From Ornithodoros turicata (lineage: Eukaryota > Arthropoda > Arachnida > Ixodida > Argasidae): a stretch of 64,000 bases of DNA. The stretch is from the NCBI RefSeq assembly GCF_037126465.1, contig NC_088201.1, positions 134,134,052-134,198,051 of the forward strand, in the 5' to 3' direction. Of the stretch, positions 1 through 64,000 are shown piece by piece. Within the stretch, counting starts at the first letter, position 1. Each line of letters begins with the position of its first letter. The notes under the pieces were generated by a model. The model did no database searches. It saw only the letters and a program-made list of their open reading frames with translations, and was not told where the DNA came from. Both the position numbers and the translations under genes were made by a program.

Positions 1-1021
1 TATTACATCACTTTCTGCCGGTTATCAGTCATGACCTGGTTGATGTGCTATTCTGTATGGCATTACTAGTTGCGTTTTGTTCCGCTATTTGAATGTGTCT
101 TATAATTTGAATGTGAATTAATTTGAATGTATAATACACTGGTGTGTGTGAAAATGAAAACAGCATGTATCCGTACGTACGTCAGACTCCTCGAATTTTG
201 TCATGAGTGGACATGTCGGCGCGTAACGATAGCATGTCTTACATAGTGTATTAAGCCAATTAATGTTGCCTATGCTCTAGTTTACCATATCATTAATAGG
301 TTCTTTTTTTTTTCATTCAGACACCGACAGCTATTCGTGGCCCTACGATTCCCGAGTATGTGGCCCCTGTCACCTGAAAATTCTAGTACAGTTGTGCTAG
401 GATGAAGCGAATGGGTCCTGCGTCTCATTACGTGCTATAAATGTGTATAATAATATCTACTTTATGCAAACCGAATAGGTTCCCTTAAAGATTGTATAAT
501 ATGATAGTCACGCTTTCTGTTGTTCTCCAGTATTTATTCTTTATTTATTCTGCAGTATTCTGTAATAATCGCGTAGATTTACTTATGTTCAAATGTTGCT
601 TCTTGTTTAAATGTTTACCGTGTCAATAAATTTGTACATGTGAATTCCTTCGTCTTCTGGATTTTCATTTTCTGCTTCCCGATAATGTTAGCAGACGGCC
701 AGGCGAAGCGCCCGGAACAGAAAAGGGGGGGGGGGGAGCGAGAATCCGAGTGAGAGGGTGTTGAGAGGACATGCAGCGCACGCTTTTTGGCACCGTTCTC
801 CGGCTAGTTCTTCGCAATTCACTGATGATCACGTGGCCAGGGGGGGGTTTCGTGGCGAAACTGTGGAAGCTACAGCTGCACTCCACTGCTTTCAGTCCTA
901 GTGACTCACGCGCCTCTACCTGTGGCAGGCAGACCGCACACCCCTTTCCACACAACGTCACTCCTCCTTCTCCTCTGCAGTCATCCGAGCGTCTCAGTTT
1001 CGTTTCATTCTTCGTGGCGTG
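1..1021. other. No gene recognised; possible 5' part of a Tigger element
   Basis: The first 640 bases are AT-rich and hold no coding signal I can support. About 690-1021 is richer in G+C and leads straight into a Tigger-type start codon at 1022, as the 5' untranslated part of such an element would. I could not find the matching left terminal inverted repeat, so the left boundary is unknown. Short open frames on both strands here have no recognisable motif. Confidence 0.4.
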
Positions 1022-2600
1022 ATGGCTGAACAACGCACATGGAAGTCCCTGACTTTGGAGCTGAAGGTGGCACTTATCAAAGTCCGGGCAGCAAGTTCAT
1101 CAAGCCATTATCGTGAACTGTTTCGTTCATGCGGGTTTCTGGTCTTCCACCGCCGTACCGGAGCCAGCAGACTAGTTCAGTGGCTGTGATGAATTGTGCA
1201 ACGACGTGATGCGCCTCACATGTTGTGGGGAGAGTGACTTATAGGACTTGAACATCGAGGACTATGCGTAAGGTCCTTCATTTTCCGTGATTCCACGAAA
1301 TTCCGCGGAATTCGGAATTAATCGCGGAATCCTTCGTTTGGCACAGATTTTCACAGAATCCTTTATTTTTAAGGGTGTGTGGATATTACAGTTCTCAAAT
1401 TCGAATCGAATATCAATCACTCGAAGGATCCGATTCGCGAATTGAAATACCCAATATTTGGGTTTCCGGATAATTTGACTATTCGCCGAATACGAACGAC
1501 ACCTCCCCAAAAGTGGGCTTCACCTGACGCTTCCCTGCATGAGGTGAAGCAGCGCCTACAAAATTGATGCCTGCTTTACGAAATTGTTTATGCTGCAGGA
1601 CGAAACAGACAGGTTGTAGTTTAGCTTTGGATAACATTAGCCCAAATTTATTGTGTATACTTCACCTGAGGAAGGAACGGCGTCCCTCTCTTATGCTGTT
1701 TAGCGGTAGCAGTGGCGGATTTTGATTTGATATCTGGGAGGTTGCCTTCAAGATGCTAAGACTTTTGAATAATGGCTACAGTCCAAGAACAAAAAGGGGT
1801 GTACTAAAAATGTAACTTCCCCAGGGCATGTATTGTAAACTCCTTCCTATAAAGTTCCTATGAGCTCGGTAGATGCTGAAAGGTCTTTCGGCAGACAAAT
1901 GATTTCAGGTGACGGACTGCATCAGATGAGAACAAAAGGTATCATGTATGTAATGCTGAGCCACAACAGTGCTTTGAATCTGTAATTTTTTATACAGACA
2001 ATAACTTTATTCTTTATCTTTTTTATTTTAAAATTTTTAATTTTTTTAATTTTATAACATATTTTTTGTTCCCACATTATGCAAGAAAATAAAGTGTCTC
2101 CCATTTTATGCAGCTGTTGACAGCTCTCCGCGGAAAATCGCAGAATTTTGAATTTGCTGCAGCAGAAAACAGAGGGCCTTAACTATGCGCTCTACGATGG
2201 CGATGTTCCAGTAGCGGTGAACTGAATGACACTGAAATCAAACTGAGTGATACTGAAATCGTCGAGAGTGCCCACAGTAGTGACATGCCGGGAGGAGCGT
2301 CTCATGCGTTGCATTCAAGTGCATGAAGATGCTTTCTTGTTCCCAGACGCGAATGCCAAGCAGATTGCTATTACGGAGTTATTCCGTCTCAGACGATGTT
2401 GAAAAATATATGGCTTCGGAATTGTTTACAAGTCCTATTATTGTATGAACACTTTTCTTTTCTTTTTTTTACGTTTTATAACATAGCGCATTGTGGTAAC
2501 ATCGTGGCAACGTAGTTTTCGCTGTTCGCTTAACTCAAAACCGCGCTTATCTAGAAATTTTTTCCAGTTTTTACAACTTCGAGTTATCGGGGGTTTACTG
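1022..2600 (+). pseudogene. Tigger/pogo-type transposase pseudogene, internally deleted and interrupted by a hAT MITE
   Basis: The start codon at 1022 opens with MAEQRTWKSLTLELKVALIK, which parallels the N-terminal CENP-B-like helix-turn-helix of the better preserved transposase at 6676. After about 20 residues the frame jumps to C-terminal transposase sequence (NCFVHAGF, then CDELCNDVMRL), so the catalytic DDE core is missing. A hAT MITE (1269-2181) splits the C-terminal part; skipping it and one copy of its 8-bp target duplication brings IEDYALYDGDVPV into one frame, which aligns with QYALYEKDVPV of the 6676 gene. A stop lies just before this point. The right terminal repeat ends in GTTTACTG at 2600, followed by TA. 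The element cannot encode a transposase. Confidence 0.75.
1269..2181. mobile_element. Composite hAT-like MITE with 8-bp target duplication ACTATGCG
   Basis: ACTATGCG occurs at 1261-1268 and again at 2182-2189. The element ends are inverted (TAAGGTCC at the left, GGGCCTTA at the right). An 8-bp duplication with short terminal inverted repeats is the hAT signature. No transposase is present. The interior carries a second hAT-type end (AGGGTGTGTGGATATT near 1373) and a hairpin at 1517-1550, both shared with other elements in this window. A second copy of the same composite lies at 36612-37510. It interrupts the Tigger pseudogene described above. Confidence 0.85.
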
Positions 2601-3220
2601 TATTCTCGAATTCCCTGTCTGGAAATCAGAGGAAACATTACTCGGACAAGGGCAATCAGTGAGTGCCCTTTGGTATGGATAAGTCCAACCAGGGGGTGAC
2701 TGGAGGGCCTTTGGCGACTGACAGGTGGGCGGGACGGATGGAGTCTGCTGGTGGGGGAGAGCCTGGATCAGCTTGTAGAATTTTGCTTCAGATTAGCTCC
2801 GAACATGTTCATACGTCCAGCAGCATAACACAGTGTTCGACACAACATAGCCACATCAGAACTCACACTGGGAAGTGAAAGTTGGCATATTTACTGAGGA
2901 CTGGTCACTTTTAGAAGCTGCTGCAAATAATAGCTGGCTTGTCGACCAGACAAAGCATTTTTTTCTTTCTAGAAGTCTAGCTTTCATTCATCATTGCTGC
3001 ATGCACAAAGGGCACATAAGGGAGTGGGAGGTATCACCGGTGTCATAACACTGTCACATGGGAGCCAGATGTTGGGAGGAGACAGGGAACTACTCACTTC
3101 CCAGAAGGAATAGCAAGAGAGGGGGTGCACAAGTTGACGAAAACAAAGCAGGAAGTAATCAACACTTGAAGTAATTGTTTAGCGGTGCCTTTCTCATTAA
3201 TTAGAGCTTGAAGTTTTCAG
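2601..3220. other. No complete gene; one possible zinc-finger remnant
   Basis: Apart from the possible C2H2 remnant ending at 2878 I see no supported gene, RNA or element boundary here. Confidence 0.4.
2663..2878 (+). pseudogene. Possible vestigial C2H2 zinc-finger end
   Basis: The frame ends in HSHIRTHTGK followed by a stop at 2876-2878. H-x3-H followed by TGxK matches the end of a C2H2 finger plus the inter-finger linker. The preceding residues (SSEHVHTSSSITQCSTQ) lack a clear C-x2-C pair, so at most one decayed finger is present. It matters because the repeated cassette exons in this window resemble N-terminal exons of zinc-finger proteins, and this is the only zinc-finger-like trace seen. 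The match is short and may be chance. Confidence 0.25.
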
Positions 3221-4367
3221 CAGGGTGTTGAACTAAACCTGAACCTGAACCGAAAACCGTACCCCAACCATTATGTTTGATGGAACCGAACCTGAATCAA
3301 ACTTTTCATGATACCGAAGCGGAGTAGAACCACAAAAAAATAACAGTAGTTTGCAACAAAACGGTTTGGACATAAAAGAAGCCAGCATAAGAGTTCAAGT
3401 GCCTCTCAATCCCCGGGCGAGGACACATAGGTCTCCGTATCAGAAATTTCGCAAATTTTCACCCAGCAGTGAAACGAGGACGTACAGTAATCATGCTTTC
3501 AGTCTTGAAGCGCAGTCTTGAAGCACAGTTGTCCTTGTGAACACCGCAGCTAGCGCCCCACGCACTGCGGCATCTGCTCTTCAGAGAGGAGGCGCCACGC
3601 GGGCGAGCGAAACAGGAATGGAGCAGGTCAGTTGTGTAGCTCTATAGGACGAATACTGCGATTAAGCAAACGTGCAACATTTCCCTTTACATGTGAGCAG
3701 TCAGAAACAAGACAAGTGGAGAAGGAGCATATGCAGAACAGTGCTTGTATGACTGGTGGTGGTTTGAAAAGCAAATGTAGTCCTGCTTACTGGTAGTGGA
3801 ACTGCGTCTTGACGCATTGCCTTTGTGTTGTGGATTAACTGGTACACTGCTGTGAGCTTGGACAGAGCAAGGCTGGCAGACTTATTTTCAACATGCTTCA
3901 AAACGATTTCCGATCAATTCACGCTGCGAATACGTGTGTTGGCAAGTGTCGTTGTCAATGTAAAATGCTTAAAAGTCTTATTAGGTTTCCTTTAAATGTA
4001 TCTTGATGGCGCTGGGCGTGTGAAAAAAGATTTTGAGAACAGAAAGTAGCAGGGCTACACTGCTTCATCAGCGTAGACGTAATTTTCAAGTGTTCATCCA
4101 TATCTACTTTCTCGCTAAAGGGAGTACCTCGGCATTAAAAACATAAGTGCACACAACAGCATCATCTATTAGCCATGCATTTCCTGATAAAAGCAGTTTT
4201 GTGGGAGATATAAAATGAAATTGTTGAACCAGTTCGCGAACCAGTTTGGGGCTGTGAACTGGTTCGATTATTGGCATGGCCGAACCAAAACTGAACCAGA
4301 ACGAAATCCAAGGAATGCAAACCTGAACCCCAAACCGAACTTGTATTTTTTGCGGTTCGACACCCTG
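3221..4367. mobile_element. hAT-like MITE with 8-bp target duplication GTTTTCAG
   Basis: GTTTTCAG is found at 3213-3220 and 4368-4375. The element starts CAGGGTGTTGAAC and ends GGTTCGACACCCTG, an imperfect terminal inverted repeat. The ends are rich in AACCTGAACC-like repeats and their complement. No transposase frame is visible; the interior holds only short open frames without motifs. Confidence 0.8.
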
Positions 4368-4389
4368 GTTTTCAGGAAATACATTTTTC

Positions 4390-5005
4390 TAGAGGTGGGA
4401 CGAATCCAGAATTTGCTGAATCCGAATCCAAGGAAGGTTCTGCGAATCTATGAATCCTTCTTGGAATAAAAGTTTAAAAAGCCAGAAGAATAAAAAAACA
4501 CTTCTACTGAAAACTGTTTTTAAAGCAGAATTTGATATATTTTGTTAATTAAAAACAAATTAAATAATTGTTCACATTCAGGAAAACACATAGCCATATA
4601 CTTCCCCTTAAATGTAATTTATTTAACATGTTGTTCATCGACTACAAGAAATACATAGACTCTCGGGACTCAATTCTTTCCACAAAAACTAAGCAATAAT
4701 CACAACCAAAACCATGTTACTTTTAAACTTGTAATGTAAGAGTTTCTGCCTGAACTGTTTCAGTTCAGAGCAAAGTAAACAACCAGGAAAACACAGCTGA
4801 AAGTTTTAATTGGCTGCAGATTTTTCTTCAAACACAGCAGCATCCTCACCCGCTCAGGGTCTAGCCTAGTGCATTTTTTATCAGCTATGTGCCTTAGAGT
4901 CCTCCTGACATTACTGCTGAGTGTGTGACCAGGAACTTTCTAGACCAATTATGCATTCGGTGGAATCCCTGCCTAGAATTCGAGGATTTGGTTGGCTCAT
5001 CCTTA
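4390..5005. mobile_element. Probable hAT-like MITE
   Basis: CATTTTTC (4382-4389) and TATTTTTC (5006-5013) form an 8-bp target duplication with one mismatch. The ends TAGAGGTGGGACGAATCC and GGTTGGCTCATCCTTA are a degenerate inverted repeat. The interior is AT-rich and non-coding. Confidence 0.5.
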
Positions 5006-5013
5006 TATTTTTC

Positions 5014-5325
5014 CCAATTCGGGGGCTAAAAATTGGGGAAATCGACATGTGCTCTAAATTCATGTAAATTCGGAAGAAAAACTTCCCGTATGCTAAATTA
5101 GGGCAGAAATCGGGTTCTATTGCGCAGATGAACTGCACTGCTTTGGTACAAACGGCCATGTAATTGCATTTGCTGCCAAACAAGCTGGCGCGCATTCCTA
5201 CAGACATTTCAGTGAGGGCGATTTGCGGCATAAAAATCGGGTTTCACGCTAAAGAGGCAATCTTGAATTCAGGGTGCACATGAAGGGAAGAAACGAGTTA
5301 AGCCTTAAAACTTCAGGCTCTAGAT
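5014..5325 (-). repeat. Dispersed repeat shared with 47924-48198
   Basis: Read on the minus strand, this stretch aligns with 47924-48198 over about 250 bases, including AGCAAATGCAATTACATGG against AGCAAATGCAGCTACATCG and the AGAGCCTGAAG start. An open frame on the minus strand in this copy is not preserved in the other, so I do not call it coding. The family is unidentified. Confidence 0.55.
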
Positions 5326-5598
5326 CTCTGTGACTTTTTGCATCTGTCCCAGTCCCACCACAAAAAAGGAATTCACTATATCGAGGTCGGAAATATATAC
5401 TACATGGCTTTCAATAGAGAATAAGAAAGAAAATAGATTGAAAACAGAAAAGAAAATAATTTGCGAAGAAAACTTAGCAAAATCAAGGTTTGTTGTCAAA
5501 AATCTGCATCAACTTCCCCTTGAACAGTGCCATTTGTGGTCAACGTAACAGAATGGGAAGTCAACTAATAGTAATGAAGGTACTCCCACAGTTAACTA
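5326..5598. other. No gene recognised
   Basis: AT-rich sequence with a short lysine-rich open frame on the plus strand and no motif or repeat boundary that I can support. Confidence 0.4.
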
Positions 5599-6273
5599 CT
5601 GTATAAGCGGTTACATTTGCGGGCTCAATAATTCATGAATTTGCGAGGAGCCACGATCAGGCAATTATTCACGGAACCTCAAATTCGCGGTAATGCAGTG
5701 CGTCGCCCCGCACGAGGCATCGTTGGGACATTCCACCTTGAACTAACAAAAGGGCAAGAACCCATTTCATGCCTTTTAAGTCTGCGGAGTGCCACAATGA
5801 AGGGTCATCACTCGGCTGGCCTCTGGGTCATTGCAGAATTTCCGTGTCTCCCGTCATTCTTGTGCCCGTATCGACACAGTGAACACTGTGACAGCTTCGT
5901 ATCTTTCGACTCATTACCGTCTTGTCCTTGCTCCGGTACTTCAAGCCAACATCGCCGCGTCCTCCCCCTTCAACCAGCGACCACGTGCATGGACTGCCCG
6001 ACAGTGCCGTCCTCCATATGGTAGGCGACAATTTTTTTTCTGCTGCTAACGAACATGTCTCGCGGACTACAAGAACAACTACAGTCCTGAAATCAGGTGC
6101 AGAACTGAAAGTGCAGTATAAGGGCGTAGTAAACCACGTACATAAGATGTATCAGCATCCTGGGCCTTATTTCTTTCTTGTATTTTCTGTCATTGCTTCG
6201 AATATTTCGCAAAAAAAGGGCGTTCACAAATTTCACGAAAAATCAGTCCTCGCGAAAATTACTACTTATTCAG
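5599..6273. mobile_element. TA-flanked MITE
   Basis: The ends CTGTATAAGCGGTTACATTT and the complement of AATTACTACTTATTCAG form an inverted repeat of about 25 bp, flanked by TA at 5597-5598 and 6274-6275. This fits a non-autonomous Tc1/mariner/pogo-type element. Overlapping open frames on both strands inside it have no transposase motif. Confidence 0.65.
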
Positions 6274-6675
6274 TATGTATTACTACTAAGTAAACTTACG
6301 TTATCTCGAACTCGCATATCTCGAAATATCGGATAATTCCAAGGTTTCCGGCATCACGGAATTAAATTCACTGTTTACCATGCATTTGGCATCGCTTATC
6401 TCGAAGCATTTTTGGGACTGAGTATTTCGTCACCGAAACATTAAAAGATGCGCGCGCTGCAGCTCCACACCTCCTCCCCCGGCAATCTCCTCCCACCTCT
6501 GTTGTCGTCCTCTCACGTCGGGAGAGCCCTGAAATCTCATTGGTCGGTCTGCATAAGTGGATAGAGGAATCGAAAATAAAGGGCGAAAGGGAAGTGGACT
6601 GGGTGGACGTTCGTCAGTTCGTCAGAAACTGCAACCAGTGTCCACGTGTTTGTCAAACTTTGTGCTTTCCTCAAC

Positions 6676-8777
6676 ATGGCAAAGGCAGGGAAGCAGTGCA
6701 AAGAGCTAACGCTGGAGCAGAAAGTTGCGCTGATCAAGGAAGTTGACAAAGGAGGTAGGGCCAAATCATTAATTGCCAAAGAATTTGGCATTCCTTCGTC
6801 AACGCTATCAACAATCTTGAAGAATAGAGCCCGAGTCTTTGAGACCTTCGAACAAAGTTTTTCGAGCAAGAGGAAAAGGTCTCGAAACTTCCCTGATGTC
6901 GAAGAAGTGCTACTCTTCTTGCTACAGGATGCAAGAGCTGCCAATTTGACAGGGACAGACCCATTATTAATGGAGAAAGCGGACACCCTGGCATTGCAGA
7001 TGGGCTACACCGATTTCAGCTGCAGTGTTGGCTGGTTCGACCGATTCAAGAAGAGGCACAACGTATCGTCCAAGACCATCCATGGCGAAAGCGGCGCCGT
7101 TGATGGTGCAGTTGCGGACAACTGGCGCAGCCATCGGCTCGTCGAGTTGGAGAGCTTGTACAACGACAAAGACATCTTCAATTTGGACGAGGCAGCTCTT
7201 TTTTATAAGATGCTGCCCAACAGGATGTTTACTTTGAAGGATGACCCCTGCAGAGGAGCCAAGCAGCGGAAAGACAGAGTGACGATCCTTTTCGGAACGA
7301 ACGCTACTGGCGAAGAAAAGCCCCCACTTCTAATCATTGGGAGAGCTAGGAGACCAGTGTGCTTGCGAAATGCAAGGCTGCCAAAGGACGTTATTTACAC
7401 ATCTAACAAGACTGCTTGGATGACGGCTGCAGTGTTCGAAGAGTATGTGCGCACGCTTGACCGAAAGCTGGCAAGGCAGAAACGCAAAGTTCTCTTCGTT
7501 GTTGATAACTGCTCGGGACATGGAACAATTGCGAATCTCGAAGCCATCACCGTGGAGTTTCTCCCTGCCCTGACATCAGTTTTACAGCCGATGGATCAGG
7601 GAGTGATCGAGATGACCAGGAAGATCTACAGAAAGAATCTTCTCTGGCGGATTTTGTTGTACAGGGTTATTCTAGAAAATGTTACACATTTCGATCGCAC
7701 CGTAAAAATAGGTTTGGTTTGGCCCATCCCAAACTTTGCAGACTAATAACCATTTATCTGAAGTTTCATTTGAATTTTTTATAAGCACTATGGTTATGTC
7801 AAAAGAAAATTAAAAATAAAGCAAGATCTCGCCCCATGCATTTTCAATGGCCTATTCCACACAAACACCGCCATTTTTTCTTGTGTCCGCTTCATGTTCG
7901 CATCACTTGACACAGGTAGCACTGCCTACAACAATGTGACAGGCCGATTCTGACATTATGCACCAATCCTCTTGTTCCAGTCTTGTTCTGTATGCTGGTG
8001 CAACCTGTGTGTGGTGAAATGAAAATGAAGCGCACACAGCAGAAAATGTCGGCTTTTGAGTGAGACAGGCCATAGAAAATGCATAGAGTGAAATTTTGCT
8101 TGATTTTTAATTTTTCTTCTACAGGACCACAATGCTCACAAAAAATCCCAACAGAACATCAGACAAATGGCTACGAGTCTGCAAAGTTTGGTGTTGGATA
8201 AACCCAGTCTTCTATTTTTACGATGCGATCAAAATGTGAAACGTTTGCTAGACTAACCCTGTAGTATGACAACGGCAAGGGGTACGACACAGACCTTCTG
8301 GGTGCCATTTACCTCATTGACGACGCCTGGATGAATGTGCGTCCGTCCTCAATAGCGACCTCCTTCGCTCATGCAGGATTCTCCCGGACCTCAAGTTTCC
8401 CGCAAACTGATGCCGACCAGTTCACTGACTGTGATGAGCTCTGCCGGGAAGTACTCCAACTCACCAGTGATGGGTGCTGTGACGCCGACGTAGATATGGT
8501 CTTCTAGCAGTACGCACTGTACGAGAAGGATGTCCCGGTATGTGGGGAAATGACGGACAGTGAAATAATCGAAATGCCGTCGGACCGTGCTTCGTGTGGG
8601 ACAGACGACGTTGAAGAGGGAGAAGCCCACGAAGAGCCTCGGGATGTCCCAACTTTCACCGAAACAATGGAACTCCTGTGTTTGTTACGGAACAAGGTCG
8701 AGTGCAGCGGGGGTGAAGAACGTTTGATGCTTTGCGTAAAGCATCCTGAGGACGGTTTCCTCACGCCAACGGCATGA
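6676..8777 (+). pseudogene. Tigger/pogo-type transposase, split by a MITE and carrying a stop
   Basis: I start at the ATG at 6676 (MAKAGKQCKELTLEQK) because family members begin just before the helix-turn-helix; an earlier in-frame ATG at 6646 is less likely. From 6676, residues about 10-55 form the N-terminal HTH and about 90-130 the CENP-B-type HTH (WFDRFKKRHNV). Catalytic aspartates are visible in FNLDEAALF (D171), FVVDNCSGH (D277) and PMDQGVIE (D307). A MITE (7662-8261) interrupts the frame after LLWRILL. Coding resumes with YDNGKGYDTDLLGAIYLID, then CDELCREVLQL, an in-frame TAG near 8503 and DSEIIEMPSD to the stop at 8775-8777. A stop also lies at the MITE junction. It is non-functional as it stands. 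Confidence 0.85.
7662..8261. mobile_element. 600-bp foldback MITE inserted in the transposase gene
   Basis: The left arm starts CAGGGTTATTCTAGAAAATG and the complement of the right end reads CAGGGTTAGTCTAGCAAACG. The arms stay complementary for about 240 bp each, leaving a central spacer near 100 bp. TA flanks both sides (7660-7661 and 8262-8263). No coding capacity. Transposase coding sequence on both sides defines the boundaries. Confidence 0.85.
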
Positions 8778-9050
8778 AGGCAGTCGCTGATAACGTCGTT
8801 TTTGTGAAGCAATGTGTAAATAAAGTCCCACCTTTGATTGTGCAAATTGGGATTTTGTTCCTGGCCGTAAGTACTGCACCCACTGGGAAGGTTTCACTAT
8901 TTCTGTCACAACTAAGCTTGCAAAAGCAAGAAAAGCTTGCAATATATCATTACTGCATTGAAAATCGCGATGTATCGCTTATCTCGAAACTCCGCCTATT
9001 TCGAATTTTTGGGCAGTTTTTATGACTTCGATTTAACGAAGTTTACTATA

Positions 9051-9530
9051 AAGTCAGCACTTTTATAAAGCCGGGATTCTTTTGCTCTTGCAATGTTAAT
9101 GTAATAATCAAGTACAGAGAGATCACCAAGCCCGTCGAAGTTAGAAAGCTGGCTAAAAAGATTGGGTGTTGTAGCTAAGAGCAAGTCTAGGATGTTGGAA
9201 AATGATTGGGTAACTCCTGCAGGATTTATAACTAACTGCGAAAGATTAAAGGTGTTACACAATTCCCAGGATGGGATGCATTCACATGAAGCTGACATAA
9301 TCTGTGTGTCACAAGCTACCCAGTTGATCAAAGGGTAATTAAAATCAGCCATATGAAAGATAGGCAGAAGGGAGTATTGTGTCACGACCAGGTTAAGTGC
9401 AGCATGTAGGTGAGATAAGAATATACTGCCATATGAAGGTGGCCTGTATTACACAGCAACTATCACCCAGTGTTTACAACAAACACTCACTCTGATCGCT
9501 TCTGAAGTGGACTTAGTCCAGCTGGGAGTT
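9051..9530 (-). pseudogene. LINE endonuclease fragment (CR1/Jockey-like)
   Basis: The minus strand encodes DFNYPLINW, FNLSQLV, NILDLLLATTPNL and DGLGDLSVLDY. This is the order seen in the C-terminal half of the endonuclease/exonuclease/phosphatase domain of non-LTR retrotransposons. The catalytic SDH-type motif reads LSVLDY here and looks decayed. Upstream (to about 9530) further frames resemble the V-I-V-x-Y-R-P-P region, with frameshifts. No reverse transcriptase follows; the fragment stops at the right end of the Tigger element. Confidence 0.65.
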
Positions 9531-9597
9531 AATGTGAACAGACTGTAATAGGGACACCGTCCCTGCTTCCTCGACCTCTGTTATATTTAGGGGTGTG

Positions 9598-10466
9598 CGA
9601 ATCCGAATATTTTAAGTCAAATCGAATCGAATGGGGGGAAAAAATTCTGAATATCGAATACATATTCGTGCAAAATTTACAATATGTGACTTTCGCACTA
9701 AAAGTTTCCATTTTGTAGCCCATGGCCTTAGTGTAATTTTTCTGGAATTAACTGTCACAAGAGAGACATGCAATTCTTATGTTTAAAGCCTTTACTCTTT
9801 AATTTTACATGAGAGTGCTTCCTGCTTTTCAGGTGAGCCTACACTTACTGGAGTGGTTACCGTCATTTCAAAATTTTATGCTAGGCAGTAGCATGTTATA
9901 TGGATGAGGCTGCAATTGTTTAGGACAACCACAGGCCATTTGTGAAACGAACGAATTGGCATCCTGCCTCAGCTTTGCCATGAATACCTTTTAGTTTCTT
10001 TGCACTCGCCCTAAGAAGTTGCACTACTGAAATTTTAGACATAAAGGACATCTTGAAGACACCCTTCTTGTTCGTGGGCTGTAGTTATTATTCAAGAGTC
10101 CTAACTTTCTAAAGGCAACCTCACAGACATCAAATCAAAGTCCCTCATCAGCACCGCTAAACTACATGTGGGAGTGGCACCACCCGTTCCACAGACGATG
10201 TCTACAAAACTAACTTTGGATAACCTTATCTTAAACTAAACACCGTCCCGCCTGTGTTGGTCCTGCAGAAAGGGCAATTTCGTAAAGCAGGCTTCAACTC
10301 ATGCATGGAAGCATCAGGTGAAGCCCACTTTCGGGTTCGTACATGTATTCGTGGAATAGTCGAATATTCGAAAAATCGAATATTGGATATTCGATTCGCA
10401 AATCGAATAGTTCGAGCGTTTGATATTCAATTCGAATTCGAGAATTCGAGTATTCGCACACCCCTA
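9598..10466. mobile_element. hAT-like MITE (TAGGGGTGTGCG family) with 8-bp target duplication GTTATATT
   Basis: GTTATATT lies at 9590-9597 and 10467-10474, both perfect. The ends are TAGGGGTGTGCGAATCCG and the complement of CGCACACCCCTA. The ends are packed with TTCGAATATTCG-type palindromes. The interior matches 23351-24329 and 54088-54972. It lies in the intron side of cassette copy 1, only 17 bp from that exon's splice donor. Confidence 0.9.
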
Positions 10467-10491
10467 GTTATATTTGACGATATTATCTCAC

Positions 10492-10635
10492 CTGGAAAGC
10501 ATTCTGTGATATGTACTTCTGTGGTCTCAATGGCACCTCCGTCGTAATCTGTGTGGTTTTCTGGTGACACAGGAAAGCTGTGATCTTGAGGTTCTTCCTT
10601 CACATGGATGGTATCACTTCTGTTCACTGTAAAGT
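10492..10635 (-). CDS. KEEP cassette exon, copy 1
   Basis: A 144-nt exon-like unit on the minus strand lies between an acceptor (CTACAG before 10635) and a donor (GTGAGATAATATC after 10492). It opens in phase 1 and closes in phase 1, with no stop. The peptide contains TVNRSDTIHVKEEPQDHSF and, further on, HITECFP. The V-K-E-E tetrad fits the sumoylation consensus psi-K-x-E. The usual ATG position of the family is GTG here, so the unit probably does not start translation in this copy. No flanking exons of the parent gene are identifiable nearby. It could be a functional alternative exon or a duplicated relic; function is unknown. Confidence 0.65.
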
Positions 10636-10641
10636 CTGTAG

Positions 10642-12285
10642 AAAAAAAAAAAGGTTTTCATGTAATCCACTGCAAGAATATAGCCCGCACACTGGGAGTG
10701 GGGCAGACGAGAGCTACTAGCAGGGAAGGGTAATGGACGTATTTTAGTTACCGTTTCTATTTTCGTCACTGCTATATTTTCGTTTCTGTTATCCGTTTCT
10801 GATACCAGCCTTTCAATTTCATTTCCGTTACGTTTCCGTTACTGTTTTCGGTAATGGAAAGGCTGTTACAGAGCTATAGAGCTGCGGGAGGACACCCAGT
10901 CCGGCTCTGTCAGCACAATGTTTTGCCCAAGTGCTGCTTCGGTATCACGCGTACACACTATACAAGTAATTTTACGTCGTTGAGATGTGCACATCCTGCA
11001 AGATTTTCTTAAAGATGTAGGAACATGTATTCAGTCACTCTGAGTGCAGCAACTCAAGATGGGCGTAACCTTCATCCAATGTCGCATTCATAAGCAGATG
11101 CTCTCAGAAGTAAATAATACTGTCATTGCCACGGTGAAATGAAAAAAGTAAAAAAGAAGAACCTGTCAGCCTCGTGCTATGGTGGGGTATAGTCATGTGT
11201 TGATGTCATGGAGTTATGAGGACTGGGACGAGGTAAGCGAGGGATGCACTCTCGAGATTCAATATTATATTATACATACCCAAAGAAAATTTTCAAAAAG
11301 TCTGTAACTAAGTGCTAGCACATAAAATAATATACGATTTCTCGAACAGAGCTGCAAATGACACCAATATTTTCATTTTGTGTGGCATTTAGGAGCCGGG
11401 GTCTCGTAAAGTGCAGGCTCTTTTATCACAATAGGTGCGGGCATTATTTGTTGTATTTACAGATTTTCTACAGTGCTTGCTGTATTGTGGAATGTAAACT
11501 GCGATGTCGCTTTTTGTGCCCATACGAATAATAGCGATTACCGAGTTATGTGTTTCTGTATGTATGTGTAGGTTAGTTAGAAGAATGCATTTTCACAGTT
11601 TTCCAGGACAAAAATACAACATGGACCAAGAAGACATGGACTGTGGAAGAGACATGAAGAGACACACACACACAAAAAAAAAGATTTCACATAGAAAAAA
11701 ATTGTGGTTGGCTTTCCTCATTTGTGTGAAGTGCCCAAAGTGTGGAGAACCAATGACACGTTTGATGTAAAAATTTAAAAACAAATTATATACACAAATA
11801 AAAATATTATAAAATACAGGCTTAACAGACTGGACATCATTGTAATAGTACACTATCTTAATGCCACTTAAAAATACCATAGCAGTAGTACCTGACATCG
11901 ATAAAACACAGATGGACAAACACAGCACCTAAGTCTCACAATGAAGGCACTGCTGGCACAGTTTCATCAACTGCAGATTTTTAATCGTGATAATACTTTT
12001 TAAAAGTAATATAGTGTGTATCGTTTGCCGGGATTTCAGCACATATGAGAGAAATCTCAAGCAGGCAAAATTAATCCACATGCTGAACGCTCCAGTATTA
12101 CTCCTGATCATCATTCAGAGACATAATGCACTGAATTATCACAATAATACCACTGTCAGTATGTAAATTAATAGTCCTCTCCTGATAGGTTACAGCTGAA
12201 AAATAAATGCGTAATACACATGGCTTAGAAATACGTAGATACATGGAGCACTTTTACACAAAGCGGCTCACCCCATCATCCCAAA
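10642..12285. other. No gene recognised
   Basis: Contains a poly-A stretch in the exon 1 upstream region, a degenerate GTTACCGTTTC-like repeat around 10725-10865 and otherwise AT-rich sequence. Open frames around 11504-11928 have no recognisable motif on either strand. Confidence 0.4.
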
Positions 12286-12513
12286 TATTGAAGGAGTACA
12301 GAGGGTCAACCAAAAAATTTTCAGATTAAGATGTCTGATGAAAGTGTATGTGTCATTCTGCTGAATAGAGCGAAAGGTTTTGATGTGTGCAATGTGTTTC
12401 TCCAAAAAAAACTCACATAAACATGGCTCAGCGCGTTCTCCACCATTCATGGTTCCACGCATACCCTTAACTCACCATTCTGGGTATAATGAGGAGGAGA
12501 AGGTATGGTTTTC
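12286..12513 (+). repeat. Dispersed repeat shared with 44551-44727
   Basis: Shares with 44551-44727 the stretches CGAAAGGTTTTGATG, ACTCACATAAACATGGCTC, and CCTTAACTCACCA followed by TCTGGGTATAA, in the same order and strand. No terminal inverted repeat or coding frame was recognised. Confidence 0.6.
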
Positions 12514-13537
12514 TCCAACGGGTTTGCCCAAGTAGCGTCGAGGCGGTTGGGGGAGGGCAACCCCTACGAGTATCTGCTTTGTGAAGCTAACAAGCTAACA
12601 AAAGCCTTTTGAACAAGGGTCTACTGCCTTGACAGACTTCTGGTCAAAGGCAAAAGCAGCCAAAGTGCATCAAATGAAGAGCCAGGAGGGCAAGAGAATG
12701 TTTGTACAAAAGGACATGAAAGACTCTAGTGCTGGAGCCTTCTAATTTGCAGTAAAAATAGCGTGAAACTCTGCACTTAATTTTCTCAAAACAACTTCTT
12801 GCTCTACCTGCTCTGCTTGTGAAACTGATATCTCCACAGCCACTCGCTCTTTATTGATATGGTCTGTTTTCTTACAATCACTGAACCTTCCTAGAGGTCG
12901 TGACATTTTTATTTTTTCAGGTAAATCAATTTATAATGTATGCTATCGTCATACGTTCCTATGCCAGATGTGTCAGCTGCAACTGCATGCAGAAAAGTGA
13001 GAACCAAAAATTTTCATTGTGGAAACCGAAAAAACTAAGAATGACTTCGGAACACACTCCAAGTTCAAGCAGTTGCAATATGCAATATTGCAATATTGCA
13101 ATATTCTCACAGATTGAGATGCCCACTTTTATGGTGAGATTGTAAGCTGGCATATTCACATTTGCCTGCGGCACGCGTCAACCTGTCGTGGTTACGATGG
13201 AAGGGACTGTTCTTTTCTGCGTTTTATTAAATAAATGAACATTCTGCAAAAGAGAATGTCCCCTGCTAATTATGAATTTCCTGATTAAATTAAACACAGT
13301 TGAGATTTAGCACTCTTTACAACTACATTCGTTACTTCAACAAACTGGGTGGTAGCCTGCTTCCACAGACGACTCCCTCCGCTGGTTTTGTCAGCATCTC
13401 CGCCAGATGTGCTAAACGGGTGGGGAAACTGGCATGAAGTAGCAATGGCTAAGGACTTGTACATGCCCCTGCCCCTTGGTTCCAATTCTGGATAAACCAC
13501 TGCCTGCTAGTTGAACAGTTGCAAAGGACTATCTCAC
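12514..13537. other. No gene recognised; short CAATATTG tandem repeat
   Basis: At 13076-13106 the unit CAATATTG is repeated about four times. Nothing else in this stretch supports a gene or element. Confidence 0.4.
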
Positions 13538-13651
13538 CTAAACAGTCAGCAGTGATGAGCTCTTCTGCATCTTCATGGTTTACAGGTAGAGGGGAGATTT
13601 CTTGGGGTTCTTCCTTGATGGAGGTAGAATCCATTCCAGGCATTACTGATT
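13538..13651 (-). CDS. KEEP cassette exon, copy 2 (divergent paralogue, 114 nt)
   Basis: The minus strand shows acceptor CCATAG, then 114 nt open in phase 1 to phase 1, then donor GTGAGATAGT. The peptide reads SVMPGMDSTSIKEEPQEIS and ends ITADCLG at the donor. The core (S-I-K-E-E-P-Q) and the exon phases match the other copies but the rest has diverged and is ten codons shorter. The SIKEE tetrad still fits psi-K-x-E. This is either an older duplicate or a neighbouring class of the same exon type. Confidence 0.55.
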
Positions 13652-14119
13652 CTATGGACAGACAAAAAGTACAAAGCCACACTTTAATTACCTCTCAGTA
13701 CAGCTATAGACCTGTTTCTCTGGGTCAGGTGGCGCGAGTGAGCAGCAACATCAGCACCCCAAATTATGCAACACGCGGTAATTTAGCAGACGACGCGGCA
13801 CTTTCAAATACACGGTCTCGAGTTGTTCGCACTTTTGAAGAAACACCGCTTTTTCTGTGTATTTCTTACATGTTTTGTAGCTTTCATTGGCACCATACCG
13901 TTTCAAACACCATGCAAAACCCGCTAATGAAACAACTGACTGTTGGGCACTTCACTGCAACAGCCCTATTGCAGCACTACCACATGGTATTTTTTAGCAT
14001 AATGGAAGCACATGGTTCTTGTGTTCTCAACATTTACGAGGACCTGACTACCTGTGTGTGATTTAGTTAATCGTAAATTAGCTTGAGTAACTTCGAAACC
14101 TGAGACTGGGTGACAAAAT

Positions 14120-14284
14120 AAACAACAACACAGACAAGGTCTGAAACACAGCTGAAAAATTTACTCAACTACACAAACATATAATCACCTCACCCTTCTG
14201 TCTCATCCACTTGAACTCTTTGTATTTTTGTGTAGTTGAGTAAATTTTGCAGCTGTGTTTCAGACCTTGTCTGTGTTGTTGTTT
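14120..14284. repeat. Foldback element with 57-bp arms
   Basis: The left arm (14120-14176, AACAACACAGACAAGGTCTG and onward) is the near-perfect complement of the right arm (14228-14284), with a spacer of about 51 bp. The transcript would form a strong hairpin. No target duplication was identified. Confidence 0.8.
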
Positions 14285-15008
14285 TTTCTTGTCCCCCGGT
14301 TTCGGGTTTTTAAGTTATGGATCTATATCACCAGCTAGCTTGCTACCTCTCTATCCTCTCGTTAGCTTGCATGTTTGAGATAGTGGTCTGAAAATCTTGA
14401 TGTCAGGAACATCGACATTAGCAGAAGGTGCAGTACAGGGTGTCTCACCACCATGTAAACACCCACAGGCAATGAAAACTGCTCTGTGTGTAGTGACCAA
14501 ATCTTGGACAAAAAGGAGTGTGCGAAAGTTGGACATGCTCAGTCAACATCATTTTCATTTCAGTTGAGTTTCATTGAGTTTCATTTCTTTTTCTTCATTC
14601 TTTTTTTTTTTTTTTTTTTGTATGGGAAGGTATATTTGTGTCATGTGTAGTTGGAAGGCGGCCACACAAGAAAAACAATGGCGTGTGCTCCATGCTAACT
14701 TTATTTGCTTTCAAGTTGCCCTTCATTCTGTCATGACCTTCTTATTTTGGTGAAAGCCTCTTTGATGTTTGATGTGCCACACACGTACCACTTCACCCGA
14801 AAACTTGCGCTGAATCCAAGACGGCTGTCATGTTAGCAACATGGCCTATCATGCTCCCACTTTTCACAACAGCTTGTTTCTAAAATATGATTACTGTCTG
14901 CTTAGCCATTCTCACTTCATGTGGGTGTTTGTCAGACGCACTTGGTAACAAGCAATACACAGACCTGCATACCACACTCAGGTATGAAATGTACTTGAGC
15001 AACAGCCA
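14285..15008. other. No gene recognised
   Basis: Holds a poly-T run near 14602-14621 and no supported coding frame or element boundary. Confidence 0.4.
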
Positions 15009-15527
15009 TACCTGCCAACCTGACAAACTCAAAATTCGGAAGAATGCCCGCAGCGCAACCGGGGGGAGGTGGGGGAGACATTCACTTTGTGCACTTGAAA
15101 TAGCATTGCCACTGTATTAAGATTCCTCTAGGACATAAGTAAGGCCCTCAGCCCCATGAAAACGCACTTGGCCGGTATGAGGAACACGTGCAGGTATTTC
15201 TTCTGTTTGGAGAGCGCCATCGGAGGAGACAAAAATATTGTACAAGACTGGACTGACAATAGGGTGATAGCACGTCTTCTCGAGAAACACGGACACAATG
15301 AAACACGCGATCTGCCGCGACCTCCAGCCATGGGTGGTCATGCCACGAGACAGTGTTACAGACTGTCTGATACTTCGTGAATGCGTTGGCGCAGCATTTA
15401 AAGGGAAAATGAGAGAAGAAAATCAAAAGGCCCCTATTTTCCGGGAGACTGGAGGGCGCGTCTGTACAATCAGGAGACTGAAGAAAATTCGAGAGTCTCC
15501 CGGATAATATGGGAAAGTTGGCAGGCA
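15009..15527. mobile_element. Possible MITE with TACCTGCCAAC-type ends
   Basis: The left end TACCTGCCAACCTG and the right end AAGTTGGCAGGCA are inverted relative to each other. Both inner flanks hold further matching segments (TTCGGAAGAATGC near the left; complementary sequence GGGAGACTC/GAGTCTCCC near the right). I found no target duplication, so the boundaries are provisional. Confidence 0.4.
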
Positions 15528-15705
15528 TCCCACAGGGACCTCTAACACCCACCTCCAGTAGAACTGACCAGCCACCACTTAGCACCTCAACCGGTCCCAA
15601 CCCAGTGCATCCTCACCACAGTTTAGTGGCCCTGTTTCGATATGACCACGCCAACCAATTACACGTTCGCAGTATTTGAACGATTTTGTCAGTTCAGGGA
15701 AAGGG

Positions 15706-16320
15706 GTAGTGTGTGTCGTTAAATGCCGGGGGTGTGGTTAGGGCTTCCACTTTTGGCTGTCAAAGATACCGGCTGAGTTAGTGGGGTGGAAGAGGAGAGA
15801 AGGAAATTTGAGATTGGGCGAGAGAAATAGAGACGTTGGGAGAGGGAGAGGTAAATTCTTCAGGAGCAACAACAGACATTTAGCAGTGCGCATAAGCAGT
15901 AAGCATCCGCTGCTTCCATTGTGACTCTGTGTGGTTGAATCAGCGAAGGAAAGAGGTTGCGGAAGATAGAAAACGTCGAGAATATAAAAAATCACATCCT
16001 GAAACACAGAAATTTTGACGAAATTTCCCCATCAAATTTCTTCACCTGCAAAATACCAACAAAACGCTGCCGGTATTGCCTTTCGACCGGCAGCCGGCAA
16101 GAGAGGCAAATAACAGGCCAGGCTGGTGAAATACCGGCCACGTGGCAACCCAAGCAGTGGTACAATCAGGTATAGTAGCAGCACTTCGGCATGGACCACC
16201 GAAAGACATGTATCGCTTGCAGTGTGCGTGTTCTCGGGTTTCGTAAAGATCACAGGGTGCACCACTCACTCGGGCATCTCCCTTCTTGTAGAACAGTCAT
16301 GTACTCCCAGTATACAATAA
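15706..16320 (+). pseudogene. 3' end of an unidentified gene, copy A (split by a hAT-like insertion)
   Basis: Two stretches, 15706-15738 (VVCVVKCRGCG) and 16154-16320, are homologous to one continuous minus-strand frame at 55727-55966 (LLCIVECRVCG and onward). The last residues are SGISLLVEQSCTPSIQ, against LGISFLAEQPCAPSAQ in the other copy. The stop TAA (16318-16320) overlaps an AATAAA poly-A signal in CAATAAAAG. An insertion at 15739-16153 splits this copy. I do not recognise the protein. Its strand is opposite to the cassette exons on this side of the window, as it is for copy B on the other side. Confidence 0.5.
15739..16153. mobile_element. hAT-like MITE (TAGGGTTGCCACC family)
   Basis: The ends TAGGGCTTCCAC and GTGGCAACCCAA match those of the elements at 42456-42904 and 61115-61774, and the interior shares the CCGGTAT/ATACCGGC repeats near its right end. 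Flanking 8-mers GGTGTGGT and GCAGTGGT agree at six positions. The homologous locus at 55.9 kb lacks the insertion and is continuous there. Confidence 0.65.
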
Positions 16321-16495
16321 AAGTTTGAGTTCATTGTAGGTAATGCATCCTCAATGTTCCCAACTCCAACAGTTTCCATCTCCATCCTTTGGCGTGTCAC
16401 TATTTAGCTTAGTCTGCGGTTAGCTATGGCTACCATAGTAGTTTACCAAAGTGTGCACAAACACCAGGATGCTGTGTCTGTAACTTGTTAAGGTT

Positions 16496-16654
16496 TGTGG
16501 CGTGTACCTCGGGAGACAAGCAAGGACAACTAGACTGACTGTCGTTGCCAGAAAGAATGCGAAAGCGCACTGGCGCGCAGAAGCGGCCCCGTGAGCTCGC
16601 GTCCCATTTATTGCGCTCGTTGTCGATGGGCGATGCTGATAGGCGGCTCCTACA
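16496..16654 (-). repeat. 3' LTR of the Gypsy element
   Basis: Identical to 20463-20621 except for one base near the outer end (CTCCTACA here, CTGCTACA there). In element sense it runs TGTAG to CCACA and contains an AATAAA signal (plus-strand TTTATTG). Confidence 0.95.
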
Positions 16655-19358
16655 GGGCTCCCCCTCCCCGAAGACGGGTTGACGGAGAATAAGACACAGA
16701 GAGGGGAGTAGCCCAGGTAACGGTGCGGCGAGGCTTGGCGCGAGGTGGGTGAGGGACGAAGACAGAGGACTCTGTGGCAGGTGCAGCAGGGGTGTCGACC
16801 TCCAGGTATGCCGGTTTTACCCTGTAGAGGGAGACCACCTGAGGCCGGGCTTGAATGTCCAGAGTCATGGTCTTGTCGGTGCGAGACAGGACACGGAAGG
16901 GACCGTCGTAATGGGGTGAAAGGGGCTTGCGGGGGGCGTCATGCCGAAGAAAGACGTGTGTGCATGTCTTGAGATCGGGGTGGACGAAGATGACCGGGGA
17001 ATTGGGGGTCCTGGTGGCGGTCGGCGAAAGGCGTCGGAAGAAGCGACGAAGTAACTCGACGTATTCAGACTGCCGAGTTTCGGCTTGGGAGTCGAGCCAG
17101 AAATCGCCGGGGAGGTGCAGTGTCGTTCCAAAGACGAGCTTTGCAGCGGAGCAGGACAGGTCTTGCTTGAGGGCAGAACGAATGCCCAACAGCACAATCG
17201 GTAGATGATCTACCCAGGTGACTTGGGCCTCGCGAGCAATAAGCGATGCCTTGAGCTGGCGATGGAAGCGCTCTACAGCACCGTTAGCGGCGGGATGATA
17301 GGCAGTCGTTCTGATGTGGTGAACTCCCAGCAGGGTCATGAGAGCCTTGAAGAGGGCGCTTTGGAATTGCCTGCCCTGGTCGGTCGTAATTCGAGTGGGG
17401 CATCCGTAGCGGGCGATCCAGGTAGAGACGATCGCACGAGCTACGGTGTCGGCGGTCATGTCTGGGATGGGCACAGCTTCGGGCCACCGGGTATACCTGT
17501 CGACCATGGTAAGAAGGTACCGATAGTCACGGGAGGGTGGTAGGGGGCCGACGATGTCGACATGGAGATGACGGAAGCGGCCGTCGGGCAGGGGAAATTG
17601 GCCGACGGGCGACTTGGTGTGACGGGTTATTTTGGCCCTCTGGCAGGCCATGCAGGATCGTGCCCAGCGTCTCACGTCGGCGTTTATGCCCGGCCAGACG
17701 AAACGGGAACACAACAGACGCTGGGTGGCCCGGATGCCGGGATGAGCAATGCTGTGGAAGCTCTGGAAGGCTGGGAAACGGAGCGAAGGAGGGAGATACG
17801 GGCGCGGCGAATCACCGGAAACGTCGCAGGCGATGTCGCAAGGAGCCATGGGGAGAGGAATGTACTTGAGTTGGAGGGACATCTTGCAGGGGCTAGCGGG
17901 CGTATAATCACGGAGATCTCGATCATTTGCCTGTGCTTCCGCGATGTCGTTGAGAGTGACGCCGGAGACACGGACGGCCTCGATGCGGGAAAGGGCATCC
18001 GCTGCTTGGTTTTCAGCACCGTGCACAAAGCGAATGTCCGTGGTGTACTCAGAGATGTAGCACAGGTGACGAAGGTCGGCAGAGGAGTACGCAGCACGGT
18101 TAGACTTGAACGCAAAGGTCAGAGGCTTGTGGTCTGTGAGCACGTGGAAGGTCTGCCCGTCGAGGAAATGGTGAAAGTGTTTAAGCGCGTAATAGATGGC
18201 CAGGAGCTCTCGACTGAACGTGCTGTACTTTTCTTCAGAGGGCTTGAGTCTCTGGGAAAAGAAGGCCAGTGGGCACCAACCGGATGGGGAATATTGTTGG
18301 AGCACGGCTCCGACGGCATGGGTTGATGCGTCGACCATGAGGCGGAGGTCGGCCGAAGGATCAGGGTGTACCAGTAGGGCGGCATCGGCCAAGGCGGTCT
18401 TGGCCCGTACGAATGCGTCCAGAGCCTCGGGAGAGAGGTGGAAAGGCTTTGCCGCACTCCCAGAATTGCGCAGCGTATCAGTGAGAGGGCGAAGAATGTC
18501 GGCACAGTGCGGGATGAAGCGGCGATGAAAGTTGATGAGTCCCAGGAATTCGCGCAGTTTCCGAAAGGAAGTGGGGGCGGGGAACTGCTGGATCGCGTGC
18601 ACTTTGGATGGGAGAGGCCGAATACCCTCCGGGGTTACCTCGTGTCCCAGGAACCGCACGGACGACTGGCCGAAAACGCATTTTGCGGGGTTAAGGACAA
18701 GGCCATGCTCGTCCAACCTGCGGAACAGCTGGCGTAGATGTTCTTCATGTTCACCGGGAGTCTTGCTGGCGACCAGTATATCATCGAGATATGCGAAGGC
18801 GAAAGGGAGCCCGCGCAGAACCTCGTTGATAAACCTCTGGAAGGTCTGCGCCGCGTTACGCAGACCGAAGGGCATGCGGATGAACTCGAAAAGGCCAAAT
18901 GGTGTTATGATTGCCGTTTTTGGGATGTCTTCCGGTGCCACAGGGATTTGATGGTAGGCCTTTACGAGGTCGATCGTGCTGAAGGTGGTCGCGCCAGCGA
19001 GGCCTAGGGCGAAGTCGTGAAGGTGTGGAAGGGGATACTGATCTGGGACAGTAGAGGCGTTCAAAGCTCTATAATCGCCGCAGGGGCGCCAATCCCCTGA
19101 AGACTTCGGAACCATATGGAGCGGTGAAGACCACGGACTGGACGATGGTCGAATCAAACCTAGCTGCAACATATGGTCGAACTCTTGGCGGGCGATCTTG
19201 AGGCGGTCGCCGGCGAGTCGGCGTGGCCGAGCCGTGACAGGGGGACCCGTCGTCACAATGGTGTGGGTGACAGCATGCTTCGGGGTGACAGCCAAGTTGC
19301 AGGGCTTCGCGACGGAAGGGAAGTCAAGCAGAATGGTGGAATACGGGGACGAGGGCAA
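16650..19358 (-). CDS. pol: Gypsy Pol: reverse transcriptase, RNase H, integrase
   Basis: 902 residues open from the first methionine; coding sequence extends upstream to the protease junction. Reverse transcriptase (about 60-230) has [12 protein letters not shown] (D130) and YLDD (190-193). RNase H (about 335-460) shows D343, E384, D409 and D454 in MVDAST, SRELLA, VLTDHK and AADALS. The integrase zinc domain has H535, H539, C569 and C572. The catalytic core has D601 (HVDIVG), D660 (TTDQG) and E696 (GAVERFH). A GPF module ([12 protein letters not shown]) follows near 817, and the frame ends in the polypurine tract. All catalytic residues are present, so this part looks intact. Open frames on the opposite strand are shadows. 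Confidence 0.95.
16655..16675 (-). promoter_or_regulatory. Polypurine tract
   Basis: In element sense a purine run containing GGGGAGGGGGAG directly precedes the 3' LTR, where plus-strand DNA priming occurs in LTR retrotransposons. It overlaps the end of pol. Confidence 0.7.
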
Positions 19359-19425
19359 AACTGTCCTGATGCTCGAACTATGCTGGGAAGACGGGACGCC
19401 AGAGATTGTGAGGCCGGTTGTGGAG

Positions 19426-19632
19426 TCAGCAAGCTTCTTGCGTGTGATACTTATGTCGAGACCGAAGTGGTGAAGGAAGTCGGCTCACCTCAGCGCCGGT
19501 GTCTACCAAAAAACGGTGGCCTGCGAGTCGGTCAATGACGTAGAACAGGCGGCTTCCTGGGGGGCCGTGGTCGAAGGCCGCCTCTATCGACCGGCCTCCG
19601 CGTTTCCCGTCCAGGAACAAGGTCGTGTGCAC
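19426..19632 (-). pseudogene. Gypsy aspartic protease remnant, centre deleted
   Basis: This frame carries LFYVIDRLAGHRFLVDTGAE with the catalytic D-T-G triad. Immediately afterwards the sequence jumps. In the pol frame the next residues are [18 protein letters not shown], which belong at the far end of a retropepsin domain (the GADFL-type segment). The middle of the protease, including the flap, is therefore missing, and the frame changes at the junction. Autonomous processing of Gag-Pol is not expected from this copy. Confidence 0.75.
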
Positions 19633-20447
19633 TTCAGTGCCTTGTCGCCGTATTTCCTGTGATACCAGCAGAGGCCGTTGGGCTGGCTCTGTGCATCAGA
19701 CTGTGCGGAAGAAGAGCGGCGGCGGCCGCGGGACGGTGAACATAAAGTCCGAGGGCGGTGAGTGAGATCAGAGCGGAGACTTTCCACAGCTTCAGACAAC
19801 CGCGCAATCTGCTCCTGAATGGCGCGGGTAGAGCTGTCAGTGGGAGGAGGGGCGTGCGGGGTGCGGTGGGAAACAGCGGCGATGGAAGGCGAAGAGTACT
19901 CAATGATCCTATCCGCGAGTTGGGCGAAGGCCTTGAGGGAGAGATCTTCGGAGCCGGCCAAGACCATTCGTACTTGCTGCGGAAGCCTCTGGAGGAATAG
20001 CTCACGTAATATGGGGTGCTGATCGTCCGTGGCGCCTCCGAGCAGTTGTTGCATACGATGGAGAAGCTGCGATGGCTTGCGATCGCCCAGTTCCTCGCCA
20101 GAGAGGAGCTGACGGATCCGTGACTGCTCTGTGCACTCAGCACACGAAAGAATCGCTTCCTTGAGCTGTTGGTACGGATTTTCGGCAGGTGGGGAGGCCA
20201 GAAGGTCGTCTACCTGGTCGGCAACGTCGGGAGGTAAGGCCGAAACGACGTTCAGATACATCGTAAGGGGTGATGTGATTCGGCGAAGGGCGAAGCGAGC
20301 TTCGACCTGCGAGAACCATGCACGCGGGTTTTTCGTCCAGAACGGCGGCAGGTGGACTTCTGTGCCAACGGCGCCTACTGTGGCCCCTGTCAACGCAGGC
20401 GGTGCAGAAGGAGGCGGCTCCAAAGGAGCGTCTGGAGAAACGTTCAT
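19584..20447 (-). CDS. gag: Gypsy Gag-like protein
   Basis: I choose the ATG at 20447 (MNVSPDAPLEPPPSAP), directly after the primer-binding site, giving 287 residues. A proline-rich start is followed by the capsid-like region (PPFWTKNPRAWFSQVEARF near residue 45, then LRELFLQRLPQQVRMVL near residue 150), which is the usual arthropod Gypsy Gag layout. A cysteine/histidine knuckle (CWYHRKYGDKALKC) lies near the C-terminus. In relatives Gag and Pol form one frame. Here the frame runs into a stop soon after CTRPCSW, while the protease remnant is in another frame. That is either a frameshift mutation or a -1 frameshift site; the former is simpler. Confidence 0.85.
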   Translation of the reverse strand: MNVSPDAPLEPPPSAPPALTGATVGAVGTEVHLPPFWTKNPRAWFSQVEARFALRRITSPLTMYLNVVSALPPDVADQVDDLLASPPAENPYQQLKEAILSCAECTEQSRIRQLLSGEELGDRKPSQLLHRMQQLLGGATDDQHPILRELFLQRLPQQVRMVLAGSEDLSLKAFAQLADRIIEYSSPSIAAVSHRTPHAPPPTDSSTRAIQEQIARLSEAVESLRSDLTHRPRTLCSPSRGRRRSSSAQSDAQSQPNGLCWYHRKYGDKALKCTRPCSWTGNAEAGR

Positions 20448-20451
20448 TGTT

Positions 20452-20460
20452 GGGTCACCA
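20452..20460 (-). promoter_or_regulatory. Primer-binding site
   Basis: In element sense TGGTGACCC lies two bases inside the 5' LTR. It is complementary to a tRNA 3' end GGGTCACCA. The gag start codon follows within four bases. Confidence 0.75.
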
Positions 20461-20462
20461 GT

Positions 20463-20621
20463 TGTGGCGTGTACCTCGGGAGACAAGCAAGGACAACTAG
20501 ACTGACTGTCGTTGCCAGAAAGAATGCGAAAGCGCACTGGCGCGCAGAAGCGGCCCCGTGAGCTCGCGTCCCATTTATTGCGCTCGTTGTCGATGGGCGA
20601 TGCTGATAGGCGGCTGCTACA
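20463..20621 (-). repeat. 5' LTR of the Gypsy element
   Basis: Matches the 3' LTR at 158 of 159 positions by eye. Short for a Gypsy LTR. It starts with TG and ends with CA in element sense and is followed by the target duplication GGTT. Confidence 0.95.
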
Positions 20622-20911
20622 GGTTTAAGAGCTACATGAAGTGTGCACATGCATATGTTCCGCCTAACAAGCACAGGGGCAGCACTACACCGTGCAAGCG
20701 TATAAACAAAATCTCGTTTTATTCCAAATTCTTTGTTAAATTATTTGAGAGAGTAGCTTCGTTCTGTTTGGTGATAAAACTCCCATGGGCTACAGAATAG
20801 GTCACCAGGGGCAACATTAGGACCCTGCGCTACACTTATGAAAGGTCAGTCGATCAGTCGGCTTGTCTGTTTGAAACTGAAGGAGTCATGCCCTCTTTTT
20901 TTTTTATTATA

Positions 20912-22053
20912 CAGTTAAACCTCCCTATAGCGAACTCTCCATGCTGCGAATTTCTCTATTTAGCGAACTTTTTTCAAATGCTTGTACATTTGTCCCATTG
21001 AAGCCTATGTATTTGGGTTTTTCGTACAGCGAAGTGCGTTTGCCCGTGTTCTCTGTGTTACGAAGTTCCGCGTGCGCTTAACACCGCTCCGATTCTCGGA
21101 AATAGTGCAACGTTCCGAACTTTCTGGAATTCAGGGCCATCCAGGGTGCCCGACACATCATATCCAGGTCGCTCTTTGTGTTGGAGAAGCCTGTACAAAG
21201 GAGAGTTGGTGAGAGGAGGGCGCCGGGGGCTCGGTGACCGGCGCAACCGGCGTGCGCAACCCGCGTTCGACGAATGAGAAGGTCCCCTCCTCTCTCCCTA
21301 CAGTTTACAACCGCCGGTCAGTTGTCACTTTTTTTGGTTCCGCGTGTGAGCGGGTAAAGTGGACGCCATGGCAAACGTGCTCAAGCGGAAATCGTTGTCC
21401 GTAGATGCCAAGGTGCAGATCATCAACGCAGTCGCCAAGGGTGAAAAGAAAAAGGACGTAGCTGCGAGGTTCGGAACCCGGCGAATTCTTTGTCAACGAT
21501 CCTGAAGGCCACAGAGAACTGAAGCCACGGACGCGCTCGCTGTGCTCCAGCGATGGGAAGAACTTCGAGAACAAGGTGGGGTGCCGGATGATGTTGCACT
21601 GGAGGACTTTTTGGACGCCGACTCAACGGCAGTATGCACAGAGGAGCTTACTGAGGCCGACATCGTCGCCAGTCTGCGTAAGGATACACACAAGGACATA
21701 TGTGTGCCATCTGTTAGGGAGGTGCTCGACTCTATTGACGTGCTTCGACGATACGCGGTCTCGTACAAGGACCAGGAGGGCGCTCTGGTGTCGCTGGCAA
21801 ACTATGAACGGTCTGTGATACAGACGTTCTTCAAGACTGTGCAAAAGCGAGTAACTGACTATTTCTGAGCCAAATAAATTGCTTCTTTCTCTTCCATAGT
21901 CTTGTTTTTCGTGCATTATATTCCCGGGAACTTCAGGCTATTTAACTGTAGTAACAACCACCGAAATTTAGCTAACGTTCTCTATAACGAAGTTCTCCAT
22001 ATAGCGAAGTTTTGCGATGTGTTTACCGACTTCGTTACATAGAGGTTTAACTG
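20912..22053 (+). mobile_element. Internally deleted Tigger/pogo element
   Basis: Terminal repeats CAGTTAAACCTCCCTATAGC (left) and the complement of the right end (CAGTTAAACCTCTATGTAAC) are flanked by TA at 20910-20911 and 22054-22055. Subterminal AGCGAA and TTCGTTA motifs occur at both ends. The element is 1142 bp, less than half the size of full-length relatives in this window. Confidence 0.9.
21368..21868 (+). pseudogene. Deleted Tigger transposase: N-terminal HTH joined to C-terminal tail
   Basis: The ATG at 21368 starts MANVLKRKSLSVDAKVQII, the N-terminal helix-turn-helix. The frame breaks at RRILCQRS followed by a stop. Another frame resumes with the C-terminal tail: WEELREQGGVPDDVALEDF, TEELTEADIVASL and finally VQKRVTDYF, ending at 21868. 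The whole catalytic domain is missing. The tail aligns with the minus-strand transposase pseudogene at 57.0-59.4 kb (EETTEADIVTGL). Confidence 0.8.
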
Positions 22054-22055
22054 TA

Positions 22056-22583
22056 TATGTCTGTATTTTTATTTTTATGTTTGTACCAACCCTCCCTCTC
22101 TACGTTAAAACATGTCTTATATATTCTGGAATTTTGTAACTTGATGCTAGACCTGCAGAAGAAGCTTTTTTTTTCTCTTGTCTGTCATTCTATTGGTTAA
22201 ATTGTCATTTGTTTAGCAACATGTGTGTGTATATCCCAGGGTCTGTTAATAAATAAATCTATCAGCTGAGAGCTAGCAGTTGTGTTGTAGCTGTCTCATC
22301 CTGTCCTTGGCTGCTTGTGTTTCACTACGGGCATGTAAAATAAAAAAACACATAAAAAGAGCAACATGGAAAGCTGCTTGCTCTAGTGCTCACACAGAGG
22401 CAATGCAATGAGGTAACATGTTCCATTCATGAACCGTACATAGTAGTACAGATCACAATGGCAACCAATTACTCAGATTTTTCTGGAAGTACTTTTTATT
22501 TTGCAACTTTGATTGTCCAGCCTATTATTGGAGCTTTATGTGATTCCACTCTTGAGATTTTAAGATTGCTGATCCTGTATATA
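22056..22583. other. No gene recognised
   Basis: AT-rich sequence with a short TTAATAAATAAAT run near 22247 that could be the tail of a retroelement; no coding part accompanies it. Confidence 0.35.
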
Positions 22584-22934
22584 TAGGGCCTGACTTTTTA
22601 GGGTTAAACCCGTATCCGCCCGATATTTACCCCCCGAACGAAATCTGTAAAATTCGGGTTTAACCCGAATCTACCCGAAAACATCCGGGTCGCGTGGCAC
22701 ACCCATAAGCGTGCATTAAAATAAAGTTTGATAACATTGCTAAACATTAGTTCCATGTTAAGACAAATTTTTATTAAACAAAAAGAATCACCTGAATACA
22801 CCCGAATTCCTGACGACAGAATATGCCGTAACGGGATTTAACCCGAATACACCCGAATTTTCAAATAAAAAATATCACCCGATATTTACCCCCCGAATTT
22901 GGCCAAAAATAAAACCCGAAAAAGTCAGGCCCTA
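22584..22934. mobile_element. hAT-like MITE with 8-bp target duplication TGTATATA
   Basis: TGTATATA lies at 22576-22583 and 22935-22942. The ends TAGGGCCTGACTTTTTAGGG and the complement of CCCGAAAAAGTCAGGCCCTA are a long inverted repeat. The sub-ends are full of ACCCGAAT-type repeats. A decayed relative lies at 52222-52565. Confidence 0.85.
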
Positions 22935-23350
22935 TGTATATATTGTTAATTTTAAAGCTGTACTGTGCTGCGGTACAAAAAGAGAATTGTCATATCTGCA
23001 TTTGAATATATAGGAATAGTTTGTAAGTACTTTGCTTGTTGACATTTACATATATGTGCATGAGGTCCCAACATTGGTAATTGACGGAAAATGTAAATAA
23101 AGTGATTTATTTGCTTACCAAACAATACACAAGCACTGTCTTTTCTAGTGAGATATTCTCTGTTCACAAGACATAAAAGTTGCAAAGTTAAAGGGGCACA
23201 ATGACGCTAGAGTGTAGCATTGTTTTTTGCCACTTCACATATATTCACTGTTATTTGTGTGCACATGTATGACCAGGAAGGTACAGCATGTGCATAAAAA
23301 ATAATTTCGCATACAAGTATGTATAATTGTACTTCATGTGTGATGGTTAT

Positions 23351-24329
23351 TAGGGGTGTGCGAATATTCGAGTTCTCGAATTCGAATCAAATATCAAATG
23401 CTCGAACTATTCAATTCGCGAATCGAATATCCAATATTCGATTTTTCGAATATTCGACTATTCCCCGAATATGAACGACACAACCCGAAAGTGGGCTTCA
23501 CCTGATGCTTCCGTGCATGAGGTGAAACCTGCTTTACGAAATTGCCCTTGCTGCAGGACCAACACAGGCGGGACAGTGTTTAGATTAAGATAACATTATC
23601 CAAAGTTAGTTTTGTAGACATCGCCTGTGGAAGGGGTGGTGCCACTCCCACATGTAGTTTAGCAGTGCCGATGAGGGACTTTGATTTGATGTCTGTGAGG
23701 TTGCCTTTAAAAAGTTAGGACTCTTGAATAATGACTACAGCCCACGAACAAGAAGGGTGTCCTAGAGAGAAACAAGAGAGAAACTGATGTTCTGAGGCTG
23801 GAACAACATGGAAGGGACGTTTTCATCGTTGATTCAAGGGTGTCCTAAAGATGTCCTTTACGTCTACAATTTCAGTAGTGCAACTTCCTAGGGCGAGTGC
23901 AAAGAAACTACAGGGTGTTCATGGCAAAGCTGAGGCAGGATGCCAATTCGTTTGTTTCCCAAATGGCCTGTGGTTGTCTGAAACAATTACAGCCCCATCC
24001 GTATAACATGCTACTGCCTGACATAAAATTTTGAAATGAAAATAACCACTCCAGTACTCCAGTAAGTGTGGGCTCACCTGAAAAGCAGGAAGCAGTCTCA
24101 TGTAAAATTAAAGAGTAGGGGCTTATAGCAGAAGAATTGCACGTATCTCTTGCGACAGTTAATGTCACAAAAATTACACTAAAGCCATGGGCTACAAAAT
24201 GGAAACTTTTAGTGCGAAAGTCGCATACTGTAAATTTTGCACGAATATTCGATTCGGTATTTTGAATTTCTTCCTCCATTCGATTCGATATTCGATTCGA
24301 CTTAAAATATTCGGATTCGCACAACCTTA
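23351..24329. mobile_element. hAT-like MITE (TAGGGGTGTGCG family) with 8-bp target duplication ATGGTTAT
   Basis: ATGGTTAT lies at 23343-23350 and 24330-24337. The ends are TAGGGGTGTGCGAATATTCG and the complement of CGGATTCGCACAACCTTA. Both ends are filled with TTCGAATATTCG palindromes. The interior matches 9598-10466 and 54088-54972 in inverse orientation and contains the family hairpin around 23488. Confidence 0.9.
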
Positions 24330-24337
24330 ATGGTTAT

Positions 24338-25618
24338 GCTAAAGCGTCACTTCCCTTCCATGAAGACTCGAGTTACATGGGCCCTGTAAAACTGGCCTTT
24401 GTGAACCATTTGGTAACGTATCTCTAACTGTAAAGGGAAGAGGCCGTCGAGAATGCTGCAGACATGGTTGCATCTTACAAATTGCTTATCATGTCCTACA
24501 TGATAAATATTAAATACGAAGAGATTTGTGCAATAATTCCTGCATACGGAATTAATTCAGAGGCTGACCAGTGATCTCACCCATGATGACATTCACATAA
24601 ATTGGCCCCATCTCTTTTACACCCCATGGGCTGTGTTGTGAGTTGAAATAGCAATCTACAGGGGGTAAGGTGCACCAGCTGATTGCATTTCTAGGACCTA
24701 TGCTCTGCCCTAACTCTACAGACACCCGAAACATCATTTCTAAGTGGCAATATGTGCTCTGGTAGTTCTTTTGCATCCACATAGCTTTCGGAGCTTTCGT
24801 GTGCATGTTTTTGTGCTACGGTGGTCATTAAAAACAAAATCCAGATGTTAGACGTGAAGTGCAGCAGTTTGTAGTGTGGTACATGACGCAGCATGACATG
24901 GGAGTGTGCGATTCAAAGAAAGCTTCTGGAAAATGCACAGAATCCCACAAAGAGCTCAAATGTGATTGATATTTGTTTTACGTCACTCGTCGTTCCATAA
25001 TCTCGTTGACGGTGTTACACATTGATAAATCGTACGTAAAACTTGCACTGTTTACTTATCTTTCTTACTTAAGATAAGTTTACTTAGCTGCACTGTTTAC
25101 TTATCACGGAACCAGTGGAACCCAGCTGTCCGCCATCTTCAAGAACAGATACGTGAAGCACGACCTACTACTATACTAGAGACCTGGACATCAGCAAAGC
25201 TCCCAGCACCGGGATAGTAGTTCTGGCAATCGCCGCTGCGCTATGGGATTTGGCGCTAGTTGGCACTATTCATTAGCACGTGGGTTGCCAAAACTGTGGC
25301 AAAGTATGTTGGGCTGTGTTGACATCGACGAAGAGGTATGGAAGAGGGTAGTACGTGCTTAGCAACAACCTAGTAGCCCTGTGTAGCAGCAAGTATTTAA
25401 TTTCGCGATTCCAGAGCTGTTTCCTTTTGTGGGATAAAGGACAAGCTGTGTCCGCGAGTACAATTTTACACGATTTTTCAGTGGTCGCGAAATTCGCAAA
25501 AATTAGTACATCGCAAATAAAAATATGTTTACAGTATTAAGGATATCGGCATAGCTGACATTTCATCAACACAATGTGGAACAATTTCCATCTACAGTGA
25601 GTCTAGATATTGTCTCAC
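24338..25618. other. No gene recognised
   Basis: No coding frame with a motif. 25430-25545 resembles the ends of the TA-flanked MITE at 5599 (TTCGCAAAAATTAGTA and a terminal TTTACAGTA) and may be a fragment of it. Confidence 0.35.
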
Positions 25619-25762
25619 CTGGAAAGCATTTGGTGATATGTACCGCTGTGGTTTCGATGATACCTCCGCTGTAGTCTCTGTCGTTGTCTGGTGATACAGC
25701 AAAGCTGTGGTCCTGAGGTTCTTCCTTCACTTGGATGGAATCTCTTCCGTTCATTGACCAGT
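25619..25762 (-). CDS. KEEP cassette exon, copy 3
   Basis: A 144-nt minus-strand unit lies between acceptor TTTAAAG and donor GTGAGACAATATC, open in phase 1 to phase 1. The peptide begins DWSMNGRDSIQVKEEPQDHS and ends in HITKCFP. ATG is present at the third codon of the unit. The reading frame also continues past the donor (ETISRLTVDGNCSTLC) to a stop, as in several other copies. The flanking 380 bp upstream is duplicated at 53.74-54.08 kb next to copy 8. Confidence 0.65.
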
Positions 25763-26145
25763 CTTTAAAAAAAGAAACAAAAAAAAAGTTTTCACACAAC
25801 ACACTGCAAGAACATATCGAGAACATACTGAGAGTGGGGCATAAGAGGAAGTGGCGAACGCCGGAAGGTCAGGAAGCCAATTCATGTTTCATTAATGTGA
25901 ATATTTCATGTGTTTGCTTTAAAAGTACAAAAATGTGCTCAAGGTATGTCACCTCCGACGAGTATTTTCTCAACATGATCAGTGTACAAGCAACAGTTTA
26001 AAGCATACAGGTGCATACATTGTGACCTAGAATCACGTTTTGCAAGTCTAAGCCAATCCCAGACATTTTTAGATTTGTGCACAGCGTTGACTTACTAAAG
26101 TCCTGAAGTACAGGTAGCATATACCATGGCAGATTTAGATAATGC
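25763..26145 (-). repeat. Duplicated block upstream of cassette copy 3
   Basis: Read on the minus strand it contains TGCTACCTGTACTTC, GATTGGCTTAGACTTG and TGAGAAAATACTCGT in the same order as 53736-53960 on the plus strand, each time leading into a cassette exon. This shows that the duplication unit includes intron sequence, not only the exon. Confidence 0.75.
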
Positions 26146-26427
26146 CAATGTCATTTGTGATTGTGTAAAGAAAAACTTTAACTTCGAAAATTGCAGCATT
26201 CAATTGCAAAAAAGAAATATATATATGTACTAGCAGCATTTCGCTGAAATTCCATTCTTGCACATATCTCTTCCAATACAAAGAAAGATGAACAGCAGGT
26301 ATATTATGTATCTACTAACCTGCGCAGAAAAAAAATTCTGACATATTTGATACATGCATTATTAATTATGTGCACAATTGTTGTTGCTGTTGTTATTATT
26401 TTTTACAACTGCTGTGATGAAGAAATA

Positions 26428-29009
26428 CAGTTGAACTCCTTTATAACGAAACTCAGGAGACTCAGAAAAAAATTTGTTCTCAAGGTAATTTCGTTAAAGA
26501 GGATGCGGACTCGATGAAGGTTCATATCAGCAGGTAAAGAGGACCGTGATTAGTGCTAAGCTATCACAATTACCATAGCCTGTCTTGGAGTGACATTAGA
26601 TCTGCAGAGAACGACTATATATGATGCACAAAATCAAGTTTCACGAGTGCATCACAAAGCTTCCACAAGAGCAACAAAAGAAAAACGACCGCTACTTTTC
26701 TACTATTTTCAGTTACGGATAGCCTTACAGTTACAAATATAGTATAAACGTTACAAAATAAAGCTTGTAAGTCAACCAAAGTGCTATCAAAGAGCACCCA
26801 TGGCACCGCTACCAATGAAACGACAGCGCCATTTGTGTTGTTTACGACGGTGCTGCACAAATACGAAGATTGGTGGCACTAGCGTCGCTCGTAGTAGTTT
26901 CGGTATCATAGAATTACACATGGATTACGAAAGAATCACGAGAGTGCTAGTTTTGCCTATGGACATTTATTTTCATGTGAAGAAGTCAGTCAACTTTTTC
27001 TGCACCAGGCCCCTGACAGTGCTTTGCATGCAGAACATTCTCAAAATGTCCAAGTCTTTAAACTGCGTTTCGGGAACGCAAGAGCAGAAGGAAAGAAAAC
27101 ACTGCAGTTAGTCAATTAGTCGGGTAGCTTCGACAGCCGATACCATTACGGGTTCAGATTCCTCTTCATCATCACTTTCTTCCGCTGGCCCATGCTTGTC
27201 ATTTTCCACCTCCGCACATATGTCCACATCTGATGGTTGTGGGCGCACAATCACATGGTCGTCCGCAGCTACGAAGTCCTCTGGAGCGATAATTTTCAAG
27301 AATGTCGGAAGCACTTACGTAGGCTCCCTATGCCTCGAGGAAGGATTCATTGTTGTCAGGGCACAGGGCTACTTCCTGTGGTGACTCATCCACGGGCGAT
27401 GGCAGTACGAATCCAGCCTTCCGCCAACAGTTTTCGATAACCTCCCTCTTTACACTCCACCAAGCGCCAGTTATCATTTCCACTACTTGTTTGATGTCGA
27501 TCTTTGTAGGCTTGGAGACCTTGCATTTGTTGTTCAGCAAGATCCTGTCGATCATCCGTCATCTGTAGTGAGACTTCGCTGAGCGGATTATGCCCTGGTC
27601 GAGTGGTTGGAGAGTAGAAGTGCAGTTCGGAGGAAAAATCAGCACTTTCACATGGCTTATTTTTGGAAGCTTGGAATGGGCAGAGCAATTGTCCACGATG
27701 AGCACGATGTGTTTGCCCTTGGCTTTCTCGTCTGGTCCAGTTGAAACAGCCATTCCGTGAAGATCGATGCCGACATCCACGCATTCTTGTTGAAGAAATA
27801 GTCAGTGGGCCGGCTGTGCATGTGCATGAAGCAGTGCGGTTTGCTGGCTCTTCCGATCACAAGAGGCCTCAACTGAAATGTCCCAGTCATATTGCAACAA
27901 AACAGAACTGTTATCCTACCCCTACACTTCTTGCTGCCTTTACACTTATCCCCCTTGACCGTCAATGTCTGCTCGGGTAGGACCTTGAAGAAAAGCCCGG
28001 TCTCGTCGGCGCTGAAGATGTCGTCAGCATCATATTCAGACAGTACCTTCACCATTTCCTTTTCTCTCCAGCCCTGGGCAACGTCTTGCGTAGCTGATTT
28101 TTCTTCATCGCTAACTCCTTTGAATATGACATCATGCCGTGAACGGAACGCGTGCAGCCAGCCTTGAGTTGCCATAAACTTGTCATCCACGCAGTAGATG
28201 ACAGCGAAGTGTCGTGCCTTTGCGCAGAGCATGGGGGCCAGATACGGGGATGTCCTGAGCTCTTACCTTTAAGAACCACTTGAACATGGCCTTATCGACG
28301 TCTTCGAAGTCTGCAGCTTTTATTCGTTTCCACACGGGCGCACCGTCGTAGTTTTCGTAGTACTCTCGCTGTATCTTGTCGCGGTCCTTGATGAATGTTG
28401 ACAGCGTAGATGCACTTATGCTAAAGTCCATGGCAATGTCACCTTTTTTCCGTCCGCTGTCCACTTCCTCGAGGGTGGAAATATTTTCTTCCAGGGTAAA
28501 CTGTTGCCGCTTTGCAGTTGTCCTTGGAGTCATAGCAGCCACAATGCCTTACAGCAGTCACAGCATGTGGTCGAGAAATGTGGTTTCAGTGTTGCACGGG
28601 GTCTTATAGAGGCCACATGACGGCATGCATGGACCTATGCATGAGGTCTTACGACGTCATGTGACGGACGCCAAGGTCAAGAAAACCAAATTTACGGGTC
28701 ACCTGGTTGTGGTGGTCAGTGCCCGTGGGAAGGCCGCTCCCCGCCCCGCGTTCACTTATCTCGGATTAGCGGTGCGCGGGGGCCATTATTATCGACAAAA
28801 GTAAGGAAAATTTCCGTTATATGGGTTAACTCTTAGTGGAACAGACTGGGAAATCGCTTCATTAATTTAATACGTTCATTCTAAAGAATTTTGTTGTAAA
28901 TGTTCGAAAATTACATTAGTACCTATGGGAGTATTACGAGACTGCAAAGAAAAATTCATTGTAGCAGTTTTTTTGTTAAGAAGGTGTTCGTCCTAAAGGA
29001 GTTTGACTG
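26428..29009 (-). mobile_element. Full-length Tigger/pogo element with decayed transposase
   Basis: Ends CAGTTGAACTCCTTTATAAC (left) and the complement of the right end (CAGTCAAACTCCTTTAGGAC) form the terminal repeat, flanked by TA at 26426-26427 and 29010-29011. Length 2582 bp. The transposase lies on the minus strand. Confidence 0.9.
27108..28542 (-). pseudogene. Tigger/pogo transposase pseudogene, four or more frameshifts
   Basis: The start at 28542 reads MAAMTPRTTAKRQQFTLEEN, an N-terminal HTH ending near STLSTFIKDRDK. Successive frames supply the CENP-B HTH (GWLHAFRSRHDVIFKG), DDE strands (FSADETGLFFKVLP; IVDNCSAHS; LQPLDQGIIRSAKSHY), a middle region (WWSVKREVIENCWRKAGFV) and an acidic tail ending at 27108. 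All three catalytic aspartates are visible, but the gene changes frame near 28230, 27780, 27560 and 27320. The order and spacing are otherwise those of a full-length transposase, so this is an aged copy and not a deletion derivative. Confidence 0.9.
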
Positions 29010-29129
29010 TAAAACCAGACAAGCAGGGTTCCCCCCATGGTGGGCAGCAGTGGACCTGGCGCCCACCTGCCCACCACTTCTTTCTGTCGTGTTTCCCACC
29101 GCACGTCGGTCATACGGATATTGTCGGTG

Positions 29130-29402
29130 ATATCGTGCCGTCGTTGCGTGCCTCAGACATTCGGTAGGGCTTAGCTCCTTTTCAATGTTAGCTTGCCGTC
29201 CACCCTTCGGCCCACCAAAGGTTTTCCTTGTACTGGAACAGTCGAAGATTTCTTTATGTTGCCAAAGCCATCTTTGTACGTTTGCCTCGGAAACTCTGAA
29301 ACGCTGCCCAAGTTACTTTACCAAGAACGTTGTTGTTGTTCGTGGTTTCAGCATCGATCACTTTCCGCTTGAACGTGGAAGAATAAAACTCACGCTTTAG
29401 GG
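29130..29402 (-). pseudogene. Possible pogo-type transposase N-terminus (Brinker-like HTH)
   Basis: The minus strand reads LKREFYSSTFKRKVID near the start and later STRKTFGGPKGGRQANIEKE, in different frames. This resembles the Brinker-type helix-turn-helix (S-Y-x-x-x-F-K-x-K-V-I, then K-x-x-R-G-x-K-x-R-x-x-x-L-E) at the start of some pogo-like transposases. No downstream catalytic part is visible. The match is from memory of the family and is tentative. Confidence 0.4.
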
Positions 29403-29799
29403 CCATCACAAAACGTACGTGCAAACGCGAAATGCAACTGGCACCGAGAGACGAGACTCACAAATATTTACATAATTAAACTTACAATACATGACGTTCA
29501 CATCAGAAGGCGGCAAAAACCTAGTAAGAACGAATGCTGTTTGACCGCATGATTCTGCGTGGCTTAGTTTTTTTTATTATAATTCAATGACATGTTTCCT
29601 GGGACACCCTGGAGACTCCATACCAAGTTTATAACACTCCTCACCTGTATAGTCGCCCTTGACGATTTCATTGCTGTTTCCATGATTTCCTGGTAAAGTA
29701 AAGTTTCCCGGACGCTTTGCCTTCACGCAATAACCAACAGATGTTGCATCTTCTAAAGGCAGAAACAAAAAATTTAATATCCAAAAATTTAATATAAAA

Positions 29800-30060
29800 G
29801 GCTTTTGCAATGCGTGATGAATGTGGTGTACTGCGTCCCGCTGACTTGTGGGAAGGCATATGTTGGGCAAACGGGGAGATGTGTTAATTCGATATTAAGA
29901 ACAACATTGTTATGCTTGTTCAAAGACACCTATCTGCAGCCACCTTGCTGCCCACTGCAGCATCTGCAAATGCAAACCGTTGTTCGGCGACACAACCACT
30001 TTGGACAGGGCGATAAATATTTCTTTCATCCTTGTATTAAAGTTGTTAGTGGCCCTTGTT
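29800..30060 (+). pseudogene. Penelope-like element GIY-YIG endonuclease fragment
   Basis: The frame reads VVYCVPLTCGKAYVGQTGRC, the GIY-YIG core (VVY/YVG, then an arginine) as in the C-terminal nuclease of Penelope-like retroelements. After a frameshift AHCSICKCKPLFGDTTTL continues the same domain. No reverse transcriptase is seen upstream. A CTGATGA motif about 190 bp downstream (30250) may be the remains of the element's ribozyme. Confidence 0.6.
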
Positions 30061-30263
30061 TATGTGTGTCTCCTCGCTGTCCGTCCTGTAACATTTTGCA
30101 GCACTTTTTGCACCTCTTGCTATGGAATACCAACTAGCCCAACGGTCGGCGTTATTTAATATCCCATCAGCACAGAAAATGGTGCTGTTTAATCCTGTTT
30201 TGTAGTTACGCTCGAGACAATTGTCTTTGCGAGGCACAGAACATAGCTGCTGATGAAAGCTTA

Positions 30264-30385
30264 GTTAGAGGTAACATTTTCCTTGAGATTGAGGAACACA
30301 CAATATGAAGAGGACAACACAAGATTCCCCTCTCCATACTGTGTGCTTCTCAAATTCAAGGAACTGTTACCTCTTTCTGCAGTAC
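30264..30385. repeat. Foldback hairpin downstream of the Penelope-like fragment
   Basis: GTTAGAGGTAACATTTTCCT near 30264 is complementary, with mismatches, to AGGAACTGTTACCTCTTTCT near 30358, and TTGAGATTGAGGAACACACA to TGTGTGCTTCTCAAATTCAA. The spacer is about 30 bp. It directly follows a CTGATGA motif at 30250-30256. Confidence 0.55.
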
Positions 30386-31841
30386 ATTGTTAACACTGAT
30401 CAACTTGTATACACCTAGTGATTCTACGACCACTTTGGTTTAGATATATTAACTGTGTTCCACGTTAAGTTCAACTGAAGAACAAGATGCTATGTTCGTT
30501 TGTAGTCCTATGGCACGGAGTAAGGAAGACAGTAGGCGAAACTGCCCAAAGAAGCAAAGAGAGAGAGAGAGAGAGAAAGGCAGTTTTCGAAGCCTTGTGA
30601 CAGATGGCACTGGTATTTCCAGCAGAGTCGGTTATTAGGAGAGTTTGGCCATTGGGAGGAACCAGCCTCGAAGTGCACTGGGCAGCGCCAAGGCCAGCGG
30701 CACCATTTTGGATCAGAGCTATTGCCTTCAAATCTCCCATTCCGTCTTTATGGAGCAGAGGAAAAGCCTTGAAATCTCCCTGTGCTGCCGCAGCTCGCCT
30801 ATTAAGCAATGCATATACGGCAATACAAGCACAATGGGGATGGTGTTCATGTCATAGTGTTGCCACTCTGCTGCATTTTAATGCAAAGTTATTGCTTTCG
30901 CTACTGAATGTGGCGACAGTTTATAGCGGCAAGGCAGTATTGGAAGCAAATGGTAGAGGTGGCTGAAGTAACAGGGAGAGATAAAGAATTGTGCCTGCGA
31001 AGTGGATTTTGGACGCTTGGTGCGAAGTGCCTGACGACATTGTTCTGTGCGATTTTTAAAAAGTGTTTTTTGTCTAACACCTTGGACAGAACGGACAACA
31101 TAAGCTGTGAGCAGATAGCAAAAAAGAAAAGAGCTGCCAAGAATAAATGGTACTGTGCAATATATATACTGCCTCCCAATGTCTGTTTGCTTTTTTCCAA
31201 ATTTGAGTACCCCAAACTCGCGGCTTGTCCTACATTTGAGAAAATATGGCATACGAAAGAGAGTCTTGCCGTGGGACCTGTCTATGCCTGGAGCTCCACC
31301 GACTTTTTGTGCTCTCTGGTCAACCACGAGACAAAATATTGTACAGTTTGCTACTGATCTCAGACTATCCATGCTATATTTCACCTGTATTCATTGGGAA
31401 CCATTATTTTTGGGAAACTGGAGTGGACTGGATTGAATAGGATATTCCCTGGCGACATACTAACATAATGAATTTTGCAGCCACTTTTATTGGTGCTATC
31501 TGAATAGAGAAGGGAATGTTGGGAAGACGCAGAACAGCAGAAGTGCTTTCTAGCAGAAATTATTGGCTGGCAGAAGCACTTGTTGGAACAGACCACTGGT
31601 ATTATGCATATTTCAACTATGAAACATAACAAGATGAAATCATGAATGGGCAAAGGTGCGTATATGAATAAAAGTCTGTCACAAAATGCAAATTTTGAGC
31701 ATATGTAGTGTTCTCCTTGCTACTTGCTTGCGATCAGGCTTTCCTAGAGCTAACAAGGATGATGCAATACTCTTTTCACGTAAACATCGACACTGCTGTG
31801 AAATTTAAATGTAATTTGCAGGGTAGTTGCAATAGAATATA
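30386..31841. other. No gene recognised
   Basis: Includes a (GA)n run near 30559-30578. Overlapping open frames of 90-170 codons on both strands between 30.6 and 31.4 kb have no motif I recognise and are probably chance. Confidence 0.35.
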
Positions 31842-32051
31842 CAGTAAAACCCGCAGATAGCGATATTGCATATAACGATATCCCTCATAAAATGATGGTT
31901 CATGATGCTACCGTCAAAGTATACATTTTTTCTACGGGGAAACGACCCGTGTATAGCGATGGAGACCGTGGTTCCGAGTACTCGTATAACAATGTTCGAC
32001 ACTGTCCTGTGCGAGTAACCTCGCTACGATTTTCTCCGCGATAAGATACTG
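31842..32051. mobile_element. Possible TA-flanked MITE
   Basis: Starts CAGTAAAACCCGCAGATAGC and ends CCGCGATAAGATACTG, a loose inverted repeat with TA on both sides. Its right end overlaps the left end of the next Tigger element, so one of the two boundaries may be wrong. Confidence 0.35.
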
Positions 32052-33107
32052 TAGAATCTCGATGCTACGAATCTCACTGGGTAGCGGAAAAAATTTGTAT
32101 CATCCGAAATTCACATCAAAAGAATTAAATCCAAATAAAAATTGAGGCAAGAAAATAGACAGTGACTGCTCATTTTCCAATACTGTCTGTTTCTAGTACT
32201 GTTTCTACAACGAAGTAATCTCCTCTATTTTCATCCCACCCTCGGGTATTGCGAAGTTTTTGCCCCGAATTTCTTATCGCGGAATGACCAAACCACGGAG
32301 ATTAGCGATGGCACGTACGTGTCACCGATGAGGGAAATGACCTCAATGAGCGTTCGCGTCCTAGCCTGGCGCTCTGCTCTGCATTCTCTCGCTTCCTCCT
32401 CGCCACATCTCCACCCACGTGACCACGCGTAACGTGATTCATTCCCTCTGACTACTGGCAGTGTGGACAACGTGGATACACCTTCTACTACTGGTACGCC
32501 ATGTATCGCAAATTGAAAGCGTTGTCTTTGGAGATAAAAATGCAGATCCTACAGGATATTGACAGCGGCACGAAAAAGAAGAACGTCGCCGAGAAGTACG
32601 GGATTCCTGCCAACACCCTTTCAATGATTCTGAAAGGCATAATTTGGTCGCTAAAAGGCCTCTACCGGAAGAGCCTTATGTCAAGGATGGTCTTTGACAT
32701 TGACCAGCAGCAGGCCCCTACAGCAATAACTGTAAGAACTGTGATTGAGATGTTGTTCAGAGCGTGGAACGTCACGCACACCACAATTCGAAACTGTTTT
32801 ACGAAGGGCGGGCCGCGGCCATCGCGGAGGAAGCTGACACGGAGGCGACATCAACACCAAGTGGAAGTCAGCATGTGGAAGCGTCTGCAAATGGTGGAGG
32901 AGGTGACTTTTCAAATAAATATGCTTTTTGGGGTGCTGATTTTGTGTTGTAGCCTGACTGTATCATATCACAGTGTGGTGCACGCATTTGTTCGTAGCTT
33001 AGCGGCAATCTCCTGCATTTTCTGGAGGCATTCTTTTAGTACGAATTTCGGATACCACGGACAAATTCACGGTTCCCGCGAGACTTCACTATAACGAGTT
33101 TCGACTG
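32049..33107 (+). mobile_element. Internally deleted Tigger/pogo element
   Basis: The left end CTGTAGAATCTCGATGCTAC and the complement of the right end (CAGTCGAAACTCGTTATAGT) are an imperfect inverted repeat that extends through ATCCGAAATTC on both sides. TA flanks both ends (32047-32048 and 33108-33109). Length 1059 bp. Confidence 0.75.
32501..32830 (+). pseudogene. Deleted Tigger transposase: HTH joined to C-terminal segment
   Basis: The ATG at 32501 starts MYRKLKALSLEIKMQILQDI, and the HTH continues to NTLSMILKG near residue 46. The sequence then jumps to C-terminal material: TVRTVIEMLFRAWNVTHTTI followed by RNCFTKGG, the conserved cysteine-phenylalanine block. The catalytic core is missing. 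The open frame continues to 33094 but later residues look like untranslated sequence read through. Confidence 0.75.
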
Positions 33108-33109
33108 TA

Positions 33110-33566
33110 CTGCATGCAAAAAAAGGCATACAGCACTAGTAGAAGGGCATGTCTATGGCTACAGTCCTACCCACCAAATAGGTGAACCAATAAAACATGG
33201 ACTCATTTCCTCTGACCGCGATGCCACAGATCATGGGCTTCGTAAGCGAACGGCTTCAATATCTGGAGAGTCCCATGTACAGCACCTCTTCTGTTCATCC
33301 GGCTTCCCATGATTCGTTTTTTCGCTTAATTCGATCAAATTCGAAGGTCCTGTCAAATGCCTATATGTTTCTATGCATAAAAAAGCTTATTTCGAATGTG
33401 AAAGCAATCCACGTCGTATAACTCGACCGATGCCTCCACAAACAAGGCACTCGCGTCGCCCACATTGTGCCGCCTGCATTGCACTGCACATAGCAACAGA
33501 AAAGTTCGCCCTAATGTTAAAGTGGCAGATGAAGACTGAACAGCACCGGTCCATACCGATAACCGC
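33110..33566. other. No gene recognised
   Basis: Flank between a Tigger element and a foldback repeat; no coding motif or boundary seen. Confidence 0.35.
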
Positions 33567-33711
33567 GAGTTTTAGTGCAGCGCTTTTTTAAGCGCTTTTT
33601 TACGCTTTGCGTACGTAAGCGTAAGTGGTTGGTGGTTCTGTCATTGTGCAGAATCATCACGCAATCCCTTACGTACGCAAAGGAGAGAGCGTACGATGCA
33701 CTAAAACTCAA
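33567..33711. mobile_element. Small foldback MITE, about 145 bp
   Basis: GAGTTTTAGTGCA at the left is the exact complement of TGCACTAAAACTC at the right. Inside, GCGTACGTAAGCG is mirrored by CTTACGTACGC. The element would fold into one long hairpin. Target duplication not determined. Confidence 0.65.
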
Positions 33712-33989
33712 TTCATTTGGTGGCGGAACGCAGTTCTCGCGAGTCCCAGACGAGGAGGAAACGTGGCATTTCTCGTTTTTCTTTTTTTGTTTCACATCTC
33801 GCCGAGCTTTCGTTTGCAAGCCGTCGGTGCAACAAGAGTGCAACATACAGTGTGGGCTTTGCAAGGTTCGATGACTTCGTGGAAGTGAAAATCATCGTTG
33901 TCGAACGTGTCCTGCCCGTGCACGATTGTGGAAGCTAAACTTGAGTCATTTTGGCAGAGAGCGTGCAGTGTTATGTGCGCGTGCACTCC

Positions 33990-34400
33990 AATATTTATTT
34001 ATTTATTTATTTAAAGTACCCCAAAGACTCATAAGAGCGCTACATGGGGGAGTAGGATGATACAAGCATGTCAGCAACACAAAGACGATGAAAAAAAGTA
34101 CAAAACACTGAGCCAGTCATATTGCCTGGCCTGCACGAAAAGTAGAGCATACAATAAAAAACATAACAGTACATTATAAAAAGAATACAGACATCAAACG
34201 GATAGTTAGCCACGGAAATTATCGTAGTCAACGAGCTCAGCTAGGTCAGAGGGAAGGTCGTTCCAGTTAATTGCGGTTCGACAAAAAAATGATTTCGCAA
34301 AGGTGTCTGTTCGACATTGAAAATGATTTACTTTGCATCGATGGTCAAAACGTGGGAATATAACTGTAGAGTGGGTAAGCAGAGAAATGTTAGGCATGTG
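33990..34400 (-). pseudogene. 3' end of a LINE (CR1/Jockey-like), 5' truncated
   Basis: On the minus strand the C-terminal part of a LINE ORF2 is visible (NHFQCRTDTFAKSFFCRTAI, then NWNDLP), stopping at 34206. About 190 bp of 3' UTR follow, then an (AAAT)n tail at 33991-34013. The tail marks the true 3' end. The rest of the element is missing, as is usual for 5'-truncated LINE insertions. Confidence 0.7.
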
Positions 34401-34444
34401 GCATGTTTTCAGATGACATTTTCAGATGGCATGTTTTAAGAAAC

Positions 34445-34545
34445 TGACATTGACCTCGTTAATTTTCCCGCCTATTTTTTCAACCTTTGGATAATTTGAT
34501 TAAATTTCGAGTTCTCGTCAGGGTCGAATTAATGGAAGTTTACTG
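34445..34545 (+). mobile_element. Solo right end of a Tigger/pogo element
   Basis: Ends in GAAGTTTACTG followed by TA and has the subterminal TTTCGAGTTCTCG and TCGAATTAA motifs of Tigger ends. No left end was found. Confidence 0.45.
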
Positions 34546-34549
34546 TATT

Positions 34550-34883
34550 TTTTTGTTTTGTCGCAGTGAAAACAGTTATAAGAAAACAAAGAAAATTTTT
34601 TGGCCATGCAGTTAGGTAAATCATGAGTAGTTGGTGTCACTACATATGTTGAAGACAGAAGTCCTTGAGAAACTGCCAACACGAAAGTGAAGGAGATTAC
34701 TATGATGCTTGGAACCTCCAAAGCAGTTGTGCCTGGCAGCACAGAAACGAGAAAACAGTACTGCATGTATAAAGACCATGCACAGCATTGTCTTTGCCCT
34801 GAGTGGTCCTACCCACAAACAGACAAAAAACCAACACAGTGTAGACCCATTTTCACTGACAGTGAGTTTAGATATTACCTCAC
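34550..34883 (-). repeat. Duplicated block downstream of cassette copy 4
   Basis: On the minus strand it reads GTACTGTTTTCTCGTTTCTG, AACTGCTTTGGAGGTTCCAA, AGTAATCTCCTT and CTTCAACATATGTAGTGAC. The same sequence in the same order follows cassette 9's side at 60.27-61.92 kb, where two hAT MITEs interrupt it, and partly at 51.52-51.62 kb. It is thus a conserved intron segment of the duplication unit and an empty site for both hAT insertions. Confidence 0.75.
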
Positions 34884-35015
34884 CTGAAAAGCATTCGGTG
34901 ATGTGTACCCCCGTGGTTCTGTTGGTACCTCTGTTGTTTTCAGGTGACATGGAAAAGCTGTCCTCCTGAGGTTCTTCTTTCACGTGGATGGAATCACATC
35001 TGTTCATTGTTAAGT
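34884..35015 (-). CDS. KEEP cassette exon, copy 4 (132 nt)
   Basis: Acceptor TTTTTCAG on the minus strand, then 132 nt open in phase 1 to phase 1, then donor GTGAGGTAATATC. The peptide starts DLTMNRCDSIHVKEEPQEDS and ends HITECFS. Compared with the 144-nt copies it lacks four codons after SPENN, so the deletion kept the frame. The frame stays open past the donor for about 90 further codons. ATG is present at the family position. Confidence 0.7.
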
Positions 35016-35101
35016 CTGAAAAATAATAAAAACAAAAGCTTTCACATAATCCACTATGAGGATGTAATGCACACATTGAGAGAAGGGCATACCATCAACT
35101 A

Positions 35102-35993
35102 TACGAGGTGTCTTTTTTTTTTTTAATACAGATTTCTCATATAAGGGCTATAGACATCCTGTTTTCACTTCTATCATCTCTGGGCCGGCGGACGTTCTTG
35201 GCCATCTGTTGCTCAACTGTCGAATGACTAATTACCTAAAAATCGTTACTTAACTTTTTAATTACAAAAGCTATGAAGTTGGCCCAATGAGAACATCTGT
35301 TCCTTTCGATCACCTGATATCGTAGCAGTTTTCAGAATAAAAATCCATTCGGTAGATCGTCCGTAAAAAATTTGTGAAGGAACACCATTTTTTTCCTTTG
35401 TTTTGTTCATTGCACATCTTCGGAAACACGTCTTTCCTTCCCCCCAATGTGAGAAGGTGAAAGAGCACACTGTCGCCTCTTGCGTCCTGGAAAAAGATGA
35501 AAAGGAAACGGAAAATGCAACCAAGATAAGGGCAGTTCTGACCCTATACATGTGTTTTTGTTCTGTTTCCGCAAGTTAAAGCTCATCTTCGACGCATCAA
35601 GCAGCACTGTGCTCCTTCCTGTGCTCCTGGGTGTGAAGGAAAGGCGCATCTACAAACTCCAAAGATGCGCAATGAACAAAATAAAGAAAAACTGGTGTTC
35701 CTTCACGAATTATTTGTGGACAATCTACACAACGGATTTTTGTTCTGAAAATGGCTACGATATTAGGTGACCGAAAGGAACAGATGTTCTCATTGGGACA
35801 ACTTCGTAGCTTTTATAATTAAAAAGTGAATTAACAATTTTTAGGTAATTAGTCAATCGACGTTTGAGCAACAGATGGCCAAGAACGTCCACTGGCCCAG
35901 AGATGATAGAAGTGAAAACAGGATGTCTATTGCCCTTATAGTTTTTTAATGAAAAATCTGTATCAAAAAAAGAAAAAGAAAAAACACCCTGTA
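35102..35993. mobile_element. Large foldback element, about 890 bp
   Basis: The first 320 bases are the near-complement of the last 330. Examples are ACTTCTATCATCTCTGGGCC against GGCCCAGAGATGATAGAAGT and GAGAACATCTGTTCCTTTCG against CGAAAGGAACAGATGTTCTC. The right end CACCCTG followed by TA and the decayed left end ACGAGGTG match the TACAGGGTG end type of the element at 50503. No coding capacity. Confidence 0.8.
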
Positions 35994-36611
35994 TACACCA
36001 CTGGAGTTTGGGAGATGCAATATCGCGTCAGGAGAAATACTGCGGCACCCTCAGCAGGGGAGCACATTTGAAAGCACATTTGGGAGCGTAGTGTTGTGTG
36101 GTCAGACTTAACAGACAATACGGAAGCAGAGTTAGTGTGATGGATTACATTACACGTGGCACAGGACGGAGTGTAACATCCATCTGTGTCCAGCCATCCT
36201 ATCTGTGGTGCAACTGTATTTTCAGAGCTGACAAACAAGATTTATTTTCCTTCTCAAGTTGAACACGACTGTAGTAGTAAATCCCTAAGTGGGAAGTTCC
36301 CTTCAAATCAATGCCACTCGTCATATATTTCTCCTGGTCAAGCTGACATGGTTACTGAAAAACACTTAGGCGACTGCTTTGTTGCCTCTCCCAACACAAA
36401 GAAAGGTTAACAGGTAGTGTACCGTTCACATACTTCCCCTCTACACAAAACAATTTGTGAATCATGTAGAACACATATCTGATAAACACGGTTTTAATTA
36501 CAATTGCGGAAATTATGAAATACATACACAAATATTACACGGCATAATTTAAACAAAATATCAACCCAACCTGCTGCACAGACCTGATACACACTTTCAT
36601 GCACTCATAAC
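35994..36611. other. No gene recognised
   Basis: No motif-bearing frame or repeat boundary; it leads directly into the target duplication of the next hAT element. Confidence 0.35.
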
Positions 36612-37510
36612 TAAGGCCCTCAGTCATCTGTGATTCAGCAAATTTTTTTGAATTCTGAATTAATCGCAGAATCATTCATTTGTCACAGAATTTTAGGGGT
36701 GTGCGGATATTCCAGTTCCCGGATATTCAACATATGCAGTTCATATTCTTCGGTACGGCTTAGTTAAATCGAAGTTGCTGTAAATGGATTTCGTTATATT
36801 GAAGTCTCTAATACATGGGGTTCTATGGAGATGGATTTGAGAAAAATGCAATATGTACTCTGATATATTGAGAATTTCGTCACATCGAGGTTTAACCACA
36901 CATCCCCAAAGTGGGCTTCACCTGACGCTTCCCTGAATGAGGTGAAGCCTGCTTTATGAAATTGTCCATGCTGCAGGACAAACACAGACAGATTGTACTT
37001 TAGCTTAAAATAACGTAAGCCCAAGTTTATTGTGCATACTTTGTCTGAGGAAGGGGCGACATCCTTCCCGTGTGCAGTTCAGTGGTGGCAGTGGGGGATT
37101 TTGATTGGATGTCTGGGAGGTTGCCTTCAAAAAGTTAAGATCCAAAAAAGAAAGAAGAAAAAGTGTCCTAAAGATCATACAACTTCCCCAGTGCACGTAT
37201 TGTAAACTCCTTCCTATAAAGTTCCTATAAACTCTGTAGATGCTGAGAAATCTTTCAACAGGTATAAAATGATGGCAGGTGACAGATCTCATCAGAGGAG
37301 GACACAATATATCATGTATGTAATACTGAGCCATAACAGTGCTTTGAACGTGTAATTTTATAAAATATTTTTTATTTACGCATTATCCAAGAAAATAAAG
37401 TGTTTCCCGTTTAAAGCAGCCCCTATGTGCTCGCCACAGAAAATTGCAGAATTTTAGAAGTTGGTGCCACGGAACTTTGAATTTGCCAGAGCAGAAACCC
37501 GAGGGCCTTA
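36612..37510. mobile_element. Composite hAT-like MITE with 8-bp target duplication CTCATAAY
   Basis: CTCATAAC at 36604-36611 and CTCATAAT at 37511-37518 differ at one base. The ends TAAGGCCCTC and GAGGGCCTTA are perfect over ten bases. The organisation is the same as 1269-2181, including the inner GGGGTGTGCGG end near 36696 and the hairpin at 36916-36949. In this copy the left inner part is replaced by about 165 bp of Tigger-end-like sequence (36730-36893, AAATCGAAGTTGC to ACATCGAGGTTTA). Confidence 0.85.
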
Positions 37511-37740
37511 CTCATAATATGCAAGAACCATCAGCTGTCATGAACGTGTTCAGCCACTGTGATGCATAAACCTGTTTGTAAGCCTCAGCTGAAATGGGAG
37601 ACAATTTAAAATATTTTGGCAGGATATGGTGGGACAAGATCCAGTTGACCAGGAGCAAGAAAAGTCAATAAATATCTGACTGCACTGCTGCCAGTTTCTC
37701 AGTTTTCCATTCGGTTTTTTTCAAAGAAAATAAAAAAAAT
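37511..37740 (-). repeat. Duplicated block shared with 49081-49385 and 53150-53360
   Basis: On the minus strand TCAACTGGATCTTGTCCCAC, CCATATCCTGCC, AGGCTTACAAACAGGTTTAT and CTGAACACGTTCATGACAGC occur in the order seen on the plus strand at 49.1-49.4 kb and 53.2-53.4 kb. It belongs to the cassette duplication units. Confidence 0.7.
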
Positions 37741-37966
37741 AAAAAATATCCACATTAGGTTATTCATTGGTGGAGGTCAAGAAAAGTACTGCGAAGTTAT
37801 TATTCTCACGGGCTTGCATTAGGCCCCTGGCTCAGCGTCAACGGGTCTTGCCTATCCACAGGGTTGGGAAAGTCAGTTAGAAATGAGCACTCCCTTTCAC
37901 TGTCACCATACAAGAGAGAAAGCATTGGCACAAAAAGGATGTGTACTTGTGTAAATCAGGAGTGTA

Positions 37967-38697
37967 CAGTCAAACCTCGCTTTACAAACACCCTTCGTTT
38001 CTCAGAAAATCGTTCGTAAATCGAGGTATTCGTAAATCGAGGTCAGAGGTCTGCAGTGCACAAATACCTCACAAAACCACGGGAAATTGATTTGAATAAG
38101 TTTTATTTTTGAAAATACTGCGTAATTGTGCTTTGCATCATGCTTTCTGCAGGGTCTATCCTGTTTAGAAGAAATGACAGAAGTCTGACACTTGATTCAT
38201 GCACTCGGTCCTCAAAGCACCGTATCGCGCACGGATGAGACTGTTTCCAACGGCAAATATCACGCTTGTCACCGGCTGTCAGGACTGAACGCTTTCTTGG
38301 AACGGCAAGATGTTTCCATCTCGGAGACCTGGTCCAAACTCACAACCATTCGGCTGTAAACGCCCAAATTATTCTTTCAGGAAATGGTGAATCATGTTTG
38401 TGGAACGTGGTGGCGTTGGGACATTGTATGTTTGACCTTGGCAGCATGTACTGAGGAACTTTCATTATCCTCCGGTCCATTGGCCTGTCCTCTGTACGTT
38501 CATAACGCCCGTTTGTATATCGAGGTCAGAATGGCTTGGCTACTTTGGGTTCGTTCCCTCATAATCCGTTCATAGTTCGGATATTGAGGGTTCGTAAAAC
38601 GAGGTCAAAATACACGAAAAAAGTTTGGTTCCCTGTGGAGCCGTTCATAAGTTGAGGGAATTCGTATATCGAGGGTTCATAAAACGAGGTCCAATTG
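37967..38697. mobile_element. Tigger-type MITE with TA flanks
   Basis: The left end CAGTCAAACCTCGCTTTACA and the complement of the right end (CAATTGGACCTCGTTTTATG) are an imperfect inverted repeat. TA flanks at 37965-37966 and 38698-38699. Multiple TATCGAGG, AAATCGAGG and AAACGAGGTC motifs lie near both ends. No transposase part was recognised. Confidence 0.7.
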
Positions 38698-38910
38698 TAT
38701 TCTATTTGGGGGTCAACAGTCTGTGTTTACAAATGCTATGACCCATTTGCTACTGATATGATGAAGCTTTTCAGAGGTCCAACCAACTTTACTATAAACA
38801 CGCTCTGCTGTAGTAATCTTCGAGTAACCATTGCAGAAATGATGGAGCAGCAAGGAAATAGTTTCACTGTGAGTGGCCCGACCCATCAAAAAGGTGAAAA
38901 AATGCAACAA

Positions 38911-38932
38911 GTGAGTCTAGATATTATCTCAC
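38911..38932 (-). repeat. Truncated cassette remnant: only the donor flank
   Basis: The plus strand GTGAGTCTAGATATTATCTC followed by AC equals the complement of the donor plus its first intron bases in copies 3 and 4, but the exon that should follow is missing. It suggests a tenth duplication whose exon was lost. Confidence 0.4.
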
Positions 38933-38939
38933 GCCAACG

Positions 38940-39490
38940 TAGTAAAAGGCACACCACCATACAAAGCACTTGAAACAATGCAAGTGTCCAAGTGAAAAAT
39001 GTTAGCACTTACAAGTGGTCTATGAAACAATTTCGACTTGAAACTACTACTTCGAACCACTTTGCACGTAAATGAATTAAAGTGGAAACTGTTTCATTAC
39101 CCATTTGGAATTGCAGACATTTTCCATCTGGGGACATCCGTCAGACAGACCTGATTCCTTATGTATACATTGGAGTCCATCGGACGCACTCTGCTTTCAA
39201 CAACACAGGGTCCCCAGGATGGCTCCTGAGAATTGCATGCTCGCTTCCACCAAAAGGGTGCCTAACTTGATACAGAATGATGGCAGGAAACTACCTCAAA
39301 AATTATTTAGTAAGTACAAGTAACATTGGTTGGGGATTGTTTTGATTGTTGTCACCAATCTGCAAGTCAGGTTAGTCCAAGTTAGCTTCATGCAGCTCTA
39401 GGTTGGTTAGTTGGCAGCTCTAAGGTTGGTTAGTATAGGTAACTGAGTCTAGTTCTTCACGGTCGGTCTGACAGACCCCACTGCATAAAT
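38940..39490. other. No gene; end carries a fragment of the GTTAGG/GGTCCGTC repeat
   Basis: 39367-39488 (TTAGCTTCATGCAGCTCTAG, then CTAGTTCTTCACGGTCGG) aligns with the interior of the palindromic element at 45435-45867. The rest shows nothing recognisable. Confidence 0.4.
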
Positions 39491-39491
39491 A

Positions 39492-40330
39492 CAGTGGAAT
39501 CTCGTTAAATGGAAGTCGCTTTAACGGAATTACCGCTTAAACGGAACAATTGAACGGAGGTTGTTTGGTTTCATATTCATACAATGTATAAAAACTCTCG
39601 TTAATCGGAAACAAAATTTTGGCCACACCGTGTAAACGAAACTGGCTGAGCACGCCAGCGGCATCAGTATGCTCATCGCGACCTAACCTTTTCCGCTTCC
39701 GGTGCGGCCATGATTAGGGTTAACATGACACGCCATTCATGATGGCATCGCCGAAGCGTGCACACCACGCTCTTCCTCTTGAAAGGAAAATTCAAGTTAT
39801 CGAAGATTTTGAGGGTGTGAGCTTCACCAAAACGGCGCTTGCAACGAAGTATGGAATGCCGAAGAGTACGCTAACAAGAATTCTTCGTGAAAAGGACAAG
39901 CTACGTGACGCATTTAGTGCTACGGCGTTTGGACCAGAAAGAAAAAGACTGCGACTCGGTGCACACAAAGAGCTTGACAAGTGCTTGGTACTGTGGATAA
40001 AGCGTGGAAAAAAACTTTTTTGCACAGCAGCATGGCTCTGAACCATTCCTGTGTAACCTTTTGGATATGGAGAGCATTATTCAAAAGCAAAGGTTTAATC
40101 AGTTGTTCCAAACAACGACTGAGCGATTCTTTACACCTTAACAAGGGTCAGAATAAACTTCTTAATTGTGTGCCTATTTCTGGTCTTTATGACAGGTATT
40201 AGACACAGTAATGTGCACAAGACTAGTTACAGCTTCCACACCCCTGAAATTGACACAATTTATCGTTTTGCATCACAACTCAGTAAACGGAACTCCTGAT
40301 AAACGGAACAGATTTCCTCTGTCCCCTCGT
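39492..40330 (+). mobile_element. Deleted Tigger/pogo element, right end uncertain
   Basis: Left end CAGTGGAATCTCGTTAAATG after TA at 39490-39491, with subterminal AAACGGAA motifs recurring near 40280-40310. The right terminal repeat itself was not found; the element seems to break off around 40330. Confidence 0.65.
39739..40141 (+). pseudogene. Deleted Tigger transposase: HTH joined to C-terminal end
   Basis: The ATG at 39739 starts MASPKRAHHALPLERKIQVI, and the HTH runs to KSTLTRILREKDKL near residue 55. The frame then reads into GAHKELDKCLVLWIKRGK, the start of the CENP-B HTH, and ends. The C-terminal segment reappears in another frame as MESIIQKQRFNQLFQTTTER ending FFTP at 40141, a typical Tigger terminus. 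The DDE core is deleted. Confidence 0.75.
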
Positions 40331-40527
40331 GGGGTCGTGCTGTGACTGGTGCCCAAAGAGGGCGCCCGTGTCAGGTATCCCTGAACTACTCCGTGCCTGA
40401 GGAGGGTACACATGTGATTTTGGCAAAGGTAGATAAGGCAGCAGAACAGGGTGGGTCGTCTTGGGGAAGGATTCCACAACCTCTAGACACAAGGAAAGGT
40501 CTGTTGGAGGACTTGACTGTTTATACG

Positions 40528-40770
40528 CAAGTTAGCTTCATACAGCTCTAGGTTATTTTAGGTTAGGTTGGGTAACTGGGTCTACAGTCAGATTAGTCAA
40601 AGTTCGGTTGTGCAGATCGTCCTTCACCTCCCTGTGCACAATGTCGATGGTGCAGCACATCAGACACTGTCGTGTTCCTCATATCACAGATCATCCGATG
40701 GACCCCTCTGCATAAAAAACCAGATCTGTCCGATGGACTGCTAGACACAGCGTAAAACAATTTAAAATGA
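40528..40770 (+). repeat. Fragment of the GGTCCGTC palindromic repeat family
   Basis: AAGTTAGCTTCATACAGCTC, CGTGTTCCTCATATCACAGA and the final TGCTAGACACAGCG occur in the order found at 45.5-45.87 kb. The left palindromic arm is absent. Confidence 0.55.
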
Positions 40771-40855
40771 CATTTCAGGGTCCATACAGATTTCATGATC
40801 AGAAAGAGATATGCCAGCACCTGCTCAAATTTATTTAAGGATCATATTACCTCAC

Positions 40856-40999
40856 CTGGAAAGCATTCAGTGATATGAACCTCTGTCGTTTCAGTAGCAC
40901 ATCCGCGATAATCTTTGTGGTTTTCTGGTGAAACAGAGAGGCTGCTGTCCTGAAGTTCTTCCTTCACATGGATGAAATCCCTCACATTCATTGTTAGGC
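40856..40999 (-). CDS. KEEP cassette exon, copy 5
   Basis: Minus-strand acceptor TTTTTTATAG, 144 nt open in phase 1 to phase 1, donor GTGAGGTAATATG. The peptide runs LTMNVRDFIHVKEELQDSS and ends in EVHITECFP. Proline of the KEEP core is leucine here, but V-K-E-E is kept. No stop or frameshift. This is the minus-strand copy nearest the centre of the divergent arrangement. Confidence 0.65.
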
Positions 41000-42455
41000 C
41001 TATAAAAAAATACTTTTATATTGTCCAGCGTCAATGCAAATATCATCAAAGTTTCAGGTGCACAACTTGATACAATGCAAGGTGGACGATGGATTGGCCT
41101 AGTCGGTACACAGTCATAACTAGAGCGGATTTCCAGGCATATTCCTTTTCGTTGGGAGTCGTACAGATGATGCCTTTTGATGTTCTAAGCACGAAACAGC
41201 TCAAAGGTCATTAACATTAGTACCCTAATATTAATACTTTTTTTATGTAAAGTAGTGGCTTTTTCTAATATAGGTGCCGATAAGTGCCTAAATGGGCACT
41301 TTAGCTTCTGGTAAGTGTTTTTTTTGTAGTCTTTACAATGAAAAAAACGCTTCACCGTGCTACATCACAGAATGCAAATGTCTCCCCCTGTGGCAGAAAG
41401 AGTATTTTTCGCCTGTATTCCCTGTACCCAGTGCAACACTACGTCTGCTCTTGCAGCTATTTTTAGTGGTTACCAGGGCTGTATAAGATGCTCACAAAGA
41501 ATAATGAAATTAGAGCTACATGACTCTAAAAGTAACGAAATTACAGGAAAAGTTACCCAGACAGAAACGTACCTGAGTTAGTTACAAGTATGCTGGGGAC
41601 AAAACACAATGGGACATCGCATTTCTCCATTGGTGCGACACCCTAGGAGGAAACAGGAGTGGACAGAGATATACTGTATTTAGAGATGGATAGAATAGCC
41701 AGTCACCAGTTTCTTATTCGATGCCTCTGTGATAGGTAGCAGGCGTTCCAGTGAAGAAATACACTGCTGCCATGTTCCGTGAACTTTCGACCCAAGCTGT
41801 ACTCGTGAAATGTTATTAAATAGGTTCTCAGTTCCAGTTACTCATTTTCAAGGTGACCATATGTAAAACTGACACACATCATGCGTAATACCTGTTGAAA
41901 ACAAACTTCTGAAACAAGCTACAATGTGCTTGGCAGTCAAGCTGATATGCCGATAAATTTGTTCTTCACACCGGGACATTTTTCGAAGTTATCATTGGAA
42001 TCACTCTGTAACGTTCCACCCCAAGAGCTAACACTCGCATGGAAATTTGATTGAAAAGGTGACTTTCCTCAGCATACGATGTACTCGAAAAAGTAATGAA
42101 ATGAAACAGCTATGGGTACACGTTTCAGAAAGTAGGCGGTTACAGTAATTAGTTACACAAACCGTATTTACTTACAATAACTCAATTACCTTTAAAGAGT
42201 TACTTTACAGCTCAGGTGGTAATGGGCCTTCTGTTCCCGAAGATATCCCTCACGAGTACCCGCGTTGGCACCGGCATGCAATGTCAAATCGGTTGACTCC
42301 GTGAGGTCGTTTTCAGCATGTATAGGTGGGGTGCGACAGGGTGCACCAGTTATCCAGAGACAGGGAAAAGAAGCACGCATATAGGCGGGGAGCACCGGTT
42401 CACTAGAAAGAGGGAAAAAGCATGGGTAAAGCTATGGTGTAACATCATATGCACG
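41000..42455. other. No gene recognised; degenerate GTAAC-rich repeat
   Basis: About 41500-42200 contains many GTTAC/GTAAC and AGTTACTT motifs like those at 10725-10865, probably an old dispersed repeat. No supported coding frame. Confidence 0.35.
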
Positions 42456-42645
42456 TAGAGTTGCCACCTTTCGGAGTGAAAAATACCGGCTGAGGGAGAG
42501 GAGGTGGAATAGAGTGAAAGGAGGAAAGGCTCGTGGGAAAGGGAAAGTGGGTGAGGAACGTTCTAGCTGGCTCGACACAACCACGAACAGCTTTGAACAA
42601 CCACTGCTCTTGTACCCTCCGAACACAAGACGTAATGAATAACAA

Positions 42646-42682
<37 letters not shown>

Positions 42683-42904
42683 ATAACTAAGAAAACGACT
42701 GGTGACTGCGGAGTTTCGTCTGTGCTCCAGATTTATTCAAGCTGTAGTGGAATGTTGAAGGAAAAACCCCGTAAAAGCCCTTATGAAAGGTCTTGAGCCA
42801 CAAATACCGGCAAAAGGCTGCCGGTATCATCTTCCTACCGGCAACCGGCAGAGGAAGCAAATAACCGGCCGTGCCGGTATAATACCGGCCTGGTGGCAAC
42901 CCTA
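42456..42904. mobile_element. hAT-like MITE (TAGGGTTGCCACC family) with 8-bp target duplication TATGCACG
   Basis: TATGCACG lies at 42448-42455 and 42905-42912. The ends TAGAGTTGCCACCTTTCGG and ATACCGGCCTGGTGGCAACC, then CTA, match the element at 61115-61774, including GTGAAAAATACCGGC and an (AAT)n microsatellite near 42652-42680. Confidence 0.9.
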
Positions 42905-42921
42905 TATGCACGCCACCTATA

Positions 42922-43557
42922 CAGTGGAACCTCTTTATAGTTAATTGGTGGGGAGTTGTGGATAACTTGACTATATCAGGAGTTTTCCTATATCAGGCGT
43001 ATCTTTATACGAGTCATAAATGAAGCAGGACAAGTCATTCAGAGAGTTACTACACCTCTTACGCGTCAGTTCGTTCCCGTCCACCAGTTGCGGCAACATC
43101 GTCTTTTGAAGTGGTGTCAACACTTTGTGCTTTCTGCTAAAGTCCGCCATGTCTCTAACTTCACGTCTCACAGAAAAAGAAAACGCGCGTCACGTAGCTA
43201 AATCGAGAACTGGCAAACGCGTGTTGGACAGACAAAATCGGGCACAAACTAGGAAGCTACTTCGCCTATGCTGCTACTCACTATGTATTTTCGCCTCATA
43301 CTCAGTGGATGGACTGGAATGAACACTATTGGTTGTTCCCCAAGCAAGCAACATCCCCAGCGTTGTCAACATGACAAGATAGCAGGGTCCGACATACGGA
43401 AAGCCACATTCTGGGTATCTGTTCTTTACTATGAGCAGTATCCTAGAATTTTCCAGTTTACAATATCAGAAAAATAAACCATTGGGTCCATAGGAATTTA
43501 GTCGGGACCGCAGTTTTCTTTAACTACAAGCGGAGTTACTACAACAAGGTTCTACTG
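42922..43557. mobile_element. Tigger-type MITE, 636 bp
   Basis: The left end CAGTGGAACCTCTTTATAGT and the complement of the right end (CAGTAGAACCTTGTTGTAGT) are flanked by TA at 42920-42921 and 43558-43559. A minus-strand frame starting MADFSRKHKVLTPLQK near 43150 may be a decayed Tigger N-terminus, but it is too short to be sure. Confidence 0.8.
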
Positions 43558-43559
43558 TA

Positions 43560-44042
43560 GGACAATTCCTAGTGACAGGCAACAGAATATCACTCCATAA
43601 GACGTTGGAATGGTGCTTGTTTTCTACTCTCTTCACGCTGTTAATAAGAGGTTGTGTGCGTGGTGCTTAGAGTTCAAAATTCCAATTCCAAAATAAACAC
43701 GGCCACGCGATTGGAGCGGCTTTGTGAATGCCAGTATCTCTATAACATTTTTTCCTACTTCTCTCGCTTTTGTGGAATCTTTACAGTACAACCAAAGAAT
43801 GACGTCAGACTTTATAATAGAAGCATACTTTTTCTGAGCAGCAATTGTCACCAAAGTGCACGCACACAATAAAGTGGTATGTTACTAAGCGCATTCTTTT
43901 CACTTGCACTGCACTGCACTACCTTCCATGATAAGGCAAGCCTGAGCGATGGGCAAGACACGTAAACAAAACACAAACACGAAGGCTCAAACCAGCAAAA
44001 CGTTTAATCGATAAACACGAACTTCATGAACATGTAGACGGT
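43560..44042. other. No gene recognised
   Basis: No supported frame. TTCCATGATAAGGCAA near 43925 is mirrored by TTGCCTTATCATGGAA near 44220, extending the foldback described next. Confidence 0.4.
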
Positions 44043-44217
44043 GCGAGGGAAGACAGAGAGAGGGGGGAATAGGGAAGCGTTGGCCATACAGAGTGTGGGC
44101 AATTGTATTAGTGTGCCGTCTGTATGTATCCACCGGGCCTTCAAGCGCCTCCTTTGACTTCCCTCAACTCATTTTGTCCTCATTTCCCTATTCCCCCCTC
44201 TCTCTGTCTTCCCTCGC
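44043..44217. repeat. Foldback with 34-bp arms
   Basis: GCGAGGGAAGACAGAGAGAG and the following GGGGGAATAGGGAA (44043-44076) are the complement of the stretch ending at 44217. Spacer about 107 bp. Weaker complementarity continues outside. Confidence 0.7.
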
Positions 44218-44550
44218 AGTTGCCTTATCATGGAATTTATCCACCAGCTAGCCTGCATTTACGCCATTCTGTCACTGCACTACCTTGGACTCCACGCAAG
44301 ACGGGTTTTCGGGAGCTGCACTTTCCAGCTGAAAGAAACTTTATTAGTAACGTCTTTCTTTTCAACAGGAAAGTGCAGCACGCAAATAACCCAGTTCAGA
44401 TCTGGTGCAGGAGGTGCAAGCGAAAAGAATACACCTACGTACTGTAACGCTACCAATGCTAATGGCATCTCTCAAGTGCAATACTGATCGTGCCTATTAC
44501 GAGAAAATTCATGCCGTTTTAGAGCCTAAAACACAAGTTTTTAGTTTTTT

Positions 44551-44727
44551 AAAGGAGTACAGAGAGCCATACAAAAATTTTTTCTGATAAAAGTGTGTGT
44601 GTCATTTTACCAAGTAGTGCGAAAGGTTTTGATGGGTGCAATTTGTTCCCCAGAAAAATACTCACATAAACATGGCTCCGCGCGTTCACCCTTAACTCAC
44701 CACTCTGGGTATAACGAGGAGGAGAAG
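44551..44727 (+). repeat. Dispersed repeat shared with 12286-12513
   Basis: Second copy of the repeat at 12.3 kb, in the same orientation; it shares GCGAAAGGTTTTGATG, ACTCACATAAACATGGCTC and TCTGGGTATAACGAGGAGGA. Confidence 0.6.
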
Positions 44728-44980
44728 TATGACGCCACGTCACCGATGACGTTACAGGGGCAAATCATTCTGGTTCGCCGGTCAGTGGGGATCAGCACCC
44801 TGTCCCTTTGCCACCGTAAACCAGTTTTACTAGTTCCCCTGGAGAATTGGGGATAGAAGGAGCGGCCGAATCATGACCGAGCCAGGAGCAATACTTTTTC
44901 AGAACCCCGAACAGCCGAGTAGCAGATGACAGCTGAGTAGCAGACAACATTTCTCTGGACCAATCAGCAAGCATGGCCCC

Positions 44981-45154
44981 TATAGACCCTTTTCACTGAC
45001 CTCATTCCGTCCGCCATACTTTTGTTTTCGCACGCGCTCGCACCACAGTTAAAGCTGGTAGCGTGCACGCGCCATGCACAAAAGTATGGCTGCCACAAGT
45101 AGCGGGAAAGGCTATGCCGTCTGCGACAGTGACGTCAGATGAAAAGAGTCTATA
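44981..45154. mobile_element. Small MITE, about 174 bp
   Basis: TATAGACCCTTTTCACTGAC at the left and the complement of the right end (TATAGACTCTTTTCATCTGA) form the terminal repeat. The element carries AAAAGTATGG and its complement inside, so it can fold back on itself. Confidence 0.7.
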
Positions 45155-45378
45155 GCGTCAGCACGAGATCCCAGGCAGATCGCAGGCTGGTACTGCTCTC
45201 CACCGCCGTTGCGCACGGCCGCTTTTTGTGGCATACTTTAAATTCAACTTCTGCGATACTTATGACTGCGGTGTGAATTACTTCTCATGGTACATCTTAC
45301 TGGCATATTTAACAGTTTTATAGGAAGAAAACGGGGTGTTAAAAATCACTTCTGTGCAACTTTAAAGTTCGCTCTCTA

Positions 45379-45937
45379 GTCATAACTGAGGAGCGCAAGC
45401 AGATGAGGACACAGACTAGATTTATATATGGAAGTGTCTAGAGGTCCGTCGGACGGACGCGAACATCGGGGTCCGTCGGCTCAACATTATGTCGTGTTAG
45501 ATCAAGTTAATTTAGGTTAGGTTGGTTTATTGTAGTCAAGTTAGTGCAAGTTAGCTTCGTGCAGCTCTAGGTTAGGTTAGGTTAGTTTAGGAAACAGTCT
45601 AGTTCCTCATACCACGGACGATCCCGACGGACTCCACTGCGTCAAGAATGGGGTCCGTCGGGGCACTCCTCTTTCAACATAATGTCGTGTTAGATCAAGT
45701 TATTTTAAGTTAGGTTAGTTTATTCTAGTCAGGTTAGTGCAAGTTAGCTTCGTACAGCTCTAGTTTAGGTTGGTTAGGTTAGGAAATGGTCTAGTTCCTC
45801 ATATCACGGACCATCCGACGGACCTCGCTGCATAAAGAATCGGGTCCGTCCGACGGACCTCTAGACACAGCCTATATATATAGCGCTCGTCCGTGTCTGG
45901 TCTGTGTCCTCGTCTGCTTGCGCTCCTCGGTTATGAC
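45379..45937. repeat. 559-bp interrupted palindrome with GGTCCGTC ends and GTTAGG interior
   Basis: A perfect 24-bp inverted repeat, TGTCTAGAGGTCCGTCGGAC followed by GGAC, bounds 45435-45867. Outside it the complementarity continues (GTCATAACTGAGGAGCGCAA against its complement ending at 45937). The interior holds two related units of about 200 bp with TTAGGTTAGGTT-type stretches. Fragments of the interior recur at 39.4 and 40.5 kb, so this is a mobile foldback family and not a telomere tract. It lies between the two divergent cassette groups. Confidence 0.75.
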
Positions 45938-46445
45938 TTTGATACAATGCTTTGACAGCAAAAACGTATTCAACAAGTTTTGCAGATAGAGCTTTCTTCC
46001 TTTTGGTTCTTCCGATCTCCTTTGTAGTTGGCACAGTTGTTACTACGTCTCTTTTATCAGACTTCACTGTATTTGGGACGGATGGTGTCGTATATGGGTG
46101 TCACTGTCACACTAGTACCTGTCGAAAGTTGTCAGAAGTGGAATGTCGGTGGCGTCGGTGGCTCATGCTCTTTGCGAAAACTCGCAGGACTGTTGAAGAA
46201 AGCATGCCTGTAGTGAAATGTCGATCCACATACTCTGCCGTCTTTGGTAGGCTGTAGACTGGTAGACTGCCACTAGTTGCAATCTGTGCCTTTTTTACTT
46301 TCGATGCGCGTATCCATGCCTGTGTCTCGCTGCTGCGGGTGCACGTTTACACGGAAACCGGAAAAAGCCTAACTTCTCATCCTTGCTGCACTTCGCTTTG
46401 CAAATACAGAATGAACATGTTATTATCATTATTTTAAAAAACGTC

Positions 46446-46729
46446 ATTCACTCCACTTGTGGAAATGCAAAATTCACAACATGAACCCGATGACGATGGC
46501 CATGGATGTCGAGCCCGTGCGTGGCGACAGCAGCGCTGGCAGCGGTAGCGGTAGCGGTACTGGCGGTACCACACGACCACACCACTCACCTGTTTCCTGT
46601 TTGTTTCCAAATAGCGTATGGCCCTTATGGCCCACGAATCACCACACCATGGCCCTCCACCTGGACAACGGCGAGGGCTTTCAGAAGCACCACCACTTCT
46701 TGCTCCCAATTTGATGAGCGCTTAAATAA
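46446..46729 (+). other. G+C-rich stretch, possible coding exon(s)
   Basis: Two overlapping readings look protein-like: MNPMTMAMDVEPVRGDSSAG, with a following Ser-Gly repeat, and further on MALMAHESPHHGPPPGQRRG ending at a TAA that overlaps an AATAAA signal near 46725. A pyrimidine-rich TTTCCTGTTTGTTTCCAAAT followed by AG (near 46613) could be a splice acceptor between them. The base composition differs from the AT-rich surroundings. No homology is recognised and the exon structure is a guess. Confidence 0.25.
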
Positions 46730-46967
46730 ACCCGAGACCTTCCTCGATATTGATGGTAGGTCGCTTCCCATGCGTTGGACACTCTGTGTACATGTTCTGG
46801 GGTCTCATAGGTTCCCCCGAGTTCGCAGAATCATGTGATGTCTGTGCCTTATATGTATTTCTATCTAAACAAATGGGTCCGTGCTCCACTGGAGGGCTGG
46901 AAACTATCCCGGCTATTGCTGTACAGTCGTGACTCCTACCTGATATCTCGTTCGCATCTGTTATATA

Positions 46968-47045
46968 CAGGGTGGGTGCAGATAAAATAGCCCCACACTG
47001 TCATACATGCATGAATGTGCGGCTACTTTACCTGCACCCATCCTG
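46968..47045. mobile_element. 78-bp MITE
   Basis: CAGGGTGGGTGCAGATAAAA at the left is inverted at the right (ACTTTACCTGCACCCATCCTG). TA flanks both sides. Nearly the whole element is a hairpin. Confidence 0.75.
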
Positions 47046-47047
47046 TA

Positions 47048-47923
47048 CATAGTTGGAGCGCTGGTCTGGTTTGGTTAACATATTGTAATCCATTCTAGGA
47101 GTTGTGTTTTGGCCACAAAATTCCTTTATCTCTCTCCTGTGCTGGTAGAGTCTGGTCCTGAGTTTCCATACTTCCTGCCCAAACACTGCATTTGCAGGGT
47201 CCACCTTGTCCACAGTTTGTAGAACGGGAGGGCCTTGTACTTCTCTAGGCCATCACGCCTTCTGCGAGTACTTTAAGACAAAATTGAGGAAGCAGATGAG
47301 TCGTTGTCTGTGTCAAGAAGTTACCGAGCGCATACCCGAAACTAAGCAAACAGCGGACAACCCGCAGAAGAGACATGACGCAGGGTACAGGAGGCCCGAT
47401 AGGGAGCATTCAGGAGATTTGGCCTCGATATGAGCTTCCCAGCTGAACCCACGAGTTCTTGACAGCCAGCTTTGTTTATCGTTTCTGAAGAATGTACCAA
47501 ACTTATTTAGGCAGTCACTATCAGAATTTCGAATTGTCCCCCAGTCTCCCTTCAATGTCTGCTGATATTTGGGGAGGGCCCGTGTTTCTCTGTCAGTTCC
47601 TAAGTAGACATAGTCATTACGTCTTACTAGCTCCTCCTCCTGGAGTTTGTGAGTGTTTTGCCCATTTCCAAACAAACAACACAAGATGACAGAAAATCAA
47701 GGACTCAATTTACATCACGCTTACACGCTATTCCACCAAGTAATGAGCTGCACAGTCACTTGTCCCCACAGGCAGGCCGTCAAAGTAATCAAAACACTCT
47801 GACTACATACCTGTGGAAAATTTGGAAAAATAACAGCGTTGCACGCTATCAGCCAACATATCGACAAGAAAACAGGTTTCATGTGTAACATCACAAAGCA
47901 AGATACGAGTACCATATAGTAGT
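47048..47923. other. No gene recognised
   Basis: Minus-strand frames at 47028-47213 and 47313-47684 are moderately long but carry no motif I can name. They may be remnants of a retroelement. Confidence 0.3.
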
Positions 47924-48198
47924 TAGAGCCTGGAGTGTTCAGGTTTAACTGAATTCTTCCCCGAATTTACACCTGGGATTGAAGGTTGCCTCGTTAGGGT
48001 GAAACCCAATTTTTACCTCACAAACTTGTTTTTCAGCAAATGCAGCTACATCGCCGTTGTACCAAACCAGTACAGTTAGTTTGAGTAACTGAGCCCAATT
48101 TCTCCCTGATTTTAGCTGAAATTTTTTCAACACGATGTTAGAAAAAAAATGCATTTAGAAAAAATGCAGAGCCTGAAGTTTGAAAATTTCAGGTTCTA
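47924..48198 (+). repeat. Dispersed repeat shared with 5014-5325
   Basis: Begins TAGAGCCTGGAGTGTTCAGG and ends AATTTCAGGTTCTA, a loose inverted repeat. No target duplication was found. It aligns with the minus strand of 5014-5325. Confidence 0.55.
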
Positions 48199-48280
48199 CA
48201 TGTAGATGCCAACAACTGTTCAATTCTGCTCTCACTTATGAGCAAACCTTGTTGAATGCGTCTTTCCAGTCAAAGTAGCT

Positions 48281-48500
48281 GACCTCAGTAGCTCAGTCGG
48301 TAATGTGCTGGCATGCTGAGCTCAAGATCGCGGGTTCGATCCCGACCGAGGGCGATAGTAATGTGGGGAAGACGAACATTGCTTCCAGCACCGTGTGTCG
48401 GAGATTTCTGGCACATGTCAAAAGAACTAGGTGGTCCAAGTTATCAGCAGTCCTACCCCGTGGTACGTGCTACATGTCTCCACACTCCACAGACAAACCT
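48281..48500 (+). mobile_element. tRNA-derived SINE
   Basis: An RNA polymerase III A box (TAGCTCAGTCGG, 48289-48300) and B box (GGTTCGATCCC, 48333-48343) lie 32 bp apart inside a tRNA-like head. A non-tRNA body follows (GGAGATTTCTGGCACATGTC, then GAACTAGGTGGTCCAAGTTA). The acceptor stem does not pair properly, so this is a SINE and not a tRNA gene. From memory the body resembles the tick Ruka-type SINE, which I use as supporting evidence for a tick. Confidence 0.75.
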
Positions 48501-48618
48501 TATGTGTAGCATCTGGTACCACTATATCTTTTTATTAGTCGAAGTAGTTTTATCAAGATGCTTGTGTCGATGGTAGACAATATAAAGGCAACTTTTTATT
48601 GGTTTAAGGACGAGTATA

Positions 48619-48748
48619 ATGGATTCCATCCATGCAAAGGAAGAGCCTCGAGACAACAGCTTCTCAGCGTCACCAGAACACTACAAAGATTACCACGGAT
48701 GTATTACTACTGAAACCGCAGAGGTTCATATCACCGAATATTTACCAG
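48619..48748 (+). CDS. KEEP cassette exon, copy 6 (5' end damaged)
   Basis: From the ATG at 48619 the frame reads MDSIHAKEEPRDNSFSASPE and ends EVHITEYLP at the donor GTGAGATAATATC, still in phase 1. Upstream, the region that should hold the acceptor (GGTTTAAG) is pyrimidine-poor. Using that AG would give a 140-nt exon whose frame does not fit phase 1, so several bases have been lost near the start. The psi position of the K-E-E core is alanine. This copy may be dead, or may use the ATG as a start. Confidence 0.55.
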
Positions 48749-48779
48749 GTGAGATAATATCTGAACTCGCTGTGGATGT

Positions 48780-49080
48780 AGACTGACGTCACCATTTTTA
48801 TGGATCAGGCCACCCAAGGTGGAGCCCTCACACTGTCTCATCATTTCTGCAATTATCATTTAATGGAAAAGCTTCACCGTATCAGTAGGAAATGGTTTCT
48901 AGCATGTGTAGCCTCCGGAATGCTTTGTGAACAGAGACTGTTGACTCTCAAATGACAGTAGACATCTTTTTTTGTGTTAATTATTTCTCTCTGATAAGCT
49001 GACCACACAAGAGGATGTTCATTTCTGACAAACACACCACTGTGGGCCAGCAAGATCCGTTTACAATAAGCTATGGGGGG
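48780..49080. other. Intron-like flank of copy 6, no gene
   Basis: Contains TAGTAGGAAATGGTTTCTAGC-like sequence partly related to 38.8 kb in inverse orientation (TTCTGCAATTATCATTT, GAAAAGCTTCA); no coding frame supported. Confidence 0.35.
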
Positions 49081-49385
49081 CTAATGCAAGCATGTGGAAC
49101 TTCGTAGGCAGCTCGTTTCTGAGTCTGAACCAACGACTGACCTAATGCGAACGTTTTCAATTTTTTCTTTTCTATAAATAATCGAACGGAAACGCTGGGA
49201 TATATGTGGCAGCAATACAGTCAGGTATTTATTCACTTTCTTGCTCTGGTCAACTGGTCCCACCATATCTTGCCATGACATCGTACCAAAATATTTTAAA
49301 TCGTCTCCCATTTCGACTGAGGCTTCCAAACAGGTTTATGCATTATATTTACTGAACACGTTCATGAGAGCTGATGGTTCTAGCA
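49081..49385 (+). repeat. Duplicated block shared with 37511-37740 and 53150-53360
   Basis: GGTCAACTGGTCCCACCATA, TTGCCATGACATCGTACCAA and AGGCTTCCAAACAGGTTTAT are shared in order with the other two copies. It lies between cassette copies 6 and 7. Confidence 0.7.
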
Positions 49386-50245
49386 TGTTATTGAGAGCAT
49401 GAGTACGCGTATGAGACATGAATACAGAAAACCGGGAATTGTCAAGGAATTGTGATATGACTGGAAAAGTCAGGCGATTGTCAGGGAGGTTGCAGAAAGC
49501 AGCTGAACTCAGAGGAAATCTCAGCGAATAGCGAATGCACCGACCAGAGGGGTTCAGTGGCCATGCTGCAGTAGCAGTCTGCCACTACGACAAACTCGGG
49601 GGCAGAATTAGTGGGGTATTCTCATTAATGAGACCTTTAATGAAAGCAAAGAAAGAAAGAAAAATAAAGGACTGGTTTATATGAGGCACGGTACGAGGCC
49701 CCTCTGCTGCAGGAAAAAATTGATTCTCTCAAACAGTTAGAAATATGTGTTTGTGTTCAAAGCTCTTTTTACCTTTTCGGACACCACAGGACTTCGAATG
49801 TTATTGTGAAGGAGTTCATTATTTCGTTCCCCACATCACCAACAGCAATGGGTTAGAGTATCGCCGCTGGCGATGAAACTCCCCTTCATCATTTTACAGA
49901 TAAACTAGTTGGTTTTCAGTAAACGATCTGTTTTATGGGGGATCTGTATGAAAACATTTCAGCGGGCACCAAGTTCCCTGTGATTTTTGTCAGGGAATTC
50001 GCTTGAAGTAGGCAGTGAAAACCTGGAAAAGTCAGGGAAGTTGAATGCTGCAATTTGGTGGACAGCCTGGGGATGAAAACTTTGAGCGCATTTTAGCAAA
50101 CACTTGAAATATTTGCGTGGACAAAACGTGTGAATCGACTTCCCTGTCTGCCTATAGTGTCCACCATCTTCTGGTATGCCCTTCTGTCAATGTGTGCATT
50201 ACATTCTCACAGTAGATTACGTGACTTCTTTTTTCTTGTTTTCAG
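49386..50245. other. No gene; intron-like sequence leading to copy 7
   Basis: Includes AAACCGGGAATTGTCAAGG and TGGAAAAGTCAGGGAAGTTG, probably an old dispersed repeat. 50082-50245 (CACTTGAAATATTTGCGTGG to TTGTTTTCAG) is related to the upstream flanks of copies 8 and 9. Confidence 0.4.
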
Positions 50246-50356
50246 ACTTAACAGTGAATGGAAGCGATTCCAGCCATGTGAAGGAAGAACATCAAGACGA
50301 AAGCTTTTCCGTGTCACCAGAAAACCGCAGACATTACCACAGAGGTACCATCAGAG
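50246..50356 (+). CDS. KEEP cassette exon, copy 7 (111 nt, new donor)
   Basis: A strong acceptor (TTCTTTTTTCTTGTTTTCAG) precedes 111 nt open from phase 1 to phase 1, with DLTVNGSDSSHVKEEHQDES near the start. The exon breaks off after HRGTIRG, where all other copies continue for eleven more codons, and a donor AGAG/GTATGT follows directly. The sequence after the break (ATGTAGTGACACCAACTACT) is the one found downstream of copy 4, so a deletion has joined mid-exon to downstream intron. Phase is preserved. GTG replaces ATG at the family position. Confidence 0.6.
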
Positions 50357-50502
50357 GTATGTAGTGACACCAACTACTTATGGTTACTCTCATACTTCGA
50401 GTTTCGTACATGAATGTGCTCTTCACATACAGCTTTTTTTGGTGTATACCTTTTATATATATGTATATACACCTTTTTTTTTTTGTGTGTATACCTTTTA
50501 TA

Positions 50503-51179
50503 CAGGGTGTTTCAGTTAAATCCCCGGGCTAAATAATTCGCGAACCGGTGCACCAATCTAAGTTTTTCCTTTTTTACAAGTATCTGTCCGATACCGCCTA
50601 CAAGCTGTGCACCGTGTGAATGAGTGGGAGGCGCTCATTATTTAAATAAAAATGCAAATGAGTTTCGTCAAAAAACGTTATTTCTAAAGCAGGGCGCCGT
50701 CGGTATTAAAATGGGTACTACCCCTTTTGGGACCTTCAGTGGACACCTTTTAGTGAAAAATCTGCCGGACGCTTTTCCACTCAGTTGTCCACCAATGAAT
50801 TACGCCAATGAATTACACCAGTGAATTACGCCCTTTTGCGCTTCGCCGCGACCTGCCGCGACAAAAATATGTAAACCGAAACCAACTAATTACTGCAACA
50901 AATGACCCGCTTCGGTGGCAGATGTTTCTCTAAAAGGGGTCCACTGAAGGTCCCAAAAGGGGTAGTACCCATTTTAATGTCGATAGCGCCCTGCTTTAGA
51001 AGTTACGTTTTTTCACGAAACTCATTTGAATTTTTATTTAAATAATGAGCGCCCCCACTCATTCACACGGTGCGCAGCTTGTAGGTGGTATCGGACAGAT
51101 ACTTGTGAAAAAGGAAGTTCTTCGATTGGTGCACCCGTTCACGAATTATTTAGCCTGGGGACTTAACTCAAACACCCTG
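50503..51179. mobile_element. Foldback element with about 255-bp arms (CAGGGTGTTTCAG ends)
   Basis: Ends CAGGGTGTTTCAGTTAAATC and the complement of TTAACTCAAACACCCTG are flanked by TA on both sides. The two arms (50503 to about 50760, and about 50925 to 51179) are near-complements throughout, for example AAAATGGGTACTACCCCTTT against AAAGGGGTAGTACCCATTTT. No transposase. Confidence 0.85.
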
Positions 51180-52221
51180 TATATATGTATATACACATTT
51201 TTTTGGTGTCGACCTGCTTTTGGTGTGTGCACAAAAAGGGGGTTTCATGCTCCGTCATGTGACCTCCTCCCTCTCCACGAAAGCGAAGGAAGAAAACGCA
51301 GGACGTGAGGCGGCAGCAGAGCAGAGAGAGTAGAAAAAAGAAAGGGAGACACCGTAGCATAGCAAGCGTGTTCAAGCGTCAAAGTGGCGTGTAATAGCTG
51401 CTTCGGAGCATCAAACTCATAGTGCACGAGAAGAAGTGTAGGAGAGCGGCTACTTAACGCTCCCATAGACATATACTACCCTTCTTGTGGTACTGGATGC
51501 CTTTCTCACACTACGATATTCTTGTTTTTGCACTGCCGGATGCAGCTGTTTTTGCAATCTCCTTGTACACAAGGACTTCTCTTTTCAGCTTATATAATGT
51601 CACTAACTGTGGTATCTAGTTAACATTGGCCAACTGCACTGCCACAATTTTTTTCTTTGTGGCCTTCTGTCAAAATTGCCTTGTTTGGCCTTCTGTCAGA
51701 TAAGGTGGACACAGGAGGACTAGGGTTCCTGTATTCTCTATTTCTCCTCCTCTCCAGAGAGGGTTGCGCCAACTCCAGGCGTGCACCATTTTCGGGCGGC
51801 ACAGATTGTTGTTCACATTAGTGCCGACGTGACTGGCTGGCTAGTTTCGCCCCAACTACGTACTTCTTTCCTTCTTTTCTTTTTGTGTGTTGTTCTACTA
51901 ATGCACTGCATAGGGCACTCACAAGGGACACCCAACTAACGTAGCTAACAGTAATTAATTATACATTTCTTTCTCATATTTCAATAAATGCATCCAAGGT
52001 GGAATATGAATGTGGATAATAGAGTCAGACACATGTGCTGCATGTGTCAGTACCATGCCTATGGTATACACAAAACATTTGGAAAAAGGTGAATCACCTT
52101 TATAAGAGCTGACACAATCTAGAACGAAAACACTAGTCATAAAGGGCGAACCAAATTTAAGTTTATTATTTGAGGAGCATGCTGGCACAGGACTTGCTGT
52201 TGTGGCCACCACCCTCATTAT
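51180..52221. other. No gene; partial duplicated intron block near 51.5-51.6 kb
   Basis: 51515-51620 (TTTTGCACTGCCGGATGCAG, GCAATCTCCTTGTACACA, ATAATGTCACTAACTG) aligns with the downstream blocks of copies 4 and 9. The rest shows no coding motif. Confidence 0.4.
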
Positions 52222-52565
52222 CTAGGACCTGACTTTTTCGGGTTAAATGCCTTTCCCCTTTTAAATTTGGGGTGAAATCGAGTGCTATTTATACGATCAG
52301 GTGTTGTCGGGTTACTTTTTGCTTTCTGTCCAGCAAGCGGCCCGTAGTTAAAGGTGCGCATATTGGTCAAACATGAATTCTTTGCACACAGCACAAACAG
52401 CACACAATGTAACATTAAATGTGCTTCGTATAGTTTATTGTTGCACTCAAATAACATTTTCCTGAGACGTGCACACAGATTGCTGCTAAACCATGTATAC
52501 GTTATACATGATACTACGTAATACGTGATAAGAAATTGTGGAGAAATCAGGTTTAATCGGAAAAA
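52222..52565. mobile_element. Decayed hAT MITE related to 22584-22934
   Basis: Starts TAGGACCTGACTTTTTCGGG followed by TTAAA, matching the TAGGGCCTGAC family end; ends near AATCAGGTTTAATCGGAAAA. The right terminus and target duplication are not recognisable. Confidence 0.5.
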
Positions 52566-53149
52566 GGCAGACACTACTGATACCCCTCATTTCATTTTTG
52601 CAGATATGTATAATGTGAGTCTCAAAACAACAAACTTTCATATAAATGTCTCATGCTTTGTGGCGTGTTCCTGGCAAAATGGTAGTGTCTCACACGCCTG
52701 GTTTTTAATTTTGGAGGCTGCCTTCTTGATCGGTTACGTTGTCTAGAAAGTAATCTTGTGAAATCAACCCACCCAAGATTTCTTCATACTTGAGTGAGCA
52801 CGTCAGCACTTTGTGGCTCGAATACGCAGGATTTGCAGATCCAGGCACATGCTCATCTAGCTGAGTGAACGTGTGCTCCTGTAAGGGTGTACTAATAAGA
52901 ACTGGTGAACAACTAGCACAGTTCTTTACCTCTCGAAGCATATTGTGTAAAAGAAAGTCTGAAAGATGTGCCAATATCTGTTGTTCATGCATTGGAATAC
53001 TTTCTGTGTTTGAAGCTTCCCCACATGCTCTGTCCCAAAAACAGCTTTCCTCATCATTCCACCTGAGATGGATGTGCACTCCACCAGCTTTTCAGTTTCC
53101 TTCATAGGTCCGTGAGGTAATGGCTGTCATTTTCATCATAGTCATAGGG
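52566..53149. other. No gene recognised
   Basis: A minus-strand frame of 124 codons (52705-53079) has no motif I recognise and is interrupted in the related flanks elsewhere, so I leave it uncalled. Confidence 0.3.
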
Positions 53150-53360
53150 GGAAAAAAAAATCACTCAAAAGCGTGTGGCAGCAGTACAGTCCGATATTTA
53201 TTGATATTCTTGCTTCTTGTCAGCTGGATCATATCCCACCATATCCTGTTGCGATGTCGTACCAAACTAATTAAATTGTGTTCCCTATCAGCTGAGGCTT
53301 CCAAACGGGTTTATGTGCCATAGTGGCTGAACACATTTATGGCTGCTGAACATCTAACAT
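53150..53360 (+). repeat. Duplicated block shared with 37511-37740 and 49081-49385
   Basis: TGGCAGCAGTACAGTCCGAT, CATATCCCACCATATCCTG and AGGCTTCCAAACGGGTTTAT follow the same order as at 49.1-49.4 kb. Confidence 0.7.
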
Positions 53361-53735
53361 CATACGTATCCGTGAAAGGGTATGTCAGACGTGCGCAGCA
53401 GGTTGAGTAAATTTTTTTGTTAACATTACGCTGCATTACATGTTTCTGTTCTTATTTCTTCATCACCACAACTGTAATTAGTAATGAATTCAACAAAGAT
53501 GCAAGATTTTTGTATGCAAGTTAGTAGGTAAACAGGATACCTGATTGTCCATCATTCATTTTAAGAAGCATCAAAGCGATCACCTGTTTGCTTGAGGATG
53601 CATTATCAAAAACTAGCATACTTAGGAAACATGCACAGTGAATGTGGAACTTTTGCCAGGTACCACTAGTGATGTTTTGAATTAAACTCTGAAGATTTCC
53701 AAGTTAAAGTAATTTTTCTTTACAGAATCGCAACG

Positions 53736-54080
53736 CGCATTGCAGGTTTACCTGAATCTGCCACAATCTATGCTACCTGTACTTCGGGTCAAGTTGACTC
53801 TATCCACATATCTAAGAACATTCTTGATTGGCTTAGACTTGTGCATCATTACTCTCAGTCACAATGCAGTGGGCCCGCGTGCTTTAAACGATATCTTGTA
53901 CGCTGACAATGCTGAGAAAATACTCGTGGGAGATGACATGCCCTGAGCAGTGAGCACATTTTCATACTTTTAAGCAAACACATAAAATATTCACGTTAAT
54001 GAAGCATGAGTTGGCTTGCTCACCTTCTGGGGCCTGCCACCTTCTTGTACTCCCCACTTTCAACATGCAGTCTACGTTCT
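53736..54080 (+). repeat. Duplicated block upstream of cassette copy 8
   Basis: ATGCTACCTGTACTTCGGGT, GATTGGCTTAGACTTGTGCA and TGAGAAAATACTCGTGGGAG match the minus strand of 25763-26145, upstream of copy 3. Weaker similarity to 62003-62160, upstream of copy 9. Confidence 0.75.
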
Positions 54081-54087
54081 TGCCATG

Positions 54088-54972
54088 GAAATCCGAATAT
54101 TGTAGGTCAAATCGAATATCGAATCGAATGGAGGAAAAAATTCTGCATACCGAATCGAATATTGAATATTCGTGCAAAATTTGCAATATGTGACCCTCGC
54201 ACTAAGTTTCCATTTTGTAGCCCATGGCTTTAGTGTAATTTTTCTTGCATTAACTGTCACAAGAGAGACATGCAATTCTTCTGTTTAAAGCCCCTACTCT
54301 TTAATTTTGCATGAGTGCTTCCTGCCTTTCAGGGGAGCCTACACTTACTGGAGTACTGGAGTGGTTACCTTCATTTCAGAATTTTATGTCAGGCAGTAGC
54401 ATGTTATACGGATGAGGCTGTAATTGTTTGACAACCACAGGCCATTTGTGAAACAAACGAACTGGCATCCTGCCTCAACTTTGCCATGAACACCTTTTAG
54501 TTTCTTTGCAGTCGCCCTAGGAAGTTGCACTACTGAAATTTTAGATGTAAAGTACATCTTTAAGACACACTTCTTGTTCATGGGCTGCAGTCATTATTCA
54601 GGAGTCCTAACTTTTTAAAGGCAACATCACAGACATCAAATCAAAGTCCCTCGTCGGCACCGCTAAACTGCATGTGGGAGGGGCGCCACCCCTTCCACAG
54701 ACGACGTCTACAAAACTAACTTTGGATAACTTTATTTTAAACTAAACACTGTCCCGCCTGTGTTGGTCCTGCAGGAGGCTTCACCTCATGCGAAGTGTCA
54801 GGTGAAGTCATGAAGTGTCAGGTGAAGCCCACTTTCGGGTTGTGTCGTTCATATTCGTGGAATAGTCGAATATTCGAAAAATCGAATATTGGATATTTGA
54901 TTCGCAAATCGAATAGTTCGAGCGTTTGATATCCGATTCGAATTCGAGAACTCGAATATTCGCACACCCCTA
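54088..54972. mobile_element. hAT-like MITE (TAGGGGTGTGCG family), left end truncated
   Basis: The right end CGCACACCCCTA and the body match 9598-10466 in the same orientation. The left end begins at AATCCGAATATTGTAGG without the terminal TAGGGGTGTGCG, and the expected 8-mer ATTATATG is found only on the right. The right end lies 33 bp before the acceptor of cassette copy 8. Confidence 0.8.
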
Positions 54973-55005
54973 ATTATATGAAAGCTTCTCTTTCCTTTTT
55001 TTCAG

Positions 55006-55149
55006 ACTTGACAATGAAGAGAAGGGGTCCCGTCCATGTGAAGGAAGAACCTCAGGACAACAGCTTCTCTGTATCACCAGAAAACCACAGAGACTACCAC
55101 GGAGATGTCACTAAAACCACAGCAGTGCATACCTCCGAATGCTTTGCAG
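55006..55149 (+). CDS. KEEP cassette exon, copy 8
   Basis: A strong acceptor (CTTTCCTTTTTTTCAG), 144 nt open in phase 1 to phase 1, donor GTGAGACAGTATC. The peptide begins DLTMKRRGPVHVKEEPQDNS and ends HTSECFA. ATG is at the family position. The open frame continues past the donor for about 58 codons (ETVSILIVDEYGSTLCW and on). Upstream flank is duplicated at copy 3; a hAT MITE has landed 33 bp upstream of the acceptor. Confidence 0.7.
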
Positions 55150-55404
55150 GTGAGACAGTATCCATACTCATTGTCGATGAATATGGGTCCACATTGTGTT
55201 GGTTGATCCGTTTAGTGCAAGAATCTCAAGCAAGTTGGCGCACAACTGACCTGTTCTCTGTCCGTGGGCCTTTGAAGACTAAACTGAAGGAAGCTACCGT
55301 CTCAAATAATTTAATGAAGAATTAGGAATGAAACAAGCTTTTGAACCATCGCATAGCATAGTGCTGCTCCTGTCCATTTTAGGCAGCCCAAGCAGCACAA
55401 CATC

Positions 55405-55478
55405 TTCGCCCAATATTGGTCTAATCTTGGACCAGTATTGGGCCGGTATTGCCATTCTTGGGCCAATATTGGGCCAAA
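55405..55478. repeat. Cluster of CCAATATTGG-like palindromes
   Basis: CCCAATATTGGTC, GACCAGTATTGGGCC, GGTATTGCC and TGGGCCAATATTGGGCCAA occur within about 75 bp on the same strand. It looks like a short degenerate tandem or a fragment of a dispersed repeat; meaning unknown. Confidence 0.5.
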
Positions 55479-55726
55479 GTGTTGTGCGTCTTGGGAGAAC
55501 ATACGCAAGTGAGCACTCCTTGTAGCTCTTGATTCTCGTCAACTTATGAACCTTGTCTTTGCGTGCACTTTTGTAAACTACCGCCGTAGCAAAAGTGAGG
55601 ATTAAGATGGACTCATCTTAATTCCCGCGCTAAGCTAAATGGTGACTCACCAGAAAAAAAAATGGAGATGAGAAGTGTTGTAGTTCGGAGCATTGAGTAT
55701 GCATCGACCACAGCGAAAACAAACTT

Positions 55727-55966
55727 TTATTGGGCACTGGGAGCACACGGCTGTTCTGCAAGGAAGGATATGCCCAATTGAGTGGTGCGTTCCATGACCG
55801 ATACGAAATCTGAGGGCACACGCTCCGCATGGGATACGTAGTCCTCAGAGGTTTGCTCCGAAACGGCATCGCTGAACCTGATAGGACCACACACGCGGCA
55901 TTCAACAATACACAACAGGAAGTCATGTACAAAAACTATTTTATATTTTAATTTTGCATTAGACAT
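55727..55966 (-). pseudogene. 3' end of an unidentified gene, copy B
   Basis: A continuous minus-strand frame reads LLCIVECRVCGPIRFSDAV, SHAERVPSDFVSVMERTTQ and LGISFLAEQPCAPSAQ, then stops. The TAA stop lies inside CAATAAAAG, so the stop and poly-A signal overlap. The homologous plus-strand copy at 15706-16320 keeps the same end and the same overlap. Conservation of the C-terminal peptide in both suggests real coding sequence. Upstream exons are not seen. It lies about 580 bp downstream of cassette copy 8, on the opposite strand. Calling it a fragment is cautious; it could be the last exon of a live gene. Confidence 0.5.
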
Positions 55967-56349
55967 ATTGTAGTAGCAAACCTGAAACCATTCATTGAAA
56001 AATTATCATCCAGCAGTTTCTCTCCATTCTTTTCTGTTTCTCTTTCCAAGTTCAAACTGTGAGCAAAGACAACTATACACTGTGTAAATAGGCGGCAATT
56101 TCACTGCTCCAGAACACTGTCATAATACAAGCCTCCATATGACAAAGTCGATAAACTTGTCGCAAAAATTTGCTCTAGAGAGAACTTTGCTAGATAGATC
56201 GTCAGCAAAAATCCTGGGGCTTATCGGTCCTGCTGATCTGCCAAATGACCCAGTACACATACCAGAAAGATGATCATTGTTGTACAGAATTTTTATTTTT
56301 TTCTGACAAAAAAACATCAAACACCGACTTGGCACAACAGGCAACAAAA

Positions 56350-56395
56350 TTTACTCGTAATGTTTCGACGCCTACACGGGCGCCCTCATCAGACA
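56350..56395 (-). ncRNA. Hammerhead-ribozyme-like motif of a Penelope-like element
   Basis: On the minus strand CTGATGA is followed by GGGCGCC, a loop CGTGTA, GGCGTC and GAAAC. CTGATGA and GAAA are the two conserved core strands, and the segment between pairs as stem II with one wobble. A GTA follows (plus-strand TAC at 56352-56354), a possible cleavage triplet with a two-pair stem III. Stem I pairing is poor by eye. Penelope-like elements are known to carry such ribozymes, and the motif lies just after the GIY-YIG frame, where it is expected. Confidence 0.55.
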
Positions 56396-56420
56396 AACAT
56401 AAAACAATCCGAGATCAGCT

Positions 56421-56830
56421 TTATGCCTCCTGGTATTCTGGTAGGGGCCCCCTGTGGTTGTTCCAAGCATTGTTATCAGCATGAATGTAACAGGTTTCCA
56501 TACATTTTCGTACCCCCCAGCTATGTTCACGTGCCAAAGTTTCTTCTTCTTCAAAGTTAAATGAGTGACTGGCTTTTAGTACGTGTTCAACCAGCTTTGT
56601 ACGATGATTCTCTGTTGGTAGCTTCTTTATCTGTTGTTGATGTTCTTTTAGTCTGGTGGCCTTCTTTCTTCCAGTTCCGCCTATATGGCATGTGTCACAC
56701 TGTTTACATCGTAATCTGTATATAACTCCCGATGAATTCATGTGGGGCACAGAGTCCTGGGGTGGCATAGCGTATTATATACAGGGTTCGAGAAGGCTTG
56801 AAAGTGGTGTGGATATCAAGAGGTTTCAAA
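56421..56830 (-). pseudogene. Penelope-like element, C-terminal GIY-YIG endonuclease
   Basis: The minus strand reads SSGVIYRLRCKQCDTCHIGG, then TGRKKATRLKEHQQQ: the GIY (GVIY), YIG (CHIGG) and arginine-containing helix of the GIY-YIG nuclease. Later VEHVLKASHSFNF and GPLPEYQEA complete the usual Penelope-like C-terminus, ending at 56421. Upstream in another frame FKPSRTLYNTLCHP matches the linker before the nuclease, so there is one frameshift near 56768. Reverse transcriptase is missing. A hammerhead-like motif follows downstream. Confidence 0.75.
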
Positions 56831-57267
56831 ATAGTTCTTACAGCCTAAGACATGCCACGGACATAAGGGATACATAGTACAATGTTTTTGGGGGAGGTGG
56901 CTTAGAAAAGTTACTGGACATTTTAGAAATTGTATTCTGAGAATAATAATATAAGAATATAAATATAATAATAAATATATACAAATCTAATGGGAATATA
57001 ATAATAATAATATAACCTGAGAAAGTTGGTGAGTTTCTTTTGCCGAGTGGGAAATGTCGGCACGACATTCCGTTCGTATACAGTGAGGGCCTCTAGTGCT
57101 GCCTCTTGGTTTTCGCTGGCAACCGTGTTCCAGCTGAGAACATTGATTGTATCCAACACCTCCTGAACCGTCAGTACAGGACACACTTCTTCGACGGAGT
57201 CACTGTCACTGTCGATTGGGGCTTGCAGGCCTGTGACGATGTCTGCTTCAGTCGTCTCCTCTGTGTA

Positions 57268-58004
57268 CAGTCACCGACCGTTAATTCGGACCCTAATAAT
57301 TCAGACTTTCCAATAGTTCAGACAAAATCTTGGACTCAATCAATAGCCCCCATAGAACCAATGCATTTCAGCTTCCAATAATTCGGATCATTTTCGGGGC
57401 CACGGCTGGATAATTCAGACGGATTTTGGCCGACTTTCCCTACTTTTTGTGAAAATCCACGCTCCTAAATTCAAAATCGGAACCTCAAGCTTCCGACTCC
57501 CGCTCGCCGTCGGGCCGCCCCTCCAGTAGCTCCCTCGGAGCGCCGCCTGCAGGGTGGAGAAGCGTGCGCGAAGTTTGCGTTCATGTGACCGACGTTGCTG
57601 TTTAGACGTGCACTTCGGATGCGACAATCGAAACTGTGGAAATGTCGTCGTCGTCACAGATGACGAGATCGTCGCCGAAGTTCTGAACCTGCCTGCGGAT
57701 AGATCGGACAACGACGAGAGTGTCGCCGAACCTCCGTCTGCTGCGCGGATCCTCGCGGCCATCGATACACTCGGACGAGTTTATTCTGACAGTGTGACAT
57801 TATCAGAAATGCAGCGTGACGTTCTGTCTCGTGCGCGCGCTGCTAGGCAGTCGCGTATCGACACTTTCTTCCGTCCCGTGTAAATTTTTTGTAATAGACG
57901 CCAGTGTGAGAGTGGATTTTTATGATTAACTACTAATTCGGCCTACTCAATAATTAGGACAAATCCCATGACCATTAGAAGTCCGAATTAACGGTCGGCG
58001 ACTG
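57268..58004 (+). mobile_element. Deleted Tigger/pogo element nested in another Tigger
   Basis: Terminal repeat CAGTCACCGACCGTTAATTC at the left; the complement of the right end reads CAGTCGCCGACCGTTAATTC. TA flanks at 57266-57267 and 58005-58006. Subterminal TAATTCGGA and TAATTCAGAC motifs on both sides. Length 737 bp. Confidence 0.9.
57554..57883 (+). pseudogene. C-terminal Tigger transposase remnant inside the nested element
   Basis: The frame contains DDEIVAEVLNLPADRSDNDE, an acidic tail, then AARILAAIDTLGRVY and finally ARQSRIDTFFRPV. This is the C-terminal end of a Tigger protein (acidic region, leucine-rich helix, terminal aromatic motif as in TTERFFTP at 40.1 kb). The HTH and DDE parts are absent. 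The first methionines belong to read-through sequence and are unlikely to be a real start. Confidence 0.65.
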
Positions 58005-59384
58005 TATACGCTGTCAAATCCACGCTCAAAAACTCCTGCAGCTCGGTCTTTCAGGACACACCACAGTCATCTCTAAGCATCTCCCACTGCTAAGCAACAG
58101 CTGCTTGAGCAGCCGTGGACGCAATGTCCTCGCTGTTGTTGTCATCGTTACATTCTGTGTGGAAGCCTGCCTTTCGAAACGAATTAACAATTGGGTACTT
58201 CACGTTTCACGCACTGCCAGCTTGCTGCCAGCGTCTCTATCGCTTGGATAGCATCCATTATAGGTTCTCTTTTGTGGGGAATGCCCAGCATGTGCTTGTC
58301 TACCTGTCGGGTGTGGTAGGCACTTCACACTGTTGATTATACCCTGATCAAGTGGCTGGATGAGGGAGGTGCAATTGGGTGGGAAGAGACTAATTTCCAC
58401 ATGTGCAGATCCTCAATGTGATGTGTCTAGCAGATATGCAGGACCAGACACAGTTGTGATGGTCCTTCTTTGCCATGTCATGATGGAACTTCCTCATCCA
58501 GTCCCTGGAAATGGCTCACGACGTCCATGCCCTACTATTGGAGGCGTACCCCACTGAAATTCTCTTCCCTTGAAGCAATGTGGCCTCTTCCTTTCCCTAT
58601 CGCTAGGTGAATTTGCTTATCACTGCTGTCCATATTCGCACTGAATAAGACCAAAAATTGCAACTTGCTGTGACGTAACGCCTCACAGCGTTGTCCTTTT
58701 AGTGCCAGTGAGCAATCTGGTGACATCTGGTAGAACTATGCCATCTCATCGGGATTATACACGTTGTATGGAGTATAAGGGTTAAATATTGGGCTGCGTG
58801 GTATGACATTAAAATTGATAAAAAAGCCAGTGCATGGTGACACAAAGAGGATGAGATAGACACAGCACTGATGGAGGTGTCGCTTTGTGTCGCCCTCCAC
58901 TGGGGCTTTTTGTCAATATTTATGGAGTATACTTCTCCACAGCATCCGTGGGTGCAGCCTTTCAGCACAAAGCTCTTGACACAGTTGCATGTCTTCTCTT
59001 GAACTTTTCTAACCAGCCGTTGCTAGCTTAGAAGTTGTCACACCCTAGCATGTTGGCAAAATTGATGGCTTGGCATTGCACAATGGGTCTGGTCAGCAGA
59101 ACCTTCGCTGACAGCATTTCAGTGAACCACATGAATGTGGCTTTGTAGACCTTCTCATAAACAGCAAGCTTGAGCTGCTTTCGCGCGCGCTGGTTCCTGC
59201 GGCGCCAGCTGCGAGGATGCCGTCCTCTTACTTCAAGGTGGTGGACAATGAATTCACTAGAATGCCGAACCTGGCTAAAACATCCTTCTTTTTTTTTGCC
59301 ACTAGCAACAGCTTTGACGACTGATTTTGCATGCATAAAGAGGGCTTTGCATGTCCTCGCATGGTTAGTAGATCTGGGCGTCAT

Positions 59385-60282
59385 GGTGTCTCAAAGCGAA
59401 AGGAAGTCAGTGCGGGGGGACGGGCACTGAAAGAAGGGGCAAGAAAGCATGTGCCATTGTCTCCTTTCCTTACTTCATCTTCAGATTGGTGCTGGTGGGG
59501 TCAGCGCTTTGCCGTGTCTTCTTTGCCACTGACAGTAGCACATTACCTTGCTTTTTTTTCCCGGGACATCAGCACAAAATTATTCATTGCAGGTAGAACT
59601 CAGAGAGAACAACTTTGCTGGTATATGGATCACTCTTATATGTGGCACTCAGTGGAGGGAAAACACGGGTGCTAAGAAACTTCGTTGTATTGAGAGGTTC
59701 ACCATATCATGAGTTCACACTACATTGATGTTTGAGTGTAGTTCGCGAAGAACTAAGTCGGACTTTGATATAACGAAGCTTCCGGGGAACACTGTTTCTT
59801 TCGTTCTACCGAATATTTTGTGGTATCAAGCCTGCCAAAATATGGCAGGCAATTGGAGAAGGGAACACGTCCAAATTATTTTGCTGTATCGCAAAGTTTG
59901 TTGTACAATAGCATTTCATTACAGTATCAAGATTTGCGTGTACATATTTTCTTTAATTGTTATTCTTATTTTCAGTACGTGATTTTGAAAGGCACCTTAT
60001 TTATTTCTCTCGGTGTGTCAAGTGTAGTTTTTAAATTCTGCGCATACTGTCCCACTCTACAATAACTACACCACTCCTGATTTTTGTGTGTATTTTTACT
60101 GTACAATCTATTAGAGCATTTTATAGTAATTATGCCCTGATTTTTTTTGTCGATGTGGCACTTCATGATGTGGTCTAAAGTCAATATGACCCACATCTTG
60201 ATTTGAGTTTGAGACCCCTGGTATATAGTGAGCAGGACCACTCAAGACGAGTACACGTCTTCATACGTGCAGTACTGTTTTC
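59385..60282. other. No gene recognised; possible Tigger 5' end
   Basis: 59670-59800 has GAAACTTCGTTGTATTGAGA and GATATAACGAAGCTTCCGG, typical Tigger subterminal sequence, probably the 5' end of the preceding minus-strand pseudogene. The rest is AT-rich without motifs. The stretch 60258-60282 is part of the duplicated intron block. Confidence 0.4.
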
Positions 60283-61053
60283 TAGAGCTGTGCGAATAGT
60301 TTACAAGTGTATTTCACTTACACTGCGAATCGAATCTGAGTAATTTCATCAGATGGGAAATCAAATTCGAATAATCAGAAAAGGCCCAATTTGAATAATT
60401 TCGAATACCTCATGGTGAAATATTTTGTGGTTTTGTGCTCATAAGATGATGTTCTGCTGTAAACATGTGGGCCTTTTCAACCAGCATAACCTCTGTGTTG
60501 TGTATGGTAAACTGCAATTGTGGGATGAACTGCATTCAGAGTTAGTCAACATGTTCCATGCAGCCTGCTTTGTGTGCATCTCCTCATTTCTATGTTTACA
60601 TTGTGAATTTCCCGTACTTTTTTTTTGAAGCTGCACATGTTGCCATCTGTTACTAAACGTAACTCTTAAAGTTGGGAGTACATTTACTGGAACTTGCATT
60701 GCCCAGAGTATAGTGTTGACCATGAGCTCTCAAAATTTGTAGACTTCAGTGACAGAATATTGTAAACAGCATAAAGCGGGCTTCACCTGACGCTCGAGAG
60801 TAACGAGGTGAAGCGACTTGCAGAATGGAGCCACACACCAAAAGAGGAATGGCAGTAACGTGAAGTGGGCTTCACCTAACTCTTGGATGTAATGAGGTGA
60901 AGCCCGGATGCAGAATGGTGCTAACATTACTTCGCTTTTTTACTACTAGAAACATATTCGTATGTTGTGTATATAAAGTATGTTGTGAATAGCATTAGAT
61001 AGCATCAGGTATTCGATTAGTGTTCGAAATTTTCGAATATTCGCACATCACTA
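60283..61053. mobile_element. hAT-like MITE with 8-bp target duplication CTGTTTTC
   Basis: CTGTTTTC lies at 60275-60282 and 61054-61061. The ends are TAGAGCTGTGCGAATAG and ATTCGCACATCACTA. The interior holds two hairpins of the GCTTCACCT/AGGTGAAGC type near 60780 and 60870. The paralogous block at 34.8 kb reads GCAGTACTGTTTTCTCGTTT without the insertion. Confidence 0.9.
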
Positions 61054-61114
61054 CTGTTTTCTCATTTCTGCATTGCCAAACAGCTGCTTTGGAGATTCCA
61101 AACATTGTAGCAAT

Positions 61115-61774
61115 TAGGGTTGCCACCTTTTGTAGTGAAAAATACCGGCCGAGGGAGAGGGAAAGGAGGAAATGCTCATAGGAAAGGAAAAATGGGTGAG
61201 GGGTGGACGAGAACAGAGAGAGAGAGTGAGAAAGAGCGAGCATGCTTGCTCAAGATAATACAAGGAAATGTAGTTCCTGTGAGTGGCTGCAACATTGATG
61301 CTAGAAACTGCTATAAACAGGCGCGAACGCTACACTGGATCATATTGAAGCAACCGGATTGGGCTGCCACTTACTTTGAAAAACGCATTGACACAGACAA
61401 ACCCTTCTCTGCAGGTGGAGATCACATGAAGGTTGTTTACAGCTTAAGTGCTAGCTGGCTCGACACAACCGCCAACAGCTCCGCACAACCACTTATCTTG
61501 TCCCTTCCGAACACAAGACTTAATGAATAACAATGATAATAATAATAATAAATAATAACTAAGAAAACGACTGGTGACTGAGGAGTTGGGTCTGTGCTTC
61601 AAATTTATTCGAGCTGGAGTGGAATGTTGAAGAGAAAGCCCTGCAAAAGCCCCTATGAAGGGTCTTGAGCTACAAACCGGCAAAAGTCTGCCAGTAGCAC
61701 CTCCCTACCGACAACGGGCAGAGCGAGCAAATACCCGACCGTGCCGCTATAACAGCGGCCTGGTGGCAACCCTA
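61115..61774. mobile_element. hAT-like MITE (TAGGGTTGCCACC family) with 8-bp target duplication GTAGCAAT
   Basis: GTAGCAAT lies at 61107-61114 and 61775-61782. The ends TAGGGTTGCCACC and GGTGGCAACCCTA are perfect inverse repeats. The paralogous block at 34.7 kb has TAGTAATCTCCTT uninterrupted. Contains an (AAT)n run near 61538. Same family as 42456-42904 and 15739-16153. Confidence 0.92.
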
Positions 61775-61782
61775 GTAGCAAT

Positions 61783-62366
61783 CTCCTTGTGTTTCACACT
61801 GTCAGCTCATGAAGCAGCTTCCCAGGCTCTTCTCTCTTCAACATACATACTGCCCGATTGCATGGGCAAAAATGTTTCGTGTTTTTTTTTATTACTGTTG
61901 TCACTGTGAAAAAAAAACGTCTCTCCAGCTATTTAACCTATTCCTTACAAAGCTGATGATCTGCATTGTGGCATCAAGTCACGGGACAGTGTGCCCGCAC
62001 GGTTGAAACTGCCGCTTGTACACTGATCATGTTGAGGGAAAATACGTAGGGGGTGATATATTTGAGCACATTTTCATACTTTTAAACCAAACATGTGAGT
62101 CTGCTTCCCTATCTGCCACTTTCTCGTACGCCACCACTCTGAATGTGAGCATTACATTCTCCAGAATCAAGATCCTGAGACTGAGGGACACACAAACAGC
62201 ACGACATAAAGGACATGCATGTCCATCATCACCAGCTTGCCTGCTCAATTGACGTCTTGTTTGTGACCACATTCTTGCACTACATTTTTGAGGTTCTTGC
62301 ACTACAGTGTGTTGATAGTGGATTATGTGAATTATGTGAAAGTAACGGTTTTTTGCGTTCCTGTAG
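61783..62366 (+). repeat. Duplicated intron block and upstream flank of cassette copy 9
   Basis: 61783-61900 (CTCCTTGTGTTTCACACTGT, CTTCAACATACATACTG, TGCATGGGCAAAAATGTTT) continues the block seen downstream of copy 4. 62020-62160 (TGATCATGTTGAGGGAAAAT, CATTTTCATACTTTTAAACC) parallels the upstream flanks of copies 3, 7 and 8. Confidence 0.65.
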
Positions 62367-62510
62367 ACTTTGCAATGAACAGGAGGGGCTCCATCCATGT
62401 GAAGAAAGAACCTCAAGACAACAGCTTTTCCGTGTCAACAGAGAACCTAGGAGATTACCATGGAGGTACCATCAAGGCCATGGACGTGCAAACCAGTGAA
62501 TGTTTTCCAG
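62367..62510 (+). CDS. KEEP cassette exon, copy 9
   Basis: Acceptor TTTTTTGCGTTCCTGTAG, 144 nt open in phase 1 to phase 1, donor GTAAGGAAATATC. The peptide begins DFAMNRRGSIHVKKEPQDNS (first residue split across the junction) and ends QTSECFP. V-K-K-E still fits psi-K-x-E. ATG at the family position. The frame continues past the donor to KEISRLAINENGSTLH and a stop, as in copies 3, 4 and 8. Confidence 0.7.
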
Positions 62511-62712
62511 GTAAGGAAATATCTAGACTCGCTATCAATGAGAATGGGTCCACGTTGCATTGATTCACCTATTTGGTGGGAAAGGTTGTAGACATTGACA
62601 TAACCATATATACTGTCACTAACTACAGTATCTAACATTTACCTATCTGCATGACCAAAAATTTTACTTCACTTTCCTTTACTACATCATCATTGGGACA
62701 CCTTGGGACATT

Positions 62713-62980
62713 TACTTATTTATTTAATTAATACGGCTGGCCGACAGTTGAAGGCCAAGGCAGGGCAGAACAAGTAAGCTGTGTCATGCAACACACAGTG
62801 GCTCATCACATTAACAACATAGCATTAGATTGAATATGCATCGAATATCGGTTATAAAAAAAGAAAGGAAAAAAAATATACAAGCTAAGGCACTTTTTCA
62901 GAGCTGCAGTAACCAGAGGCAACCTATTGACCGTGGTTACACTTACCAGAAGAGGTCTTCAATCTCGCACAGTTAATAGG
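62713..62980 (-). repeat. Probable LINE 3' tail
   Basis: On the minus strand the segment ends in AAATAAATAAGTAAA, like the LINE tail at 33991. The 60 bases next to it (TTGGCCTTCAACTGTCGGCC) look like a LINE 3' UTR. No coding part. Confidence 0.35.
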
Positions 62981-64000
62981 GAAAAAAGTATGATGAAACA
63001 TGTATTTTCTAGAGTGAAACTCACGCATTAATTTATCATGTTTCTGCCATGTTTGATGGCTATTATTCACGTTTTGCATCACCTGTCGGTGGTGCACCTA
63101 AACTCCAACATGGCAGACGTATCCAGGTTGTCGCGTAGTTTCGATTTTGAGATTTCTTAACTGCAATGTTGATTTTCGATGCGTTGAAGGCGAATGAGTA
63201 TTAAATGCTGCTCATGTACTTCTGGCAGGCGTAACTGAGTTGTGTGCAGAGATGGCTATACATAGAAGGCTAAGTTTGCATATTATTTGCGACGTTCCGG
63301 TGTGTTTGATCAACCACACTTCGTGAAGGTGAATTTCATGTTTACTGGTTGTGAGGCTGAAATAGTAAGCAGTGAATGTCCTGTGCTGCAGCAATGTCAG
63401 GGACATGGAAGCACACGATATTTGTGCTGATGCTCTCTTACAGATGAGATCTTCTAAGTGTGTAGCGCATGAACGAATGTATTTCAGCATTTACAAGGTA
63501 ATGTTGGACACCCATATGTCACTGGTGCACATGTTTTAGGGAAACCTTAACGAAACGTCGCATTCTTTCTGCATTCCTTGAAGTGTGAATTGACTGGTCC
63601 AAAGGCACATTTACAAAAGTGATTTGGTATATGTTTTTGTGCTATCATTTGTGCTTCCTTACACATAGTGGCTAGTCAAGTTTGAAACAAACTTGTTCTG
63701 TTTTGCCTTGTCAAGGTTTTGCTTCCCTTCCTGATATGAGCTGCAAAGAAGTATGCTCATAAAAAGAAAAATAATGTTCCTCTGATATGTAGGCAGTACC
63801 GCTCCAAGAGCTCTGCTACACTCGCATAAGCATTGCTGATGTAATAGGTCATGACAGAAAGTGGAAGCATGTTTGGCCATGTTGCTAACATGGTGGCCAT
63901 CTTGGATTCAGCATACCATATTCTCACACGTATTAGCAGCACTGCGGATAAGCCGCAGGTCATTGTTTTTCTTTCACTGGGGTAAACTTTTAGCGCATGA
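62981..64000. other. No gene recognised
   Basis: Short open frames on the minus strand without motifs. TGTTGCTAACATGGTGGCCATC near 63880 is related to 14836-14850 in inverse orientation, probably another dispersed repeat. Confidence 0.35.

What the first reader, a model, noticed from the sequence alone, without database searches (positions are those of the whole stretch)
10492..62510. Nine copies of one symmetric exon cassette carrying a conserved V-K-E-E-P core, scattered over 52 kb
Seen in sequence: nine units share acceptor position, donor position and a peptide of the form D-L-T-M-N, IHVKEEPQD, SVSPEN, HITECFP. Five are 144 nt, three others are 132, 114 and 111 nt, and all eight are multiples of three, open and phase 1-1, so any could be included, skipped or swapped without breaking the frame. 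Established: psi-K-x-E is the sumoylation consensus, and K-E-E-P motifs are common near the N-terminus of zinc-finger proteins. Inference: this is either a bank of alternative exons feeding a zinc-finger gene outside the window, or a graveyard of duplicated N-terminal exons. Preservation of frame and splice signals in most copies, amid heavily decayed transposons, favours some selection or recent duplication.
Basis: partly seen in the sequence, partly recalled or inferred. Interest (0 to 1): 0.88.

Follow-up and report, generated by a model that had tools for sequence, protein, structure and literature searches.

The report
Twin tick zinc-finger genes' N-terminal exon arrays
The repeated short exons in this stretch of soft-tick DNA look like the front-end building blocks of two mirror-image zinc-finger genes whose DNA-binding parts lie just outside the stretch, and a sibling gene suggests that such blocks are strung together in one protein, most of them carrying a likely SUMO attachment site.

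Summary
The window lies in Ornithodoros turicata (soft tick; contig lengths agree). In 100 kb fetched on each side each set points at its own C2H2 exon of about 11 fingers, 32 kb left and 29 kb right of the window, both with phase-1 acceptors that fit the cassettes' donors. There are two cassette types (A about 144 nt, B about 111 nt), 14 copies found. Their order mirrors between the arms, and trees of the A copies reject separate expansion in each arm (AU p 0.0022 and 0.00008): an array-bearing gene was duplicated head-to-head. A sibling protein maps exactly to a start-bearing cassette plus two 1-1 cassettes (114, 114, 120 nt) joined to a finger exon. Purifying selection is detectable but weak (omega 0.57, p 0.003); between arms exons differ as often as aligned flanks. 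Two or three copies are decaying. Tandem inclusion is favoured over mutually exclusive choice; expression of these two genes was not testable.

The parts
10492..10635 (-). cassette c10m, type A, 144 nt, phase 1-1, VKEEPQ, no Met
   Evidence: other-contig copies
13538..13651 (-). cassette c13m, type B, 114 nt, phase 1-1, IKEEPQ
   Evidence: mirror partner at 67021-67134 (+), outside the window
25619..25762 (-). cassette c25m, type A, 144 nt, phase 1-1, VKEEPQ
29645..29752 (-). cassette c29m, type B, 108 nt, open, AG/GT kept, SUMO motif lost (probably decaying; not in the finding)
34884..35015 (-). cassette c35m, type A, 132 nt, phase 1-1, VKEEPQ
40856..40999 (-). cassette c41m, type A, 144 nt, phase 1-1, VKEELQ; most 5' cassette found in the leftward arm
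48602..48748 (+). cassette c48p, type A, 147 nt, open; acceptor AG lost (TTG), psi residue lost (AKEE)
50246..50356 (+). cassette c50p, type A, truncated: 3' part and homologous donor lost; 111 nt only with a non-homologous GT
55006..55149 (+). cassette c55p, type A, 144 nt, phase 1-1, VKEEPQ; a transposon copy ends 33 nt upstream
62367..62510 (+). cassette c62p, type A, 144 nt, phase 1-1, VKKEPQ
9588..10466 (.). 879-bp DNA transposon copy (ends TAGGGGTGTGCGAAT, 8-bp duplication GTTATATT at 9580-9587 and 10467-10474; hAT-like by recall) 25 nt beyond the donor end of c10m; missing at the homologous site of contig C150, and by alignment of C246

Best explanation
Two divergent (head-to-head) C2H2 zinc-finger genes of the soft tick Ornithodoros turicata arose by inverted duplication of one gene that already carried a multi-exon N-terminal array. 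Each gene has a row of short symmetric (phase 1-1) exons of two types, A and B, followed 12-15 kb downstream by one exon with about 11 zinc fingers. Each intact cassette encodes a 35-50 residue segment, presumably unstructured (not tested), around a psi-K-E-E-P-Q-like core that fits the sumoylation consensus. Most likely working: an A cassette with an ATG after 8 nt of exon can supply the start, as in the sibling gene; further A and B cassettes are spliced in tandem between it and the finger exon; because every junction is phase 1, any subset gives an open protein, so the number of SUMO-type motifs can vary by exon skipping, local duplication or decay without disturbing the DNA-binding half. 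Shown: positions, phases, two finger exons, mirror order, sibling-gene architecture. Inferred: tandem inclusion at this locus, skipping, sumoylation, recruitment of repressors.
For: Finger exons at window coordinates 93410-94629 (+) and about -33222..-32000 (-), found in 100 kb fetched on each side; both start after TTTCAG with two bases before the first whole codon, i.e. phase 1. 14 cassettes found in 264 kb, each oriented towards the finger exon of its arm; 12 of 14 keep AG, homologous GT and an open frame, 12 of 14 keep psi-K-x-E. Mirror order c41:c48, c35:c50, c25:c55, c13:c67, c10:c79, ZF:ZF; the AU test accepts the mirror topology (p 0.219, 0.201) and rejects monophyly of each arm (p 0.0022, 7.5e-5) (the 9 A cassettes only). 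Pooled dS of five mirror pairs 0.34 (0.23-0.49), against 0.58 for non-mirror A pairs and 0.49 for the finger exons, the last at the upper edge of that interval. Finger exons dN/dS 0.32 between arms; left copy against contig C46 0.23. Codon model on 9 A cassettes: omega 0.57, p 0.0034 against 1. c10 against its C150 copy: 2 changes in 144 nt, both synonymous, against 37 in 653 flank positions. Other loci: C4:20.55 Mb has two 108-nt 1-1 cassettes and an 11-finger exon whose best acceptor candidate (one of three listed) is phase 1; C1:156.04-156.06 Mb has four K-E-E-P stretches, splice-bounded frames being called for two. The sibling protein P0096, named by its source 'zinc finger protein 596-like isoform X2 [Ornithodoros turicata]', maps to C1:182.678-182.695 Mb: exons of 114, 114 and 120 nt, the first with ATG after 8 nt, joined to the finger exon, all junctions phase 1; the joined exons reproduce its first 156 residues. 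Six of nine A cassettes, and B cassette c13, also have an in-frame ATG after exactly 8 nt.
Against: No transcript or annotation of these two genes was seen. Between arms, exons (112 of 654 positions) do not differ less than alignable flanks (49 of 305), p 0.71, although flanks were counted only where they align locally. B exons against copies on other contigs: 14 of 333 against 21 of 599 flank positions, not slower (three of six copies counted, see full report). Terminal-branch omega is not significantly below 1 (p 0.07). No leader exon was identified; I only looked for sequence shared between the arms. The right gene has a broken fourth finger and the left one broken first two. The c35:c50 and c25:c55 pairings have weak support (UFBoot 64-67 and 48-64). 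c62, c-9, c-20 and c29 have no mirror partner.
Confidence: 0.82

Rival explanations
1. Mutually exclusive choice: each transcript takes one A cassette (and perhaps one B), as in Dscam-type exon clusters, so the array is a menu of N-termini for one finger array.
For: Near-identical exon size and splice sites, symmetric phase, and an ATG near the 5' end of 7 of 9 A cassettes (six after exactly 8 nt, c48's after 17), which would let each act as first coding exon.
Against: The sibling gene joins three cassettes in one protein. c10, c-9 and c67 are intact and have no Met, so they need a coding exon upstream. No mechanism for exclusivity was sought.
Confidence: 0.2
2. Graveyard: duplicated N-terminal exons left behind, of which one or few per arm are still used.
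For: c48 lost its acceptor, c50 its 3' part, c29 its motif; side copies carry a 20-nt and a 10-nt deletion; exon and flank divergence are equal between arms; B exons do not evolve more slowly than flanks against their side copies.
Against: 12 of 14 copies keep frame and both splice signals; a neutral simulation on a star tree gives P = 0.02 that all 8 A copies other than c50 stay open; omega below 1; c10 exon conserved against other-contig copies.
Confidence: 0.2
3. Each cassette belongs to its own, separate zinc-finger gene in a cluster.
For: Zinc-finger genes often cluster, and this genome has many (180 matches, from 102 scored of 2238 candidates).
Against: No zinc-finger exon was found between cassettes: the pattern search of the 264 kb gave only two open frames with fingers, both beyond the arrays, and two generic finger queries found none in the window.
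Confidence: 0.03

Closest known systems
KRAB C2H2 zinc-finger genes (KRAB-A and KRAB-B exons)
   Same: Short separate exons encode an N-terminal effector region in proteins with a finger cluster; KRAB A and B lie in separate exons and are variably spliced (PMC5509000, passages seen).
   Different: No KRAB match in the 2 of 14 cassettes scanned against Pfam; the core is a psi-K-E-E-P motif; the exons are present in several copies per gene.
ZAD C2H2 proteins of arthropods
   Same: N-terminal module of C2H2 proteins expanded in arthropods (PMC5509000, passages seen).
   Different: No Pfam match (2 of 14 cassettes) and only one near-invariant Cys instead of two Cys pairs (11 of 14 cassettes aligned).
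Xenopus finger-associated repeats (FAR) (recalled; no paper seen, one search listed none on it)
   Same: Tandem K-E-E-P-type repeats ahead of C2H2 fingers (recalled).
   Different: Vertebrate; exon structure and homology not checked.
Dscam-type clusters of mutually exclusive exons (recalled)
   Same: Tandem duplicated exons of one size and phase.
   Different: Exclusivity not shown; the sibling gene includes several cassettes at once.
Clustered protocadherin variable exons (recalled)
   Same: Bank of variable 5' exons ahead of a constant 3' part.
   Different: Here 13 of 14 cassettes have AG acceptors, mostly with pyrimidine-rich tracts, so they look like internal exons, not promoter-driven first exons.

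Membership tests
C2H2 zinc-finger gene | Tandem C2H2 fingers in one exon | tested here: met
   11-12 fingers per exon by pattern in both arms; Pfam zf-H2C2_2 and zf-C2H2 for the left exon (the right was not scanned)
C2H2 zinc-finger gene | Cassettes spliced to the finger exon | not testable with these tools
   Phase and orientation fit; seen only in the protein of a sibling gene
KRAB zinc-finger gene | KRAB domain | tested here: not met
   0 Pfam families for the 2 of 14 cassettes scanned
ZAD zinc-finger gene | ZAD with two cysteine pairs | tested here: not met
   0 Pfam families for 2 of 14 cassettes; one near-invariant Cys among 11 aligned
Tandem duplicated symmetric exons | Homologous exons, same phase, same strand, in a row | tested here: met
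   12 of 14 copies intact and phase 1-1, each arm on one strand
Mutually exclusive exon cluster (Dscam type) | Only one copy per transcript | not testable with these tools
   No RNA; the sibling protein includes three
Protocadherin-type variable first exons | No acceptor; own promoter | tested here: not met
   AG acceptor in 13 of 14; pyrimidines 9 to 17 of 17 in positions -20 to -4 of those 13. Promoters not tested
Sumoylation substrate | psi-K-x-E (psi taken as V, I, L, M or F) | tested here: met
   12 of 14 cassettes
Sumoylation substrate | Lysine modified in cells | not tested
   Needs protein work

The most novel reading that the evidence does not exclude
A zinc-finger superfamily of ticks tunes its output by exon-encoded SUMO valency: arrays of interchangeable phase 1-1 psi-K-E-E-P cassettes, duplicated, lost and spliced in varying number ahead of a fixed finger array, give each gene a ladder of isoforms with one to seven SUMO sites. 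The design recurs at several loci of this genome and was copied whole in an inverted gene duplication here.
Probability: 0.3. Interest if true: 0.7.

Novelty: new variant of a known kind. Interest (0 to 1): 0.5.

Why it matters
Effector modules of lineage-specific zinc-finger families (KRAB, SCAN, ZAD) are described from vertebrates and insects. If confirmed, ticks would have their own: a short SUMO-motif segment whose copy number is set by exon duplication and, perhaps, splicing. The mirror-image pair is a natural replicate: two arrays with a common ancestor, some exons kept and some dying, so which copies are used can be tested directly with RNA data.

Tried and rejected
Rejected: one array feeding one gene (strands differ); separate gene per cassette (no finger frame found between them); independent expansion in each arm (AU test); promoter-driven first exons (acceptors present). 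Led nowhere: protein database with seven joined cassette peptides (432 candidates, none at E<=1) and with a profile of 11 cassettes (40 candidates, none at E<=10); PDB with one cassette; Rfam and tRNA scans of the window; a leader exon, sought only as sequence shared by the arms; DNA-contact residues diverging faster than other finger positions (14 of 40 against 20 of 100, p 0.08; 10 fingers intact in both arms). Literature: no paper of the library holds the string IHVKEEPQD; some searches gave only listings with starts of abstracts, none on this kind of array; PMC5509000 was seen as passages. Evidence that turned out weak or contrary: exon against flank rate between arms and B exons against side copies. 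Rows dropped: c13, c29 and the other B cassettes were not in the A tree or codon model; c50's last non-homologous codon was left out of the codon alignment; c48, c50 and c29 were not in alignment A1; of six B copies on other contigs the exon/flank count uses three (L033, L034, L035), leaving out L036 (10-nt deletion) and L037, L038 (near duplicates from C246; 4 of 114 and 7 of 111 exon changes, 6 of 157 and 10 of 219 flank changes).
Full report
OBSERVATION. A six-frame search and a profile of the cassettes recover the nine units at the places given, with the lengths given: minus strand 10492-10635, 13538-13651, 25619-25762, 34884-35015, 40856-40999; plus strand 48602-48748, 50246-50356, 55006-55149, 62367-62510. 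All are multiples of three and open with phase 1 on both sides, but 48602-48748 has TTG in place of the acceptor AG and 50246-50356 has lost its 3' part, its GT being non-homologous. A tenth unit, 29645-29752 minus, has AG, GT and an open frame but has lost the K-E-E-P core.

SOURCE. The window is C1:134134052-134198051 of a 1.07-Gb assembly. Contig C1 is 235,596,939 bases, the same length as the longest contig listed for proteins that their source names Ornithodoros turicata (P0001, P0051, P0096), so the organism is taken to be this soft tick.

SURROUNDINGS. I fetched 100 kb on each side and joined it with the window for searching (264 kb, of which 200 N). A pattern search gave two open frames with C2H2 fingers: 93343-94626 plus and -33219..-31981 minus (window coordinates; genomic = 134134051 + coordinate). 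One search places them at C1:134227466-134228671 and C1:134100832-134102052. Four further cassettes lie in the flanks: 67021-67134 and 78631-78774 (+), -8977..-8870 and -19988..-19878 (-). Each of the 14 cassettes points towards the finger exon of its own arm. Both finger exons begin after TTTCAG with two bases before the first whole codon, so the acceptor is phase 1, as the cassettes' donors require.

TWO TYPES. Profiles separate nine A cassettes (c10, c25, c35, c41, c48, c50, c55, c62, c79) from B cassettes (c13, c67, c-9, c-20 and the relic c29). The two types find each other only weakly (E 0.0015 or worse). In an alignment of 11 of the 14, invariant columns include K13, E15 and Q17 of the core (c48, c50 and c29 left out). 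psi-K-x-E is kept in 12 of 14; the two without it are c48 (broken acceptor) and c29. Seven of nine A cassettes have an in-frame ATG near the start: six after exactly 8 nt of exon, c48 after 17; B cassette c13 also has one after 8 nt. c10, c-9 and c67 are intact yet have none, so they must be read from an upstream exon.

HISTORY. From the centre outwards the order is A41, A35, (B29), A25, B13, A10, B-9, B-20, ZF on the left and A48, A50, A55, A62, B67, A79, ZF on the right. Trees of the nine A cassettes pair c41 with c48 (UFBoot 93 exon only, 99 with flanks), c10 with c79 (91, 80), and more weakly c35 with c50 (64, 67) and c25 with c55 (64, 48). The AU test accepts the mirror topology (p 0.219, 0.201) and rejects each arm being its own clade (0.0022, 7.5e-5). 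Among the B cassettes c13 is closest to c67 (dS 0.30 against 0.64 and 1.00 to c-20 and c-9). Pooled dS over five mirror pairs is 0.34 (bootstrap 0.23-0.49); between the finger exons it is 0.49, at the upper edge of that interval; for non-mirror A pairs 0.58. The array therefore existed before an inverted, head-to-head duplication of the gene; c62, c-9, c-20 and c29 have no partner and reflect later gain or loss. Further copies lie on other contigs: finger exons on C46 (96% and, partial, 97%), A10 on C150 and twice on C246, B copies on C150, C246 and C46. Two 9.5-kb stretches of C246 are inverted copies 99.4% alike, so that contig may be an assembly artefact.

SELECTION. Finger exons: dN/dS 0.32 between arms (404 codons) and 0.23 between left and C46 (17 synonymous, 15 non-synonymous changes). 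A cassettes: omega 0.57, likelihood-ratio p 0.0034 against 1; c48 and c50 1.29 against 0.49 for the rest, p 0.10; terminal branches against 1, p 0.07. Mirror pairs pooled omega 0.48 (0.31-0.76), single pairs from 0.22 (c10:c79) to 1.17 (c25:c55). c10 against C150: 2 of 144 changes, both synonymous, against 37 of 653 in flanks (p 0.017); against C246: 0 of 124 against 42 of 655 (p 0.0006), although the C246 copy has a 20-nt deletion; the C150 and C246 copies are 98% alike and not independent tests. A neutral star-tree simulation gives P = 0.02 that the 8 A copies other than c50 all stay open. Against: between arms, exon positions differ as often as aligned flanks (112 of 654, 49 of 305, p 0.71), only gap columns being fewer (12 against 23); B exons differ from side copies as often as flanks (14 of 333, 21 of 599, p 0.59; three of six copies counted). 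Constraint is thus clear for the fingers, moderate for A cassettes over the long run, and not visible for B cassettes recently.

SAME DESIGN ELSEWHERE. Weak genome hits that cluster on one strand proved to be further arrays: C4:20.55 Mb, two 108-nt 1-1 cassettes followed by an 11-finger frame whose most likely acceptor (CATTTCAG, one of three AG candidates listed) is phase 1; C1:156.04-156.06 Mb, four K-E-E-P stretches on one strand, splice-bounded 1-1 frames being called for two. The best evidence on use is P0096, 'zinc finger protein 596-like isoform X2 [Ornithodoros turicata]'. Its N-terminus maps to four exons at C1:182.678-182.695 Mb. Reading and joining the DNA: an exon of 114 nt with pyrimidine tract, AG, ATG after 8 nt, KEE motif and phase-1 donor; two KEE cassettes of 114 and 120 nt, phase 1-1; then the finger exon with phase-1 acceptor. 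The join reproduces the first 156 residues of the protein. Six A cassettes here have the same layout as its first exon, ATG after 8 nt. Whether that gene model rests on RNA I could not see.

MECHANISM. I take the array to be a chain: a start-bearing cassette, then further A and B cassettes in varying number, then the fingers. Phase 1 at every junction makes loss, gain or skipping of any cassette harmless to frame, which fits the coexistence of damaged copies (c48, c50, c29, side copies) with intact ones. The motif suggests sumoylation and, by analogy with other C2H2 repressors, recruitment of silencing factors; this last step is inference from the motif alone.

NOVELTY. C2H2 genes with exon-encoded N-terminal modules are a known kind (KRAB-A/B exons; PMC5509000, passages). 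This module, its copy number and its mirror-image duplication did not appear in my searches, which cover open-licence papers only and were seen as listings. I rate it a new variant of a known kind.

Noticed in passing
window 9588-10466, 54090-54972, 23349-24317: A ~880-bp hAT-like (by recall) transposon family; two copies show 8-bp target duplications by eye. One copy lies 25 nt beyond the c10 donor, one 33 nt before the c55 exon. The c10 insertion is absent from the homologous site on C150.
   Followed up: partly
window 16495-20623 (-): Ty3-type element with reverse transcriptase and integrase frame between 162-nt end repeats 99.4% alike: a recent insertion, so not all transposons here are old.
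   Followed up: no
window 6580-7743 (+) and 27660-28262 (-): Transposase frames with HTH_Tnp_Tc5 and DDE_1 matches (pogo/Tigger type by recall).
   Followed up: no
G000:C246 (L030, L031): Two 9.5-kb stretches in 10-kb pieces that start 47 kb apart are inverted copies at 99.4% identity; possible assembly artefact or recent palindrome.
   Followed up: partly
G000:C150:32500-32800 (L036): A second copy of the c13 cassette with a 10-nt deletion and stops: cassettes are still being duplicated and lost.
   Followed up: partly
finger exons at window coordinates 93410-94629 and -33222..-32000: The two arms have lost different fingers (right the fourth, left the first two); contact residues differ in 14 of 40 places in the ten fingers intact in both.
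   Followed up: partly
G000:C1:164.59-164.66 Mb: Further weak cassette-like hits on one strand, perhaps another array.
   Followed up: no
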